A stretch of 64,000 bases of DNA, taken from contig NZ_CP160906.1 in NCBI RefSeq assembly GCF_041080865.1, forward strand, positions 3,123,629 to 3,187,628, given 5' to 3'. The notes under the pieces are model-generated. The model worked only from the letters and a program-made list of their open reading frames with translations. It was not told the DNA's origin and ran no database searches. The DNA is from Psychromonas sp. MME1. Lineage in GTDB: Bacteria; Pseudomonadota; Gammaproteobacteria; Enterobacterales; Psychromonadaceae. The translations under genes were made by a program, and so were the position numbers. Shown piece after piece: positions 1 to 64,000 of this stretch; the first letter of the stretch is position 1; each line of letters begins with the position of its first letter.

Positions 1-669
1 AATAGGACCAATGCCAGGAACTTGCTGCGCACGTTTATAATGTGGGTTATCAGCGAGCAGAGCTTGCAGCTGTATTTCAATTTCATTAACAGCGAGATCT
101 TTACCTTTTACTTCGTGATGTAGCTGTTGTAGAAACTGTCTTGATATGACTGTTAAGGGCTGCGTAGCATCTTCGAGGATTTCAGGTAACTCTGCCCGTA
201 GCTTGACGATGTTCTTACCGATTATGATCCCATAGTCTGCAAGAAAGCCTCTTATTTGATTGCAGATAGCAGTACGTTGTTTGACGTGTCTTTCTCGTAT
301 CCGCTGCAAGCATTGCATATCTTGTTGCTCAAGTGACTTAGGTTTAACAAACTTTATGTTAGGTCGGAAGCTTGCTTCTGCGATTGCTAAAGCATCGTTT
401 GCATCATTCTTATTGCCTTGCACAAAAGGCTTTACTTTAATGGCAGGGATCAAGTTAACGGTATGACCTAACTTAGCGATTTCTCTGCCCCAAAAGTTAG
501 CTGAATAGTAGGCCTCCATAACAACGTGTGTTGCTTTATATTGTCGTAAAACATCAAGTAATAGATCTCGTTTCACTTTTTTATTGGAGATAACCTTGTG
601 CGCTTGGTTAAGTGCGCAAACTTGAAATACGTTCTTTGCTAAATCGATGCTAATTACACTAGTATTCAT
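1..669 (-). mobile_element. IS110-family transposase, 5' part, runs off left edge
   Basis: The reverse strand is open from an ATG at 669 to the window edge (about 223 codons), so the protein is cut by the window, not shown to be broken. Visible features are an N-terminal SIDLAKNVFQV motif with the first catalytic Asp, VMEACYSANFW with a Glu, NKNDANDALAIAEA with further Asp residues, and PGIG at the edge, where the C-terminal Transposase_20 domain should begin. This is the RuvC-like DEDD layout of IS110/IS1111 transposases. The family works with an element-encoded structured (bridge/seeker) RNA and usually lacks long terminal inverted repeats. Whether this is the IS110 or IS1111 subgroup cannot be told from this half. 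Confidence in the family is high. Confidence 0.9.
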
Positions 670-950
670 ATTGGACGCTCCTTTTGCTTTAGTTAGACGC
701 TTTAAGCATGGCACATTGCGATGCCGATACTTGGAGCGTCCATCTCAGCATCCATATCTTTTCATTTATAAAAATATAATAGCCATTCTTTTTAAAAATA
801 ATCTTAATCAGCGCTTTGCTGTAATTAAATAGTTAAATTCCCGCACTTGAGACTCAATCCAATATGTTTAAACAAGTTTTATTAAAATCAACGCACAGAG
901 CCTCCTTAACGAAGCGCTAATAGTTAATAAAAAAAACAAATGATTGGGAG
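670..950 (-). other. IS110 left end, hairpin, possible bridge-RNA region
   Basis: This non-coding stretch separates the IS110 transposase start from the neighbouring Y1 transposase. A perfect 10-bp inverted repeat, TGGACGCTCC at 672-681 and GGAGCGTCCA at 733-742, encloses 51 nt that contain a nested GGCA/TGCC pairing. In the IS110 subgroup the guide (bridge) RNA is encoded just upstream of the transposase gene, so a structured transcript here is plausible. In the IS1111 subgroup it lies at the other end. The element boundary cannot be fixed from one copy. Beyond 743 I see no gene. Confidence 0.4.
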
Positions 951-1946
951 TTAATGCAGCATACAACTCAGTTTGTTTTGCCCAGATACCCAACATCGGC
1001 CTGTGTGTTCGGCAAATAGTGCCAGTTCTTCGAGTGAGCCCACTGCACCATGGTAACCTTTACCAAAACTCACGGCTAAGGCTAACCATGTGTCACTCTC
1101 TAAGCCAAGGCTGCTTAATAAGCTTGGCAGTTCGCTCGAAATCACGCCGCGCTTATCCTCTCGAATCGCTCGTCCAGTCCAATCAACAAGCTCTAAATAA
1201 TCGAGTAAGGCATAGGGAATACCTTCGTGGGGCGCATCACATTCTGCCGCTAAAAAACCAAATAAGGGTTTACTGTTATCATGGTGATGCAAGGCTTCAT
1301 CGTGACTACATTTACTGTGGATACGCTCAAATATGGACGTAAACTCCGATGTTTCCACACTTACTGACATTTTTGCTCGCACGGGGTTTAAATCAACATA
1401 AGCCATACAAGTTAATAGTGCTTTTTCATCAAGCAATGCTTGCGACTTAAAGCGCCCTTCCCAAAAGCGTCCTTTACAGTTATCTTCGGCGTTCGCTTTG
1501 CGGGCAATAAATTCATTTAATGCGCGCATGAACCAAGAGATATCAAGCAAGCGATGACGCCATTTGCTGATTATCTCAAGCGCCACCTCTATTTGACCTG
1601 CGCAAGTCAGTTCCCCTTTACGCCATCGCGAAACTATTTCTGAGCCAGAATAAAGTTGATACCAACGTCGGCAAACTTCTTCATCGCTACAGGCGCTAAT
1701 CTCGGCTTCATTAGCATGTAAAACAAGGTGATAGTGATTAGACATAATCGAATAAGCGCAAACATCAATGGCAAAGATATCACTTAATTGCCGAATGCGA
1801 TCGACCATCCATTGCCGGCGATGTGAATAGTTTTTACCGCTGTAATTATCTTCGCCACACAAAAATGCACGGCGAACACATCGAGAAATGCAATGATAAT
1901 AAGGTGTGTCCACAAGAGAAATTAACGAAGCACGTGATTGTGTCAT
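951..1946 (-). CDS. REP-associated (Y1/HUH) transposase-like protein
   Basis: A protein of about 331 aa of the transposase_17 (Y1_Tnp, RAYT) family, a single-strand DNA nickase/ligase domesticated in many gammaproteobacteria. The HUH metal motif is seen as SNHYHLVLH about residues 73-81, and the catalytic Tyr is probably in the AYVDLNPVRA motif about residue 180. The family signature GRFWEGRFKSQALLDE precedes it. An ATG at 1976 is also possible, but the protein from 1946 begins MTQSRASLISLVDTPYYH, like other family members, and follows a G-rich GTGGGG stretch. The C-terminal 120 residues are a family-type extension of unknown role. Candidate target hairpins lie just upstream at 2027-2153. Confidence 0.85.
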   Translation of the reverse strand: MTQSRASLISLVDTPYYHCISRCVRRAFLCGEDNYSGKNYSHRRQWMVDRIRQLSDIFAIDVCAYSIMSNHYHLVLHANEAEISACSDEEVCRRWYQLYSGSEIVSRWRKGELTCAGQIEVALEIISKWRHRLLDISWFMRALNEFIARKANAEDNCKGRFWEGRFKSQALLDEKALLTCMAYVDLNPVRAKMSVSVETSEFTSIFERIHSKCSHDEALHHHDNSKPLFGFLAAECDAPHEGIPYALLDYLELVDWTGRAIREDKRGVISSELPSLLSSLGLESDTWLALAVSFGKGYHGAVGSLEELALFAEHTGRCWVSGQNKLSCMLH

Positions 1947-2026
1947 ACCAAACCCCACAACTGTAAACAAAAACACTGTTTATATAGTAGGTGCAGTATT
2001 CTGTTTAGTCAAAAAGGTGTGGGTGT

Positions 2027-2058
2027 CCTACACTATCCTACACTATCACTACACTATC
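2027..2058. repeat. Tandem CTACACTATC repeats upstream of Y1 transposase
   Basis: Three near-identical copies of the unit CTACACTATC lie head to tail about 80 bp upstream of the Y1 transposase start. They are preceded by GTGTGGGTGTCC, which pairs partly with the repeat (GTGT/ACAC, GG/CC). Short palindromic or repeated units next to RAYT genes are typical. I infer association but see only this one array in the window. Confidence 0.5.
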
Positions 2059-2129
2059 ATGCTTTTCTCAACAGCAAGAGAAAAGTAAGCAAAAGAGGTG
2101 TCGTCCAGAGACGTTGTATTTCGTATAAC

Positions 2130-2153
2130 GGGGTCAAAATGTTGACTGACCCC
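2130..2153. repeat. REP-like hairpin GGGGTCA/TGACCCC
   Basis: GGGGTCA at 2130-2136 pairs perfectly with TGACCCC at 2147-2153 around a 10-nt loop. GGGGTCA hairpins are commonly seen beside Y1 transposases of marine gammaproteobacteria. Its position 180 bp upstream of the transposase and 45 bp past the end of the aldolase gene fits a REP-type end. It could also act as a terminator for eda, although a T-run is weak. Confidence 0.45.
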
Positions 2154-2197
2154 ATTTCACTGAACACCATTTTAATGTGCAATGGCGACATCGAGCT

Positions 2198-2806
2198 TTA
2201 AAGTGCTTGGATGAGTTTAGCGATTTCAGGCCAGTTGCCTTGGTCAATCAGGGGCGTTGGTACCATCCAAGTTCCTCCACAGGCTACAACCGCATCTAGC
2301 GCTAAGTAATCCTCTACATTAGCGACTGTAATGCCTCCCGTTGGCATAAATTGCACCGGATAAACGGCTGCTAACGATTTTAGCATCGCAATTCCACCCG
2401 AAGGTTCAGCGGGGAAAAACTTAACCGTTTTTAAGCCGAACTCCATCGCTTGTTCAACCAAACTCGGGTTGTTAATGCCCGGCACAATGGCGACCCCAAT
2501 CTGCTGGCAATATTTTACCGTATTAGGATTTAATCCTGGGCTAACAATAAAATCAGCACCCGCTTCAACCGCTTGATCAACTTGCTCTTTGTTAAGCACT
2601 GTGCCCGCGCCAATTAAAAGCTCAGGATAAGCTGCCCGCATTAAGCGAATTGACTCTGCTGCCGCTTCTGTTCTGAATGTCACTTCAGCACAAGGTAAAC
2701 CATTTTCGACTAAGACTTTCGCTAAAGGCACGGCATGCGCTGCATCTTTAATGGCAATGACTGGTACGATACGAATCGTTTGTAATTTTTGTTCAAGTGT
2801 TTGCAT
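2198..2806 (-). CDS. eda: KDPG aldolase (Entner-Doudoroff)
   Basis: A 202-aa class I aldolase that splits 2-keto-3-deoxy-6-phosphogluconate into pyruvate and glyceraldehyde-3-phosphate in the cytoplasm. Family landmarks are VIAIKDAAHAVPLAKVL, EVTFRT with the catalytic-site Glu, GAGTVLN, SPGLNPNTVKYC, and the Schiff-base Lys in TVKFFPAE (about residue 130), followed by PTGGI and ACGGTWM. It starts 9 bp after the gluconate permease stop on the same strand, so the two are probably cotranscribed. Edd and gluconokinase lie on the other side of the shared promoter, which assigns this copy to gluconate use. A second paralog at 50472 serves the anhydrogalactose pathway. Confidence 0.95.
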   Translation of the reverse strand: MQTLEQKLQTIRIVPVIAIKDAAHAVPLAKVLVENGLPCAEVTFRTEAAAESIRLMRAAYPELLIGAGTVLNKEQVDQAVEAGADFIVSPGLNPNTVKYCQQIGVAIVPGINNPSLVEQAMEFGLKTVKFFPAEPSGGIAMLKSLAAVYPVQFMPTGGITVANVEDYLALDAVVACGGTWMVPTPLIDQGNWPEIAKLIQAL

Positions 2807-2815
2807 ATTAAAACC

Positions 2816-4191
2816 TTAAATAATGTAACTAAGTACAGCAACAATAATGAATGCGATACCACCAAGCAGTGTTTCCATCACAGTCCACGTTTTTAATGTG
2901 GTTTTCTCATCCATATCCATCAAACGAGATACTAACCAAAATCCTGAATCATTAAAGTGTGATAGTACCGTTGCGCCAGAAGCGATCGCGATAACAATGA
3001 AACAAAGATCTAATTCACTTAGTCCAATAGTTGAAGCAACCATTGGGGCAATTAGTGCAGCTGTTGTTGTGAGTGCAACCGTTGCTGAGCCTTGCGCAAC
3101 ACGTAAGCATGTTGAAATAAGGAAGGCGGCGAGAATAAGTGGCATGCCAGTATCGGATAATGCACCTGATAACGCTTCGCCAATACCGCTTGCACGTAAT
3201 ACGCCACCAAACATGCCCCCCGCACCCGTTACTAAGATAACGGCACAAATTGGCGCTAATGATTGAGTACATAGTGACTCTAATTTGGCCATGCCGTACT
3301 CTTTCGCAAATACCGCAAGACAAACTAATAGTGTGATAAGGAGCGCTACGGGGGTTTTACCTAGCATGCGCAGGAAATCCACGACCGGTGAAGCACCGTC
3401 AATAACACCAGAAACCGCTAATGTATTTAACCCTGTATCTAAAGAGATTAAGATGATAGGTAGGATTAGAATCGCTAATACAGTTGAGAATGTTGGTAGT
3501 TTTTTCTCATTAATAATTGCTTCTTCGCCAAAAAAGGCTTTTGAAAGAGGGATATCGAATTTTTTACCTGCATAGAGACCAAATAGGTACGCGCCGAAGT
3601 ACCAAGTCGGGATCGCGACTAAAAGACCGACAAACAATAGTAAACCAATGTTCGCACCTAATAATTCAGCTGCTGCAACTGGGCCCGGATGCGGGGAACA
3701 AAGGCATGCATGACCGCAAAGGCACCTGCAGAAGGAAGTGCGTACTTTAATACTGAGCCACCAAACCGTTTTGCCACACTAAAAATAATCGGCATCATGA
3801 CAATTAGACCCGCATCAAAAAAGATCGGAAAACCAAACAGTAGAGAAGCGACACCCAATGCAAGTGGCGCTTTTTTCTCACCAAATCGACCAATTAGGGT
3901 ATCAGCCAGTACTTTGGCACCACCAGTGATTTCAAGGATCTTACCAATCATTGATCCTAATCCGACCAATAGGGCTACCGAAGCTAATGTGCCTCCGAAT
4001 CCGCCCATCATTGTCGGTACCACTTGAGATGATGATACGCCCGTGGCAATCGCAGTGCCTAAGCTTACTAATGTCAGTGAGATAAACGCATGTACTTTTA
4101 ATTTGATTATCAGGACTAGCAGTGAAAGAACGGCTAATCCTGCTATTGTTAATAGGAATATTGGGTCTGCTTGTTGAGCTATCTGTTCCAT
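2816..4191 (-). pseudogene. GntP-family gluconate permease, one frameshift
   Basis: A multi-span inner-membrane proton symporter of the GntP family. The N-terminal part (from ATG 4191, MEQIAQQADPIFLLTIAGLA) and the C-terminal part (to the stop at 2816) lie in different frames. At 3693-3696 the plus strand reads GCGGGGAAC. One more G there restores HAFVPPHPGPVAAAELLGAN, the expected family sequence, giving about 458 aa (the family is about 440-450). A single missing base in a G-run in an otherwise intact gene suggests a sequencing error more than decay. It lies between eda and the divergent gntK and is preceded by a CRP box and a GntR palindrome. The substrate gluconate is inferred from context. 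Confidence 0.85.
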
Positions 4192-4232
4192 GTTTATACC
4201 TTATTTAAGATTAATTTTCATGATGAATATTT

Positions 4233-4248
4233 TGTGAGAAACTTCACA
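4233..4248. promoter_or_regulatory. CRP-binding site, consensus match
   Basis: TGTGA-GAAACT-TCACA matches the cAMP-CRP consensus at all ten core positions. It lies in the divergent promoter between the permease gene (minus) and gntK (plus), 8 bp from the GntR palindrome, the usual arrangement for catabolite-controlled gluconate genes. Confidence 0.85.
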
Positions 4249-4256
4249 AACCGCTA

Positions 4257-4284
4257 AGTTACGGGTAACATGTTACCCGTAACT
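4257..4284. promoter_or_regulatory. GntR operator, 28-bp perfect palindrome
   Basis: A perfect 28-bp palindrome centred between 4270 and 4271, with core GGGTAACATGTTACCC. LacI-type GntR operators of enterobacteria carry ATGTTA/TAACAT halves around CCGG, and here the same halves are present in the outward arrangement. The adjacent gntR gene makes it the obvious ligand. It should repress both the permease-eda unit and gntK-edd in the absence of gluconate. Confidence 0.8.
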
Positions 4285-4358
4285 CTTGTAAGGTAAACAC
4301 ATATTTTTGGTTTCGTTTAAAAATGCGATCTACTTCAAAGTAGAGCTGGGAGAGAAAA

Positions 4359-4886
4359 ATGGCAGGTAAAAGTATTGTTGTAATGGGAGTATGTGGCTCA
4401 GGTAAAAGCACGATTGGTGATAAAGTATCAAAGTTAATGGGGTACAAGTTTATCGATGGTGATGATTTACACCCTAAGGCAAACATTATTAAAATGGCGG
4501 GTGGAGAAGCACTGAATGATGATGACAGAGCACCATGGTTAGAGCGCATTCGTGATGCAGCGTTTAGTTTAGAGAGTAAAAATGAAACGGGTATTATTGT
4601 TTGCTCGGCACTGAAAAAAAGCTATAGAGATAAAATTCGCAATGGCAACCAACACGTTCATTTTCTCTACCTAGAAGCATCGATTGAATTGATCATGCAG
4701 AGAATGCGTGCGCGTAAAGGTCACTTTATGCAAGAAAGTATGGTGAATGGCCAATTTGCTACTTTAGAGCGTCCCGAAAATGAACCTAATGTCGCAGTCG
4801 TTGATATTGATGGTACGCGAGAACAAGTGATTGAGCGTGCAATAAGCGCATTAACCCAATTAAATATTATTAAGGAAGTAGCATGA
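4359..4886 (+). CDS. gntK: Gluconokinase
   Basis: A 175-aa kinase that phosphorylates D-gluconate to 6-phosphogluconate with ATP. The Walker A loop GVCGSGKST sits at residues 10-18. The family motifs DGDDLHP, DDDRAPWLERI and CSALKKSYRD are all present, as is the C-terminal LERP. A GGGAGAG ribosome site precedes the ATG. The stop overlaps the edd start (ATGA at 4883-4886), so translation is coupled. Transcription begins in the divergent promoter carrying CRP and GntR sites. Confidence 0.95.
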   Translation: MAGKSIVVMGVCGSGKSTIGDKVSKLMGYKFIDGDDLHPKANIIKMAGGEALNDDDRAPWLERIRDAAFSLESKNETGIIVCSALKKSYRDKIRNGNQHVHFLYLEASIELIMQRMRARKGHFMQESMVNGQFATLERPENEPNVAVVDIDGTREQVIERAISALTQLNIIKEVA

Positions 4887-6679
4887 CACATTCTGTAATT
4901 CTCGCTGTGACTGAGCGAATTATACGTCGTAGTGAAGCTTCACGTAGTGCATTTTTAGCAAAAACAGAGCAACAAGCTGCTATCGGAAAATCGCGCGCAT
5001 CACTGTCCTGTGGCAACTTAGCACACGCGGTGGCAGCATCTTGTCAAAGTGAAAAAAATCAGATCCTCGATTTTACGCGTTCAAACCTTGCCATTATTAC
5101 CGCATATAACGATATGCTTAGCGCGCACCAGCCTTATAAAACTTACCCAGATCAAATTAAGCTGGCGCTTTCAGAGCTTGGCCATACCGCGCAAATAGCG
5201 GGCGGTGTACCGGCAATGTGTGACGGTGTCACACAAGGTCAAGCAGGAATGGATATGTCGCTTTTTTCACGTGATTTAATCGCGCAAGCAACCGCTTTTT
5301 CATTAAGCCATAATCTATTTGATGGTACGTTATTGTTAGGCATTTGTGACAAAATTGCACCAGGGCAGTTGATGGGGGCATTGACATTTGCTCATTTACC
5401 GACCGCTTTTATCCCAGCAGGTCCAATGGCAACGGGTATTTCGAATGAAGAAAAAGTCGATGTAAGGCAAAAATATGCGGCTGGGAATGTGGGTAAAGAT
5501 GCGTTATTAGAGATGGAGTGTGGTGCCTACCACTCACCGGGGACTTGTACTTTTTTTGGTACGGCCAATACCAACCAATTAGTTTTTGAAGCGATGGGCT
5601 TAATGTTACCCGGTTCGGCATTTGTGCATCCGCAATCCGATTTGCGTAGAGCGTTAACTGACGATGCAGCCAAAAAAATAGCAGCAATGAGTTATGGCTC
5701 ATCTTGTTACCGCCCGCTAAGCGAAGTTGTGACCGAGAAAAGCTTGGTCAACGGTGTTATCGCCTTGTTAGCATCGGGCGGTAGCTCAAACCATACCATT
5801 CATATGGTGGCGGTTGCGCGCGCTGCAGGGATCATTTTAACATGGCAAGATATGAGTGATTTATCTGATGTTATTCCGCTGTTATTAAAGCTTTACCCCA
5901 ATGGCCCTGCCGATGTGAATGAGTTTCAGCGTTTAGGTGGTGTGCCTGCCTTAATGAAACGCTTGCATGCCAGTGGTCTTTTGCATATCGATGTCACGCC
6001 AACGTTTGGTTGTTTTGAAGATCAGTTATTGTCACCTAACTTAGTGGATGGAAAGTTGGCTTGGCAAGCGCTTGGAGAGTCTGTCAATACGCAAGTATTA
6101 GCGGCAAATGATAGTTACTTCCAAAAAACCGGAGGCACAAAAATGCTCACTGGTAATATTGGTAGATGTGTCGTGAAAGTGTCTGCCGTTGCGGAGCAGT
6201 TTCATATCATTGAGGCGCCCGCGAAGGTTTTCCATTGTCAGCATGAGGTTGAAAAAGCTTATCAGGTAGGGTTACTCAATAAACATTGTGTCGTGGTGGT
6301 CGCCTTTAATGGCCCGGCCGCCAACGGCATGCCTGAGTTACATAAATTAATGCCTATCTTAGGTAATTTGCAAAAGGCTGGCTATAACGTTGCATTAGTC
6401 ACTGATGGTCGATTATCAGGGGCGTCTGGGAAAATTCCTGCGGCTATCCACTTATCACCAGAAGCCCTGCATGGCGGCGCCATTGGGTTGATCTGTGATG
6501 GCGATATTATCCGCTTAGATTGTACGACGGGTACGTTGGATAACCTCAGTGATGTCACAGGGCGAACACCGCCAACACCGGATACTGAAGCCGCACAGCA
6601 AACATGGGGGCGTGATATGTTTAAAAACATGCGCAGCTGTGTATCAAGTGCAGAGTTAGGTGCGAGTTTTATCGTCTAG
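4883..6679 (+). CDS. edd: 6-phosphogluconate dehydratase
   Basis: A 598-aa enzyme of the IlvD/Edd family that dehydrates 6-phosphogluconate to KDPG, the first committed Entner-Doudoroff step. Visible motifs are TAYNDMLSAHQPYKTYP near residue 70, PAMCDGVTQGQAGM with a cluster Cys, LGICDKIAPGQLMGAL with a second, GTCTFFGTANTNQ with a third, and TDGRLSGASGKIPAAIHLSPEA near the C-terminus. The length is normal for Edd (about 600). It is coupled by an ATGA overlap to gntK and ends 17 bp from the convergent gntR gene. Confidence 0.96.
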   Translation: MTHSVILAVTERIIRRSEASRSAFLAKTEQQAAIGKSRASLSCGNLAHAVAASCQSEKNQILDFTRSNLAIITAYNDMLSAHQPYKTYPDQIKLALSELGHTAQIAGGVPAMCDGVTQGQAGMDMSLFSRDLIAQATAFSLSHNLFDGTLLLGICDKIAPGQLMGALTFAHLPTAFIPAGPMATGISNEEKVDVRQKYAAGNVGKDALLEMECGAYHSPGTCTFFGTANTNQLVFEAMGLMLPGSAFVHPQSDLRRALTDDAAKKIAAMSYGSSCYRPLSEVVTEKSLVNGVIALLASGGSSNHTIHMVAVARAAGIILTWQDMSDLSDVIPLLLKLYPNGPADVNEFQRLGGVPALMKRLHASGLLHIDVTPTFGCFEDQLLSPNLVDGKLAWQALGESVNTQVLAANDSYFQKTGGTKMLTGNIGRCVVKVSAVAEQFHIIEAPAKVFHCQHEVEKAYQVGLLNKHCVVVVAFNGPAANGMPELHKLMPILGNLQKAGYNVALVTDGRLSGASGKIPAAIHLSPEALHGGAIGLICDGDIIRLDCTTGTLDNLSDVTGRTPPTPDTEAAQQTWGRDMFKNMRSCVSSAELGASFIV

Positions 6680-6696
6680 TTTGTTATATCAATGCG

Positions 6697-7701
6697 TCAA
6701 AGGCTTTGCCCAAGGCGCATTGAAAATCCAACATCCACCACTTTTTGTTGGATATCTTCACCGCGCAGCGCTTGTAATAATAACCTCGCGCTTGTTTCGC
6801 CAATCTGCTCGATGGGGATTTCAATACTGTTTAATTGCGGGGTTAATGCCATGCCGATATTAAGTGCGTTGTACCCAACAACCCCTAATTGTTTTGGGAT
6901 CTGGATGCCTTTCTTTTGCGCCGCCATGATTGTACCAATCGCAATATCATCATTGGTGCACAGTACTCCATCAATATTAGGGTTTTGCCGTAACGCCATA
7001 TCAAGTAACTCTCCGCCTAATGTAAATGAAGAGTGCGCTTGAGTTAAAATGTGTATGCTTTTCATGCCTTGCTCAATCAGCGCGCGATCGTAACCCGACA
7101 TGCGTAATTGTGTGCGCGAATCTAAGCGAGCACCAAAGTAAGCGATGTTTGATTTGCCTGATTCGAGTAACGCCTTTGTAGCAAAATATCCCGCTGCTTC
7201 ATGGTCGACACCAACCACCATATCTATCGGTTGTTTGGGTAGCTCCATCGCTTCGACAACGGGCACTCCAGCAGTTTTAATCATCTGTAATGTGCGTTTT
7301 GTATGCTTTGTCTCGGTGAGTATTAAGCCGTCTACTTGATAGGAAAGTAACGAAGCGACTTTGGCTTCCTCTTCGAGCTCATCGTAACCAAAATGAGCAA
7401 TTAATGTTTCATAACCATTCGCTCTGCAGACACTTTCAATGCCTTGAATAAAACTAGCAAATACTTGGTTTGATAAAGAAGGAATAAGAATTCCGATCGC
7501 TTTGCTAGATGACTTAGAGAGCATCGCTGGTGCTCTATTGGCAATGTAGCCAACTTCTTCCATCACCACCATTATTTTTTCTCTGGTTTTTAACGCAACA
7601 GAGTTAGGATCACGCAAGTACCTAGAAACGGTCATTTTAGTAATGCCCACTTTATCTGCAATATCTTGCAGAGTAGGCCTGTTTTTTTGTTGTTTCTGCA
7701 T
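6697..7701 (-). CDS. gntR: LacI-family gluconate repressor GntR
   Basis: A 334-aa repressor of LacI type. The N-terminal helix-turn-helix reads LQDIADKVGITKMTVSRYL, followed by the hinge and a periplasmic-binding-protein-like ligand domain (AIGILIPSLSNQVFASFIQGIE, then DGLILTETKH, and VLCTNDDIAIG near residue 245). Gene context (permease, gntK, edd, eda) and the ATGTTA/TAACAT operators identify gluconate or 6-phosphogluconate as the likely inducer. A box at 7734-7748 just upstream suggests autoregulation. It converges on edd with 17 bp between the stops. Confidence 0.9.
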   Translation of the reverse strand: MQKQQKNRPTLQDIADKVGITKMTVSRYLRDPNSVALKTREKIMVVMEEVGYIANRAPAMLSKSSSKAIGILIPSLSNQVFASFIQGIESVCRANGYETLIAHFGYDELEEEAKVASLLSYQVDGLILTETKHTKRTLQMIKTAGVPVVEAMELPKQPIDMVVGVDHEAAGYFATKALLESGKSNIAYFGARLDSRTQLRMSGYDRALIEQGMKSIHILTQAHSSFTLGGELLDMALRQNPNIDGVLCTNDDIAIGTIMAAQKKGIQIPKQLGVVGYNALNIGMALTPQLNSIEIPIEQIGETSARLLLQALRGEDIQQKVVDVGFSMRLGQSL

Positions 7702-7733
7702 TGGCTATCCCGATGATGTGGCATAAGTTTAAA

Positions 7734-7748
7734 ATGTTACAGTAACAT
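7734..7748. promoter_or_regulatory. GntR box upstream of gntR
   Basis: ATGTTA-CAG-TAACAT is a 15-bp palindrome 33 bp upstream of the gntR start. It has the same half-sites as the operator at 4257-4284 but a spacer of three. Autoregulation is inferred. Confidence 0.7.
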
Positions 7749-7980
7749 TATCATGCTACTGAAAAAGAATCGAGAAGCAATATAGCAGGAGTGTTTAACA
7801 ATAGAGGGGCAATGTTGATTTACCTGCTTAGTTGTTGTGTTTGTTGGCAATAAAAATGTTCTTCATCGTGGTGACCATTTTGCTTTAGTCGTTTCTTAAA
7901 TTATCAGTGAATGACGTTTATGACTGGAAAATACTTTTCTAATAAAATATTATCCGGCGCAGAGCAAAACCGAACATGGA

Positions 7981-8244
7981 GTGTGGTTTATTTACAAATT
8001 ATTTTCATTGAATATTGAGAATAATGGGTGTGAACTATCACATCAGCCCACTCGGCAACAAGAAAGACAGATGCGACGCTTCAAATCACAGGGTCAAGCT
8101 CAACTGTTTTTAAGTTGTCATGGTGTGGTCAATAACCTATTTCGTTTTGGCCGTCATTTAATGCAAGCAAAACATTATCGAGCATTCCGCGCTCGCTCAT
8201 TTTCTGAATGGGTGCAGGTTAGTTGTGTCCAAAATTTAGAATAA
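7981..8244 (+). pseudogene. IS6-like transposase remnant, C-terminal end
   Basis: From about 8023 the reading frame gives NNGCELSHQPTRQQERQMRRFKS followed by GQAQLFLSCHGVVNNLFRFGRH. This matches the C-terminal end of IS6/IS26-type DDE transposases (NNRAENSHQPTR...RRFKS...FRLGRH). The catalytic Glu should lie in this SHQPTR segment (usually NRAENSHQ), and here ENNGCE has changed. Nothing recognisable precedes it, so the rest of the element is lost. The apparent ATG at 7981 is not a real start. Confidence 0.7.
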
Positions 8245-8276
8245 GGCTGATTTAATGGCCTTAAATCGTCTCGGTC

Positions 8277-8351
8277 ACATAAGTTGACAATAGCCCTTTA
8301 ATCGCCCTTCGTACATAAGTTGACAATATCATCCAAGTAGATAAGTTGATG
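8277..8351. repeat. Repeated ACATAAGTTGACAATA motifs
   Basis: ACATAAGTTGACAATA occurs at 8277-8292 and again exactly at 8313-8328, with a third degenerate copy (AGATAAGTTGATGG) starting at 8339. Multiple short direct repeats like this are found at insertion-sequence ends. They lie just beyond the IS6-like remnant but need not belong to it. A similar GATAAGTTGACAA occurs at about 42849. Confidence 0.5.
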
Positions 8352-8458
8352 GTAACCAATTTGGTAAAATTATTAACCAAATTAGCCTAAGGGTTGCTTA
8401 AATATTATAAGAAACATATGCTATGAGTATCTTAGGCTCTGCTCAGAAAGGAATAATA

Positions 8459-9448
8459 ATGAAAAGAATACTCTCTATGGTTTTAATAATATTAGTGGCT
8501 GGATGTAGTAATACTAGCGCGTTCATCGACTACGGTGATGAGGATACACAAAAGATACAAGATACAGATGCCTCGATTGGCTATGAAGCACTCAAGAATG
8601 CTCCTATATGCTGCACGTCATTGAGTGAACTTAATTATACTACAATCTCTACTCCTGGTGCGTTTGATTATATTATTACGGACAAAAATGACGCGTTTAA
8701 TTTTACTACGGGTAAATCATTCGTCCAAGGTATTACGCTCCCTGCAGCAGAAGGGACAATTAAAATTAGTGTATCTGCTCCTATGGTATCAAGTGTTTTT
8801 GTTCCAACAATAGTCATATTAGATGAGCAATATAAACCACTAAGATTGTACGGAGAAGAAAGTATTCACTACGAAAGTGGGTCTGTGTTAAGGATTGATA
8901 GGTTCTTTGCCAATATTGAAATCCCGCCTATATTTAATAATGGTCGCCATGCAAAACATTTAGTTATCCTGACCACCGAAAAAGCAATGAAGGAAACGAC
9001 AAAGCTTGTCCCACCTGAACCGACATCGACAAAAATTGATCGCGAAGCGTTAATGATCAAAGCGAATATGCTCGAACCATTTCGACATACTGCAACAGGT
9101 GTTGTTAGACTTACCTTTGATTACACACCATATACAGCCAGCTCGATGAAAAAGACAATAGCAAAAGAGCTCAATGACAGCCACAAAGCTCAAGCAATCG
9201 TTACCACAAATGAAATGGAAAACATTAAACCGAAAGCAACTGCTATTAAAGAACCAGTGGCCACATCTCAGGTCAGTAATAACTCGATTCAACCAGAAAG
9301 TGAAAATATGTATATTCTTTTAATTGAAAAATCGGTAAAAGAAGAGGACTACAAAAAAGCACTGCGGTTTGTTGAAGAAGCAGAAAAAGCAGGTTCAACG
9401 AAAGCGCGTGATGCAATGTTTGAAGCGATGAAAAATACCAATAAATAA
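8459..9448 (+). CDS. MalM-like periplasmic lipoprotein
   Basis: A 329-aa protein like the maltose-operon periplasmic protein MalM. The start at 8459 is preferred over 8423 because AAAGGAATAATA precedes it and it gives a clean lipoprotein signal, MKRILSMVLIILVAGC. Recognisable segments are PICCTSLSELNYTTI, VFVPTIVILDEQYKPLRLY and LVILTTEKAMKETTKLVPP. The C-terminal 60 residues (ILLIEKSVKEEDYKKALRFV) are helical, as in Vibrio MalM. MalM has no proven catalytic role. No maltose genes surround it here, so it is either a stray paralog or linked to another maltose-type uptake system such as the LamB/MalK genes of the agar locus. Confidence 0.8.
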   Translation: MKRILSMVLIILVAGCSNTSAFIDYGDEDTQKIQDTDASIGYEALKNAPICCTSLSELNYTTISTPGAFDYIITDKNDAFNFTTGKSFVQGITLPAAEGTIKISVSAPMVSSVFVPTIVILDEQYKPLRLYGEESIHYESGSVLRIDRFFANIEIPPIFNNGRHAKHLVILTTEKAMKETTKLVPPEPTSTKIDREALMIKANMLEPFRHTATGVVRLTFDYTPYTASSMKKTIAKELNDSHKAQAIVTTNEMENIKPKATAIKEPVATSQVSNNSIQPESENMYILLIEKSVKEEDYKKALRFVEEAEKAGSTKARDAMFEAMKNTNK

Positions 9449-9705
9449 CCATAGGAAAATATAATTTTCAGGATCCCAATGACATGAAATTTATAAAGTT
9501 GTTGGGATAATCTTATCTTTTCATTTTAGATGCTTCTACACACCACACCAGTACAACCTGAAATAATAATGGTTTTAAGTTGTATATCACAAAATGATAG
9601 TCATTTATTTTTGTAAAATAAATCTTGATCACATCTTTTGAAAGTTTTATAATTGCTTTGCTGTTAAAGAACAGAGCTTATAACAACTTTAAAAGGAGAT
9701 TTACT

Positions 9706-9906
9706 ATGTTATATTCAATTAAACGTTTATTTACTCGTACTGAAGATTATGCTGGTCGAGATATCGATAAAGTGATTGCTAGTTTAGCGGTTAATTCAGG
9801 TACACCAGCGCATGTTTGGTCATATCTTAAAGAGCAAGCTGTTTATGAGAACACAGTAAACGGATTACGCGTATACCCACATGAAGTTGGTAAATATGCA
9901 GCTTAA
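9706..9906 (+). CDS. Small 66-aa protein, unknown
   Basis: The ATG at 9706 follows a strong AAAAGGAGATTTACT ribosome site, so I start here and not at 9625. The 66-aa product, beginning MLYSIKRLFTRTEDYAGRDI, has no signal peptide or membrane segment. It has an amphipathic N-terminal half and ends HEVGKYAA. I do not recognise a family. The strong ribosome site and the downstream hairpin suggest an abundant, independently transcribed small protein. Confidence 0.65.
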   Translation: MLYSIKRLFTRTEDYAGRDIDKVIASLAVNSGTPAHVWSYLKEQAVYENTVNGLRVYPHEVGKYAA

Positions 9907-9948
9907 TGAGGTGCATAATAGCACTGTGCTGTATAAAAGTAGGAATAT

Positions 9949-9993
9949 GCTGCTCAGTAGATAATTGCCTTAACGCATTCTACTAAGAGCAGC
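9949..9993. terminator. Hairpin after the 66-aa gene
   Basis: GCTGCTC-AGTAGA at 9949-9961 pairs with TCTACT-A-A-GAGCAGC at 9979-9993 around a 17-nt loop. It is followed by only a weak T-rich stretch (ACTTTATTTAT). It is probably a terminator or a 3' stabilising stem for the small gene. Confidence 0.45.
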
Positions 9994-10179
9994 TCACTTT
10001 ATTTATAAAAAATAAAGTAATCATAATTTAAAACAAGTTAGATAATATAATTTAACCTGTTTATTATTAAATTAAAAATTCTCGAAAGATCCCCTATATA
10101 AAATTTTCTACATCACCTCACGACATCTGGTATTTATGTTTACTCAGCGTCGATCTTTTTTAAGGTTATCAAAAGATAA

Positions 10180-10677
10180 TTATAGATTAAGGTAACGATT
10201 CATTGCCATTTTAAGATTATCTGATTTACTACCAAAAATAGCGTGGATGCTGTGATCTTGGGCATATACAACGCCAACTGCGCCTAGTTTTTTTAATTGC
10301 AATTCATCTATCACTTTTACATTATTAACTTTTACTCTGAGTCGAGTAAGGCAAGCATCAAGTTCTTGAATATTGTTTTTTCCTCCAAAAGCTGTGACGA
10401 GATCCTTTGCAAGATCAACATTCGTATCAATCCAATTTGTCATATCTTGGCGATACTTATCGGAATTAATGCCAAATATTGCTTGGGCAACACGGTCAAT
10501 GATAATAACCCCTTTTGCACCCAGTGCTTTTAACTGAGCTTTATCAACACTTGTTGTGTCTTTCACTGTAACTCTTAGGCGAGTTAAGCATGCATCAAGC
10601 TGTTCGATGTTTTGTTTGCCACCAAAGGAGGCGACGAGTGCGTTGGCCATTTCGGCGTTTGAAAGGTTGCTTGTCAT
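10180..10677 (-). CDS. Tandem PTS EIIB (glucose-family) domain protein
   Basis: A 165-aa protein made of two complete glucose-family EIIB domains and nothing else. Domain 1 spans about residues 6-75 (ALVASFGGKQNIEQLDACLTRLRVTV, then LGAKGVII and QAIFGINSD). Domain 2 spans about 85-160 (DLVTAFGGKNNIQELDACLTRLRVKV, LGAVGVVY, HAIFGSKSD). Both keep the phosphorylated Cys in LDACLTRLRV. EIIB normally accepts phosphate from EIIA and passes it to sugar through EIIC, but no EIIC or EIIA lies nearby. Possible roles are a partner for a remote EIIC or a phosphorylation-sensing regulator. It has its own upstream region. Confidence 0.85.
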   Translation of the reverse strand: MTSNLSNAEMANALVASFGGKQNIEQLDACLTRLRVTVKDTTSVDKAQLKALGAKGVIIIDRVAQAIFGINSDKYRQDMTNWIDTNVDLAKDLVTAFGGKNNIQELDACLTRLRVKVNNVKVIDELQLKKLGAVGVVYAQDHSIHAIFGSKSDNLKMAMNRYLNL

Positions 10678-10970
10678 AAAATATTTCCTTATATGTATTT
10701 AAATAGAGGTTATTGTTCTATGTTTATAACGCTCTGATTGTTGATGTTGTACTTAATAATTTAATTGCAGGATAAATATTAACAAACCTAAACTCTGTAG
10801 ACCAGTTTGTGGTTTAAATCATAGATTGGAAATTCAAAGTGGTCAATAGGTTGATGACTTCTGTTTGATATTTGTTTGGAACAAGTTATGTAAGGTAAGT
10901 TAGCCTAAAAGCGTGTGGGGTTTTCTGCGCAGAACTTAGAGCACATAGTTATTGCAATCGCTATTATATA
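10678..10970. other. Intergenic region, nothing recognised
   Basis: AT-rich sequence upstream of the EIIB protein. It should hold its promoter, but I see no clear operator, repeat or small gene. Confidence 0.5.
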
Positions 10971-11004
10971 AACAAGCCGATTACATCAGTAATCGGCTTG
11001 TGTT
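10971..11004 (-). terminator. Terminator of the FG-GAP lipoprotein gene
   Basis: AACAAGCCGATTAC at 10971-10984 pairs with GTAATCGGCTTGTGTT at 10989-11004 around a 4-nt loop, 24 bp after the stop of the minus-strand gene. On that strand it is followed by TTTATATAA. Confidence 0.75.
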
Positions 11005-11027
11005 AAACGATAAAAACTGTCTAATTA

Positions 11028-14000
11028 TTAACGTTTTATGATGGTGATGTCACCAGGTGCCCAACCAATACCTCTCTCCTGATGCTCTCCATTTTCAGTA
11101 TTAAATTCAAAGAATAGAAAGTGGAAGTTACCATCTGGTAGATCGGCAGTAGGGGTTACATTTGCATCAGACAAGTCAAACTCAACTTCAATTGTACCTG
11201 ATTGTGTACCTGCAGCTATTAAGCCTATGTCGGTTGCAGGAATGTAATCTTTTGCTAGCCCCCAGCTAGAGGTCATTTCACGAAGTCTATAACTGATACC
11301 ACTGTCATTCACCAGGTCACCTGAACCAGCGTTATAGTTAAAGGTTACAACCATCTTCGTATCTGTATAGTGAGTGGTCATGTATTTGCTATTATCATCA
11401 AATACACCACTTTTCTCTTCACGAACCATTACCTTTAAGCTCACTACTTTTTCTACTATTGCTTGTCCTGGTTCAGATCCATTCGCTGTTGCTGTAATCG
11501 TCACATCACCCGCGGCGACACCCGTTACTTCGCCATTATCACGCACTGTTGCAACGCTAGTATCACTACTGCTCCAAGTAACTGACATATCATCAGCATC
11601 GGTGTCAAAAACTGTTGTTGTCAGCTCTGCTGCCAACTGGATAGACTCGCTTTTGTATAGTGGTTGATCTGATCCTGTAACAGCAATAGCCGATACGTAA
11701 ATCGGATCATCAGAGACAGTCACTTCAAAAGAGGCCGTTGCAGCGGCGTTCTCAAGTGATGTAATTGTAATTGTCGCTGTACCGGTTTTTGTAGCGCTTG
11801 ATGTAATAAGCCCCTCTGCATCTACCGAAGCAATGGTAACATCTGATGATGTATAGCTAACCGAATTAATCGCATTAAACGGAGTAAAGATGGGTTCAAT
11901 TTGATAAGTTGAATCGGTATTAATACGTTTGCTTGTGCGCGATAATGTAATCGCTTCGGGTGTTGGGCTTACAGTATCTTGGCTGTTAGATTTATAAAGT
12001 GTGTCCGCAGCAATATCATTAAAGGTGACGGTTTCGCCATTACGCCATGTGATTTTAACGCTTTTTATCGCTGTTTCATCACCTAAACCAAAGTGCATAA
12101 TGTTAAGCATACTTTGTGAGAACACTTCACCAGCAGAAGCGACACGTTTTACATACTCTTTGCCATTTTCAGTGGTTACAATTACCTCTGCTCCATATGA
12201 GTCAATACCTTTAAGTGGGCTGTATTTAACATCGATTAAGAGATAATGACCTGCGTTTTCAATTTGATTTTGGTAGAGGTACCATTTTCCTAACTCATCT
12301 GAGCCGTTTAACATATCTACCTTGCCATCGAGATCAAAGTCAAAGGCTTGTCCCATGTCACCATGGCCTTTATCTTCAGGATCGCGCGCACCATGCTGTG
12401 TCACCGCTTGGAAGCTTCCTTTACCTGTATTAAGTAATAATACGTCTGAAACACGCTCTTTTAGGTATCCGTAGCGATAAACAAACAGGTCATTGAAACC
12501 ATTATTATTAAAGTCGCCAGAGGTTACCCCCCACGCGTTGCCACCTAGTGGAATATTCCACTCTTCGGTTGCATCAACAAAACCTTCCTCTGTATTGAGT
12601 AATAATATATCTCGACGGTTGTGGTTATTTGGTTCCCAATCGTAATCAAGTGTTGCGACATTATCTAGTTTAAAGGCGATATTCCAGAATAGGTCGCCAT
12701 CACGTACTGTTTCAGCAGTCCATTTTCCATCTTTAAAGCCGATATATAAACCATTTTCAGTGCGCTCTTCAGGCCATCCTTCTGCATCACCTGTTTGGCT
12801 AATGACCACTGAATCAGGTGCATCTCGCATCTCATCAGGGTATTGGTTCTCTTGGAAACCAGTCGCTTTAATGGGAGTGCGAACTTTGTTTTTACCTAGG
12901 AAAATTGGGAAAGTACCGTTATAAGTACTACGGTAAACCATATCCATTTCAGAAAATTTAATATCACCTTCACTGGTAAAATTGATTAACGTTGTCCCTT
13001 TTTCTGCTTTGTCACGGAAATCGACAGACTGAGTTAATGGATTATAGTCGATAGATTTATTCGACAGCTGGTAGAGCGGCAGGCCGCGGGCTAAATAGAG
13101 GTCTGGACGACCATCATTATCAACATCAACGCTGGCTGCGCCAAAGGTATTACTACCGTTTAATACTGAATCCGGTAGTAGTTCTGCACTTACATTTGTA
13201 AAAGTAAAATCGCCATTACCTTTCCATAAACTGATAGGGGAGTAGCTAGATACTAATAAGATATCTTCTTTACCATCGCGGTTATAATCAAGCATCAGTA
13301 CGCGTTCTGCATCAATCTCTTCTAAGCCCGAAACACGCACAGCGGTAAAGGTCTGGTCACCATTATTACGGTAAAATAGTTGTTGAGGTGAAGTTGAATT
13401 TGGTGTTTTAGCATTGACTAATAACAGATCTAAATGGCCATCGTTATCAAAGTCAGCCCAACGAGGCGCACGACCACGGGCAGGGGTTAATATGCCTGTT
13501 TCTTTAGAAACATTAGTGAAGGTACCATCGCCATTATTTTTTAATAATTCATAGGAACTATCACTGGTACCGTTTGCGCCACCTACCGATTGCATAAGGT
13601 CTAAATCACCATCATTATCGTAATCACCCCATGCAGAGCCATGTAGATCGGGTACAGTGCCTTCTCCATAGATAGGATTCATATCGGAAAGGTCACCATC
13701 GTTATTGGTCACCACTATTGTAGAGACGAAGTTGTGGTTGTTTAGTGCAAAATCATAATCGCCATCGTTATCGAAATCGGCGACAGCGGGGCCACTATAT
13801 TTATAGGTTACTGCGGTTGTCATACCGCGCTCTTCGGCGATATCTTTGAACATTGGGATATTAGCATCGACAGCCGTAAATTCGATTTTCTTAACTTCAA
13901 TATCGCCATCACGTGCCACAAATTTTACCACACGGCTAAGGCCATTATCTGCCGTTTTTGCTGCGCTTGCTTCTGGCAGGTTTAGTAACATGTTGATGGT

Positions 14001-14309
14001 GTTCTCACCCTTTTGCGGGATATTGACATTATCTAGCACTATCTGATCATCTATAAATACACTTAGGTGAGCATATTCAGTTAATGCGTTAATCGTCAGT
14101 GTTAGTTGCTGTGTGCCCTCTTCGGTAAAAGTTTGTAGGGCTTCGAAAGGTTCATAGATACTTACTTTAAACTGAGCTGGGAGTGGCGTTAAGTCACTTG
14201 GTGGTGTGTTAGGTGTATCGGAACTAGAGGAATTACAGCCTGCGACTAACGCGACTGAAAGCGATAAAGCCAGATATTTTAATTTGAATTTAGAAAGATG
14301 GTTCATCAT
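11028..14309 (-). CDS. Surface lipoprotein with FG-GAP, UnbV and Big2 domains
   Basis: A protein of about 1093 aa exported as a lipoprotein (signal ending SVALVAGC, Cys about 25). ATG 14309 is used, although a TTG at 14312 is also open. An N-terminal beta-sandwich (about 45-145) is followed by FG-GAP/VCBS repeats (about 155-690) with calcium loops such as DFDNDGDYDFAL, DYDNDGDLDLMQ, DFDNDGHLDLLL and DVDNDGRPDLYL. A UnbV/ASPIC domain follows (about 700-775), then two bacterial Ig-like group 2 domains (about 790-965) and a C-terminal beta-rich module. It has no catalytic domain. It probably binds polysaccharide or scaffolds agarases on the surface. Two TTGG-N4-CCAA-type boxes lie 110-155 bp upstream. 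Confidence 0.85.
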   Translation of the reverse strand: MMNHLSKFKLKYLALSLSVALVAGCNSSSSDTPNTPPSDLTPLPAQFKVSIYEPFEALQTFTEEGTQQLTLTINALTEYAHLSVFIDDQIVLDNVNIPQKGENTINMLLNLPEASAAKTADNGLSRVVKFVARDGDIEVKKIEFTAVDANIPMFKDIAEERGMTTAVTYKYSGPAVADFDNDGDYDFALNNHNFVSTIVVTNNDGDLSDMNPIYGEGTVPDLHGSAWGDYDNDGDLDLMQSVGGANGTSDSSYELLKNNGDGTFTNVSKETGILTPARGRAPRWADFDNDGHLDLLLVNAKTPNSTSPQQLFYRNNGDQTFTAVRVSGLEEIDAERVLMLDYNRDGKEDILLVSSYSPISLWKGNGDFTFTNVSAELLPDSVLNGSNTFGAASVDVDNDGRPDLYLARGLPLYQLSNKSIDYNPLTQSVDFRDKAEKGTTLINFTSEGDIKFSEMDMVYRSTYNGTFPIFLGKNKVRTPIKATGFQENQYPDEMRDAPDSVVISQTGDAEGWPEERTENGLYIGFKDGKWTAETVRDGDLFWNIAFKLDNVATLDYDWEPNNHNRRDILLLNTEEGFVDATEEWNIPLGGNAWGVTSGDFNNNGFNDLFVYRYGYLKERVSDVLLLNTGKGSFQAVTQHGARDPEDKGHGDMGQAFDFDLDGKVDMLNGSDELGKWYLYQNQIENAGHYLLIDVKYSPLKGIDSYGAEVIVTTENGKEYVKRVASAGEVFSQSMLNIMHFGLGDETAIKSVKITWRNGETVTFNDIAADTLYKSNSQDTVSPTPEAITLSRTSKRINTDSTYQIEPIFTPFNAINSVSYTSSDVTIASVDAEGLITSSATKTGTATITITSLENAAATASFEVTVSDDPIYVSAIAVTGSDQPLYKSESIQLAAELTTTVFDTDADDMSVTWSSSDTSVATVRDNGEVTGVAAGDVTITATANGSEPGQAIVEKVVSLKVMVREEKSGVFDDNSKYMTTHYTDTKMVVTFNYNAGSGDLVNDSGISYRLREMTSSWGLAKDYIPATDIGLIAAGTQSGTIEVEFDLSDANVTPTADLPDGNFHFLFFEFNTENGEHQERGIGWAPGDITIIKR

Positions 14310-14420
14310 CAATATAATCCTTTACATATTAGCGTGCAGAAATGAGCTCGAGCGATATCGTTTGCTAAAGCATCACAATTAGGTGGTAGATTAAACAATT
14401 CGCCTAACTTTTATTCAATC

Positions 14421-14432
14421 GTGGTTATCCAA
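14421..14432. promoter_or_regulatory. Putative FadR-type operator (GTGGTTATCCAA)
   Basis: GTGG-TTAT-CCAA matches the locus-wide palindrome TTGG-N4-CCAA at seven of eight fixed positions. It lies about 115 bp upstream of the FG-GAP lipoprotein gene and is paired with the box at 14453. Confidence 0.55.
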
Positions 14433-14452
14433 TTTGGTGAGTTTGATTGCAA

Positions 14453-14464
14453 TTGGTTTTCCAA
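14453..14464. promoter_or_regulatory. Putative FadR-type operator (TTGGTTTTCCAA)
   Basis: Exact TTGG-N4-CCAA match in the promoter region of the FG-GAP lipoprotein gene, 32 bp from the box at 14421 (about three helical turns), which would allow cooperative binding. Confidence 0.65.
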
Positions 14465-14685
14465 AACTGTGATGGCGTTATCTTTTGGTTGTTCAATTTT
14501 ATTTTTGGTATGGGGTGCTTGAAAAGTAATGAATTTATTTAGCTTAAATATAAATGCATTGTTTACTTAGGGGCTCTATACTATTTAGTGTTGAGACCGT
14601 TGTTTCTATATTGAAATGTTGTGTCAGTTTTGATGTGGAATAACGCATGAATAGCTAAAATAGATACTTAAAGAGGGGGGAGATA

Positions 14686-14712
14686 AACCAGGCTGAAAAA
14701 TTCAACCTGGTT
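14686..14712 (-). terminator. Terminator of the orphan binding lipoprotein
   Basis: AACCAGGCTGAA at 14686-14697 pairs, with one mismatch, with TTCAACCTGGTT at 14701-14712, just after the minus-strand stop at 14721. Confidence 0.6.
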
Positions 14713-14720
14713 GATACTGT

Positions 14721-15332
14721 TTAGTCAATATAATCTATTGAGTGAACTACAATAGTTTGCTCTGAAATTGGACCAACCGAATAGAGTGTAAATTCTGCGA
14801 TCGTATTGAGTGATAAATCGCTACCTCCACGGTAACCTTCAAGGCCTTTTTTAGCGCCATCAAATAGGTAATTAACCGTTGATACACCTGGTGGCAGATA
14901 GATAGGAAGATCTAGTTGATGCTTCGCAGCGCCCATTATTCCTATGTTGTCGGAAACTTTCAACTCAATACGTGCTTCTTCTGTGCCTTTGTTTTCTAAC
15001 TCAAGCACTAACCCTTTTTTATGGCTCCAGTCATAGTTTCCACTGACAGGATGAAACTTGATACTTGGCCATTTTGAGTTAGCTTCTGACTGCGATACTC
15101 TATCAAAGATGATTTCTAATGAGTCGTCTACAACTTTATAACTTGTATATAACTTTGCAGTTTTAGCAAGGAATTCGCCTTCAGTAACGTTGATCTGCAC
15201 TGATTCAACATTTTCTTCTGCCATTCTGTCGGTTTCAATTATATTGCTATTGTCTGAACTGGTATTTGCACAACCAACCATCATTCCTGCTGTCATTAGG
15301 GCAATGGTAAGTTTTTTTTTCATCATTGACAT
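14721..15332 (-). CDS. Orphan lipoprotein like the GH50 N-terminal module
   Basis: A 203-aa lipoprotein with signal MSMMKKKLTIALMTAGMMVGC and a strong AAAGGAG site upstream. Mature residues 45-203 are a single beta-sandwich that aligns along its whole length with the first module of the GH50 enzyme at 39926. Shared segments include EFLAKTAKLYTSYKVV / AFLAKTENTHTSYEVV, KWPSIKFHPVSGNYDW / KWPNMKFRPVAGSYDW, and the identical GAA/GAATHQLDLPIY and HAIDYID-type ends. No catalytic domain follows, and the stop is followed by a terminator. The role is inferred: a surface agar or oligosaccharide-binding protein. An exact TTGG-N4-CCAA box lies 33 bp upstream. Confidence 0.8.
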   Translation of the reverse strand: MSMMKKKLTIALMTAGMMVGCANTSSDNSNIIETDRMAEENVESVQINVTEGEFLAKTAKLYTSYKVVDDSLEIIFDRVSQSEANSKWPSIKFHPVSGNYDWSHKKGLVLELENKGTEEARIELKVSDNIGIMGAAKHQLDLPIYLPPGVSTVNYLFDGAKKGLEGYRGGSDLSLNTIAEFTLYSVGPISEQTIVVHSIDYID

Positions 15333-15364
15333 GGTTTATCTCCTTTAAAATTTCCAACAACACG

Positions 15365-15376
15365 TTGGATAACCAA
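15365..15376. promoter_or_regulatory. Putative FadR-type operator (TTGGATAACCAA)
   Basis: Exact TTGG-N4-CCAA match 33 bp upstream of the orphan lipoprotein start, a repressing position close to the likely transcription start. Confidence 0.65.
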
Positions 15377-15660
15377 TTTTGATAAGTATACATACCAATA
15401 TATATATTTTTTGTGATCAGTTTATAATTGTGTGTTATTTGATGAGTTTCAATCACATTATTGAGATGATATTAGCTACTTTACGTTGTCTTTAAGTTGT
15501 TTTTTTTGGTTTTTACTTCACTTTTCTTTGCAAATCATTTCAAAAATGTATAAGAATTACACCAGTTTGTGTGAGTGTTTAACCTATTTTTGGTGGGGGG
15601 GGAGTAATTGATAGCGAACTAGTGCTTCATACTATTATTAGGTGTTTAAGTTGAAAATTA
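15377..15660. other. Intergenic region with G8 run
   Basis: AT-rich stretch upstream of the orphan lipoprotein, carrying an eight-G run at about 15595-15602. No gene is seen. Confidence 0.4.
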
Positions 15661-15690
15661 AAAAGCCGCGCTCGATCTGAACACGGCTAG
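15661..15690 (-). terminator. Terminator of the GH16 gene
   Basis: On the minus strand AGCCGTG pairs with CGCGGCT (one G-T pair) and is followed by a T-run (TTTTTAATTTT). It lies 34 bp after the GH16 stop. Confidence 0.7.
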
Positions 15691-15723
15691 TATTGCTTGT
15701 TAGTGACTCGCTATTGAGCTTAA

Positions 15724-16920
15724 CTATTTGGGTTTATAAACTCGGATCCAATCAACTAACATTGTTGTTTTACCCGATTCATTAGCAAGTTGTTGATCTG
15801 TAGGATCTGCTTCCCACCAACTTTGTAGCTCCATGTTAATAATAATATCAGCGGGTTTGTAAAAACCTTTACCTGATTGATAGCTGTAGGGATCGATAAC
15901 CGATAGCGTTGATTTAGCACTGGCTGCTTTTAATGTTGCAAAGCTAAAGTCTTCATCGCTCACAGCATACTCTTCAGTAACTTGGTAGCCTTTGTCAATA
16001 ATTATGTGGCCATTATCAGCTGCTGGGTAAGTATAGTGCCACTGATCGTTGATTTTACTAGCGAAGGCATTTTTGTAAAGTACACGCACTAACTCGCCAT
16101 CAATGTAATATTCAAAGTGAAAAGGGCTTATCCAGTATGTACCCACTTGGATATACTGTCTATCACCACTATTCCAGCCAAAATCACCCCAGCTGGCAAA
16201 TCCATGAATATCACTTTTCCACCAACTGTTGATATCGCGTGGTTGGTAATCAGTAAAGGGCTTTCGAATAAATGAATGATGGCTTAAATGAATCAATTCA
16301 GAGAAATAATCATTACCATTTTCTGCACCAGGGTAAGCTTCTATAATATCGATTTCTTGCGTATCATCTGGACTTAATAACCATACTGCTGCCGCTAATG
16401 ATACATCAGGTAAGCTTACACTTGCTTCGACATAAGCTGGGTAGACAACCTGTCTTGCGGAGCTAATAACACCTGCATCAACTCCTGGTTTATCTTGCTT
16501 ACCACTGCTTGCGCTTCGTGATACTTTAAAAGCTAGATTTCCATCCTTAACTGAAACGTGATCATGTTTCCAATAGGTCGAACCTGGGCCATCCCAATCG
16601 GCATGGTAAAAGTTATACCATTTATCATTTTCGCCAAAATAGGTTTTTTCAGTTCTAGGCGAAAAGTCATAGGTAAAGTCATCAGACATTGCTGTTACTT
16701 CAACCCAGTTTTTACCTTCACCAATCGCTGCAGGAACGGGTAATTGTTGGACGTCACTAGGGTCATAACTTAATGCTTTATAACCATTGCGTGCGATATC
16801 AGTAATCGGTGTATTAGGTTCCTCTACCGGTGGAGGCTGAGGAGCTGGGGTTTCGGTAGAGCTAGAGCCACAACCTGTTAAACCAATTGCCAGCAAAGGA
16901 AATAAAATTATTTTATTCAT
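15724..16920 (-). CDS. GH16 lipoprotein, probable beta-agarase
   Basis: The start at 16920 gives a 398-aa lipoprotein (MNKIILFPLLAIGLTGC). Upstream in-frame codons lie inside a terminator stem, so they are rejected. After a Pro-rich linker (residues 25-45) comes a GH16 jelly-roll. The catalytic motif is EIDIIE (within QEIDIIEAYPG), with nucleophile and acid/base Glu flanking the Asp. Aromatic subsite residues include WLLSPDD, HHSF and NSWWKSDIHGF, and it ends DWIRVYKPK, typical of GH16 agarases and porphyranases. It should cut agarose internally to neoagaro-oligosaccharides at the cell surface. No sulfatase is near, which favours agarose over porphyran. It follows the GlyGly-CTERM gene after a terminator, so it may depend on read-through. 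Confidence 0.88.
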   Translation of the reverse strand: MNKIILFPLLAIGLTGCGSSSTETPAPQPPPVEEPNTPITDIARNGYKALSYDPSDVQQLPVPAAIGEGKNWVEVTAMSDDFTYDFSPRTEKTYFGENDKWYNFYHADWDGPGSTYWKHDHVSVKDGNLAFKVSRSASSGKQDKPGVDAGVISSARQVVYPAYVEASVSLPDVSLAAAVWLLSPDDTQEIDIIEAYPGAENGNDYFSELIHLSHHSFIRKPFTDYQPRDINSWWKSDIHGFASWGDFGWNSGDRQYIQVGTYWISPFHFEYYIDGELVRVLYKNAFASKINDQWHYTYPAADNGHIIIDKGYQVTEEYAVSDEDFSFATLKAASAKSTLSVIDPYSYQSGKGFYKPADIIINMELQSWWEADPTDQQLANESGKTTMLVDWIRVYKPK

Positions 16921-16950
16921 GATTTTTTCTCTTTTAATTAACTGCATAAT

Positions 16951-16981
16951 AAAAGAGAGTGCCGATTTGACACTCTCTTTT
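16951..16981 (-). terminator. Terminator/attenuator between GlyGly-CTERM gene and GH16
   Basis: A perfect 11-bp stem, AAAAGAGAGTG at 16951-16961 and CACTCTCTTTT at 16971-16981, with a 9-nt loop, runs into TTTTATTAT on the minus strand. It sits only 30 bp upstream of the GH16 start. GH16 expression therefore probably comes from partial read-through or a very short promoter. Confidence 0.75.
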
Positions 16982-16984
16982 ATC

Positions 16985-17683
16985 TTATTTTCGTGAGCGT
17001 TTGAAGAATAAAAAAGCTCCCATTAGCATGATACCAAAAGTACCGAAAGCCCCACCTGTACGGATAGTTGGTTCAGTTGGATCAACTGGGTCAACTGGAT
17101 CAACTGGATCAACTGGATCAACTGGATCAGTCGGATCGTCACCTACAGCAACCATGTTATCGATTTGGAATGAAGCTGCTAATGTTGCCCATGGCATTCC
17201 GTAAAATTGGATATATTGAATTTTACTAAGATCTACATCTGTACAAGTTGTTAAATCTAAGGTCATAGTATCCATTTTAGCAACGGCAAAACCATATTGC
17301 TCTAAATTACAAACTGCTGCATTTACATCTTCAAGTCGCAAAGCAAAATCAATTGCTGCACCAGATGTGTTGTAAACATCAAACTTAATTTCGTTATATT
17401 TACTTAAATCAAAGCTTGTTCCACCTAATCCACTAAATCCTACTTTTTGGTAGTCAGTACTATTAGCTGCATTGAACTCAATATCCCAAACCTGACCATC
17501 TGCCGAAGTAAATCCTGCATTTGCAGCAGTAAGATCATATGCAGCCCCATTATTTACATAAGCAACCTCATCAACAGGTTCAGCAATTGTTCCTTCAAAT
17601 GTATTAATTACAGTGGTTGCAGCCATTGCTGATGTAGATAACATTGCTAGCGATATTGCTGAGGTTAATAATGTTTTTTTCAT
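16985..17683 (-). CDS. Secreted GlyGly-CTERM beta-sandwich protein with DPV repeats
   Basis: A 232-aa exported protein with a Sec signal (MKKTLLTSAISLAMLSTSAMA). Residues 25-180 form a CBM-like beta-sandwich (FDLSKYNEIKFDVYNTSGAAIDF... ends FQIDNMVAVG). A Pro linker of repeated DPV follows (about 183-202). The C-terminus is GGAFGTFGIMLMGAFLFFKRSRK: a Gly-Gly, a hydrophobic span and a basic tail. This is a GlyGly-CTERM signal of the kind processed by rhombosortase and exported by type II secretion. It has no catalytic domain. The context between GH50 and GH16 suggests a polysaccharide-binding protein released or anchored at the surface. Confidence 0.8.
   Translation of the reverse strand: MKKTLLTSAISLAMLSTSAMAATTVINTFEGTIAEPVDEVAYVNNGAAYDLTAANAGFTSADGQVWDIEFNAANSTDYQKVGFSGLGGTSFDLSKYNEIKFDVYNTSGAAIDFALRLEDVNAAVCNLEQYGFAVAKMDTMTLDLTTCTDVDLSKIQYIQFYGMPWATLAASFQIDNMVAVGDDPTDPVDPVDPVDPVDPVDPTEPTIRTGGAFGTFGIMLMGAFLFFKRSRK
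17079..17131. repeat. 9-bp tandem repeats coding DPV linker
   Basis: The plus strand repeats CAACTGGAT (one unit with GGG) about five times in a row, with degenerate units on each side. Each unit is 9 bp, so copy-number change keeps the frame and alters the length of the Asp-Pro-Val linker of the GlyGly-CTERM protein. Confidence 0.8.
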
Positions 17684-17746
17684 TTGTATATCCTTATATA
17701 TGCATTGTTGATATGCCGCCTAACAGCTAGACGACATTTGTTTTTA

Positions 17747-20602
17747 CTATTTAGAAAATCGATTTTGGTATAAACCTTTATTGAATGCTTTTGCCGCTTC
17801 AATTAGTTTTGTATAGGGTTGGTCAGCAATGGTGACAAAACCTACGTTGTAGTTTTCGCCATCCCACGCTCGGCCAGTTGCGGGTGAATCTAAGTATTGG
17901 AACCAATGTGCACCAACAAAGTAAGGGTTATCCACTACACTTTGCATGTACTTGGTATACATCTCAGCACGTTCTGCTTGGTTTGAAGCACTTACAATAC
18001 CACCATGGAAAAGACCGGTATCTGTCGAACCAAAGTGGAACTCACCAATCACGCTTGGTTTATCAATTTTTGCTAACCACTTTTTAAAGTGCGCTTTTTT
18101 AGGATCGTTGAGGTCGTTTGCATAGAGGTTATAACTCATCACATCGACGTATTTTGCCGCCCCTGCTGCAATCTCTGGCGTTACACCCCAGTCTGCAAAG
18201 CGAGCCCCTAAATACATATGATTAGGTAAAACACGATTTAACTCAGCGTCAACAGTTGAAAAATATTTCTCTGATAATAGTGTTAACATTGCAGAGTAAT
18301 CATTTTTCATACCTTTGTTTAACTTTTCGCGATGATCAAACGAAGTATCAAACTCCTTCCATGAACTAACGTTGGTATTCCATGCATTGTTCAATGCTTT
18401 GATTGTTGTATATTTACCTTTTAGATAGCTTGAAAATGCCGCTTTTGCAGGGCTCTCTTTTACATTATAAGATAGGGCATTAATGATTAAACCAAAGTGG
18501 TTGGCTTCATTAAGTACGTTACCCCAGCTGATCTCATTGTCGACAAAGATACCTACTAACCACGGGTCGTTTTTATCAAGTTGTTTAGCAAGTCCTTCTG
18601 CCATATCGCGCGCACTTACTTTAAACTCAGGGTCGAATGGATCATGAATCGGTCCCCAGTAGTCGTTACCGGTACTAATTCGCGCATGCTTGCCGTTGAT
18701 CCAACCGTGTGCTTCATAAGCAACTTTTGTTGTGCCATAAAAGGCAGGATCAATCCAGTTTCCTAGCGTTGTAAAGCCCCATTCTTGCATACGATCTAGC
18801 GTTACTTCGCGCCATATTTTCATCGCTTTTTCTTTGTTGGTATCATATTTACGCATTAGATTTGCACGATAAAAACTGAATACTTCACCTTTTTGTACCG
18901 CTCCTGAATGGACATAGCCAGCATAGTCATAGCTTTCTGCTAGAGGATCTGAATATTCAGGTAACCATTCAAACATTGAACGACGTAGTTCAGATTTCAA
19001 CTCAGCGCCTTCGCGTTTTTCAGGATTAGTAAAATCAATACCAGTTATTGTAACCGTGTCATCCATACGGATGTTATCAAGACCAGTCATAAAGAATAAG
19101 CAGCCTTCAGGATCAACTAAATTCCATTGACCATCGGTTTTTTCTGTACGGAAGTGACCGGTTGCCTTTAAGCGAGGCCCATCAGCCCAACCTCCAAATT
19201 TACATCTGCCTTGCATTGGCTGCGATTTACCAATATTGGCGAGCTCTTCTTGACCTTGTGTACGTAACTCTTCAACTGACTTGATTTTTTCGTTCCAATC
19301 ATCACCTCTAAATTGACCAAATTTATCCACAAGGCCTTCATAACGGCTTGTATCTGCATCAATATTTGTAATTAAACGAATAGAATCGACTATAATTTCA
19401 GCGTCTTTTGTTGGGTTTTGAAGATAGAGCTGAATCGAAACAATGTTTGATAGATCTAATGATTTTTCACCCCAACCGTAACTAATTGCTTGTGCATTGT
19501 ATGATTTTTTTGGCGGTTCACTACGCATGCCTGAAACAATTTTTCCGTCTAATTGACTAAGTGGCATGTAGTAGGTTGCTTTCTCATGTGGTTGTAGTGT
19601 CATATAGCTAGAGATACTATCTTTAACACCATCTGCTGTGCCGCCCCAGTTTTTGTTCTCAGCTTGATCCACGCGTAGAAACATTTGTACTGCATCATCG
19701 GTTGGATTTTCAATTTCAAAGGCTAGGCTAAAGTTATCTACGACAGACCAGTCCCAAGGTTCTTGTGCTTTGAAGGTAACATTAGGGTAGTCATCAGTAG
19801 CCGTGAATTTTATGTGTAATCCCTGACCTTCTTGTGTTTTTACTTTATTGATATTTGTAGCAACACTTCGTTCTGTGTCTACGAAACTGAGTTCACCATC
19901 ATCAAATTCAGTGATCATTTGTAGCGTTGGAATAGAGCCCGCTTCAATTACTTTTTCTTCAGCAGAGATAAAGTCACCAGTCGCATCGATAAGTTCGAAA
20001 TTATCAAGGATCACTGTTTGAGCGTCTATTGGCCCTTGTACAAAGACTTGCAGTTCAGCAAGTTTACGTAAGTTGAGGTTTTGCCCATCCCAGTAACCAG
20101 GTAGGTTGCGTTTACCACCGTTGAATAGCATTTCTACTGTTCTTGTTTCACCCGCAGGAATCTGTGTCGCATAGTTTAGTTGATTTGTTGCAGCACCCAT
20201 TTGACCAACGTTATCGACTAATTTGAAAATGATATAAGCTTCTGTATCTGTTGGATTTGTGACATCAACTTTAAAACTGCCTTTGTTGTTCCAATTCCAA
20301 GGTTCACCTTGTGGGAAAAATTTTGCATTTGGCCAGTATTTAAATTTATTCGCTTCAGACACCGCTTCAAAATTAATTTGAACCGCATTTTTGCCTGCTG
20401 TTACCCCCGATTTAGAGACCAATTCCGCACTAGCATGTGATGTTTGAGCATTTGACAAAAAGGATGCTGTTTCAAAGTCTGGCAGTGAAGTTGCAGTATT
20501 GCTTGACGCATCTATTGCCGTATTTTTGGTGTCTGTTGATTGACAACCAACTACACCAAGTAAAATTGCTGGTATAACCAACGAAAGTTTATTTTTAATC
20601 AT
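17747..20602 (-). CDS. GH50 beta-agarase, surface lipoprotein
   Basis: A 951-aa lipoprotein (signal ending ILLGVVGC, Cys 20). Two beta-sandwich modules (about 40-205 and 225-415) precede a GH50 catalytic barrel (about 420-950). Barrel landmarks are GRCKFGGWADG, TGHFRTEKTDGQWNLVDPEG, FMTGLDNIRMDD, the acid/base Glu in IFVDNEISWG, and the nucleophile in SVIGEFHFGSTD, ending VGAHWFQYLDSPATGRAWDGENYNVGF. GH50 enzymes are mostly exo-beta-agarases that release neoagarobiose or neoagarotetraose. The lipoprotein signal places it at the outer membrane or periplasm. It lies downstream of the LamB-like porin after a terminator. Confidence 0.95.
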   Translation of the reverse strand: MIKNKLSLVIPAILLGVVGCQSTDTKNTAIDASSNTATSLPDFETASFLSNAQTSHASAELVSKSGVTAGKNAVQINFEAVSEANKFKYWPNAKFFPQGEPWNWNNKGSFKVDVTNPTDTEAYIIFKLVDNVGQMGAATNQLNYATQIPAGETRTVEMLFNGGKRNLPGYWDGQNLNLRKLAELQVFVQGPIDAQTVILDNFELIDATGDFISAEEKVIEAGSIPTLQMITEFDDGELSFVDTERSVATNINKVKTQEGQGLHIKFTATDDYPNVTFKAQEPWDWSVVDNFSLAFEIENPTDDAVQMFLRVDQAENKNWGGTADGVKDSISSYMTLQPHEKATYYMPLSQLDGKIVSGMRSEPPKKSYNAQAISYGWGEKSLDLSNIVSIQLYLQNPTKDAEIIVDSIRLITNIDADTSRYEGLVDKFGQFRGDDWNEKIKSVEELRTQGQEELANIGKSQPMQGRCKFGGWADGPRLKATGHFRTEKTDGQWNLVDPEGCLFFMTGLDNIRMDDTVTITGIDFTNPEKREGAELKSELRRSMFEWLPEYSDPLAESYDYAGYVHSGAVQKGEVFSFYRANLMRKYDTNKEKAMKIWREVTLDRMQEWGFTTLGNWIDPAFYGTTKVAYEAHGWINGKHARISTGNDYWGPIHDPFDPEFKVSARDMAEGLAKQLDKNDPWLVGIFVDNEISWGNVLNEANHFGLIINALSYNVKESPAKAAFSSYLKGKYTTIKALNNAWNTNVSSWKEFDTSFDHREKLNKGMKNDYSAMLTLLSEKYFSTVDAELNRVLPNHMYLGARFADWGVTPEIAAGAAKYVDVMSYNLYANDLNDPKKAHFKKWLAKIDKPSVIGEFHFGSTDTGLFHGGIVSASNQAERAEMYTKYMQSVVDNPYFVGAHWFQYLDSPATGRAWDGENYNVGFVTIADQPYTKLIEAAKAFNKGLYQNRFSK

Positions 20603-20720
20603 GATTTATCTTCTTAATTGTTACAGCATGTACGTTAATGAAATTGAAGAAACCTATTAACGTTAGCTTTTTGCTAAAACACTTTGCCACTCATTTAATA
20701 AGCGCCTTGAAGTTGAGGAA

Positions 20721-20750
20721 AAAGCCCGATAAAAGTGTTTATAGGGCTTT
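20721..20750 (-). terminator. Terminator of the LamB-like porin gene
   Basis: AAAGCCC-ATAAA pairs with TTTAT-GGGCTTT (one unpaired base each side, loop AGTG). It is followed on the minus strand by TTTTTCC. It separates porin and GH50 transcripts, at least in part. Confidence 0.7.
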
Positions 20751-20806
20751 AAGGTTTTAACTAAGGGTAAGTCACTATTATTTTAGGATTTACCATAGCG
20801 TAACTC

Positions 20807-22081
20807 TTACCACCAAGCTTCAAATTGAGCGCCATAGGTTACGGCATCGTGTTTACCCATTTTCACATCGCCATCTAATCCCCAGCGGTCATAAACTTTA
20901 GTTTCGACATCTTGTTTTGCATAGGTTACAAAGAAGTGAATAACAGGACGATCCCAGAAGCCACCACCTATGTGTAAGTCTTGACTAAGTGTAACTTTAT
21001 GGCCTTTGTTTTTCCCATCATCACCGGAGTTTACAGCAGTAAAATCGATCATTTCATAGCCAAGTTCAAGCTGTGTAGAAGTGCGTGTATTCCAGTTATA
21101 AGTATTTCGAACTACAAATGTATCCCAATCAGAATCGATTACTTTCATACCTGATTCATCGCGAGATTGTTGGTCGTATCTTGCTGATTCATGTTGCCAA
21201 ATATATGAAACACTGAAAGCTTGGTTGAATGCATGGTAACCTTGCCAGAAACCACCGATTTGATACTCTGGTAAAGGCTCCCAACTACGTGTCATTGAAC
21301 CTGATGCGTTATTTGAATAACGAATGAATAATTCGTTATAAGAGCCCCAATCTCCTAAGCGGAATTTTACAGCACCTTGATAAGCATCACGCTTATTTTT
21401 CTGTTTGTTTTCACTATCTGGACCTGATGGAGTACCAAAGTTTGCATATAGATTCATTGATAAGTCATCAAGTAGTTTGATGTCTGATAATGAAGAACTA
21501 AATGCCATTAACTCACCAGCACCATCTGCAGGCGCTTCAGCATAAAGGTTGCGTGTAACACCAAAATGAAATTTAGCAAAACCGAAATCGACGTTTTCAA
21601 TACCAAAACCAGAACCATCATTAGACATTGATTGTGAATCTGTTAAAAAGGTTTCTACACGGTTGAAGTAACGCTTACCAGCCCAGACCGTTGCACTAGG
21701 GTTTGAAGGAATAAGGCCTGAACCTTGTGTATAAAGCTCATCCAGATCAAGGTCTGTTCCATACACAACATTGGCTTTTATGCCCCAATCCATATCATTT
21801 GTTGTTTCCCAACCATGAGCGATATGCATCTCTAACCAGTTTGCTTCATTACCAAGGCGGCCACCTGATGAGTTAGTGTAGGTATTGCCTGGTAAACGGA
21901 AGATATTCATACCATTATTCGCCCAGTCATAACCCGATTTATTTAAGATATCATCACTCGTAGTAGCCATGCCTCCTTTTGCGTAACCATGGTAACTAAA
22001 GCCTTTGTCAATTGCTTGAGCCGAAAAGGCAAGCATTATTCCGGAAAACAATGCTGAGTATTTTAAAAGGTTGTTTTTCAT
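20807..22081 (-). CDS. LamB-type outer-membrane carbohydrate porin
   Basis: A 424-aa outer-membrane beta-barrel with a signal peptide cut after AFSAQA. Maltoporin-family features are the start FSYHGYAKGGM, the RLGNEANWLEMHIAHGWET strand, WAGKRYFNRVETFLTD, the SGFGIENVDFGFAKFHFGV loop, and a C-terminal aromatic strand ending FEAWW. The family forms trimeric 18-strand sugar channels. In this locus the cargo is inferred to be neoagaro-oligosaccharides released by the surface GH16 and GH50 enzymes, delivered to the CUT1 transporter at 27-31 kb. A near-match operator (22168-22179) and a weaker CRP-like site (about 22345-22360) precede it. Confidence 0.88.
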   Translation of the reverse strand: MKNNLLKYSALFSGIMLAFSAQAIDKGFSYHGYAKGGMATTSDDILNKSGYDWANNGMNIFRLPGNTYTNSSGGRLGNEANWLEMHIAHGWETTNDMDWGIKANVVYGTDLDLDELYTQGSGLIPSNPSATVWAGKRYFNRVETFLTDSQSMSNDGSGFGIENVDFGFAKFHFGVTRNLYAEAPADGAGELMAFSSSLSDIKLLDDLSMNLYANFGTPSGPDSENKQKNKRDAYQGAVKFRLGDWGSYNELFIRYSNNASGSMTRSWEPLPEYQIGGFWQGYHAFNQAFSVSYIWQHESARYDQQSRDESGMKVIDSDWDTFVVRNTYNWNTRTSTQLELGYEMIDFTAVNSGDDGKNKGHKVTLSQDLHIGGGFWDRPVIHFFVTYAKQDVETKVYDRWGLDGDVKMGKHDAVTYGAQFEAWW

Positions 22082-22515
22082 TTTTCGTCCTTAGATAAAT
22101 GATGAAGTAAAGTTATAAATAATCGATTTCCTAAAATAGGTGTTTATTTATGGGGGTATTTTAAGGAATGGACAACCAATTTACAGTGATAGGTTTAACA
22201 CTTTGGTTATATTATTAACCCTTATTATTTGTAGGTATATATTGGCTTTTGTTGTTCTTGTGCAATAAAGCATTGTTTATCAGTTGTTTAGGGCGTTTTG
22301 TTGGGTTTTTATACTTTTGTTTGTTAAGTGTTAATATTCATAATTGTGCTATGAATCACGAATTGGTAAATGATTGTTGTTTGTTGGTAGTTTGCCACTC
22401 TCTTGTTGGTAGTTGAATGGATGGTTATTTTTCCTTCGTTTTCTGTAAGTTGTTGAAGTTGAGCTTGTTTTTATGTTGCCCTATGTCCTTGTAATTGGTT
22501 GAACTGTTTGCATTT
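22082..22515. other. Porin promoter region
   Basis: A long upstream region of the porin with the box at 22168 and a CRP-like sequence, TGTGC-TATGAA-TCACG, at about 22345-22360 (eight of ten core bases). No gene is seen. Confidence 0.4.
22168..22179. promoter_or_regulatory. Putative FadR-type operator (ATGGACAACCAA)
   Basis: ATGG-ACAA-CCAA matches TTGG-N4-CCAA at seven of eight positions, 87 bp upstream of the LamB-like porin start. Confidence 0.55.
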
Positions 22516-22547
22516 AAAGAGTGTGAGTATATTTACCCACACTCTTT
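22516..22547 (-). terminator. Terminator of the cytoplasmic GH50 gene
   Basis: AAAGAGTGTG at 22516-22525 pairs perfectly with CACACTCTTT at 22538-22547, 12 bp after the minus-strand stop at 22560. It is followed by AAATGC. Confidence 0.75.
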
Positions 22548-22559
22548 ATTGATAATATG

Positions 22560-24821
22560 TTATTTATAACGGCGAGGGTACATCTCATTATGTAGGCGTT
22601 TTGCTGCTGCTACCATAGGTTTATAGGGTACATCTGCAATAGAAACAAAGCCAACATTATAGTTTTCCCCATCGTAAGAACGGCCTGTTATAGGAGAGTC
22701 AATGTATTGAAACCAGTGAGCACCGACAAAGTAGGGGTTATCGATGACAGTATGCATATAATCTTCATACATTTTACTACGCTCTACTTGGTTGTCTGCA
22801 CTCACTAACCCTGGATGATATAAGCCAGTATCTTTAGAGCCAATATGGAACTCGCCAATAATGCTGGGCATATCGACCTCTTCTAAAAAGGTCCACTGCT
22901 GTGGATGTAAGCCCTCTTTGTAGTAGTTGTAACTAATCACATCACAATGTTTTGCAGCGGCTCTCACCACATCGGGGGTCATACCCCAATCTGCAAATCG
23001 TGCACCTAAATAGAGGTGGTTTGGTAGCTGTGCTTTTAATGACTCGTTAACCACTTTGAAATACTCTGCAGCGTAGATCTCTAATAGCATGCCGTAATCT
23101 TCTAATTGTGCTTCGTTATGGGCTAATCCTGAGACCCCTTTTTCTATCACTTGCCAGCTTGAAAATGCCGTTGACCAACTACTATTTAATTGCTCAATGG
23201 TGTGGTATTTCTCTTTCAGCTGTTGTGTAAATACCGTTTTAGTTGGTGAAGTTTCATCATCAAGGCTTAAGGTGTGAATGGCAATACCGTGCTGGCCTTC
23301 GATAGTGCCCATGCGCCCCCACGATTTTTCATTATCGATGAATATCCCCACACACCAAGGAGAATCTTGGATCTCCTCCTTAATTTGAGCAACGGTCACT
23401 TCAGCGCGCTCTCTAAATAATGGGTCAAAGGGATCAGGCAGTGGCGACCAAAAATCATCGCCACTACTGACGGTTTTAAAGTTACCAATTATCCAACCAT
23501 TAGCAAAAAAGGCGACTTTTTCATTGCGGTAAAACTCAGGTGCAGCCCAGTTGCCCAAAGAGGTAAAGCCCCAGTTGATCATACGGTCAATGGTGACGTC
23601 ACGCCATTTTTGCAGGTAATTTTCAGTGCCATATTTGCGCTCTAAATTGGCGGAGTAGAAGCTGAAGGTTTCGCCGTGGTCTAGTGCGCCATCAAAAAGT
23701 TCACGCATATAACCATAATGTTGACCTAATGGCTCATCGTATTTAGGCAACCAATTAAAACAGTCACGGCGCACTGCACTGCCTACAAATGCCGTTTCTT
23801 TAGCTGCATCAGAAGCAGTGATTTTTTCAATCGAATCTTCAGGTGTTAAATCATCCGGATGACGTTGTTCGATAAGCGCTTGATCATAATCGATGCCGGT
23901 AATGGTGTATGCGTTCGCAAGGCGAATAACATCAATACCGGTTGCAAAGTAAGGGTAGCCCTCTGGGTCGATCAACGACCATTGGCCATCAAATTTTTCT
24001 GTTCTAAAATAGCCTGTTGCTGTAAATTTTTTCGCACCGGTATAACCACCAAAGCGTGAGCGGTTAGTGAGCGCTCCCTCTTTTAGCTCTGCTAACTCCT
24101 CGTTCATGAAGCGAGTTAATTGTGCTTCATCGTGTACTTTTTCAGGATATTCAAACTGTGCATTTTGACCAAACTCATCGATGATATTGGTGAGAAACTC
24201 AGGGTTAACATCAGGGCTTAGCATTAAGCGAAATTGGCTGAAAATAAGGTCATGATCAATCAACGTTCCGTGGATACTCAGTTCAATAGACGCAATTGCT
24301 GTCAGGTCAATATTCATTGACCCCCACATCCAGGTTGCATATTCAAAGGGGCTAGACCATGGTGCAGGGTTGGAACGAAAACCTGAATAATAGTTAGTGC
24401 GGCCTGTTAAATATTCACCTTTTAATTCAACAAGGTAAGTATTTTTTGTTGACCCTTTTATATTAATACTACGGCTATGCATGGTGCCATTTTTATCGAA
24501 TATATTGATAAACACCTGTGTAGAGCGTGCTCCGAGATTGTTTGCATCGAAGGCAAAACAGAAGTTTGTTAATTGGCTCCAGTTCCATAAAATATCGTTT
24601 TGAGGCTTTAAAAAAACAGAGGTTTTAAAGTTTTCTTTACTTTGAGTATGTATTTTTAAACCATACTGCTGCTCATCATGTTGAGAAACAATCGGCGTGA
24701 TTTCTGCATCTACATTTGAAAATGAAAATTCGTTGGGCAGTTTTGCATCGTTAAAATCAAACAGAGTGACTGACGTGTCAAACTCTGATCTTTTGATCGC
24801 ATCTTGGGTTGAGATTACCAT
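22560..24821 (-). CDS. GH50 beta-agarase, no signal peptide (cytoplasmic)
   Basis: A 753-aa protein whose N-terminus (MVISTQDAIKRSEFDTSV) has no export signal, unlike the two lipoprotein GH50 enzymes. One beta-sandwich module (about 15-205) precedes the catalytic barrel (about 240-750), with SRFGGYTGAKKFTATGYFRTEKFDGQW, FATGIDVIRLANAYTITG, acid/base Glu in IFIDNEKSWG, nucleophile Glu in SIIGEFHIGSKD, and HWFQYIDSPITGRSYDGENY. It should trim imported neoagaro-oligosaccharides to neoagarobiose, the substrate of the GH117 enzyme at 37632. It has its own promoter region and terminator. The upstream region holds only a half operator (GTTAACCAA at 24885-24893). Confidence 0.93.
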   Translation of the reverse strand: MVISTQDAIKRSEFDTSVTLFDFNDAKLPNEFSFSNVDAEITPIVSQHDEQQYGLKIHTQSKENFKTSVFLKPQNDILWNWSQLTNFCFAFDANNLGARSTQVFINIFDKNGTMHSRSINIKGSTKNTYLVELKGEYLTGRTNYYSGFRSNPAPWSSPFEYATWMWGSMNIDLTAIASIELSIHGTLIDHDLIFSQFRLMLSPDVNPEFLTNIIDEFGQNAQFEYPEKVHDEAQLTRFMNEELAELKEGALTNRSRFGGYTGAKKFTATGYFRTEKFDGQWSLIDPEGYPYFATGIDVIRLANAYTITGIDYDQALIEQRHPDDLTPEDSIEKITASDAAKETAFVGSAVRRDCFNWLPKYDEPLGQHYGYMRELFDGALDHGETFSFYSANLERKYGTENYLQKWRDVTIDRMINWGFTSLGNWAAPEFYRNEKVAFFANGWIIGNFKTVSSGDDFWSPLPDPFDPLFRERAEVTVAQIKEEIQDSPWCVGIFIDNEKSWGRMGTIEGQHGIAIHTLSLDDETSPTKTVFTQQLKEKYHTIEQLNSSWSTAFSSWQVIEKGVSGLAHNEAQLEDYGMLLEIYAAEYFKVVNESLKAQLPNHLYLGARFADWGMTPDVVRAAAKHCDVISYNYYKEGLHPQQWTFLEEVDMPSIIGEFHIGSKDTGLYHPGLVSADNQVERSKMYEDYMHTVIDNPYFVGAHWFQYIDSPITGRSYDGENYNVGFVSIADVPYKPMVAAAKRLHNEMYPRRYK

Positions 24822-25180
24822 TATTTATTTACCTATGATTAATTGTCTTATCCTTTATTGATTCTAGACCAATTGAGTGTGGGTGTTAACCAATTTTAAA
24901 GGCTAATATATGATCTGACTCGCATCATGACGGATTAATCACCCTGTAATGCTGTTAACATTTTTATCCATATTTTTGAAATTGTTATCACTTTGCCATT
25001 GGCATAGTTTGTAATAAAAATAATGTTGGAAAATTCACTATTTTAACCCTGAAATAAAGGAATAATTTTTTGTTTTGTGTGCTGACAATAACTCACCTAT
25101 TGCGCTCTATTAACAATGGGGTAGACTGGCATTATGAAAACAGTTTACGTTTATTAAAAATTATAAATGGTGGTTGATGC
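24822..25180. other. Divergent promoter, GH50 and GntR-type regulator
   Basis: A shared upstream region of the cytoplasmic GH50 (minus) and the FadR-type regulator (plus). One half-site, GTTAACCAATTTT, lies at about 24885. I see no full palindrome, repeat or small gene. Confidence 0.4.
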
Positions 25181-25948
25181 ATGGATAAAGTAAATACTAA
25201 AAGACGTTATTACGATATTGGTTTACAAATTGAAGGGTTGCTCTATTCTGGTGTTTTTCAAGCTGGCGAGCGACTGCCATCAGAGCGCGAATTAAGTGAA
25301 AGATTTGAGACTAGTCGTGCAACCATTCGAGAAGCAATTATTATGCTTGAATTGAAAGGGCTCGTTGTTGTGCGTCAGGGGGCAGGAATTTATTTTATTG
25401 ATTCGCCAGATAAAATCACTAACCGTTCTTTTATTCCCCATAGTGACATTGGCCCCTTTGAATTGTTGCAAGCGCGACAAATCATTGAAAGTAATATAGC
25501 TGCGTTTGCGGCAAGCCAGATTAAAATTAATGAACTGCGTGAATTAAAGAGAGTACTCGACGCTCAAATTAATGAACTCGATGGTGACAGCGAAAAATTT
25601 GAAGAGTTAGACCGTCAGTTTCATAGTTTGATTGCTGAATCAACACAAAACAGAATGTTGATTAATCAAGCTAATGAGATGTGGAAATCGGTTAGAACTA
25701 ACAATCCTCTTTGGCGTGAACTTAATAATCAGTTTCTCCATAATATTGAATTAAAAAAGATGTGGCTCAATGATCATAAGCGTATTCTTTTAGCATTACA
25801 AAAAAGATCTTCTGAAGAAGTACGTCAAGCGGTATGGCAACATATAGAAAATAGTAAACAACAGTTAATGAAAATAGCAGGTAGTGATGTAGAGAATGTA
25901 GATTTAGAGGATTACTTCTTTAGCTTAGATCTTGACATTGAAATGTGA
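25181..25948 (+). CDS. FadR-subfamily GntR regulator (FCD domain), copy 1
   Basis: A 255-aa regulator with an N-terminal winged helix (YYDIGLQIEGLLYSGVFQAGERLPSERELSERFETSRATIREAIIMLELKGLV, about residues 9-62) and a C-terminal FCD ligand domain (about 85-235) with the helical motif DRQFHSLIAESTQN and HIENSKQQLMK. UxuR/ExuR/PdhR-type members bind TTGG-like palindromes and respond to sugar acids. It is closely similar along its length to the protein at 32288. Divergent from the cytoplasmic GH50, it is a strong candidate for local control of agar genes, with an anhydrogalactonate- or KDG-type effector inferred. Confidence 0.88.
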   Translation: MDKVNTKRRYYDIGLQIEGLLYSGVFQAGERLPSERELSERFETSRATIREAIIMLELKGLVVVRQGAGIYFIDSPDKITNRSFIPHSDIGPFELLQARQIIESNIAAFAASQIKINELRELKRVLDAQINELDGDSEKFEELDRQFHSLIAESTQNRMLINQANEMWKSVRTNNPLWRELNNQFLHNIELKKMWLNDHKRILLALQKRSSEEVRQAVWQHIENSKQQLMKIAGSDVENVDLEDYFFSLDLDIEM

Positions 25949-25977
25949 TACTAATCTGGAGAGATATTAGGTCCATT

Positions 25978-26030
25978 TTTTGCTATTAGATAGCCACGTT
26001 GCATCCAATCGCAATTATTCAATCACAGCT
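25978..26030. repeat. Fragment of the 150-bp MITE-like repeat
   Basis: GTTGCATCCAATCGCAAT at 25995-26012 is the near-exact reverse complement of the internal ATTGCGATTGAATGCAAC of the repeats at 34715 and 49100. Only this core is kept. It lies between the converging ends of the regulator and the GH43-like gene. Confidence 0.5.
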
Positions 26031-26067
26031 ATAAAAGTAAGTGAATACTTGCTTTTATAGCTAAAGG

Positions 26068-27073
26068 TTAGCCTATTTTAAGCACGGCACCCGATGAGGT
26101 TTTATATTTCCCGCCACGAAGTGCACAGAAAAGATATTCTGGTTTACCATCACGCATCAGCAATTGTGGACGTTCAAAGCGTCCTTCATGATCTAACCGG
26201 TTAGTTGTTCATCGAAATAGTGGTGAGAGTTCATAAATGATATCGTCGGTTCAGACCAATATATTCCATCTTGTGATTCAAAATAGAGCCCATATTGGTG
26301 ATTCCAAACACCCATGTCGCGCATAATCATTTTGAATTTTCCATCTTCTGACCAAACATAAGCATCTTCACTTTGTGCATAGCCTCCTTGTGCGCGTAAA
26401 TCAATGATAGGCTGCTCTCTTTTAATCCAAGGACCCGCTAAACTATTTGCAACAGCTAATCCATATTGTCTATTTGAGCGTTTCCAATCTCCCTCCTGGA
26501 GGTCTTTTTCCCAATCGCTAATTGACCAACTCTTATAATAGAGCCATAACTCCCCATTAGGGTGTTGCAGTAAAGCGGGGTTAGATGTACATATTGAATC
26601 CCATGCATTACGATCTGGGTTGTTTCAATAATAGGGGTGTCACAGCGCTTCCATGGGCCATAAAGTGAATCTGAGGTTGCCATACCAATACGCTTACTGT
26701 AAACGCTGCCCTCAGTGGTGCCGATATAAAACAGTGCATATTTATCACCAATTTTATGAATGGTTGGGTTATGGCAAGTCATTGAATCCCACCAGTCACC
26801 GCCTCGCCCTGTAAGTGCGATATCTACGGTTTCATAAGGACCTTCGGGTTTGTCGGCAATAGCATGTGCTATTTCACAACAGGAAAGCCAACCAAGGTGG
26901 GTTGCTTCATTTTTCCAGCGTGAATAAAAAAGATGAACTTTGCCATCAGGGCCATATATCGGAGAGCATCCCCATACATTATTATCTTTATCTTCTAAAA
27001 TACGGCCAACACCTGTGAGTTGATAACAAAATTCAGAAATAATTGCAGGTTTATTTTCAGTGATCGATAACAT
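26068..27073 (-). pseudogene. GH43-like beta-propeller hydrolase, two frameshifts
   Basis: Intact from 27073 for about 150 codons (AIISEFCYQLTGVGRILEDK, CSPIYGPDGKVHLFYSRW, DSMTCHNPTIHKIGDKYALFYIG, GMATSDSLYGPWKR). Near 26620-26626 the frame must shift to continue NPDRNAWDS... NGELWLYYKSWSISDWEKD... GLYFESQDGIYWSEP. Near 26205-26212 it must shift again to end ERPQLLMRDGKPEYLFCALR with a stop at 26068. The rebuilt protein is about 335 aa and resembles five-bladed-propeller hydrolases of the GH43/GH117 kind. The substrate is unknown. All three pieces are well conserved, so sequencing indels are as likely as true decay. Confidence 0.7.
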
Positions 27074-27156
27074 TATCTTCTCCTGATCAGAGTGATTAAA
27101 AAGGTTGTGGGATTACTGTTGTGTGGTTGTGAATAGCGCAGTGGTATTGTATTGAA

Positions 27157-27181
27157 AATGCCTCTCACATAGAGAGGCATT
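27157..27181 (-). terminator. Terminator after the ABC permease operon
   Basis: AATGCCTCTC and GAGAGGCATT form a 10-bp perfect stem with a 5-nt loop, 13 bp after the stop of the second permease. It separates the transporter from the GH43-like gene downstream. Confidence 0.75.
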
Positions 27182-27193
27182 GAATAGAGGGGA

Positions 27194-28084
27194 TTATTTA
27201 ACAGCGCCTGCTGTCATACCATTAACAATCTGTTTCGACAATGCGAAGAATAGTATTAGTAACGGTAACGATGCAAGTACCGCTGCTGGGAATAACTGTG
27301 TCGGATCAACCGAGTAAGTTCCTAACAGTCTTAATACAGCTGGCATAATTGTTAGTTTAGTCTCAGTGGTGATGTAGATAAGTGGGTTAATAACATCATT
27401 CCAACAAGATAAAGTCACAAATATTGCAAGGGTACCCGTGATTGGTTTAAGCATTGGGAAAATGATAAACCAGTATGTTTGTAGGAAACTAGCACCGTCA
27501 AGGCGTGCCGCTTCTTCTAACTCAACCGGAATCGCTTTGATAAAGCTGGTATAGAAGAAAACACCTAATGGTAAGTTACCTACACTATAAACAATAATTA
27601 GACCAATAGTTGAATCAAGTAGCCCTAAATCACGCATAAATAGGTAAAGTGGTGTTAGTGCTGCAAAGGGTGGAATAATCATACCTAACATAAAAAATAT
27701 GTAAGCAAAGTTTGATATTTTGCCACGTAGTCGTGCTAACGGGTACGCCGCTAGTGAAGACAAAATAGCAACCACAACAATGGTCGATACGGTAATAACG
27801 ATGGTATTAAAAACAGCACCAAAGTAGTTCATTTCGCCAATGACGTTAACGTAGTTTTCCCACTGTAGAGTATTAGGCAGACCAAGCGGGTCCATCATAA
27901 TCTCTTTACGTGTACGGAAAGACATGAAGAGCATGTATAAAACGGGTGATACGATAACAAATGTAAAAAGACCCATTAATGCAGTTAAACCACCGATTTT
28001 TAAGCGACGCGTTGTAAATAGGTCTTTTATTTTTTGACCAGTGTCTGTGCTAGATGTAGCTGGGTTAGTGATTGTAGTGTTCAT
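27194..28084 (-). CDS. CUT1 ABC transporter permease, MalG-type
   Basis: A 296-aa inner-membrane permease with six predicted spans (first about residues 35-58, IGGLTALMGLFTFVIVSPVLYMLFMSF). The EAA loop reads EEAARLDGASFLQTYWFIIFPMLKP (about residues 195-220), the docking site for the ATPase. It belongs to the MalG/LacG family of sugar exporters-in-reverse (importers). Its start overlaps the preceding permease stop (TAATG at 28082-28086), so translation is coupled. The cargo inferred from context is neoagaro-oligosaccharides. Confidence 0.92.
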   Translation of the reverse strand: MNTTITNPATSSTDTGQKIKDLFTTRRLKIGGLTALMGLFTFVIVSPVLYMLFMSFRTRKEIMMDPLGLPNTLQWENYVNVIGEMNYFGAVFNTIVITVSTIVVVAILSSLAAYPLARLRGKISNFAYIFFMLGMIIPPFAALTPLYLFMRDLGLLDSTIGLIIVYSVGNLPLGVFFYTSFIKAIPVELEEAARLDGASFLQTYWFIIFPMLKPITGTLAIFVTLSCWNDVINPLIYITTETKLTIMPAVLRLLGTYSVDPTQLFPAAVLASLPLLILFFALSKQIVNGMTAGAVK

Positions 28085-28956
28085 TAGATACGATCCTCTC
28101 TTGCACGTAGGTAACTGTTTTGAACTAATGTGATGATGCCAACGAAGCCGATCATAACAACTGAAAGGGCGGCAGCCATACCATATTTAAAGTCTTGGAA
28201 AATTAAGTGGAAAATTTGTAATCCTAGCGTCATTGTTGCGTAATCAGGACCACCGGCTGTCATGATAAACGGGAATTCGAATGATTTAAGTGTACCAATC
28301 GTTGCGAGTGTTAAGTTAACCGTGATTGCTGGAGCCAGTAAAGGGATATCGATGTGCCAGAACGATTTCACCGCAGATACACCATCTAGCTTTGCTGCAT
28401 CTTTAATTTCTGAAGAGATACCTGCATAACCCGCTAAAAATATTGCAGTAGAGTAACCAACAAACATCCAAACATGTACTGCTGCAACTGAAAAGATTGC
28501 AATTGAAGAATCACCAAGCCAGACCTGTTGTAGGTTGTCCATACCTAAAGCAACAAGGGCTTCATTTAGGCCACCGCCTATTGGGGCGTATAAATATTGC
28601 CATATATAACCCGCAATAACTAAAGAGAGCATTGATGGCACAAGAAGAGCTGTTCGTAAAAAATTACGGACAACGGGTAAGCTGTTCAAAATGGCAGCGA
28701 AAACAAGCCCTATACCATTTTGGAAAACAACGACTACTACGCCATAAACTAATGTGTTTTTAAGGACTTGAATATAACGTTGGTCTTGGAAAATCTCTTT
28801 ATAATTTTCGAAGCCTATCCATTTAGCTTCACCAACCCCTGCATACTCTGTCATCGAGAGAGAGAAGCCATTCATAACTGGGTATATCATGAAGATAACA
28901 TACATTAATAGCGCTGGAATTAGCAGATAGAGTCTTTTATCAATTTTCACAACCAT
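28084..28956 (-). CDS. CUT1 ABC transporter permease, MalF-type
   Basis: A 290-aa inner-membrane permease with an N-terminal span (YLLIPALLMYVIFMIYPVMNGF, residues 9-30) and the EAA loop SEIKDAAKLDGVSAVKSFWHIDIPLLAP (about residues 187-214). It lacks the large periplasmic loop of E. coli MalF, as most CUT1 permeases do. It lies between the binding-protein gene (hairpin at 28988-29011 between them) and the MalG-type permease (one-base overlap). Confidence 0.92.
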   Translation of the reverse strand: MVVKIDKRLYLLIPALLMYVIFMIYPVMNGFSLSMTEYAGVGEAKWIGFENYKEIFQDQRYIQVLKNTLVYGVVVVVFQNGIGLVFAAILNSLPVVRNFLRTALLVPSMLSLVIAGYIWQYLYAPIGGGLNEALVALGMDNLQQVWLGDSSIAIFSVAAVHVWMFVGYSTAIFLAGYAGISSEIKDAAKLDGVSAVKSFWHIDIPLLAPAITVNLTLATIGTLKSFEFPFIMTAGGPDYATMTLGLQIFHLIFQDFKYGMAAALSVVMIGFVGIITLVQNSYLRAREDRI

Positions 28957-28987
28957 TTACCTTTTTAATAATAATAACTAAGTTAAA

Positions 28988-29011
28988 GGCAGCTAAGCGT
29001 GCTTAGCTGCC
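28988..29011 (-). terminator. Intercistronic hairpin, binding protein to permease
   Basis: GGCAGCTAAGC at 28988-28998 and GCTTAGCTGCC at 29001-29011 form a perfect 11-bp stem with a 2-nt gap and no T-run. Such stems after binding-protein genes usually protect the upstream message and lower permease expression, as in mal operons. Confidence 0.65.
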
Positions 29012-29018
29012 GACAGAT

Positions 29019-30269
29019 TTAGCGTTTAGCTATATCTTTTTTCACTATCTCATCCCAACGTTTTAAGATTACATTGTAATCTTGTTCGGGTCCAACATGA
29101 ACGATACGATATCATTTACCATGTCTCGTGTTAAATCTACAGGTAAAGCGCCAACAGGGAAGGTGACATAATGTAATCCATCACGAGCTTTAAGGTAATC
29201 ACCCGCTACAGATTCAGGTAAACCAGAAGTACCACCTGCAAGTGACGTTAGGCCTGTATCTGCTTCTAAGAATACTTTAAGATTTTGATCGTGAGTCCAG
29301 AAATCAATCCATTTTTTAGCTGCATCAACATCTTTAGCAGCTGTTGGAATTGCCCAACCTGGACCAATGTAATCTAATGTAACGCCCGATGAGCCTGTTG
29401 CCGATGGGAATGGGTGAACAGAAAAATTCTCTGGTAAAGAGTCGTTCATAAATGGAGTTATATTCCATAGACCTTGTGGTAACATCGCAACTCGACCTGA
29501 TTGGAATGTCGTTAGACCAACAGACCATGGATCCGTACCAGCAGAGATTTTAGGATCAAAACATTTTGCGTCAATCAATTTACGGAATGATTCAAATGCC
29601 GCTTTCATTGCTGCGTCATCTGCAAATTTGATATCACCGTTGTTGAATTTAGCTAGGCGATCTTGGCTTGGCACGTCACCATCAGCAAGACCCATTGCTA
29701 AGAAAAAGATATATGGAGTCCAACCGCCATTGCTTCGCTGGTAGTACCAAAGGTTGAATGCCTTTAGCATTTAACGTATCACAAGCAGCTGTGAAGTCAG
29801 CAATCGTTTCTGGATAAGCTTTTATACCAGCTTTAGCGAACAGGTCATCATTTACATATACACCCATTCCTGATATTTGCAGCATTGCATAATAAGTTTT
29901 ATCATCAAGACCTAAGTAAGGGCGTAAATCAGGTTGGATGCGTGATACAAAAGATTGGTCACCAATATCCATCAGCTGGCCATTACCACCCCAGTGAGTG
30001 ATGAAATCTTGGTCAACCATGATCACATCTGGAGGAGTTCCTGCTTGGAAGCGTGCAGGGATACTTGTTACCATATCATTACGTGACATATAGTTTAATT
30101 TAACTTTGATATCTGGGTTTTCTTGTTCGAATTTTTTAATGAGTACTGGGAAGTTAGCAACTTCAGTACCGGCTCCTTTCCAACTTGCCACCTCAAGTTC
30201 TACTTTTGCAGCAAATGCAGAAGTGGAGAGTGCTAAAGCAGTGAACATAGCTAATTTATTGAGTTTCAT
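29019..30269 (-). pseudogene. CUT1 sugar-binding protein, two frameshifts
   Basis: An extracellular solute-binding protein (family 1). ATG 30269 follows AAAGGATGG and gives a signal peptide MKLNKLAMFTALALSTSAFA. The mature part reads VELEVASWKGAGTEVANFP... VIMVDQDFITHWGGNGQLMDI. Near 29728-29735 the frame shifts and resumes NGGWTPYIFFLAMGLADGDVP... LDYIGPGWAIPTAAKDVDAAKKWIDF. Near 29086-29088 (TTCGGG, probably TTCCGGG) it shifts again to end QDYNVILKRWDEIVKKDIAKR at 29019. The rebuilt length of about 417 aa is normal. It is the periplasmic receptor of the operon. An exact TTGG-N4-CCAA box lies 78 bp upstream. Confidence 0.85.
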
Positions 30270-30346
30270 TTTTACCATCCTTTATTAACCCAGAACCAAA
30301 TAGTGGCGCTGGAAGTTTTTGGTTGTTGTGAGTGTCACTATAAAAA

Positions 30347-30358
30347 TTGGCTTACCAA
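30347..30358. promoter_or_regulatory. Putative FadR-type operator (TTGGCTTACCAA)
   Basis: Exact TTGG-N4-CCAA match between the divergent binding-protein gene (minus) and the ATPase gene (plus). It could govern both arms of the transporter. Confidence 0.65.
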
Positions 30359-30455
30359 ATTTTTGCTAAGGTTAACAACTTTCCGCGAAAGAGAATGTGA
30401 TTGGGCTCAAATTAAGTGACTCGACGTATTAAAAGTGAATGAAATAAACTTAAAT

Positions 30456-30471
30456 TATGAATTAAATCACA
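30456..30471. promoter_or_regulatory. Possible CRP site before the ATPase gene
   Basis: TATGA-ATTAAA-TCACA matches nine of ten core CRP positions, about 100 bp upstream of the MalK-like gene. Confidence 0.5.
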
Positions 30472-30568
30472 TTCCTTACTCAAACAGTTAAAATTCATTT
30501 ACCAATAATGATTTTTTGAGGTAGTTTGGTTGATAAATAGGTTCCCTCAAATATTAAGGCTAAATGAA

Positions 30569-31659
30569 ATGGCAGATATAACACTCAGAGACGTAAAGAA
30601 GAGATTTGGAAAAGTTCAGACTATCCATGGAGTTGATTTAGATATCAAACACGGTGAATTTGTTGTTTTTGTTGGTCCTTCTGGTTGTGGTAAGTCTACT
30701 TTACTACGTTTGATCGCAGGCTTAGAAACAATTTCTGATGGTGAAATTTATATTGGCGACAAGCTAGTTAATAATGTTGAGCCATCGGAGCGTGGTGTCT
30801 CTATGGTATTCCAATCCTACGCGTTATACCCTCATATGACGGTAGAAGAGAATATGGGATTTGGTTTACGCATGAATGGTATGTCAAAAGCCGAAGTTAA
30901 AAAACAGGTTCAGCTTGCTGCTAAGACGTTACAACTTGAAGCTTTGTTAGATCGTCGCCCTAAAGAGTTGTCTGGTGGCCAGAGGCAACGTGTTGCAATC
31001 GGACGTTCAATCGTAAGAAAACCAAGCGCTTTCTTATTCGATGAGCCACTTTCTAACCTTGATGCTGAGCTGCGTGTTGAGATGCGTCTACAAATCGCAC
31101 GTTTGCACCACGAAATCGATACAACAATGGTTTATGTAACACATGATCAAGTAGAAGCGATGACGCTTGCTGATAAAATTGTGGTACTACGAGATGGTAG
31201 AATTGAGCAATATGGCTCGCCACTTGAGTTATACAATAAACCCGTTAATACCTTTGTTGCTGGCTTTATTGGTTCACCACGAATGAACTTTATTGATGTT
31301 GATGTTGTTACAAAAGAGGGGGAAACGTTAACAGTTAAACTAGGGGATGATCAGATTATCCCGATTACTATCAAAAACCTTGAAAACATTACTCTCGGCG
31401 AAAAAGTGAAAATTGGTATTCGTCCTGAGCATATTTATATGGACGGTGAAGGTGAAATTACTATTAAATTCCAAAGTGAGGTTGTTGAACGTTTAGGTAA
31501 CAGCACTTATCTGTTGGTCAGTTTGCAAAACAATCTGGATTTGTTGTACATCACCCCGGTGATAAAGAGGTCGTTGAATTTGAAGAGATTGAATTGACCT
31601 TAAGTGTTAACGATTTTTATGTATTTAGTGAAGATGGTTTATGTATTAGCAATGGTTAA
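30569..31659 (+). CDS. MalK-type ABC ATPase, C-terminal frameshift
   Basis: A cytoplasmic ATPase of a CUT1 sugar importer. The ATG at 30569 gives [17 protein letters not shown] is chosen over an upstream in-frame codon at 30530 that adds 13 residues unlike the family. Walker A is GPSGCGKST, the signature is [14 protein letters not shown], Walker B is [12 protein letters not shown], and the H-loop is VYVTHDQ. A C-terminal TOBE/regulatory domain follows (GIRPEHIY). In the written frame it stops at 31597. A one-base change near 31510-31515 restores [30 protein letters not shown] to a stop at 31659 (about 363 aa, normal). It is encoded divergently from its permeases and binding protein. Confidence 0.9.
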
Positions 31660-31699
31660 TTTATTAGCGGTTGCTTAACCTCTTTTTATCTACCACTAA

Positions 31700-31727
31700 A
31701 AACCTCGCAATCGCGAGGTTTTTTTAT
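31700..31727 (+). terminator. Terminator of the MalK-like gene
   Basis: AACCTCGC and GCGAGGTT form an 8-bp stem (31701-31720, loop AATC) followed by TTTTTTT. A textbook rho-independent terminator 40 bp after the restored stop. Confidence 0.9.
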
Positions 31728-31776
31728 GCAACCTATTTTTGTTCGTGTTTTATATCGACTACATCAATTAATGCAA

Positions 31777-31865
31777 TCGGTAAGTAACTATTCAACCACA
31801 TTAAATTTAATGCTGTTTTAACCAGTAAAATAGAATAACTATTTATTGTAATCATAACCATTAAT
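31777..31865. repeat. Partial type-B MITE-like repeat
   Basis: Shares GCTGTTTTAACCAGTAAAATAGA and flanking TATTTAT-TGTAAT with the right half of the repeat at 59665-59827. It directly abuts the inverted type-A repeat at 31863. Confidence 0.55.
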
Positions 31866-31971
31866 ACTAATTTGCATAAGTATCTGATCTCGCTATTACT
31901 CAATCATGCGCCTTGCACTGCATCCTTTTTCTTCAACAAGCCTGACCACAGTATTATGCGGAATGGTATTT
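31863..31971 (-). repeat. Type-A MITE-like repeat, inverted and shortened
   Basis: A reverse-complement copy of the repeats at 34715 and 49100: it shares ATACCATTCCGCATAATA, GGCTTGTTGAAGAAAAA, GCAAGGCGCATGATTGAGTAATAG and the end GATCAGATACTTATGC. About 50 bp of the middle are missing. The rest of 31660-32287 holds no gene I can support. Confidence 0.75.
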
Positions 31972-32287
31972 AAGTATGGATGTATTAATATATCAATCAA
32001 CATAGGTCAATTAATCGCCTAAATTGGTATGGGTGTCTTTTGAATTTAATTTCCTCTTAAATCGTGATTAACGCCTCTAATAATTAGTGGCTTTTGTTAT
32101 TTACCGCTGTCCACTGCTCTTTCACCCCTTTTTATTTTGTTTTTTTGACCTATTTTTTATGTTTGTATTTTATTTAAGATCAACAAAATAGCTGTTTCAG
32201 CGCTTCATAACGCAAAAACATCAATTTTGGTCGGCAATTAACCCCTTTTTACGGTATATTGGTTGATGATTGGTAATAGAGGTATTT
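31972..32287. other. Promoter region of the second FadR-type regulator
   Basis: AT-rich upstream region. TTGG half-sites occur at about 32227 and 32260 (TATTGGTTGATGATTGG) but no full TTGG-N4-CCAA palindrome. No gene is seen. Confidence 0.4.
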
Positions 32288-33043
32288 ATGGGAAATTTAA
32301 GTTCAAAAAGACGTTACTTTGAGATTGGCACACAGATAGAAGAGCTGCTCTACTCTGGTGTCTTCAAAGTGGGGCAGAGGTTGCAATCCGAGCGAGAACT
32401 GAGTGAAAGGTTTGATACTAGCCGTGCAACAATTCGAGAAGCGATTATTATGTTGGAGCTGAAGGGACTGGTTTCGGTTAAACAGGGCTCGGGCATTTTC
32501 TTCAAAGAAAACATTCAGTCGAGTATACCGAGATTAGGCTCGCTTGAAAATGATATTGGACCATTTGAATTATTACAAGCAAGGCAGATAGTTGAAAGTA
32601 ATATTGCCTCTTTTGCTGCGACTCAAATTAAACCAACTGAGCTTAGAGAATTGAAGGAGGTATTGACCTTACAACAAAATGAGATTAATGGTGATAGCAA
32701 AAAGTTTGAAAAATTAGATCAAAAATTTCACCAGTTAATATCAGAATCGACTCAGAATCGAGTGCTTATTCAACAAGCCGCAGAAATGTGGAAAAATGTA
32801 CGGGTAACAAATCCTTTGTGGTTACAGCTTAATACAAAGTATCTGCATGAAGAGAAGTTGCAAGCACAATGGATTAATGATCATAAAAGAATATTAGTTG
32901 CCTTACAAAGGCGCTCTCCTGAAGATGCGAAACAAGCGGTATGGCAGCATATAGAAAATAGTAGGCAAGAGCTGATGAAAATAGCCAGTGCCTATGATGA
33001 AGATGTGGATTTAGATGATCTGTTTTTTGCTTCAGATATTTAG
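32288..33043 (+). CDS. FadR-subfamily GntR regulator (FCD domain), copy 2
   Basis: ATG 32288 has AGAGG upstream. A TTG at 32270 is open but less likely. The 251-aa protein starts MGNLSSKRRYFEIGTQIEELLYS. It has the winged helix LQSERELSERFDTSRATIREAIIMLELKGLVSV and an FCD domain with ETFELLQARQIVESNIASF-like and HIENSRQELMK segments. It is a paralog of the protein at 25181, with almost identical recognition helices (SRATIREAII), so both should bind the same operator but may read different ligands. It stands just upstream of the anhydrogalactose dehydrogenase gene, between transporter and catabolic genes. Confidence 0.88.
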   Translation: MGNLSSKRRYFEIGTQIEELLYSGVFKVGQRLQSERELSERFDTSRATIREAIIMLELKGLVSVKQGSGIFFKENIQSSIPRLGSLENDIGPFELLQARQIVESNIASFAATQIKPTELRELKEVLTLQQNEINGDSKKFEKLDQKFHQLISESTQNRVLIQQAAEMWKNVRVTNPLWLQLNTKYLHEEKLQAQWINDHKRILVALQRRSPEDAKQAVWQHIENSRQELMKIASAYDEDVDLDDLFFASDI

Positions 33044-33095
33044 TGATGAAAAATCGAGTAATATATAGTGGATTTTTTACTACATATGGTTTTTA

Positions 33096-33111
33096 TTTGA
33101 TGCTTATCACA
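33096..33111. promoter_or_regulatory. Possible CRP site before the aldehyde dehydrogenase
   Basis: TTTGA-TGCTTA-TCACA matches nine of ten core CRP positions, about 105 bp upstream of the dehydrogenase start and close to TTGG half-sites. Confidence 0.5.
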
Positions 33112-33139
33112 TAGTAATTGGTTTAATGTTTGCTACAAT

Positions 33140-33151
33140 GCGGTAAACCAA
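33140..33151. promoter_or_regulatory. Putative FadR-type operator (GCGGTAAACCAA)
   Basis: GCGG-TAAA-CCAA matches six of eight positions of TTGG-N4-CCAA, followed by TT. It lies 65 bp upstream of the aldehyde dehydrogenase, downstream of another half-site (AATTGGTTTAA). Confidence 0.45.
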
Positions 33152-33215
33152 TTGCCGTTTGATAGATTTAAATGGTTTATAAACTTAAATTAACAGCGAT
33201 TATGATGGAGTAAAA

Positions 33216-34658
33216 ATGAAACGTTATCAGATGTATGTCGATGGAAAGTGGATCGATGCTAAAAATGGAAAAATTGACACAGTAATAAGCCCGTCTACTG
33301 AAGAGGTTGTTGCTGAAATTCAAGACGGTGATGCTTTAGATGCTGATCATGTATTGAGCGTGGCTAAACGTGCTCAATCTGAGTGGAAACGAACGACTGC
33401 TCGCTACCGTGCGGAGTTAATGCGTAAATTTGCACAAGAGATCCGTAACAACAGAGAACGCTTAGCTGAGTTACTCGTTACAGAGCAAGGTAAACTACTC
33501 CGAGTTGCACTTGGTGAGGTGGACGTTGCGGCATCATTTATTGAGTATGCATGTGATTGGGCGCGGCAAATGGATGGTGATATTGTTCAATCTGATAATG
33601 AAGATGAGCATATCTGGATTCAAAAAATTCCACGTGGTGTTGTTGTTGCAATTACAGCATGGAATTTCCCATTTGCGTTAGCGGGTCGTAAAATTGGACC
33701 TGCGCTGGTAGCGGGTAATACGATTGTTGTAAAACCAACTTCTGAAACACCTTTAGCAACACTTGAACTTGGTTATATCGCTGAAAAAGTAGGTATCCCT
33801 GCAGGTGTTTTAAACATTGTAACAGGTGGTGGTGCTAGTTTAGGTGGTGCATTAACAGGTCATAAATACACGAATATGGTGACAATGACGGGTTCAACAC
33901 CTGTTGGTCAACAAATCATTAAATCAACAGCGAATAACATGGCTCACGTACAGCTTGAGTTAGGTGGTAAAGCACCGTTTATTGTTATGGAAGATGCGGA
34001 TTTAGAGCAAGCTGCTGCGGCTGCATTACATTCTCGTTTTGATAACTGTGGTCAAGTTTGTACTTGTAATGAGCGCATGTATGTACACGCTTCTGTCTAT
34101 GACCAGTTCATGGAAATCTTCATGGCTAAAGTGAAGGCGCTTAAAGTGGGTAACCCAATGGATGCTGAGTCTGATATGGGCCCGAAAGTGAACAAACGTG
34201 AACTTGAACATATGGTCGAGTTAGTTGAACAAGCTAAAAAAGAGGGCGCTACAGTTCTATTTGGCGGTAACCGCATCACTGGTGGTGAGTTTGATAAAGG
34301 TTTCTGGTTTGAACCAACTATCTTAACAGATGTAACGCAAGATATGACAATTGTTCATGAGGAAGCGTTTGGTCCAATTTTGCCTGTTGTTAAGTTTGCG
34401 ACATTTGAAGAAGTGATTGGGTATGCTAATGATAGTGAGTATGGCCTAGCGACAATGATCTGCACGAAAAACATGAAATATGTTTACCGTTTAACGCATG
34501 AGCTTGAAAGTGGCGAAATCTATGTAAATAGAGGCCATGGAGAGCAGCACCAAGGCTTCCACAACGGTTATAAACTAAGTGGTACGGGTGGTGAAGATGG
34601 TAAATACGGTTTTGAACAGTATTTAGAGAAGAAAACATTCTACGTTAACTACGCATAA
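33216..34658 (+). CDS. Aldehyde dehydrogenase, probable 3,6-anhydro-L-galactose dehydrogenase
   Basis: A 480-aa NAD(P)-dependent aldehyde dehydrogenase most like lactaldehyde dehydrogenase AldA. Landmarks are ITAWNFPFALAGRKIGPAL and VVKPTSETPL (cofactor pocket), TGSTPVGQ, catalytic Glu in LELGGKAP, catalytic Cys in CGQVCTCNER, and EEAFGPILPV near the C-terminus. In agar degraders a close homolog oxidises 3,6-anhydro-L-galactose to its aldonate, and the enolase-superfamily gene at 49371 supplies the next step. The exact substrate is inferred from the locus. It has its own promoter and a strong terminator, so it is monocistronic. Confidence 0.85.
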   Translation: MKRYQMYVDGKWIDAKNGKIDTVISPSTEEVVAEIQDGDALDADHVLSVAKRAQSEWKRTTARYRAELMRKFAQEIRNNRERLAELLVTEQGKLLRVALGEVDVAASFIEYACDWARQMDGDIVQSDNEDEHIWIQKIPRGVVVAITAWNFPFALAGRKIGPALVAGNTIVVKPTSETPLATLELGYIAEKVGIPAGVLNIVTGGGASLGGALTGHKYTNMVTMTGSTPVGQQIIKSTANNMAHVQLELGGKAPFIVMEDADLEQAAAAALHSRFDNCGQVCTCNERMYVHASVYDQFMEIFMAKVKALKVGNPMDAESDMGPKVNKRELEHMVELVEQAKKEGATVLFGGNRITGGEFDKGFWFEPTILTDVTQDMTIVHEEAFGPILPVVKFATFEEVIGYANDSEYGLATMICTKNMKYVYRLTHELESGEIYVNRGHGEQHQGFHNGYKLSGTGGEDGKYGFEQYLEKKTFYVNYA

Positions 34659-34680
34659 TAGACTTTCTATTTAAGTAAAA

Positions 34681-34707
34681 AAACCGAGATTATTCTCGGT
34701 TTTTTTG
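34681..34707 (+). terminator. Terminator of the aldehyde dehydrogenase gene
   Basis: AAACCGAG and CTCGGTTT (6-nt loop ATTATT) with a run of T. A standard rho-independent terminator 22 bp after the stop. Confidence 0.9.
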
Positions 34708-34714
34708 TTTTTAT

Positions 34715-34872
34715 GCCATTCCACATAATATTGTATCAGGGCTTGTTGAGGAAAAATGATGGAGAGCAAGGCGCATGATTGAGTAATAGTAGGCTATTGC
34801 GATTGAATGCAACGCAGCTTTCTATTATTTTTAACCAACAAGATGATCAGATACTTATGCGGATTGGTATTA
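34715..34872 (+). repeat. Type-A MITE-like repeat, full copy
   Basis: About 158 bp, near-identical to 49100-49256. The ends are imperfect inverted repeats (CCATTCCACATAA... and TTATGCGGATTGGTA). The core holds CAGGGCTTGTTGAGGAAAA, GAGAGCAAGGCGCAT and ATTGCGATTGAATGCAACGC. It has no reading frame of note. It follows a terminator, a usual site for such elements. The remainder of 34659-35058 holds no gene. Confidence 0.85.
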
Positions 34873-35005
34873 CCATAGTATTGCGATTGAATATAGCGCG
34901 CTATTTCAAATTACTACCTTCTATTCTTACTCCATACTGCCAGCCAGTCTTTTAATCAAACAGTGGCTTACGCAGAGGAAACTTTTTCAGCGGAGGAGAT
35001 AATAT

Positions 35006-35043
35006 CAAGCGAGCTATCCCCTTTTTAAGGGATGGCTCGCTTG
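35006..35043 (-). terminator. Terminator of the GH2 beta-galactosidase gene
   Basis: CAAGCGAGC-ATCCC pairs with GGGAT-GCTCGCTTG (one T/G mismatch, 7-8 nt loop), 16 bp after the minus-strand stop. Confidence 0.7.
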
Positions 35044-35058
35044 TTGTGTCCAATAAAC

Positions 35059-37521
35059 TTAAAGTGAGGTGGAAAGGGAGATAGTTTGGCTATATTGCCC
35101 TGACATAGAGTTTTGAGTGTCCTCAAGTGAAACTGTTAATTCTCCCTTTTGTCCAGGTAAAACCTTGACAATAGCGAGAGCTCTCCCCTCCTTTGTTTGG
35201 ATCCAATGATTGCCATGTGCAGCACTGTTTTTAATTGAACCATTATCGGCACCAACCCAGGTGATATCGCCACTTAGTTGGAAAGTTAATCTCTGCTGTT
35301 GATGTTTTATCGGCACACCATTAAAGTCCATGAGCTGTATTACAAGTTGCTTGTATTGCTCATTGTTCGCTGATTCATCTTTAACTGATATATCACTGAT
35401 CGCACCTGAAGTGGTGAGTGATTGTGTGGCTCTTATTTTATCTTGATCATAACCTATCAGCTCAATTTTCCCTTCTACGAATGGAACCACCCAGCGGAAA
35501 GTACGATCTTTTTGTTCAGTTAATAAACGTGAGCCATAACTTTGTCCATTAATAAATAGCGTTAACGTTTCACAATTGCTGACCGCTTCAATAAGAATTA
35601 ATTCATCCTTTTGATAGTTCCAATGCTGATTTGACTCTGGCCATACCCATAATTTTTGCTCCCATGCGTCTGGATCGCTCTCCTGCGCATGATAGGTTTT
35701 AATATCAAAATCGATCTCGCGCTCTTTTGCTGGGATGGTGGTCATATGAACTATCGGCTCATCTGACCAAAGTGATTGGAACAGATAAAATGAAGATTTT
35801 TCAAATCCAGCCGCATCAAGTAACCCACTATCCGTTGTTCTTGTTGGCCACTGCCCATGTGTTTCACCCATGTAATTAACGCCAGTCCATAAAAATAATC
35901 CGCTGACAAATGGGCGTTCACTGACCGCTTTCCATTCATGCCATTGCGATAAATTTTCATTACCAATAATGGGCAGATTCGGATAGTGTTGGTGTGCATA
36001 ATCATAAATAACTCGTCGGTAGCTAAAACCAATAACGTCTAATGCATCTGCATATCCCGACAGATAACTTGTTGAGGGCAAGATACAGTTCGCGGTAACA
36101 GGGCGTGTTGTATCTAGCTCCTTAACCCATTTAGCTAGTTTTTGCGCGGTTTTACCAATGTTGTACTGATGTTCAGGTAACGTGTCCAGCAGGTTTTTAA
36201 TTTTCTTGGGGGAGTGAGGTGGCTGGCTCCAGAAGTAGTTACCATCCCAGCTGACATCAAAGAATCCTGTTGCTTCAACGTTACGTGGGTAGGTCCACTC
36301 AATCTCATTACCGATACTCCACATAAAGATAGAGGGGTGGTTAATATGGCTTTTTAGTGTGTTTTTGAGATCTTTCTCGGCGTCTGTTTGAAAATGCTCA
36401 GTATAGCCACGACTGATGAAATCATCGTGTTGGTCATTCATATTTAAACGCTTATCTTTAGGGAAATCCCATTCATCAAAAAATTCATCTTGTACTAATA
36501 CACCAAGCCTATCACATAAATTTAATAAGCGTTTAGAGGCTGGATTATGTGCGATACGTACAGCGTTTACACCACAAGCTTTAAGTTTATTGAGGCGTCG
36601 CACCCAAACTTCATCGGGCACTGCTGCCCCAACCAAGCCACCATCATGGTGGAGGCAGACCCCTTTTATTGGTGTCAGTTGATCATTAATACTAAAGCCA
36701 TTGTCTTTGCAAAAAGCTATTTTTCTAACCCCAAAAGTATCTGTTACACAGTCGACAACTTGATTATCAACGATGACCTTTGCGTTAAGCTGATACAGAT
36801 GCGGTGTGTCAGGGTGCCATTTTTTAGCTTCATTGATTGTATGCTCTATTGTGACTTGTGCTTTATTTCCACTGAGCGTTGTGTTGTAAATATTTTCTTG
36901 TATTAATGCACCAGAGTCGACAGAAGAGATAGTTGTTGCTACCTGAGCAGCTGTTTCTTGATTGCAAGGTAAACCGGTCAGTGATAAGTCTACTGTTACC
37001 TCCGCTGTATTATCTTCATTCAGCTGAGTGGTGATCACGCTCCCCCAAATAGGCACATGAATCTGGTTGGTGATATGTAGGTGGACATCACGGTAGATAC
37101 CTGAACCGGTATACCAACGCGAGTCAACATAACGGCGACGGTCAACCTCTATTGTTAGGGTATTCTCTGCACTTAAAAAAGGGGTAATATCAAGCACAAA
37201 GGGGGCATAACCATTCGCCTGAAAATGTATTTTTTGGTCGTTGAGATAAATGGTTGCATTGTTGTATATGCCATCGAACTCAAGGTACGCGTGTTGATTA
37301 TCTGCTGATAGAGGATTTGTAAACTCTTTTTTATAAGTCCCCATTCCACCAGGAAGGTATCCTGTCGCGCCATCCCATTGCTCAGAAAACTGCTCTAAAA
37401 TACTCCAGTCATGCGGTAGGGTGACAGTGTGCCAGTCAGAACGCTGTTCATCTCGCGCTAACTGAAATTGCCAGTTTTTATTAAATAGTGTTGTTATTCT
37501 TGGGGAGATAGGCGTATTCAT
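35059..37521 (-). CDS. GH2 beta-galactosidase
   Basis: An 820-aa cytoplasmic enzyme without signal. The sugar-binding domain (about 10-160, with YLEFDGIYNNATIYLNDQ) is followed by the immunoglobulin-like domain and the GH2 barrel from about 270. GVCLHHDGGLVGAAVP and VNAVRIAHNPAS start the barrel. The acid/base Glu is in FMWSIGNEIEW, and the nucleophile is probably the Glu of LPIIGNENLSQW. C-terminal beta modules complete a typical length. In agar degraders such enzymes remove galactose from agaro-oligosaccharides. Here it would act on the galactose-ended products that GH117 cannot touch. It is on the minus strand, downstream of GH117 and separated from it by a terminator. Confidence 0.9.
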   Translation of the reverse strand: MNTPISPRITTLFNKNWQFQLARDEQRSDWHTVTLPHDWSILEQFSEQWDGATGYLPGGMGTYKKEFTNPLSADNQHAYLEFDGIYNNATIYLNDQKIHFQANGYAPFVLDITPFLSAENTLTIEVDRRRYVDSRWYTGSGIYRDVHLHITNQIHVPIWGSVITTQLNEDNTAEVTVDLSLTGLPCNQETAAQVATTISSVDSGALIQENIYNTTLSGNKAQVTIEHTINEAKKWHPDTPHLYQLNAKVIVDNQVVDCVTDTFGVRKIAFCKDNGFSINDQLTPIKGVCLHHDGGLVGAAVPDEVWVRRLNKLKACGVNAVRIAHNPASKRLLNLCDRLGVLVQDEFFDEWDFPKDKRLNMNDQHDDFISRGYTEHFQTDAEKDLKNTLKSHINHPSIFMWSIGNEIEWTYPRNVEATGFFDVSWDGNYFWSQPPHSPKKIKNLLDTLPEHQYNIGKTAQKLAKWVKELDTTRPVTANCILPSTSYLSGYADALDVIGFSYRRVIYDYAHQHYPNLPIIGNENLSQWHEWKAVSERPFVSGLFLWTGVNYMGETHGQWPTRTTDSGLLDAAGFEKSSFYLFQSLWSDEPIVHMTTIPAKEREIDFDIKTYHAQESDPDAWEQKLWVWPESNQHWNYQKDELILIEAVSNCETLTLFINGQSYGSRLLTEQKDRTFRWVVPFVEGKIELIGYDQDKIRATQSLTTSGAISDISVKDESANNEQYKQLVIQLMDFNGVPIKHQQQRLTFQLSGDITWVGADNGSIKNSAAHGNHWIQTKEGRALAIVKVLPGQKGELTVSLEDTQNSMSGQYSQTISLSTSL

Positions 37522-37577
37522 TATATAACCTTTTAAAGCTGAGTTGTGTTAGTAATAGAATGTATTCGCTAAAAATA

Positions 37578-37608
37578 ATAGCCCCAAGCAAACATTTGTC
37601 GGGGCTAT
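37578..37608 (-). terminator. Terminator of the GH117 gene
   Basis: ATAGCCCC at 37578-37585 pairs with GGGGCTAT at 37601-37608 around a 15-nt loop. On the minus strand ATTATTTTT follows. It lies 23 bp after the GH117 stop. Confidence 0.75.
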
Positions 37609-37631
37609 ACCAGCAGGGTAGTGTGGTTTAT

Positions 37632-38711
37632 TTAATTACTATTTTGGAAAGTGCCTGAACTAAGAATCTGACGTTTTATGGTGTATAGACAAATATAGTT
37701 CCAGTTCCATGAAGGGTCATATTTATGACAAACACCCCAGTTTAACCCTGGATTTGCAAAACTTCCTTCATCTGCCTCTCTAAAAATACCGAGTGCTTCT
37801 GGCGCACCTTTTATGTGCGACATGATTTCAAAGTTTATGCCATCTTTTGCCCATTGGATTGTATTTTTTTCAGGTCCATCGGTAGTAATTAATGAAGCGA
37901 TACCCCCATTTTGGTGCCATACAGCAACTTCATGTCCTGAATTAGAGATAGGGTTATATTCTGATTTTATATATGGTCCATGGATATTATCAGCGATTGC
38001 CACACCATGTTTTATTTCACGGCCGCCCATGTTCATCTCTTCACCCATTGTTTCTCCCTTGTAATAAAGGAAAAACTGGTTATTAAAAAACATTAAGCAA
38101 GGATCGTGTACTTTATGGCTATCAAAGCTACCCTTTGATTTTACGTGGAAACGATTATCTTCATCCCCGTCCCATTGACCATCTCTTGCTGGGCTCAGAA
38201 TAGGCTCTGGTGATTTTTCCCATGGGCCAAATGGCGAATCAGACCATGCCATTGCAATCTCTTCATACTGACGATTGGTGTAAGGAGATTTTACCGTTTG
38301 ATAAACCAGGTAAAACTTACCTTCATGCTCTAACACCTCGGGGGTAAATACTGCGCGGTCATCGTAACTACCTGCTTCACCTGCTTGCACGGCAGGGCCT
38401 TGCTCTTTCCATGTTATTTTATCTTCAGAGGTTGCATGCCAAACTTCCGTTTTATCCCATGGAAAGACTTTATCCTCTATATTACCGGTAAAGCCTTTTG
38501 TTTCACCCTCTCCTTTTGTGTACCAGCAGTGATATAAGCCATCAACTTTGATAACAGCAGTCGGATCGCGACGAATAACGCCCTCTTGATAAGCAAAGTC
38601 ACCTTTAAGCTCAACTACATCAAACTCTACCATCCAATCTGGGCCACGGTTATCGTAACCTCGCTCTATTGCACGTAAGCTTGCAAGACTGAGCTTTTTT
38701 TCTGTTGTCAT
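37632..38711 (-). CDS. GH117 alpha-neoagarobiose hydrolase
   Basis: ATG 38711 has GGAG upstream and gives 359 aa. The longer frame to 38828 runs through the promoter. A five-bladed beta-propeller with family segments [25 protein letters not shown] (including the substrate Asp), [44 protein letters not shown], and [17 protein letters not shown] (His/Glu of the active site). GH117 cuts the alpha-1,3 bond of neoagarobiose to D-galactose and 3,6-anhydro-L-galactose in the cytoplasm, completing agarose breakdown. No signal peptide is present, as expected. The intergenic region to the divergent YhcH gene carries several TTGG/CCAA boxes. Confidence 0.95.
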
Positions 38712-38746
38712 GCTTTTCTCCAATATAAAAATTGACATTAGGAGGA

Positions 38747-38758
38747 AAGGTAAACCAA
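38747..38758. promoter_or_regulatory. Putative FadR-type operator (AAGGTAAACCAA)
   Basis: AAGG-TAAA-CCAA matches six of eight positions and lies 36 bp upstream of the GH117 start. Confidence 0.45.
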
Positions 38759-38961
38759 TATTGCCTTTAAGGCAATTGAAGAGTGCATTTTTACAGAAAG
38801 AAGTTGTGCAGATAGTGATTTGTCGCACAAATAAATATTGTCACATGAACGAAATAACACTAGTCGTTGCTCTTATGTTGCTGATTTGTAACTGTTTGTG
38901 TGATTTTTCTGTTTTTTGTTGAGTATTTATCATTTTCCGCTATTGAATCTATTGGTTGTAA

Positions 38962-38973
38962 TTGGTTTTCCTG
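38962..38973. promoter_or_regulatory. Putative FadR-type operator (TTGGTTTTCCTG)
   Basis: TTGG-TTTT-CCTG matches six of eight positions, mid-way between GH117 and the YhcH gene. A TTGG half-site (TATTGGTTGTAATTGG) lies just beside it. Confidence 0.45.
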
Positions 38974-39004
38974 TTAGCATTGAAAGTACTGCTTCGCGCC
39001 TATT

Positions 39005-39016
39005 TTGGTAAACCAG
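39005..39016. promoter_or_regulatory. Putative FadR-type operator (TTGGTAAACCAG)
   Basis: TTGG-TAAA-CCAG matches seven of eight positions. It extends to TTTTGGTAAACCAGA and lies 95 bp upstream of the YhcH-family gene. Confidence 0.55.
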
Positions 39017-39110
39017 ATGGTGTTTGCTGTGTTGTCACCATTAAATATAATGTTTAATGTGATGTGCTAAGGGTAAGGTTTTTTATAATTGAAATTAAGG
39101 ATGTAATTAT

Positions 39111-39575
39111 ATGTTATTTGGTAATGTTCAAAAGCTAAGCATGCTTAGCTATGCAAGCAATGAATTGGTCGCTTTGATTAAAGAGGCGCTGGCGCTAGTT
39201 GAAGGTAAAAGTGATGGTAAATACCCACTATCTGCGGCAAACGCCTTTGTGATCGTTGCCCATGGTGAAACTGAGTTACGTGAACAACGTCGCTCTGAAA
39301 TCCATAAGGCTTATATTGATGTGCAGGTGGTTTTACAGGGGAGTGAAGCGATTGGTTACTCTTATTCACTTGACGAAAACAGCGCTGCATTAACCTCCTT
39401 AGAGAATGATGTAACATTTTTTGATGATGTCGAAAATGAACAATTTGTTAATCTATATGCGGGTGATTTTGCTATATTTTATCCAAATCAGCTGCATAGA
39501 CCGCTCTGCGCTATTGATAAACCTGAGAAAGTAAAGAAAGCGATCATTAAAATTCCTAAAGTGCTATTCGATTGA
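39111..39575 (+). CDS. YhcH/YjgK/YiaL-family (EbgC-like) protein
   Basis: A 154-aa cupin-like protein of the DUF386 family. Family segments are EALALVEGKSDGKYPLSAANAFVIVAHGETELREQRRSEIHKAYIDVQVVLQGSEAIGYS and FAIFYPNQLHRPLCAIDKPEKVKKAIIKIP, with conserved His, Glu and Asp residues that bind metal. Family members include the EbgC subunit of a beta-galactosidase and proteins linked to sialic acid and sugar-acid operons, possibly as anomerases. It is divergent from GH117 and shares its operators. A role in handling anomers of galactose or anhydrogalactose is a reasonable guess. Confidence 0.85.
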   Translation: MLFGNVQKLSMLSYASNELVALIKEALALVEGKSDGKYPLSAANAFVIVAHGETELREQRRSEIHKAYIDVQVVLQGSEAIGYSYSLDENSAALTSLENDVTFFDDVENEQFVNLYAGDFAIFYPNQLHRPLCAIDKPEKVKKAIIKIPKVLFD

Positions 39576-39925
39576 TTTTCAGTGCCTAATTGAGTGTTAT
39601 AATCTACTTTATTACACTCAATTGTTGCCCCTTTTTAGTTAATAATAGTTTGCTTATCCTCGCTTATTTCTCATCATAATGACTGTTGTCCCTACCAATG
39701 TTATAAATTGCTATCAAGATCACTTTATTTTTCTTATTATCTATCTTGCTGTTTTTAAAGTGTTTATTTTGCTGTTTTCTCTATTTATTAGTCTAGATAA
39801 CAAAATGAACGTTAAATTTTCTGTATTGATCACTAAATTTTTCGTATTGGTATGTAGAATTGCCTGAATACGTCAACCTGTTGTTATTTTTGGTTGACTT
39901 TTTTTGTGATTAAAAGGAGACACCT
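39576..39925. other. Intergenic region before GH50
   Basis: AT-rich region before the third GH50 gene. It contains a TTGGTTGAC half-site (about 39891-39899) and no full palindrome. A small open frame at 39679 has no ribosome site and I do not believe it. Confidence 0.4.
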
Positions 39926-42841
39926 GTGTATTTAAAAAAGAATGCAATCGTACTTGCTATGATATCTGCCACCTTAATTGTCGGCTGTTCTATTAATACT
40001 GATAATGGGAAGGAACCATCGAATGCAGCCCAAACTGCTGAGACGGATATGACCAGTGCAGCCGTTGATATTGTTTTATCTGAAGCGGCTTTTTTAGCAA
40101 AAACGGAGAATACTCATACTTCCTATGAAGTTGTAGGAGAAGCACTCAAAATTACATTTGATGAGATCACCGAAGCGGAGAAAAATTCAAAGTGGCCTAA
40201 TATGAAGTTCCGCCCTGTTGCTGGTAGCTATGATTGGAATACTAAAGGTGGGTTAAAGCTAAAATTAGAAAACCCTGGTAATGAGCAGGTTCGCATCGAG
40301 ATGAAAGTAGTTGATGCAATTGGTTCAATGGGAGCGGCGACGCATCAGTTGGATCTTCCTATCTATATTGATGCTGGAAAAACAAAAACTGTTGATTTCT
40401 TGTTCAATGGGTTAGAGATGAATATCGAAGGCTACCGTGGTGGTAGTGAGCTTGATTTAAAAAATATTGTTGAATTTCAGTTTTATTCTGTAGGGCCAAC
40501 GGGCAAGCAAGAGGTGATTGTTCACGCTATCGATTATATTGACAGAACGGGTGATTTTGTTGTTTCTGAGGCAAGAACAGATGTTGTAAAAGAAACCTCC
40601 ATTGCAACCGTATTGAGTTTAACCGATTTTGAAAATTCAGCAGATGATCTGGTTGAATTATCCCTTGGTACAACTGTTACAGAGGTAACGGATGGTGGTG
40701 ATCATGCGGTTCAAGTTGCATACGGTATTGAAGAATCCTACCCAACGATCAAGTTTTCTCCTGGTGTTGGCAAAGTATGGGATTGGTCAAAATATGGGGA
40801 TGTCGCTTTTGCATTTGATGCTAAAAATATAGGCGATAAAGGTGCGCAAGTATTTTTACGTGTAGATGATGATGCTGATGAAAAATTAGGTGGCAAGGCG
40901 ACGGGTGTTGTGCACAGTCGTACCGGTTATGTGCAACTACCTCCTAACTCTTCAGATACCTACTATTTCACCTTGAAAGATGTTGCTGAAGCGATGAACT
41001 CAGGTATGCGTGGTGAGCCACCTAAGAAAGAGTTTAGTGCTACACAGGTGGTATTTGGTTGGGGTGAAAGCGGCCTTGATATCTCTAATATCAGTAGTAT
41101 ACAGCTGTATATGATGAACCCGCAAAATGAAGCAACTATTGTTTATGATAATCTACGCTTGATTCCTAATTTAAGTAATGACACTGCACGTTATGTAGGG
41201 TTAATTGATCAATTTGGTCAGTATATTGATGAAACATGGCCTACAAAAGTAACCTCAGAAGCACAGTTAGTAGAGCAGGGTAAAACGGCTCTCAAACTGA
41301 TTGATTCTGCGAAACCGCTCAGTGACCGTTCACGCTTTGGTGGTTGGGCTAAAGGTCCGAAATTAAAGGGAACAGGCTATTTCCGCACTGAAAAAGTTGG
41401 CGATAAATGGTCAATCGTTGATCCCGAGGGTTACCTCTATTTTGCGACAGGTCTTGATAATATCCGTATGGATGATCTGTACACAACAACGGGGATGGGG
41501 CTAGCCAGTATTGCTGAAGTTTCAACGGATAACTTACGCCCGAGTGAAGTTTCAGATCAACCTTATAACGAAAATACCGAGCCGCGTACTGAGCTTTCTC
41601 CATTACGTCATGGTATGTTTACATGGTTGCCTGATTATGATGCTCCACTAGCGCAAAATTATAATTACACTGAGATGATTCATACTGGGCCACTTGATCA
41701 TGGTGAAATATTTAGTTTCTATGGCGCTAATTTAATGCGTAAATATGAGACAGATGATCGTGCTAAAGCATTGGATATTTGGCAGGACAGTACCCTTGCT
41801 CGTATGACTGATTGGGGCTTTACATCATTAGGTAACTGGTCGGATCCAAGTTTTTACGGTAATGGTAAAATTCCTTACACTGCACATGGTTGGATTATTG
41901 GTAACCATAAGCGTATTGATACTGGTAATGATTATTGGGGACCAATGCATGATCCCTTTGATGCAAACTTCCGCCAGTCTGTCGCAACAATGGCTAAGAA
42001 AGTATCAGGAGAGGTGAAAAATGACCCATTCTGTATCGGTTACTTTGTTGATAATGAGCTGAGCTGGGGTAACACCGTCTTTGATGCAAACCATTTTGCT
42101 TTAGCTTTGTCTGGCTTGCGTGGATCGGCTGCTGATAGTCCAACTAAAGCTGCATTTGATAAATTCTTAAAAGGTAAATATGGCTCTATCGCTAAGCTAA
42201 ATAGTGCTTGGGGAACCGATATTGCTTCTTGGGAAACATTTGCTAAGGGCTTTAACTACCAAGGAGAGTTCACTGAAAACGTTAAAGCGGATTTAAGTGA
42301 TCTGCTGTACCTATTTGCTGATCAATACTTCAAAGTTGTAAGTATTGAGATGGAAAAAGTGATGCCGAATCATATGAACCTTGGTTCACGATTCTCAGAT
42401 TGGGGTATTACGCCTGAAGCGGCAAAAGCGGCGGCAAAATATGTTGATGTGATGAGCTACAACTTATATGCAACGGATCTTGAGTCAAAAGGGGATTGGA
42501 GTCGTTTACCTGAATTAGATAAGCCAAGTATCATCGGTGAATTCCACTTTGGTTCACTTGATTCTGGTATGTTCCATCCAGGTTTGTTAAGTGTGGATAG
42601 CCAAGCAGATCGTGGTAAAGCTTACGCTAAATATATGCAGAGTATTATTGATAACCCATACTTCGTTGGTGCGCATTGGTTCCAATATGTTGATTCGCCA
42701 GTAACAGGGCGTGCTTGGGATGGGGAAAACTACAATGTCGGTTTTGTCAGCATTACAGATACGCCTTATTTGCCACTCATTAATGCAGCGAAAGAGGTTA
42801 ATGTCTCGCTTTATGAAAGACGTTACGGTGATGTAAAATAG
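39926..42841 (+). CDS. GH50 beta-agarase, lipoprotein, GTG start
   Basis: The GTG at 39926 follows AAAAGGAGA and gives a 971-aa lipoprotein (MYLKKNAIVLAMISATLIVGC). Module 1 (about 45-210) is homologous to the stand-alone lipoprotein at 14721. Module 2 (about 230-420) is a second beta-sandwich. The GH50 barrel (about 450-965) has SRFGGWAKGPKLKGTGYFRTEK, FATGLDNIRMDD, acid/base Glu in YFVDNELSWGNT, nucleophile Glu in IIGEFHFGSLDSGM, and HWFQYVDSPVTGRAWDGENYNVGF. An insertion of about 20 residues (GLASIAEVSTDNLRPSEVSD, about residue 535) is absent from the enzyme at 17747. It should act at the surface or in the periplasm. Monocistronic with a strong terminator. Confidence 0.95.
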   Translation: MYLKKNAIVLAMISATLIVGCSINTDNGKEPSNAAQTAETDMTSAAVDIVLSEAAFLAKTENTHTSYEVVGEALKITFDEITEAEKNSKWPNMKFRPVAGSYDWNTKGGLKLKLENPGNEQVRIEMKVVDAIGSMGAATHQLDLPIYIDAGKTKTVDFLFNGLEMNIEGYRGGSELDLKNIVEFQFYSVGPTGKQEVIVHAIDYIDRTGDFVVSEARTDVVKETSIATVLSLTDFENSADDLVELSLGTTVTEVTDGGDHAVQVAYGIEESYPTIKFSPGVGKVWDWSKYGDVAFAFDAKNIGDKGAQVFLRVDDDADEKLGGKATGVVHSRTGYVQLPPNSSDTYYFTLKDVAEAMNSGMRGEPPKKEFSATQVVFGWGESGLDISNISSIQLYMMNPQNEATIVYDNLRLIPNLSNDTARYVGLIDQFGQYIDETWPTKVTSEAQLVEQGKTALKLIDSAKPLSDRSRFGGWAKGPKLKGTGYFRTEKVGDKWSIVDPEGYLYFATGLDNIRMDDLYTTTGMGLASIAEVSTDNLRPSEVSDQPYNENTEPRTELSPLRHGMFTWLPDYDAPLAQNYNYTEMIHTGPLDHGEIFSFYGANLMRKYETDDRAKALDIWQDSTLARMTDWGFTSLGNWSDPSFYGNGKIPYTAHGWIIGNHKRIDTGNDYWGPMHDPFDANFRQSVATMAKKVSGEVKNDPFCIGYFVDNELSWGNTVFDANHFALALSGLRGSAADSPTKAAFDKFLKGKYGSIAKLNSAWGTDIASWETFAKGFNYQGEFTENVKADLSDLLYLFADQYFKVVSIEMEKVMPNHMNLGSRFSDWGITPEAAKAAAKYVDVMSYNLYATDLESKGDWSRLPELDKPSIIGEFHFGSLDSGMFHPGLLSVDSQADRGKAYAKYMQSIIDNPYFVGAHWFQYVDSPVTGRAWDGENYNVGFVSITDTPYLPLINAAKEVNVSLYERRYGDVK

Positions 42842-42892
42842 TCTAATGATAAGTTGACAACTGCTTTTATATAAAGGCATAAACGTCATATG

Positions 42893-42927
42893 AAGCACTA
42901 CACGCGAAAGCGTTTAGTGCTTTTTTT
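42893..42927 (+). terminator. Terminator of the GH50 gene
   Basis: AAGCACTA-ACGC pairs with GCGT-TAGTGCTT (loop GAAA) followed by TTTTTTT. A strong rho-independent terminator about 50 bp after the stop. Confidence 0.9.
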
Positions 42928-43125
42928 GTAGGTAAATAAAAGCGACAAGAATTTTCTTATGCGCAATGGTATTACATAGACTCTAATAATATTCATTAAA
43001 AAGTGTGTCCCCTCTCTATTTTATGCAATAACAACGATTTACTTTAAGTTACATAGGAATAAAATATTCATATAAGAATGTGTTATTTCTATATGAATCT
43101 ATTTTGATGTTTAAGTGAGGGTGGT

Positions 43126-45498
43126 ATGACAAGAAAAACAGTTGATCTAAGTGGTTGCCGTTGGCAGATGGAGCGCATGCGCCCAGGCCAAGGTGAAAAA
43201 GAGGGGTTACACCTACTGCCAGCCGAGTACCAAGGTACTCACTTTAGCTGGAACTTCGGCAGCGTGCCGGGTGATGTCTACACAGATTTACACCGCGCGA
43301 ACGAAATTGCGGATCCCCTGTTTGGTCGTAATATGCACCGTGCTAAATGGGCGGCAGAATATGAGTTCTGGTACTGTCACCGTTTTGAAGTACCTGCAGA
43401 GATGAAAGGCAAAAAAATTCGCCTTATCTTTGAAGGTGTTGATTACAGCTGTGACGTTTGGTTAAACGGCACGCATTTAGGGCGTCATGAAGGGATGTTC
43501 TCAGCGTTTGAATTTGATATTACTGACATTGCGAGCTGGGCAGACTGGCGCGGTGGCTCCAACATGTTGATGGTGAAATTAGATCCGCCACCTAAAAACT
43601 ACCGTAACTGTGGCGGTACAAAAGTTAATTTCTCTGGTGATTACTTCTCAGGTCTTGTGCCATTTGGTATTTGGCGTCCAGTGCGCATCGAAGCAACAGA
43701 GCAGGTTCGCATCGATAGCATTCGCACCGATGTAACGGTTGAGCGTTTACAAAACCAAGATAATGCACAAGTTGCATTAACGGTAGATATGGTAAGCCAT
43801 AGCGATAGCACACAAAAAGTTACACTGGCTGGTGTTTTACAGGGTAAAAACCGTGCAACAGCCGCTGTGCACTTTGAAGTGGAAGTTAACGTGCCAGCAG
43901 GTGAGAGCCAAATTAGCACCACTATCAATGTTGAAGATGCTGCACTTTGGTGGCCGTGGGATATGGGCGCACAAAATCTCTATACCCTTGACCTTGAAGT
44001 AAAACAGGGTGATGCCATTTTAGATAACATGCAGGAGGTGATCGGCCTTCGTGAAGTCACAATGGACTTCAACCCAGGTTATGATAATGAATTCCCATGG
44101 ACATTTATCATCAATGGCAACAAGCACTTCTTACGTTCTGCTTGTTGGGGTGGCCAACCTTCATTCTTCTACGGTCGTAACAGCCTGAAAAAATATGAAG
44201 ATCGCCTCGCAATGGTTAAAGAAGCCAACATCAATAACCTGCGTATCTTCGGCTGGCATCCACCAGAAGTCCCTGATTTCTACCGTATCTGTGATGAATT
44301 AGGTATCACCGTTTGGACTAACTTCACACTGGCAACACAGGCTTACCCGAAAGAGCAAGCCTTTGTAGATGGGGTGTTACATGAATGTGTGGCAACCGTC
44401 AAAGAGCGTCGCAATCACCCATCACAAATTTTCTGGATGGGCGGTGAAGAGGTATTCTTCTCAGGTGCGCATGAAGAGAGTGGTAACAAACAACTCATGC
44501 AAGTGATCGGTGAAACCTTAAAAGGTTACACCAATATCCCTTACGGTTTAGCCTCACCACTGAGCTCAGAATCAGCGCAGAACATGGGCTTTGGCCCGAA
44601 TGAATCGATGCATGCCAATGAGCATTACTACCAAGGTGGTAAAGAGTACATGGAAGAGTACTACCCCTCTCTTGATTGTGCCATTATCCCTGAATTAACC
44701 GCCGCTTCTGCGCCAAACATTGAAAGTCTGAAAAAATTCATCCCGGCAGATGAGTTATGGCCAATGGGGCCAAGTTGGGCATATCACTGGGCTGATATCG
44801 ACATGTTAATCAACCTGAACTACGAAGTATTCGGTGATTACAAAATGGACTCATTAGAAGAGTTTGTAGAAGCGACACAAATCGCACAGGGGACGGTTAT
44901 CCAATTTGCACTTGAAACTTACCGTCGTCGCAAACCGAAAATGAGTGGTGTTGCTATCTGTCACTTTATTACTCATGTGCCAGACATCAAATGGGGTGTG
45001 GTTGATTACTACGGTAAGAAGAAAACATCCTTTGATTGGTTAAAACGTACTTACCAACCACTACTACCAAGCTTACATTTCGACAAACGTCGTTGGGATG
45101 CAGGTAGCGAGTTCAAAGGTGGTATTTGGATAGTCAATGATTACCAATACGAATACAGCAACCTAACACTGGAGTGGAAAGTCTTATACGAAGGTCAAGA
45201 AACCGGTGTTGCAGGTAGCAAACAGGTTGATGTTGCATTAGATAGTTCAGAGCAATTTGCAGAGATTAGCTGGACACTGCCTAACAATGCCTTTGGTAGC
45301 TTTGAAGTAGAGTTAGTGATTAAAGATGAAGACGGCAACGTATTATCTGAAAACGCTTATGAACTACTGGTTGGCAATCAACAAGCAGCAAAAGCACAAA
45401 GCCTTGCTTACTTAGCTGAAGCGCAAGCTCGTTTAGATAAATACGGACACAGTGTTTATCGTTATTTTCCTGAAATGTGGGAAGAGCTAGAGGAATAA
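43126..45498 (+). CDS. GH2 enzyme of beta-mannosidase-like type
   Basis: A 790-aa cytoplasmic GH2 protein. The N-terminal sugar-binding domain has SVPGDVYTDLHRANEIADPLFGRNMHRAKWAAEYEFWYCHRFEVP and FEGVDYSCDVWLNGTHLGRHEGMF. The barrel holds NNLRIFGWHPPEVPDFYRICDELGITVW. The acid/base Glu is probably in FWMGGEEVFF (WNGNNE in mannosidases), and the nucleophile in AIIPELTAAS. The architecture is that of the beta-mannosidase branch, but the variant motifs mean the substrate may be an unusual galactoside. Base use is clearly more G+C-rich than its neighbours (45-55% in lines I counted) with different codon choice, suggesting recent acquisition or high expression. No TTGG-N4-CCAA box is seen upstream. 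Confidence 0.85.
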   Translation: MTRKTVDLSGCRWQMERMRPGQGEKEGLHLLPAEYQGTHFSWNFGSVPGDVYTDLHRANEIADPLFGRNMHRAKWAAEYEFWYCHRFEVPAEMKGKKIRLIFEGVDYSCDVWLNGTHLGRHEGMFSAFEFDITDIASWADWRGGSNMLMVKLDPPPKNYRNCGGTKVNFSGDYFSGLVPFGIWRPVRIEATEQVRIDSIRTDVTVERLQNQDNAQVALTVDMVSHSDSTQKVTLAGVLQGKNRATAAVHFEVEVNVPAGESQISTTINVEDAALWWPWDMGAQNLYTLDLEVKQGDAILDNMQEVIGLREVTMDFNPGYDNEFPWTFIINGNKHFLRSACWGGQPSFFYGRNSLKKYEDRLAMVKEANINNLRIFGWHPPEVPDFYRICDELGITVWTNFTLATQAYPKEQAFVDGVLHECVATVKERRNHPSQIFWMGGEEVFFSGAHEESGNKQLMQVIGETLKGYTNIPYGLASPLSSESAQNMGFGPNESMHANEHYYQGGKEYMEEYYPSLDCAIIPELTAASAPNIESLKKFIPADELWPMGPSWAYHWADIDMLINLNYEVFGDYKMDSLEEFVEATQIAQGTVIQFALETYRRRKPKMSGVAICHFITHVPDIKWGVVDYYGKKKTSFDWLKRTYQPLLPSLHFDKRRWDAGSEFKGGIWIVNDYQYEYSNLTLEWKVLYEGQETGVAGSKQVDVALDSSEQFAEISWTLPNNAFGSFEVELVIKDEDGNVLSENAYELLVGNQQAAKAQSLAYLAEAQARLDKYGHSVYRYFPEMWEELEE

Positions 45499-45505
45499 CA
45501 GTAGC

Positions 45506-45544
45506 ACCCACGTGGCAAAAGTTAATTATCTTTACTACGTGGGT
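45506..45544 (+). terminator. Possible terminator of the GH2 gene
   Basis: ACCCACGT at 45506-45513 pairs with ACGTGGGT at 45537-45544 across a 23-nt loop. No T-run follows, so it may be only a stabilising stem. Confidence 0.4.
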
Positions 45545-45688
45545 AGAACATCTCCTTGATTTTTTAATCAACACTACAAAATAGATATTCATGCGTATAA
45601 ATATACGTAATTGCTCTCTTCCCTAATGAAAATGACATGCTGGATATTTAATAAATAACCATGACACAGAATCTGGAATGCCTCTGTT

Positions 45689-47703
45689 TTATATGTCGAA
45701 CTCTTGTGCGTATTCATTCAATTTATCACCGCTTGCTTTTAATTTTACACAAGCCTGCGTCGATGCTTCTGAATGACGAAAAAGCGCCTCTGTATCATCT
45801 TTAATCTTATGGATTCTTTCATTAATTTCAGCGGCTACCACTGTCTGTTCTTCGGCCGCTGTAGCGATTTGTTGCGACATAGCAGTAATATTATCAAGTT
45901 CTTCACGCAAGCATTCAACACCTTTTGCACTGTTTACGACTTCTTTTACAGCTGCAGTACCTTGCTCTTTTAAAGCTATCATATTTGTAGCTGCTGCTTT
46001 AGAGCCTGCTTGTAATGTTTCTATTTGTTGACGGATCTGCTGTGTTGACTCTTGTGTTTTGCTCGCAAGAGTGCGGACTTCATCTGCGACAACTGCAAAA
46101 CCTCGTCCTTGCTCTCCTGCTCGTGCGGCTTCAATCGCTGCATTAAGTGCCAATAAATTAGTTTGTTCAGCAATGCTCTGAATCACGGAAAGTACATTGC
46201 TAATTTCTGCTGTTTCATCGTTGAGTTGATATACTTGTGTTTCTGTATTTGATAACTCTTGCAATAAATTTTCCATCATATCTTTAGTCAGGCTTGCTTT
46301 TTCTGCACTATCGATGGAGCTTTTATGTGCTCTTCCTACAACCTCAGCTGTATTTTGAGACAATGCTGCTACCTCTTGAATAGTTGCCGCCATTTCATTA
46401 ATTGCGACCGAAATTGTATCTGTAGATTGGTTTTGGCTGTGAGCTAGTTTTTGGTTTTGCTCGGTAGAGTAGGAAACATCAGTGGATTGTTTTGCAATAT
46501 TTTTAACTTCATCCTGCACATTATCAATAGCTTGGCTAAAACTTTGCATTAATGAATTAAATGCTAAGGCAACATGTGTTAATTCATCATTACCTTCACT
46601 TGGTAACTTATGCGTTAAGTTTTTACTGATTGATACCTCTTTTAGGGTGTTGACCAGAGCTTTGAGAGGGGGAATGATAGATTTTATAATAATAAAGGAT
46701 ATCAGTGCGATGATAATTATCGTTGTTATTAATATAATAAGGTTAAGCAATACTTTATCAGAAGCGGCTTTTAAGGAGGTTGTCACTTCACTTTTAATTT
46801 TATCTTCGATCAAAACGATCACTTTATGCAACTCAGACATGTTTTGAGTTGTTAAATCAAACCAGCGTTCTGGGGTCATATTGTAGGCCGTTCGCCCATA
46901 CCCATCATTTCTCGGCGCATAGCATCAAGTTTTTTGTTGATGTCTGATTGTAAATAACCATTCCAGTAAGCGTCTGATATTTTTTCAGGTGCATAGGCTG
47001 ATATACGTAGCTGCATATCTTCAATTTGACGGAAAATAGCCACATTGTTTCCCATTGAACTGTAATCTAAATTTTCGCGGGAAAACCCATCAAGACCATT
47101 GCCTCGTTCGCTTGAAAAACGATTATTAAGAGTGATAAAAGCGGAGTAAGTACCTGTTAATATACTTAATTTCTGATTTCCTGCGGATATTTTAACTACC
47201 GCATCAATGGTTTCAATTAATCCGGTATTCATATAGCCATAACGCCATAGAACATGCATATTATCAGCATCAAAAAGTTCTAATTTATCGGCATGGGAAC
47301 GAGCAGATTTGAGGTATGAGAAGTAGTCATTAAAGGCATCAAATTTATTTTGTATACCCAATTCTGCTAATGCCTCCTTATTAGCAGCTTGATAGTGTTG
47401 ATAGTTAGTAAGGACCTTATCTAATGTAGCACGTTGAGCAATTAACTGAGACTGAAAGCCTTTGCCTGTACTTCCTACTGGTGTACCACTAATGAAGCCT
47501 TGTGTTAAATCACGTTCAGTTTGCAGCTCCTGAAGTACTTTTCCAGCCTCTTGAGCTAAGAGCATTGCACTTGCAACTTTTTCTAATTTTGCCTGCTCAT
47601 TTAATGAATCTAATAAAAATTTAACAGAGTAACTGCCTGCAACAATTGTTGGTAACAGCGCTAATATTATAATTCGAGTCGATATTTTTAATTTTGTTAA
47701 CAT
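45689..47703 (-). pseudogene. Chemoreceptor with NIT-type sensor, one frameshift
   Basis: A methyl-accepting chemotaxis protein in two frames. The first part (ATG 47703) has a membrane span (IIILALLPTIVAGSYSVKFLL) and a periplasmic nitrate/nitrite-sensing-like (NIT) helical domain with LQELQTERDLTQGFISGTPVG. The second part begins [13 protein letters not shown], has a second span ([22 protein letters not shown]), a HAMP domain and the signalling hairpin with [40 protein letters not shown]. The two frames meet at 46876-46890, and one base restores [10 protein letters not shown]. The rebuilt protein is about 671 aa, a normal length. Probably a sequencing indel. It may steer cells towards nutrients near the agar locus. 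Confidence 0.85.
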
Positions 47704-48222
47704 AATTTACACCACATAAATAGAGTTAATATATTTTCTTATTGCAGGGGCTAATTTATTCCATCAATATGGTTCTGTATGCTATAGCATTTGGTTAAAT
47801 AGTAAATTAAATTGGTTGATGAGTTTGATGTTGGCCACGTTATTTAACAATACATTCATTTATCAATTTTTCAGTTAAGTAATAAACGGTTTTATAATGA
47901 CTTTAGATATGTATTAAATATCCGTCTGTAGTGGTTATTTGTCCAAGGATTTGTAGTCGCATAGTGGGGCTATTACTAACTCGAGAGAAAAACTAATCTT
48001 CGGTCGTTCAAACATATATCCATGTGACCTCCAGTTGCTTTGCCTATTGTTAACGGCATCTCATCTTTTATTGCTGGCCTTACAGCATAAGTTGCATGGG
48101 TATACTCTCTACATTATGTACCTATTTTTTTGAGCTTATAGCAATTCAATAAATAGCTGCTCTATCTATTAGTTTAACCAACAAGATAGAGGAGATACTT
48201 ATTCGGATTGGTATATATTTAT
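47704..48222. other. Intergenic region between chemoreceptor and IclR gene
   Basis: AT-rich. TTGG half-sites at about 47791 and 47812 (TTGGTTAAAT, TTGGTTGATG) lie upstream of the chemoreceptor. A partial type-A repeat lies at 48159-48214. No gene is supported. Confidence 0.45.
48159..48214. repeat. Partial type-A MITE-like repeat
   Basis: The right end of the repeat seen at 34715 and 49100: TCTATTAGTTTAACCAACAAGATAG... GATACTTATTCGGATTGGTA. The left half is lost. Confidence 0.65.
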
Positions 48223-48996
48223 TTAACATTGCAGTTGCTCAGATATTTTGTTGGCAATAGTTTGTGCATGAGTGATTAATGCCTGTGATGGGGCGTCCCC
48301 ATTTGAGTTTAATGTTGAAACTGTTAACGAAGCGACAACTAATCCATTCGGTTTTCCGATCAACACTGCAAAATTATTAATGCCTTCCGATAATTCGTTT
48401 TGCGCTGAGTCAATACCCGTTACTCGAACACTATCAATGAGCGCTAGAAATTCTGCTTTTTCCTCTTTGTTCATCTGATTAAATTTGTCATCTCGCTCTA
48501 AAATCATCCCTTGCACATCAGGATTACTATTTGCTAGTAATATACGACCTGAGACGGTTTCACTGGCAGGGAACAACGTACCTTCTGCAATACTAATGGA
48601 AACAGGGCCATGGCTGCGAGCATGCAAAATGACCATTGCTTGGCTTTGGTAAAGCATGCTTAGATGGCAGGAGTGACCTGTTGAAAAAGCAAAGTCTTCC
48701 ATATGTGGTAAAGCACATTTTGCCACTTTGTGTAGCGGCGATATTCTGCGTGATAGGTTATAGATTTTTAATGATGCACTATATTTACCTGACAGTTCAT
48801 CCCGAATAAGATACCCGCGCGCTTCTAGTCCAACTAACACTCGATAAATTTCATTCGCGCTACGGGATAATGCAGTCGCAATTTCAGTTTGTGATTTTGG
48901 CTGCTCTTGAGTGACGATATATTCAAGAATATCTAACCCCTTATCAAGCGCAGGCACTGCATATTTGCTTGCCGATTGTGTTTTTTTATCCATCAC
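48223..48996 (-). CDS. IclR-family transcriptional regulator
   Basis: A 257-aa regulator. The winged helix (ALDKGLDILEYIV... SQTEIATALSRSANEIYRVLVGLEARGYLIRD) is followed by an IclR effector domain with SGHSCHLSMLYQSQAMVILHARSHGP, FPASETVSGRILLA and RVTGIDSAQNELSEGINNFAVLIG. IclR proteins next to KDG kinase, aldolase and enolase-family genes often bind KDG or KDPG (KdgR). It lies just downstream of the KDG operon on the same strand, beyond a terminator, so it is a candidate second controller of that operon. Confidence 0.88.
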   Translation of the reverse strand: MMDKKTQSASKYAVPALDKGLDILEYIVTQEQPKSQTEIATALSRSANEIYRVLVGLEARGYLIRDELSGKYSASLKIYNLSRRISPLHKVAKCALPHMEDFAFSTGHSCHLSMLYQSQAMVILHARSHGPVSISIAEGTLFPASETVSGRILLANSNPDVQGMILERDDKFNQMNKEEKAEFLALIDSVRVTGIDSAQNELSEGINNFAVLIGKPNGLVVASLTVSTLNSNGDAPSQALITHAQTIANKISEQLQC

Positions 48997-49099
48997 TACT
49001 TAGTTCGTTTTAAATTGTTTTTGCATATTAGCAGGTTGGCATTAAAACCCAAAATTAATCACTTTTGTTTAAAGCCGCGATATTTAAGCTACCAATAAT

Positions 49100-49256
49100 C
49101 CCATTCCGCATAATATTGTGATCAGGGCTTGTTGAGGAAAAATGCTGGAGAGCAAGGCGCATAATTGAGTAATAGCAGGCTATTGCGATTGAATGCAACG
49201 CAGCCATCTATTATTTTAACCACCAAGATAGATCAGATACTTATGCGGATTGGTAT
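49100..49256 (+). repeat. Type-A MITE-like repeat, full copy
   Basis: About 157 bp, near-identical to 34715-34872, with terminal inverted repeats (CCATTCCGCATAA... TTATGCGGATTGGTA). It lies between the IclR gene start and the terminator of the KDG operon. Confidence 0.85.
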
Positions 49257-49291
49257 AAGAGAGGATTTTTTAGGTTTTTCAATATTCCAAA

Positions 49292-49327
49292 AAAAATCCT
49301 TAACACCAAATAGTGTTAAGGATTTTT
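49292..49327 (-). terminator. Bidirectional terminator of the KDG operon
   Basis: AAAAATCCTTAACAC and GTGTTAAGGATTTTT form a perfect 15-bp stem with a 6-nt loop and T-runs on both sides, 44 bp after the cycloisomerase stop. Confidence 0.9.
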
Positions 49328-49370
49328 GGAGAAGCTCTTTTTATCTTGTTAACGCAAGATAAATCGTTGC

Positions 49371-50459
49371 TTAAACCTCATATTGCGCTATTTTCTGCCA
49401 ATCGAATTCTACGCCAACACCAGGCTCGTCAGAAGCGACTGCACGATAGTTTTCTACTACTAATGGGCGCTTAGTATATTCGTCGATAGGGAAGCTATGT
49501 ACCTCTAACCAACCTGTATCAAAAGCAGATACTAGGCTTACATGCAACTCTTGCATCCCATGCGTACAAACGGGAATTTCATTTTCAGTAATTAAATTAG
49601 CTGCTTGTAACCAACCTGTAATACCGCCACAGTTTGATGCATCCGGTTGTGCAAAGCCTAGTTTAGCTTGATCCATGGCATAACCAAATTCGTGAATGGT
49701 ATGCAGGTTTTCACCCATCGCTAATGGAATAGAGGTGTTGTCAGCAATTTTTGCAAAACCTTTATAATCATCTGGTAGTGTTGGCTCTTCAAACCAAGTG
49801 ATATCGTACTGCTCAACCGCTTTTGATAGCGAGATTGCTTGGTCAACTGTTAGTGAGTAGTTGGCATCGATCATAAAAGTAATATCTGGGCCAATTAGCT
49901 CTCTAACCGCTTTGATGCGATCAATATCTTCTTGCGCATTTTCACGGCCAATTTTAATTTTAACCGCGTTAAATCCAGCATCTAAATAGCCTTGGATATT
50001 TTTAAGTAGTTTCTCTAATGGGAATAAGAGGTCAATACCACCACAATAAGCTTTACAGGTATTGTTTTTACCTCCGGCCATTTTCCATAGTGGTAAACCT
50101 TCGCGCTTACCTTTTAAGTCCCACAATGCAATATCAACGCTCGACATCGCAAAGCTTGAGATACCGCCACGTCCAACATAATGAATATGCCACTCCATGA
50201 AATCGTAGATCTGAGCTATTTGAGTTGCATCTTTACCGATAAGGGCGGGTTGAATATCATGTTCAAGCATCGCTTTGATAGCATAACCACCTTTACCACC
50301 CGTGTAAGTATAACCTGTGCCTTGTGATCCATCTTCGAGCGTGATGGTTGTTGTGATCAGTTCAAAATGGTCGTGATCACCATGTTTTGCATCGGATAAA
50401 ATCTCTTTTAATGGAATTTTGAATAGCTGCGTTTTTATCGTTTTGATTGCTGTATTCAT
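49371..50459 (-). CDS. Probable 3,6-anhydro-L-galactonate cycloisomerase
   Basis: A 362-aa enolase-superfamily protein of the mandelate racemase group. The N-terminal capping domain has [39 protein letters not shown]-type loops. The barrel has catalytic Lys in NAVKIKIGR (about 165), metal ligands in [14 protein letters not shown] and MGENLH, and the general His in CTHGMQELH. In agar degraders a homolog opens 3,6-anhydro-L-galactonate to 2-keto-3-deoxy-L-galactonate. It ends a three-gene operon with KDPG aldolase (12 bp) and KDG kinase, and lies in the same locus as the aldehyde dehydrogenase that makes its substrate. Confidence 0.88.
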
Positions 50460-50471
50460 CTGTCTAGCTAC

Positions 50472-51098
50472 CTATTTTAAGTCAGTTACAATTTCGTTAA
50501 TAAGGCGGCCAATCTCTTCCCAATTTCCGCTTTTAACAAGTGCAGGATCAACCATCCAAGAACCGCCACAAGCAAGTACTGCTGGCAGTGCTAAATAATC
50601 TTTAATATTTTTTGGGTTAATACCACCCGTAGGCATCACTTTAATTTGCCCGTAGGGAGCAAGTAGTGATTTTAGCATGGGTAGGCCACCAGATGCTTCT
50701 GCTGGGAAAAACTTAACGGTATCTAAGCCAAGTTCAATCGCTCGTTCAACTTGTGATGGGTTATTAACTCCAGGAATAATGGCAATATTATGTTTTTTAC
50801 AAGCAGCCACAGTATTTGGGTTAAGGCCTGGTGAAACGATAAAGTCAGACCCTGCTTCTTTTGCTGCAATAACTTGCGCTTCATTTAAAACTGTACCTGC
50901 ACCGATTAAGATATCAGGGTATTGCTTACGTAATAAGCGAATAGCTTCAACAGCTGCATCAGAGCGGAATGTGATCTCAGCTACAGGTAGACCGTTTTTA
51001 ACTAACTGTTCACCAAGTGGAAGAATCAATTGTGCATCATCAACAGCGATCACTGGAATCACTTTAAGTGATTGTAATGCTTCATTTAACTGGTTCAT
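50472..51098 (-). CDS. KDPG aldolase paralog (agar pathway)
   Basis: A 208-aa class I aldolase close to Eda at 2198. It has VIAVDDAQLILPLGEQL, EITFRSDAAVEAIRLLRK, GAGTVLNEAQV, SPGLNPNTVAACK, Schiff-base Lys in TVKFFPAEASGG, and PTGGINPKN. It lies between KDG kinase and the cycloisomerase (spacings 12 bp), so its KDPG should come from anhydrogalactose. The presence of two aldolases, one in each regulon, avoids cross-control. A KDPGal specificity cannot be excluded from sequence. Confidence 0.92.
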   Translation of the reverse strand: MNQLNEALQSLKVIPVIAVDDAQLILPLGEQLVKNGLPVAEITFRSDAAVEAIRLLRKQYPDILIGAGTVLNEAQVIAAKEAGSDFIVSPGLNPNTVAACKKHNIAIIPGVNNPSQVERAIELGLDTVKFFPAEASGGLPMLKSLLAPYGQIKVMPTGGINPKNIKDYLALPAVLACGGSWMVDPALVKSGNWEEIGRLINEIVTDLK

Positions 51099-51110
51099 TA
51101 TTTTTATATC

Positions 51111-52082
51111 CTATTTAGAAGTGGGTTCGTTAATTCTTTCTTGTACCTGTTGTAGAGTCGGTAGCGGTGCTACTGCGCCATAACCTGTAATGGTAATCGA
51201 AGCGGTTGCATTAGCATGCTTTAAGCACTCTTGTAAACTTAAACCATTTACGTAATGAGTACAAAATGAGCCTGCGAAAGAATCGCCTGCTGCTGTTGCA
51301 TCAACAGGTGTTACTTTATGTGGTGCAATGCTAAAACGCTGTGTTGCATCAGCAACGGTTGCGCCTTCAGAGCCTCGTTTAAGTACCACTATTTTTGCAC
51401 CTAACGCTAGGTAGTGATCTATAATTTCATCTGCATCTTCTAAGCCCGTTAATAGTTGTGCTTCATCTAAGCTTGGGAAGCAGATATCAACCATTGATGC
51501 CGTTTGACTAATGATCCCTTTCGCTCTTTCAAGCGACCACAGTTTTAATCGTAAATTAGTATCATATGAAACCAATGTGCCATTTGCTTTTGCAATTTTG
51601 ATCGCTTCAAAAACAGCATCGCAACTTGATGCGCTTATTGCCTGAGTGATTGCGGTAACATGCAGTAACTTCGCTTTTTTGATTGCTTCAATTGGGAGTT
51701 GGTTGTCTGTAATAAGACTAGCCGCTGAGCCTTTACGTAAAAAAGAGAAGTGGTGCCCATCACTGTTATGAGTAATGAAATAAACACCAGTATGTGCATT
51801 TGGATTGCTAACTACATTGGAAATATTAACTTTTTCTTCTTTCCATAGGTCGATAAAACGTTGTCCAAATTCATCACAACCTAGATGAGTGAGCATACCC
51901 ACATCTGCACCTTGGCGTGCTGCTGCAATAGCAAAATTAGATGCATCTCCACCAAACCCACTCAAGAAGTCGGCTCCCGTATCGCTGACCTCTTTAATTT
52001 GACTGAATTCGTACATTGGTTCACCAAAGCTTAGGATTTGGCAAACGTCACTTTCATTTTCAACAGTTTCTTTTATGCTCAT
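51111..52082 (-). CDS. kdgK: 2-keto-3-deoxygluconate kinase (PfkB family)
   Basis: A 323-aa ribokinase-type sugar-acid kinase. The N-terminal part reads ILSFGEPMYEFSQI and FLSGFGGDASNFAIAAARQGADVGMLTHLG (substrate site). The C-terminal PfkB signature is TPVDATAAGDSFAGSF with the catalytic Asp. It is the first gene of the minus-strand operon KDG kinase - aldolase - cycloisomerase. It phosphorylates KDG (or the galacto epimer) to the aldolase substrate. An exact TTGG-N4-CCAA box lies about 92 bp upstream in the divergent promoter shared with the dehydrogenase operon. Confidence 0.9.
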   Translation of the reverse strand: MSIKETVENESDVCQILSFGEPMYEFSQIKEVSDTGADFLSGFGGDASNFAIAAARQGADVGMLTHLGCDEFGQRFIDLWKEEKVNISNVVSNPNAHTGVYFITHNSDGHHFSFLRKGSAASLITDNQLPIEAIKKAKLLHVTAITQAISASSCDAVFEAIKIAKANGTLVSYDTNLRLKLWSLERAKGIISQTASMVDICFPSLDEAQLLTGLEDADEIIDHYLALGAKIVVLKRGSEGATVADATQRFSIAPHKVTPVDATAAGDSFAGSFCTHYVNGLSLQECLKHANATASITITGYGAVAPLPTLQQVQERINEPTSK

Positions 52083-52173
52083 AACGCTCTATCACCTTAT
52101 AATAACGACTTGATATAGTATGTGTAACTTATTTTAGATTTATCTATTAGAGATAGTATGTGGCTAATGTTAT

Positions 52174-52185
52174 TTGGTCAACCAA
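52174..52185. promoter_or_regulatory. Putative FadR-type operator (TTGGTCAACCAA)
   Basis: An exact TTGG-N4-CCAA match with a near-perfect 12-bp dyad, 92 bp upstream of the KDG kinase start and in the divergent region with the dehydrogenase operon. Confidence 0.7.
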
Positions 52186-52326
52186 AACGCGCAATGAATG
52201 TAGAGCAGTGTCACAAAATAGAGTTTGCTTTAAGCTAGGTTGTTTGCGGGTTTGCCCCCTTAGGAGCCTTTGTTTTATTGACATTTAGTTGCTTTACTAT
52301 TTTTTTTTTAATATTTTTTCTTTTAA

Positions 52327-52338
52327 TTGGTTATCCAT
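52327..52338. promoter_or_regulatory. Putative FadR-type operator (TTGGTTATCCAT)
   Basis: TTGG-TTAT-CCAT matches seven of eight positions, extended by AA upstream (AATTGGTTATCCA). It lies 124 bp before the mannitol-dehydrogenase-family gene. A further half-site (ATTGGTTGG) follows at about 52349. The rest of 52083-52461 holds no gene. Confidence 0.6.
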
Positions 52339-52461
52339 TTGCCATTGATTGGTTGGTGTTCTTTGTTTACAATTACCTAAAGTGTTAATGAGTTGCTGTG
52401 TAATACAGCTGGTACATACTGTTCACAATGATTATTGGTTAATTAATCAAGGTAGGTAAAT

Positions 52462-53922
52462 ATGAATTATCCGGATATGAGATCCGCTGTTTATTCTTCT
52501 CAAACATCATATGTTCGAGAAAATTTAAAGTCTGACATTGTGCACATTGGGTTTGGTGCATTTCATCGTGGGCATCAAGCTGTTTACAATGATTTAACGA
52601 ACGATATATCAGATACTCAATGGGGTATCTGTGAAATTAATATGTTTGGTCCTGCGGATCTTATTGATGATTTAAAAGCCCAAAATAACCTATTTAGTGT
52701 TGTCGAAAAATCTGCAACAGAAACTCATACGCGTTTAGTAAGAACCGTTTCAGAAGCGATTCATACGCCCGTTGACGGTATTAATGCTGCGATAGAAAAA
52801 ATGTGTGAAGCGCAAGTGAAAATCGTTTCTTTGACTATCACAGAGAAGGGCTATTGTGTTGATCCTCAAGCGGGTACTTTAGACTTTACGAATTCACTTA
52901 TCGTACATGATTTAGAAAACAGTAATGCGCCTCAATCTGCTATTGGTTTGATTACTGAAGCTTTACGTATCCGTAAGGAGCAAGGTTTAGCGCCATTTAG
53001 TGTCCTCTCTTGCGATAATATTCCTGAAAACGGTCATTTAACTAAAAATGCAGTATTAGCGTTTGCATCAGCGGTTGATAAATCACTGGGTGCATGGATT
53101 GAGGAAAACGTTAGTTTTCCTAGTACCATGGTGGATCGTATCGTACCTGCTATGACGCCAGACCAATTCGAAGTTATTCAAAAAGAAACAAATTATCTCG
53201 ATCCTTGTGGTGTTGTGACTGAAGATTTCCGTCAATGGGTTATCGAAGATAATTTTGTTGCAGGTCGCCCAGATTGGGACAAAGCTGGTGCAATGTTTGT
53301 TGCTGATGTATTGCCCTATGAAGAGATGAAACTGCGTATGTTAAATGGTAGTCACTCATTCTTAGCTTATAACGGCAGCCTTGCTGGTTATGAGTTCATC
53401 TATCAATGTATGGAAGATGAAGCTCTAAAAGCTACAACACTGCGCCTGATGCTAGAAGAGCAAGCAAAATCGTTGAGCCCTAGCTTAAATGTTGACCTGC
53501 CTGAGTATGCCAACTTATTAATTGCCCGTTTTAGTAATACCAATATTAAACATAAAACTGGACAAATCGCGATGGACGGTTCTCAAAAACTGCCTCAGCG
53601 TGCTGTTGATCCGTTTATTGAACTACAAAAACGTCAGATCAAATCTGCATGTTTACCTGTATTAGTCGCGGGTTGGATGCATTACGTCATTAAGCTAATC
53701 CAGAAGGGTGAAACACTAGTTGATCCTATGGCTGAGACGTTTATAGAGATCGTTGTAGCTGATACTGACTTACAAACTAAATGCAATGCACTTTTTGCTA
53801 TTGAAAAAATCTTTGGCAAGCATGCAAAAAATTCACTGTTTGCTGAGCAGGTAACAACAGCATTCAATGCCATAACAGAGCAAGGAATTGAATCAGTGAT
53901 CAATTCTTTAGCAACCAAATAG
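52462..53922 (+). CDS. Mannitol-dehydrogenase-family oxidoreductase (UxuB/UxaB-like)
   Basis: A 486-aa NAD-dependent polyol/sugar-acid oxidoreductase. The Rossmann start is IVHIGFGAFHRGHQAVYND. Family motifs are SLTITEKGYCVDP, VLSCDNIPENGHLTKNAV, FPSTMVDRIVPAMTP, and the catalytic MLNGSHSFLAYNGSLAGY (with active-site Lys/Asn/His in KLRMLNGSHS). UxuB- and UxaB-type members reduce the C5 keto group of fructuronate and tagaturonate. It is first in a plus-strand operon with an LgoD-like and an Ldh2-like dehydrogenase. By analogy it is the best candidate for reducing 2,5-diketo-3-deoxygalactonate to KDG. Substrate inferred. Confidence 0.88.
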   Translation: MNYPDMRSAVYSSQTSYVRENLKSDIVHIGFGAFHRGHQAVYNDLTNDISDTQWGICEINMFGPADLIDDLKAQNNLFSVVEKSATETHTRLVRTVSEAIHTPVDGINAAIEKMCEAQVKIVSLTITEKGYCVDPQAGTLDFTNSLIVHDLENSNAPQSAIGLITEALRIRKEQGLAPFSVLSCDNIPENGHLTKNAVLAFASAVDKSLGAWIEENVSFPSTMVDRIVPAMTPDQFEVIQKETNYLDPCGVVTEDFRQWVIEDNFVAGRPDWDKAGAMFVADVLPYEEMKLRMLNGSHSFLAYNGSLAGYEFIYQCMEDEALKATTLRLMLEEQAKSLSPSLNVDLPEYANLLIARFSNTNIKHKTGQIAMDGSQKLPQRAVDPFIELQKRQIKSACLPVLVAGWMHYVIKLIQKGETLVDPMAETFIEIVVADTDLQTKCNALFAIEKIFGKHAKNSLFAEQVTTAFNAITEQGIESVINSLATK

Positions 53923-53936
53923 AAGGCTTACTTAAT

Positions 53937-54959
53937 ATGAAAACACTTATTTGTCATGAACCGAACTCGATTGAATACATTGAACGTGAAATGCCTTCAA
54001 TTGAAGCAAACGAAGTACTTTTAAAAACCCGTGCCGTAGGTATTTGTGGAACAGATATTCACGCTTATGCAGGTCGTCAACCATTCTTTTCATACCCTCG
54101 CGTACTAGGTCATGAAATTGCAGGTGAAGTGGTTGAGTTAGGTAGCGCAGTTACCTCAATTACTAAGGGCAAACGTTATTCAGTTATTCCTTGTATCCCA
54201 TGTGGTAAATGTAGTGCATGTAAAGATGGCAAAACAAACTGCTGTGAGAATGTTTCTCTATATGGTGTACACCAAGATGGTGGTTTTTCTGAATACTTAG
54301 CGGTACTAGAAGATAACTTAGTTTTGTTACCGGAGTCAGTTTCTGATTCTCAAGGAGCATTAGTTGAATGTTTTGCTATCAGTGCACATGCCGTGCGTCG
54401 TGCTGAAATTAAATCTACGAATAACGTGCTTGTTGTTGGTTCTGGTCCAATTGGCTTAGCTGCTGCTGCGATTGCTAAAGCGGAAGGGGCGACGGTTGCG
54501 GTTGCTGATGTAACTGATTCTCGTCGTGAACATGTTGAAAAAGCACTTGGTATTCCTGCTTTAAACCCGTTAGAAGATTCTTATGTTGCTGATCTTCGTG
54601 CTGCATTTGGCGGTGAGTTACCGTGTGTTGTAATGGATGCAACGGGTAATAAAGGTTCAATGAGCCGTGCTGTTGAATTGATTCGTCATGGTGGTAAATT
54701 GGTATTCATCGGTTTATACATTGGTGATTTGGTTATTGATGATCCGACATTCCATAAGAAAGAGACCACTCTATTAAGTAGCCGCAATGCAACGCGCCAA
54801 GATTTTGAACGTGTTATTGAATTGATGGCTTCTGGTGATATAAGTGAAGCGATCATGAAAAATAAAGACTATGACTTTGACACCTTTGGTCTCACTTACA
54901 AAGAAGATGTTGTCGAAAACCTTTCGCTGGTAAAAGGCGTTATCAACTTTAATTCTTAA
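53937..54959 (+). CDS. Zinc-type dehydrogenase, LgoD-like (C5 of sugar acid)
   Basis: A 340-aa medium-chain alcohol dehydrogenase, very like L-galactonate 5-dehydrogenase LgoD of E. coli. Catalytic Zn ligands are in VGICGTDIHAYAGRQPFFSYPRVLGHEIAGE. The structural Zn site is CIPCGKCSACKDGKTNCC. GVHQDGGFSEYL and VGSGPIGLAAAAIAKAEGA give the Rossmann site. LgoD oxidises C5 of L-galactonate to tagaturonate, and 2-keto-3-deoxy-L-galactonate has the same C5 configuration, so oxidation to the 2,5-diketo acid is a strong inference. The gap to the upstream gene is 14 bp and to the next gene 10 bp. Confidence 0.9.
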   Translation: MKTLICHEPNSIEYIEREMPSIEANEVLLKTRAVGICGTDIHAYAGRQPFFSYPRVLGHEIAGEVVELGSAVTSITKGKRYSVIPCIPCGKCSACKDGKTNCCENVSLYGVHQDGGFSEYLAVLEDNLVLLPESVSDSQGALVECFAISAHAVRRAEIKSTNNVLVVGSGPIGLAAAAIAKAEGATVAVADVTDSRREHVEKALGIPALNPLEDSYVADLRAAFGGELPCVVMDATGNKGSMSRAVELIRHGGKLVFIGLYIGDLVIDDPTFHKKETTLLSSRNATRQDFERVIELMASGDISEAIMKNKDYDFDTFGLTYKEDVVENLSLVKGVINFNS

Positions 54960-54969
54960 GGATAAATTC

Positions 54970-55977
54970 ATGTCGACTCAATTAGTAAAAGAAGAAAAAC
55001 TACGCGAACTTTCGTTAGCTAAACTATTGGCTGCTGGACTTGATGAAGCAACCGCTGCTGAAGTTGTTGATGTATTAGTTCACGCTGATTTAACAGGTGT
55101 GCATTCTCATGGGGTTATGCGTGTAGAGCATTACTGTCATCGTCTTGCGATGGGCGGATTAAATAAAGAAGCTAAATTTTCAATCGAACAAATATCACCT
55201 TCTGTTGCTGTACTTGATTCAGATGATGGTATGGGGCATTCAGGTCTTATTGCTGCAACCAAACACGGCATTAAAATGGCTGCTGAGACAGGTTTAGGCT
55301 TTGTGAGTGTTAAAAACACTTCGCACTGTGGTGCGTTATCTTACTTTATGGAGCAAGCTACAAGTGAAGGTATGATTGCGATAGCAATGACGCAGACAGA
55401 TACTTGTGTTGCACCATATGGTGGCGCTGAACGCTTTTTAGGGACTAATCCAATTGCATTTGGTTTCCCAGTTAAAGATTCTCACCCGATGATTGTCGAT
55501 ATGGCAACAAGTGCCACTGCATTTGGTAAATTACTTCATGCTAAAGAAACTGGGCAACAAATTGGAGAAGGCCTTGCGATTGATAAAGATGGCAATGGCA
55601 CAACGGATCCACACAAAGTTGAGAACTTATTAACGTTCGGTGGCCATAAAGGATCAGGCCTCGCACTCTCTATTGATGCGTTAACAGGCGGATTGATGGG
55701 GGCTAACATGAGTAACCATATTAACCGTATGTATGGTGATTATGAGAAAATGCGTAAATTAGCAAGTCTTGTTATTGTTATCAGCCCTGAAAAATTAGGT
55801 AACCCACTATTCTCTTTTGCAATTGGTGCAATGATCAATGAATTACGTGCGGTAAAACCTGTTCCTGGTGTAGATAAAGTGATGGCGCCAAATGATCCAC
55901 AAGTAGCGTATAAAGCTAAATGCTTGGTCGAAGGTATCCCTGTTGCTGATGGTGTTTACGAGTATTTAATGAGTTAA
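54970..55977 (+). CDS. Ldh2/malate-lactate-type dehydrogenase
   Basis: A 335-aa NAD(P)-dependent oxidoreductase of the Ldh2 (YlbC/AllD/DlgD) family. Visible segments are VHADLTGVHSHGVMRVEHYC with a catalytic His, SDDGMGHSGL, FVSVKNTSHCGALSYF, FLGTNPIAFGFP, DMATSATAFGK, and GHKGSGLALSIDALTGGLMG. Family members reduce 2-keto acids such as 2,3-diketogulonate, or oxidise ureidoglycolate. As third gene of the dehydrogenase operon it could reduce a 2-keto-3-deoxy or diketo intermediate, perhaps as an overflow. I cannot fix the substrate. A strong terminator closes the operon. Confidence 0.85.
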   Translation: MSTQLVKEEKLRELSLAKLLAAGLDEATAAEVVDVLVHADLTGVHSHGVMRVEHYCHRLAMGGLNKEAKFSIEQISPSVAVLDSDDGMGHSGLIAATKHGIKMAAETGLGFVSVKNTSHCGALSYFMEQATSEGMIAIAMTQTDTCVAPYGGAERFLGTNPIAFGFPVKDSHPMIVDMATSATAFGKLLHAKETGQQIGEGLAIDKDGNGTTDPHKVENLLTFGGHKGSGLALSIDALTGGLMGANMSNHINRMYGDYEKMRKLASLVIVISPEKLGNPLFSFAIGAMINELRAVKPVPGVDKVMAPNDPQVAYKAKCLVEGIPVADGVYEYLMS

Positions 55978-55998
55978 TGTTTCATCCTGTTTTTTGAT

Positions 55999-56037
55999 AA
56001 AAAGCCCACTTTTAATGTAAATTAAAGTGGGCTTTTT
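55999..56037 (+). terminator. Terminator of the dehydrogenase operon
   Basis: AAAAAGCCCACTTT and AAAGTGGGCTTTTT pair (with one bulged T, loop rich in A/T) 22 bp after the stop. The symmetrical A/T runs make it bidirectional. Confidence 0.9.
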
Positions 56038-56087
56038 GGCTTTATTTAAGGCGTAAATTTTAGATTATGAGATGTATGAATGATTAA

Positions 56088-56099
56088 TTGGTTAACCTA
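56088..56099. promoter_or_regulatory. Putative FadR-type operator (TTGGTTAACCTA)
   Basis: TTGG-TTAA-CCTA matches seven of eight positions, and TGGTTAACC is a perfect dyad core. It is preceded by AA. It lies 87 bp upstream of the chemoreceptor gene at 56187, linking that gene to the agar regulon by inference. Confidence 0.6.
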
Positions 56100-56186
56100 T
56101 GTGGTATTGTTGTGGTTAAATTTAATGGTATTGGTTGGACTTTTTATTGTATTTAAGTCACTAAATATAGGTAAGGATATTTTTGA

Positions 56187-57983
56187 ATGAATGTATTACA
56201 GCAGCTGTCTTTTAAAGCTAAAATAATTTCAGTTATGATTATTCTGTTGCTCAGTTCAACAGCCGTTTCTTTTTTAAGTGCCCGCTATTTTATCGGTCAG
56301 GAGCTCGTTAATACCGATTTGAAACAGATTGAGTCACAAATTTTCCTCATCTCTAACCGCGTTGAAAGTGAACTTGCGTCTAATATAAAACTTGCTGATA
56401 GCATTCCACTAAACCTCGCAAATTTAGCACAAGTATTAGATATCAGTGGGTTTTATAGCGTAAGTAAAGTGGTATATGGTTCGGTTTTTACACCTGATCG
56501 TAACGTTGATTATATCGCAGGAGAGCCTCCTACTTTTGTTCAGTACACTGACGAAACACAGCAAAAATATTTAACACTTGCTAATAAAATTGAAGGAAGT
56601 AAAACTTATATTAGTGATGTCTATTACGAACAACAAAAGCCACTTATCTCGATTGCGAAAGCGTCAATAGACAGTACCGGTGGTGTTGATATTTTTATTG
56701 TTGATTTAACCTCTTTGATTGATGGCTTTAAACAGATTGAAACGGAAGGTAGTTTTTTAGAGTTGGTTGATAATTTAAACCAAGTTATCTATAGCAATAA
56801 AGAGGCAACTGATGTTATTAAGTTCGGTAGAGAGGTTGATATAGCGGGTAAAAAATGGCAAATAATTGGTTATATTGATAATAGCTATATCGAAAACCAT
56901 ACCGCGTCACTTAATAATAAAATTAGCATAGTAACACTTGGTTTTGGTTTATTTATCATGTGTTTGGGTTTGTTGATTATAATGTTTACCTACAGACCTA
57001 TTGTCGCTCTGCGTGAATTAATTGAAGATCTTGGGCAAGGGGATGCGGACCTAACGATGCGCCTTAATAGTAAAACCAATGACGATATTGGCAGAATATC
57101 AAAGGGAGTAAATAATTTTGTTGCACGCTTACAATCTATGATGCTAGAGGTGCGTGATTCAAGTCTGAAATCCACTCAGGAGATTGATGAACTTCAAGCA
57201 CAAACAACGGCGAATAAAGCGTTAACAAATAGCCATAATAAAGAGATAGAATTAGCTGTCACTGCAATCACAGAGATGAGTACGACCGCAAGTACCGTTG
57301 CTGCAAATGCAGATAATGCAGTTAAACAAACAGGCACAGCACTTAATGCGACAAAAAACAGCAAACAGATTGTGGAAGAGGCGGTCAATAGCGTTGATGA
57401 CTTGACTTCCGAGTTTGATAAAATGGCCGAGTCCATTAATGTGATGGTGACAGATGTTGACCAAATAGGCATCGTGCTTAACGTTATCGGTGCTATTGCA
57501 GAGCAAACCAACCTATTAGCATTAAATGCAGCGATTGAAGCGGCTCGTGCCGGTGAGCAAGGGCGAGGTTTCGCTGTTGTTGCGGATGAAGTTAGGGCGC
57601 TGGCTGCGCGGACGCAAAAAAGCACTGCTGAGATCACTGCGATGTTAAATCAGTTACAAAGTGGCAGTAGTAAAGTCGTTAATGCATTAGATGAAACACG
57701 TGCAAGATGCCTTAATACTTCATCTAATACTAACAAAATTCATGAGTCTTTGGATGTTGTCATTCAATCGGTTGCTACTATCTCTGAGCTTAACGAGCAG
57801 ATATCACAATCGGCAAATGAGCAACGTGAAGTAAGTGGGGAAATTGATCAGAATATGTCTGTTATGCAGGATATGGTTTTACGCTTAGATAATGATAGTG
57901 AGTCAGCGGTTGGTAAGATGAGACACCTATCTGAAACTAATGACGCATTAGGTAAACTCGTTAACCAATTTAAATTACAATAA
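56187..57983 (+). CDS. Chemoreceptor (methyl-accepting protein), dCache-like sensor
   Basis: A 598-aa membrane receptor. The first span is about residues 12-33 ([23 protein letters not shown]), followed by a periplasmic domain of about 210 residues that resembles a dCache sensor. The second span (about 247-270, [24 protein letters not shown]) leads to a HAMP domain (LREL... [14 protein letters not shown]). The cytoplasmic signalling tip is [50 protein letters not shown]. It signals to CheA/CheW to bias swimming. Its location beside the dehydrogenase operon and a TTGG-N4-CC box suggest it senses an agar-derived sugar, and this is inference. AAGGA precedes the ATG. Confidence 0.92.
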
Positions 57984-58281
57984 TAGTTTTATTAACTAGA
58001 GATCTGGTTAATGAAGCATCAAATTATTACTTTTCACAGCGCCTGAGGTTCACTGCCCACAGGCAGTTCAGATATGCTGATATAGGTTGGTGGAATGGCA
58101 CATCTTTGTGTCTCATCCTGTTCAGCATCCTTGCCTCTCGCTCGTGGTGATTGCTGTTGTAAGACGCGTCCAAATTGATACGAGAGGGGTATGGCTCACA
58201 GTAATTTTGCTACCTGTTAGTGCTTCTACAATAACTGTATTACCATCAGCCCGTTGGTATTTTTAGGACTTGGGCAACGAA
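57984..58281. other. Intergenic region, weak hairpin
   Basis: CCTCTCG (58134-58140) pairs with CGAGAGG (58181-58187) across a 40-nt loop in the leader of the diguanylate cyclase. I do not recognise a riboswitch, and no gene is supported. Confidence 0.35.
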
Positions 58282-59592
58282 ATGGATATCTCTAAAATTA
58301 ATTATCGTATAATTGAACGATTCTATTTTTCTATGGCGGTCATTTCTGCCGTGTTAATTATGTGGCAGTACTGGGGAATGAACCACAGGGTCAATATCTA
58401 TCCAAGTCCTGCCGCTAAAATAGCGACAGGAGGCGACCATATAAATGGTGGACGGTCAGAAAGTGCTATATTAGTCGCTGAAAATATCATAAAGCAGCAT
58501 TGTCAAATAACGCCTTCTAATACTTTTGCATTTTGTAGTTTAGATATTTCCATTGGAGCTGATCCTAACCATGGTATTGATCTTAGCCAGTTTGACCATT
58601 TGTCGCTTTTGATTGACCATCAATCTAGTGAGCAAGATACCTTGTTAATTTACTTAGAAAATAGCGAGTTTAATGGAAACGATTCGACTATTTCTCGTAT
58701 AAAGAGCAACATGCAGGTTATTTTACCTTCGTCATCTAAGCAGCTTTATAACTTACCTTTGCAGAGCTTTTTTGTTCCATCGTGGTGGATTCTACAAAAT
58801 AAAGTCACCGGGGTGGATGCCCAAAGCAATTTACGTAATGTGACAGGATTCAGAATAACAACGGGTGATAGCACGCTAAGTCGTAGTATTGATATTACGT
58901 TATACAAAGCGCAATTTGTCGGTAAATGGATTAGTAGTTACACCTTGTATTTGGGCTTGCTGATCTGTTGGATAACCATGATTTTTATTCATGCCACTTA
59001 TCGGCTTTACCAATTAAATAAAAATTTAACTTTAAAGCGGCTGCAGACTAAAGAGTTGACGCAGATTAATAAATTATTACGTATCGAAAAAAATAAATTT
59101 GAAACGTTATCGAAAACAGATCTGTTAACGGGGATCGCTAATCGAGCCGGTACGCGTGACCTTTTACAAAAATTGCAAAATTCATCGGAGGATAATTGTT
59201 CGTTAATCCTATTTGACATTGACCATTTTAAACAAATAAATGATAACTATGGTCATAAAGTTGGTGATGACGTTTTACGTAATTTAGCGCAGTTAATTAA
59301 AAACACGATTAGAGAAAGCGACCATTTTGCGCGCTGGGGTGGTGAAGAGTTTTTGATTTTATGCCCTAATACAACAATTCATAATGCCGTTGCTATTGCC
59401 AACCATTTATGTAAAAAGGTGAGTGAGGCGAACCTGATTAAAGAACAACCCGTTACTTGTAGTTTTGGTGTTGCTGAATCTCAACTGAAACAATCGCATA
59501 GTATTATTGCCCTGTTTGAATCGGCTGATTTGGCTATGTATAAAGCCAAAGAGAGTGGACGTAATCGGGTTGTAATGCAGCATGAGATTTAA
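58282..59592 (+). CDS. Diguanylate cyclase with periplasmic beta-sandwich sensor
   Basis: ATG 58282 starts a protein of about 436 aa, although a TTG at 58270 is open. An N-terminal span (about residues 14-32) is followed by a periplasmic beta-sandwich (about 60-215) with GIDLSQFDHLSLLIDHQ and LRNVTGFRIT... DITLYKAQFVG. This resembles the CBM-like modules of the GH50 enzymes in layout only. A second span (about 218-240) leads to a GGDEF domain with DIDHFKQINDNYGHKVGDDVL and the active-site RWGGEEF. The product-inhibition I-site RxxD is present as RESD five residues before GGEEF, so the enzyme is feedback-controlled. It makes cyclic di-GMP and would govern attachment versus swimming near polysaccharide. 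Confidence 0.9.
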   Translation: MDISKINYRIIERFYFSMAVISAVLIMWQYWGMNHRVNIYPSPAAKIATGGDHINGGRSESAILVAENIIKQHCQITPSNTFAFCSLDISIGADPNHGIDLSQFDHLSLLIDHQSSEQDTLLIYLENSEFNGNDSTISRIKSNMQVILPSSSKQLYNLPLQSFFVPSWWILQNKVTGVDAQSNLRNVTGFRITTGDSTLSRSIDITLYKAQFVGKWISSYTLYLGLLICWITMIFIHATYRLYQLNKNLTLKRLQTKELTQINKLLRIEKNKFETLSKTDLLTGIANRAGTRDLLQKLQNSSEDNCSLILFDIDHFKQINDNYGHKVGDDVLRNLAQLIKNTIRESDHFARWGGEEFLILCPNTTIHNAVAIANHLCKKVSEANLIKEQPVTCSFGVAESQLKQSHSIIALFESADLAMYKAKESGRNRVVMQHEI

Positions 59593-59664
59593 GCTAGTTT
59601 AAGGAAAGGTTGCGATACTTTTTTGCTTAGCTTAATTGTTACCATTAGGCGTTTATTTTTAGTT

Positions 59665-59827
59665 ATACCAACTCCGGTAAGTATGTGATCCAAATTTTGC
59701 GTAGGAAAAACAGCTTAATTCAAGGCGTAATTTGACGTAAATGGTTATTCCCTTTGCGAAAATTACAACGCAGCAGTAAGTTGTTTTAACCAGTAAAATA
59801 GATCAGCTATTTATCGGAATTGGTATT
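59665..59827 (+). repeat. Type-B MITE-like repeat
   Basis: About 163 bp bounded by TATACCAACTCCGGTAA and TCGGAATTGGTA (imperfect inverted ends). The interior shares AACGCAGC, GTTTTAACCAGTAAAATAGA and the GATCAGCTATTTAT end with the partial copy at 31777. Its general plan (TACCAA... ATTGGTA) matches the type-A repeats. Confidence 0.65.
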
Positions 59828-59875
59828 AGCAACTCTGTTTACGTTAATAAGTGTGCTTCAATTTTTATTTCATTC

Positions 59876-60010
59876 TATCTTCAATAGGTAAAGTCAGTAA
59901 AAAACGTGCCGAGATACTAGGCATAAAATAGAATTAGCGTATGCTACATCGATATGTTATCCCCCCCCCCGAAAAGAGGCTGACAATTACCTCCGGTTAC
60001 GCTTTAGTCT
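59876..60010 (+). repeat. Type-C repeat, copy 1, with C10 run
   Basis: Shares with 61478-61690 the blocks AAAGTCAG, CCGAGAT, GGCATAAAATAGAA, CTACAT-GATAT-TTAT, GACAATTACCTC and GTTACGC-TT. A run of ten C lies at 59961-59970, unusual in this AT-rich DNA. It stands before the CorC-type gene. No gene is supported in 59593-60160. Confidence 0.6.
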
Positions 60011-60160
60011 GGTCTGTGAGTGAGCAGCTGACAAAGCATCTGGAGATATAATGCGCTCGCTTTTAGGGGAAAAATAGGGCAAATCTGTTTTCTGCCGTAT
60101 TTTATTGATCTTAGTGAAGTATTCAAAGAAGCACTTGAACGTTATAACAGGGTAAAAAAA

Positions 60161-61438
60161 ATGAGTGATATATTAAGTATTGGTTTACTGATCATTGCCG
60201 GCGCGCTGTTTGCCATGTCTGAGATCGCAATATCAGCATCCAGAAAAATTAAACTAAGGGTGATGGCTGAAGAGGGTAATCTTAAAGCGTTAGAGGTGAT
60301 TAAACTGCAGCAGCAGCCGGGTAATTTTTTTGCCATGATTCAAATTGCCTTGAATGCGACCTCTATTCTTGGTGGTATTGTCGGTGAGCAGGCATTGACG
60401 CCATATACCCGCGAATTGATTAGTTTTTTTTATGACGGTGCCTTACTCGATAAAATTAGTTTTTTGCTTTCATTTCTCTGCCTGACATCTTTGTTTATTC
60501 TATTTGCTGACCTGCTGCCGAAACGGTTAGCGATTATTATGCCGGAAACCGTGGCGTTGCGGGTTATATCAATCATGCATTGGATCACTTTTTTATTAAT
60601 GCCGGCGGTTTTTCTCTTTAATGGTTTAACTAATATTATTTTACGTATTTTTAATGTACCAACGGAGCGTAGTGAGCTCGTCACGACTGAAGATATTGTT
60701 GCGATGATGGATGCGGGCGCAGAGGATGGTAGTCTGCAAAAGCAGGAGTACCAATTGATTGGTAATGTGTTTGATTTAGAGTCACGGACTATCGCTAGCG
60801 CGATGACGCCGCGAGACCAAATTATTTATTTTGATTTGGATGATAGTAGTAGTGATATTAGCCAAAAAATTATTGACCATCCACATAATGACTTTTTGGT
60901 TTGTGATGGCAGTTTGGATAAAATTCAGGGGAGCATTGAGTCTAAAGAGATATTACGTTTGGTGCTAAAGGGGGAGTTGGCGCAGATTAATCCAACCCAA
61001 GTTGATAAGGATCTATTTTACCTACCTGAAACATTGACGCTTTCTGAAGCGCTCAATGCATTTAAAATTGCAACGCAGCCCTTTGCAGTGATCGTTAATG
61101 AGTATGCGACAGTGGTTGGCATTGTGACGGTCAAAGACTTGTTGAGCAGCTTTATGGGGGAATTGATCACTCCTCAGGATGAAGAGCAGATTGTGCAAAG
61201 GGATGCTGATTCTTGGCTTATTGAGGGACTAACGCCAATTAACGATGTCATGCGCAGTTTGGATATTGAGGATTTTCCTGATCGTAATCAATACGAAACC
61301 ATTGCCGGTTTTATGATTTATCAGCTAAAACGGTTACCCAAACGAACCGATAATTTTATTTATCAGGGCTATAAGTTTGAAGTGTTAGACCTTGAGGGGG
61401 TGCGTGTGGAGCAGGTTTTGGTGACGCGATTGGGATGA
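60161..61438 (+). CDS. CorC/YtfL-family membrane protein (DUF21 plus CBS)
   Basis: A 425-aa inner-membrane protein. The N-terminal DUF21 (CNNM) domain (about 1-185) has four membrane segments, including ILSIGLLIIAGALFAMSEIAISASRKI, the hallmark start. A paired CBS domain (about 200-330; AMTPRDQIIYFDLDD... HNDFLVCDGSLDKIQG... VIVNEYATVVGIVTVKDLL) and a C-terminal CorC_HlyC domain (DSWLIEGLTPINDVMRSLDIEDFP) follow. The family is linked to divalent-cation or polyamine export and pH tolerance. There is no direct tie to the agar locus. The upstream ribosome site is weak (AACAGGGTAAAAAAA). Confidence 0.9.
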   Translation: MSDILSIGLLIIAGALFAMSEIAISASRKIKLRVMAEEGNLKALEVIKLQQQPGNFFAMIQIALNATSILGGIVGEQALTPYTRELISFFYDGALLDKISFLLSFLCLTSLFILFADLLPKRLAIIMPETVALRVISIMHWITFLLMPAVFLFNGLTNIILRIFNVPTERSELVTTEDIVAMMDAGAEDGSLQKQEYQLIGNVFDLESRTIASAMTPRDQIIYFDLDDSSSDISQKIIDHPHNDFLVCDGSLDKIQGSIESKEILRLVLKGELAQINPTQVDKDLFYLPETLTLSEALNAFKIATQPFAVIVNEYATVVGIVTVKDLLSSFMGELITPQDEEQIVQRDADSWLIEGLTPINDVMRSLDIEDFPDRNQYETIAGFMIYQLKRLPKRTDNFIYQGYKFEVLDLEGVRVEQVLVTRLG

Positions 61439-61477
61439 TTTTGTGGGTTTACATCATCGCTGGCGACGTTGTAACCC

Positions 61478-61690
61478 ATGATACTTCAAGATGCAAAGTC
61501 AGCAAGAAAAAGCATACCGAGATGTGAGGCATAAAATAGAAGTATAGTGATTCTACATAGATATTTTATAACAAAGCAGATTGGTGCTATTTTCCTTGCC
61601 CTACTGGGTACTACCTCGAAAACCAGTGCAGCGTTGTAACATTCAAAAAGTGAATAACAATTACCTCATGTTACGCCTTGCTCTGCTTCA
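61478..61690 (+). repeat. Type-C repeat, copy 2
   Basis: A direct copy of the blocks of 59876-60010, longer by about 75 bp in the middle. The two copies flank the CorC-type gene in the same orientation. No gene is supported in 61439-61951; the small frame at 61581 lies in the repeat. Confidence 0.6.
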
Positions 61691-61738
61691 TCTTTCCTTA
61701 ATAAGCGATGACCATAATATTCTCTGTAATGATATTAG

Positions 61739-64000
<2,262 letters not shown>

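Follow-up and report, generated by a model that had tools for sequence, protein, structure and literature searches.

UxuR of Escherichia coli is described as a repressor of the uxuA and uxuR genes (PMC10016265), and its operators have 2 nt between GT and AC, whereas the sites of ExuR, a related FCD regulator, have a 3-nt spacing (PMC4494728). The window analysed here, a stretch of 64,000 nt from Psychromonas sp. MME1, contains an agar locus that resembles the UxuR regulon: it has GntR/FadR-subfamily FCD proteins with a nearly identical recognition helix, sites of the TTGGT-N2-ACCAA type, and a UxuB-type dehydrogenase as a candidate target. Unlike E. coli UxuR, which serves hexuronate catabolism, the boxes here precede agar and 3,6-anhydro-L-galactose (AHG) genes, including those for a porin, transporters, GH117, surface proteins and a chemoreceptor. 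The CgrA regulon of Zobellia galactanivorans likewise serves red-algal galactan catabolism, with an anhydrogalactose dehydrogenase and a cycloisomerase, but CgrA is an AraC-family positive regulator and the sugar is D-anhydrogalactose, not L; GntR-like factors are also named in carrageenan loci (PMC5698469). Among open-licence PMC papers, as far as their accessible text goes, we found none that describes UxuR-type control of agar breakdown in gammaproteobacteria. Judging from sequence, the boxes, with the core WTTGGTNNACCAAW, are very likely the operators at which FCD1, a repressor of the UxuR type, acts, probably alongside its paralogue FCD2. The computations show the enrichment of the boxes, their recurrence across genera, their spacing and helical phasing, one overlap with a −35 element, and their co-occurrence with FCD1; binding, repression, cooperativity, the effector and how FCD1 and FCD2 divide their tasks are inferred from these.

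The original prediction started from exact TTGG-N4-CCAA boxes at 14453, 15365, 30347 and 52174. All four are present, although the one at 15365 has a matrix score of merely 11.7, and a fifth, at 52016 in coding sequence, had been overlooked. The accompanying estimate of about one exact match per 64 kb by base composition was accurate: shuffles of the window gave a mean of 1.39, and the whole contig (3.59 Mb) contains 75 exact matches (51 for the reversed control), or about 1.3 per 64 kb. Five or more exact matches occurred in 1 of 100 shuffles, while none of the 100 equalled the 48 matches with at most one mismatch (shuffle mean 31.4). The bare 12-mer is therefore suggestive only, and we dropped its counts as proof. 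A 14-bp matrix trained solely on other genera (24 distinct sites from 13 loci) is far sharper and recovers most of the sites originally listed; among the near-matches, those at 22168, 52327, 56088, 39005 and 38747 are strong, and those at 14421, 33140 and 38962 are weak. At a score of at least 13, the intergenic DNA of the agar part (7,247 bp) has 7 matches, compared to 1 in 41,760 bp of intergenic DNA sampled from the same genome. (Background stretches L100, L105 and L106 were excluded from these counts because they had been picked for FCD genes or a motif match.) Expressed per 10 kb, the agar part has 9.66 matches in intergenic and 1.25 in coding DNA, against 0.24 and 0.23 in the background; the motif is thus far from equally dense in coding sequence, and it was equal density there that the original prediction had named as refuting it. 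The gluconate module, where the original prediction had noticed no box, indeed has no upstream box scoring 11 or more: its only matches at that level lie at 2449, in coding sequence, and 3636, in the break between two gntP ORFs.

Table 1. Boxes, regulators and operons of the window (scores from the 14-bp matrix; "Cited as" gives the number used for the box in the text).
Feature	Position	Cited as	Strand	Remarks
Triple array box 1, FG-GAP/Big_2 surface-protein promoter	14420..14433	14421	-	score 10.6
Triple array box 2, FG-GAP/Big_2 surface-protein promoter	14452..14465	14453	-	score 14.7
Triple array box 3	14484..14497	14485	-	score 11.5; not in the original prediction
Box, promoter of 203-aa ORF 14721-15332	15364..15377	15365	-	score 11.7
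Box, LamB-type porin promoter	22167..22180	22168	-	score 15.3
FCD1, GntR/FadR-subfamily regulator, proposed principal repressor	25181..25948		+	Pfam GntR + FCD
Box-like match, FCD1 codons 13-17	25217..25230		.	score 16.0; peptide IGLQI
Box, solute-binding-protein/permease operon vs divergent MalK	30346..30359	30347	.	score 14.7
FCD2, paralogous regulator adjoining AHG dehydrogenase gene	32270..33043		+	Pfam GntR + FCD
Weak box, AHG dehydrogenase gene promoter	33139..33152	33140	+	score 9.7
Box in GH117 leader	38746..38759	38747	-	score 13.1
Weak box, GH117/YhcH divergent region	38961..38974	38962	.	score 9.3; 43 bp from 39004..39017
Box, GH117/YhcH divergent region	39004..39017	39005	.	score 13.9
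Regulated operon (predicted): PfkB-type (KDG) kinase, KDPG aldolase, cycloisomerase	49371..52082		-	Pfam; cassette kept in relatives
Box-like match, KDG-kinase coding sequence	52015..52028	52016	.	score 15.9; encodes conserved peptide FGEPM
UxuR-type box, KDG kinase-aldolase-cycloisomerase operon	52173..52186	52174	-	score 17.3; covers -35 TTGACC
Box, dehydrogenase operon promoter	52326..52339	52327	+	score 15.3
Second, weaker box, dehydrogenase operon promoter	52434..52447		+	score 10.2
Regulated operon (predicted): mannitol-type (UxuB-like) dehydrogenase, zinc ADH, Ldh2-type dehydrogenase	52462..55977		+	Pfam, NCBIfam
Box, promoter of chemoreceptor gene 56187-57983	56087..56100	56088	+	score 16.3

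The boxes recur upstream of the corresponding genes in several other agar-degrading genera. The promoter of the dehydrogenase operon, a conserved cassette among relatives, has a box of at least 11 in 17 of 18 cases, although this promoter belongs to the matrix training region; counterparts of its second box lie close to the same operon start. The AHG dehydrogenase promoter has such a box in 12 of 17 cases across loci. Boxes were also found at the GH117 promoter in 11 of 12 cases scored, at the MalK promoter in three of four (Aliagarivorans has boxes in the corresponding divergent region) and, with the window's own counted, at the LamB promoter in two of two and the FG-GAP promoter in three of three. 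For the chemoreceptor (MCP2), the one other homologue scored had no box upstream (best 2.2). The box at 38747 is inside the mechanical GH117 ORF, upstream of a likely start near 38712 that has a plausible ribosome-binding site; AAAGGTMAACCAAT near this start is also present in relatives. "Locus-wide", as the regulon was originally called, is too broad for this window, because no box of at least 11 precedes aga753/FCD1, aga971, aga951 or either GH2 gene, and the best boxes at the FCD2 and AHG dehydrogenase promoters reach only 9.0 and 9.7. Strong boxes are thus missing from several agarase promoters here. Transcription of aga951 may be by read-through from the box-bearing LamB gene.

Two high-scoring matches in coding sequence were set aside. 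The one in the KDG-kinase gene is probably not an operator but codon-constrained, as Agarivorans L010 keeps the FGEPM peptide with the box broken. Codon constraint probably also explains the match in FCD1, where IGLQI is conserved in most rows; just four groups of relatives have box-like DNA at these codons.

Box presence tracks the FCD1 orthologue. Orthologues of FCD1 (55–81% identity) are encoded in the genomes of all 13 training loci. With the training divergon left out, FCD1-containing loci have 75 matches of at least 13 in 82,886 bp of intergenic and 34 in 548,099 bp of coding DNA, whereas 12 cycloisomerase loci without FCD1 have none in 29,216 bp of intergenic DNA and 6 in 214,359 bp of coding DNA (L018–L029, from 12 genomes in which the best relative does not exceed 42% identity or there is none). 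(L005, L012 and L017 were used for training and for the regulator tree and were excluded from this density test; L030–L032, distant homologues, were excluded from the box counts.) Six of the 18 FCD1-containing groups have at most one intergenic match of at least 13 outside the training divergon: none in G341, G359 and G075b, and one each in G083, G151 and G093. In four Agarivorans-group genomes, strict TTGGTNNACCAA occurs at 19–27 sites per genome (reversed control, 12–18) and is not restricted to the agar locus. The sole intergenic match of at least 13 in the sampled Psychromonas background lies upstream of a sugar transporter at about 2.89 Mb; a closely similar transporter in relatives adjoins the same cassette and bears boxes.

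The original prediction had likened the boxes to UxuR/ExuR sites, and only the UxuR part of this holds. When half-site pairs were counted by spacer length (0–8), 111 intergenic pairs were found at the UxuR spacing of 2, against 6–21 at the others, including 21 at the ExuR spacing of 3. Applied to E. coli, the matrix gave scores of 18.9 and 15.2 upstream of uxuA and 16.7 upstream of uxuR, with two matches of at least 12.6 upstream of each gene, but no match above 9.1 in the uxaCA-exuT-exuR region.

In the promoter of the kinase operon, TTGACC-N17-TACTAT, the −35 hexamer lies under the box. The window shares this arrangement, with TANNNT 17–18 nt further on, with each of the 10 relatives examined, a set outside which L005, L012 and L017 fall. 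When −10 elements were sought generally at a constant offset from boxes, no clear peak emerged; a defined overlap is confined to the kinase/cycloisomerase promoter. Promoter-like sites in the window were near shuffle level (70 vs. 63.3 and 53 vs. 57.4). CRP-like sites were seen at 10.8 per 10 kb in window intergenic DNA and 4.9 in the background, a side remark only, because nearly all carry one or two mismatches. Adjacent boxes tend toward spacings of whole helical turns (21, 31–33, 41–42, 53, 64 and 84–85 bp), as in the surface-protein array with its 32-bp steps. This helical-turn spacing, for which a permuted matrix with matched numbers served as the control, is a new observation; spacings in coding sequence at a low threshold show another period, 8.8 (5 of 1000), and the uniform null for spacing is thus imperfect.

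FCD1 and FCD2, which are 66% identical, pass both Pfam cut-offs (27 for GntR and 24.3 for FCD), with 67.1 and 78.1 bits for FCD1 and 61.6 and 81.6 bits for FCD2. UxuR (NF007588) is the best NCBIfam model for both, at 204.8 and 191.7 bits, far below its equivalog cut-off of 442. Of the four FCD proteins in the genome, only these two are close to the UxuR type; FCD1 and UxuR share 57% identity over the HTH and 41% over the effector domain. Conserved Asp/His residues of the FCD domain have a metal-site role, and D144, H148, H199 and H221 of FCD1 are invariant in 30 aligned rows that include E. coli UxuR and ExuR (an own-genome outlier from L004 was excluded). FCD2 clusters, with weak support, with proteins from two species of Vibrio.

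The motif alone cannot distinguish FCD1 from FCD2, and we considered the possibility that FCD2 is the repressor of the agar locus, FCD1 having another role. Both the window and Vibrio sp. qd031 have FCD2 immediately before the AHG dehydrogenase gene, and in the Vibrio strain a pair of boxes scoring 16.0 lies upstream of it. However, box-rich genomes of the Agarivorans group and Neiella have one match each at E ≤ 1e-50, and that single protein is nearer to FCD1 (75–79%) than to FCD2 (68–71%), with the exception of G175 (68 vs. 67%). Identity to the Agarivorans G034 HTH is 96% for FCD1 and 74.5% for FCD2, and 15 of 21 FCD1-class genes have an upstream box, compared to one of three in the FCD2 class. 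We therefore regard FCD2 as an unlikely principal repressor.

It is less probable still that the boxes belong to the IclR-type regulator at 48223–48996, present in the window and some relatives, or to an unrelated factor whose sites are UxuR-like by look only. The loci L018, L019 and L028, which lack FCD1, keep the IclR homologue but have no intergenic box of at least 13; the boxes follow FCD1, and the motif matches the sites upstream of E. coli uxuA and uxuR. That the bare 12-mer is merely about fourfold above expectation might suggest chance recurrence in A+T-rich intergenic DNA, but when the intergenic segments in question were resampled at first order, matches of at least 13 averaged 0.16 and never exceeded 2 in 500 trials, against the 7 observed. 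With the recurrence across genera and the empty intergenic DNA of loci without FCD1, chance is hardly credible.

Control by FCD1, probably with FCD2, could work as follows. Without agar, FCD dimers would occupy one to three boxes per promoter and block transcription. The boxes of one promoter would share a face of the DNA, so that the dimers could bind cooperatively; at the KDG-kinase operon, the bound repressor would occlude the −35 element. Breakdown of 3,6-anhydro-L-galactose would then yield an acidic intermediate that presumably takes the repressor off the DNA by binding to its FCD domain, turning on the porin, the transporters, GH117/YhcH, the kinase-aldolase-cycloisomerase and dehydrogenase operons, the surface proteins and the chemoreceptor. 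The unlinked sugar transporter would be under the same regulator. More tentatively, this may be an uncharacterised agar regulon of several genera, in which helically phased operator arrays give switch-like, cooperative control by one acidic anhydrogalactose product and the FCD1/FCD2 duplicates tune strong and weak promoters differently.

With an operator and its regulator defined, the sensing of red-algal polysaccharide by bacteria could be tested directly, and the pair could possibly serve as an agar-responsive expression switch. The matrix is a ready tool for annotating agar genes elsewhere, having already found the unlinked transporter, and the phased arrays raise the general and testable issue of cooperative binding by FadR-subfamily regulators.

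The genes of the agar locus were assigned to families with Pfam and NCBIfam (see table below); the name GH117 is carried over from the original prediction as our presumption for the GH43-like protein. The solute-binding protein at 29069-30278 is broken into two overlapping ORFs in different frames, both of which match a single frame in Aliagarivorans (L015), possibly the result of a frameshift or an assembly error. A GntP permease (2816-4191), a NIT-domain chemoreceptor (45689-47703) and a catalase-peroxidase (61934-63451) likewise appear split or truncated, and the presence of several such genes within a single window points to decay or to indel errors.

Features of the agar locus, with families from Pfam/NCBIfam
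Feature	Window coordinates
Agarase-CBM/GH42-like agarases	17747-20602, 22560-24821, 39926-42841
LamB porin	20807-22081
GntR-FCD regulator FCD1	25181-25948
ABC transporter with divergent MalK	27194-31597
GntR-FCD regulator FCD2	32270-33043
Aldehyde dehydrogenase, taken as 3,6-anhydro-L-galactose (AHG) dehydrogenase	33216-34658
GH43-like protein taken as GH117, adjoining YhcH protein	37632-39575
Operon of PfkB (KDG) kinase, KDPG aldolase and enolase-superfamily protein (taken as cycloisomerase)	49371-52082
Three-dehydrogenase operon, divergent from kinase operon	52462-55977
Chemoreceptor	56187-57983

All four exact TTGG-N4-CCAA boxes of the original prediction were found in place, together with a fifth, absent from it, at 52016 inside the KDG-kinase gene. 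Five exact matches compare with 1.39 expected in the window (five were reached in 1/100 shuffles), and 48 matches with at most one mismatch compare with 31.4 expected (0/100 shuffles as high). The entire 3.59-Mb contig contains 75 exact matches, versus 51 for the reversed control. Given these figures, the bare 12-mer is only a hint.

A scan of other genomes for the cycloisomerase yielded 28 loci. The divergent pair of dehydrogenase and kinase-aldolase-cycloisomerase operons is conserved in nine of them (L006-L010, L013-L016), and the divergent regions of 13 (L005-L017) carry the same boxes, with TTTGGTTGACCAAA upstream of the kinase in seven. A symmetric matrix was derived from 24 distinct 14-mers in these 13 regions, picked by eye for resemblance to the UxuR-type consensus, none of them taken from the window. 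In the agar part of the window (10700-57983), seven intergenic matches scored ≥13 (52173, 56087, 52326, 22167, 30346, 14452 and 39004), and 38746 became an eighth after correction of the GH117 start; several other window promoters have weak boxes only. The comparison of intergenic and coding density proposed with the original prediction came out in its favor: 9.66 versus 1.25 matches per 10 kb in the agar part, compared to 0.24 versus 0.23 in 17 sampled 20-kb stretches from the rest of the genome (intergenic, window versus background, Fisher p ≈ 1e-5). Strong coding matches at 52015 and 25217 were set aside, since they encode conserved peptides.

Among 18 sequence groups (17 genomes) with an FCD1 orthologue, and with 600 bp upstream of the dehydrogenase operon masked, intergenic DNA yielded 75 matches ≥13 (82,886 bp) and coding DNA 34 (548,099 bp); because some of these genomes appear to be those of the training loci and many are closely related, p-values overstate independence. 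The distribution was uneven, with no intergenic matches in G341, G359 and G075b and one each in G083, G151 and G093. Where cycloisomerase and AHG dehydrogenase occur without an FCD1 orthologue (12 loci), there were no intergenic matches in 29,216 bp and six coding matches in 214,359 bp. Counted by promoter (divergent genes have their boxes in common), a box ≥11 was found upstream of 117/149 agar/AHG-class genes versus 15/282 other ORFs, and in 68/98 agar/AHG-class promoters when the two training promoters (KDG kinase, 14/14; dehydrogenase operon, 17/18) and two transporter classes added after the boxes were seen (10/11 and 8/8) are excluded. Such boxes occurred in the promoters of GH117 (11/12), the aga971-class agarases (9/10, the window being the exception), AHG dehydrogenase (12/17), FCD1 (15/21, the window among those without) and the aga951-class agarases (2/6). 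None of 11 GH2 gene promoters had one; thus, the signal is not merely a property of any gene in an agar locus. In the loci lacking FCD1, a box ≥11 was present at 1/12 cycloisomerase promoters and 3/95 other ORFs. In four Agarivorans-group genomes, the strict TTGGTNNACCAA is not restricted to the locus (19-27 sites per genome), while the one-sided ATTGGTTNACCA clusters there: by hand count from the listed positions, 3/5 (G055), 3/8 (G137), 3/10 (G034) and 5/12 (G175) lie within the fetched 40-kb locus, and 4, 4, 4 and 8, respectively, within a further 35 kb. In Budvicia and Enterobacillus (L012, L017), boxes and an FCD1-like regulator accompany the cycloisomerase and the dehydrogenases; no match to the window's agarases was found in these 21-kb loci.

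Half-sites ATTGGT/ACCAAT form 111 intergenic pairs at spacer 2 (13.3 per 10 kb) and only 6-21 at each remaining spacer between 0 and 8. The spacing is 2 for UxuR sites and 3 for ExuR (PMC4494728). Applied to E. coli K-12, the matrix gave scores of 18.9 and 15.2 upstream of uxuA and of 16.7 and 12.6 upstream of uxuR, and none above 9.1 in the exu region. There are four FCD proteins on the contig: FCD1 and FCD2, which are 66% identical, one that is 31% identical to FCD2, and one with no match to either in the same search. The HTH of FCD1 shares 57% identity with the UxuR HTH and 96% with the HTH of the Agarivorans-group G034 protein, while the HTH of FCD2 is 74.5% identical to both FCD1's and the G034 protein's. 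FCD1 orthologues (55-81% identity) are present in the genomes of 13/13 training loci (the genome being presumptive for two), whereas the best relative in the 12 genomes without an orthologue is ≤42% identical or missing. On this evidence, FCD1 is taken as the main regulator, and its specificity probably overlaps with that of its paralogue FCD2. FCD2 clusters, with weak support (92/26), with second copies of Vibrio sp. qd031 and V. ulleungensis. Searches of open-licence PMC literature turned up no description of a UxuR-type regulator for agar catabolism.

Spacings between adjacent intergenic boxes concentrate at 21, 31-33, 41-42, 53, 64 and 84-85 bp; those off the pattern include 26, 44 and 76 bp. 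The resultant at 10.5 bp was 0.72 for 50 spacings from 13 sequences (best period 10.65) and 0.67 for 36 distinct genus-spacing pairs, neither equaled in 1000 random sets, and 0.53 for 24 distinct spacing values (21/1000). With 60 permuted matrices, matched in number, the resultant averaged 0.15 and never exceeded 0.55; in loci without FCD1 it was 0.10-0.23 at low thresholds. Low-threshold matches in the background of the same genome, in stretches that include the sugar-transporter promoter described below, gave 0.34-0.60; with just 8-25 spacings, these values are noisy and cannot clearly be taken as zero. In the window, the array 14420/14452/14484, with two steps of 32 bp, fits best, and the pair 52326/52434, 108 bp apart, fits less well. 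Such phasing is likely to reflect cooperative binding on one face of the DNA. Additional half-sites adjoining GntR-family sites have been described before, but at 7-12 nt (PMC4494728).

The kinase box in the window includes the -35 hexamer TTGACC, with TANNNT 17-18 nt further on, a layout shared by 10/10 relatives examined; in L011, the gene downstream is the cycloisomerase itself. In this classic layout, a repressor on the box would exclude RNA polymerase from the kinase operon. No fixed box-to-promoter distance was found at the other box promoters. CRP-like sites near many boxes (30396, 30456 and 33096 in the window, and also in relatives) hint at joint catabolite control. Factors of the FadR subfamily respond to small ligands, carboxylic acids among them, which they bind (PMC4494728), and the FCD domain has four Asp/His residues that do not vary across 30 aligned rows; from this we infer that an acidic intermediate of anhydrogalactose breakdown is the natural candidate for the effector.

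The sole background match ≥13, at ≈2,890,624, lies upstream of a sugar-porter gene (L221:9009-10676) with UxuR-type boxes 53 bp apart. Of 37 occurrences of TTGGNNNACCAA outside the window, 33 are coding, three are intergenic and have no gene start closer than 450 bp, and the single upstream one is that of this gene; in the window, 4/5 are upstream. The porter is closely similar to the box-bearing, cycloisomerase-adjoining transporter of Agarivorans-group genomes and others. Judged from these sequences, it is likely a member of the regulon outside the window, and we regard this match as a prediction come true.
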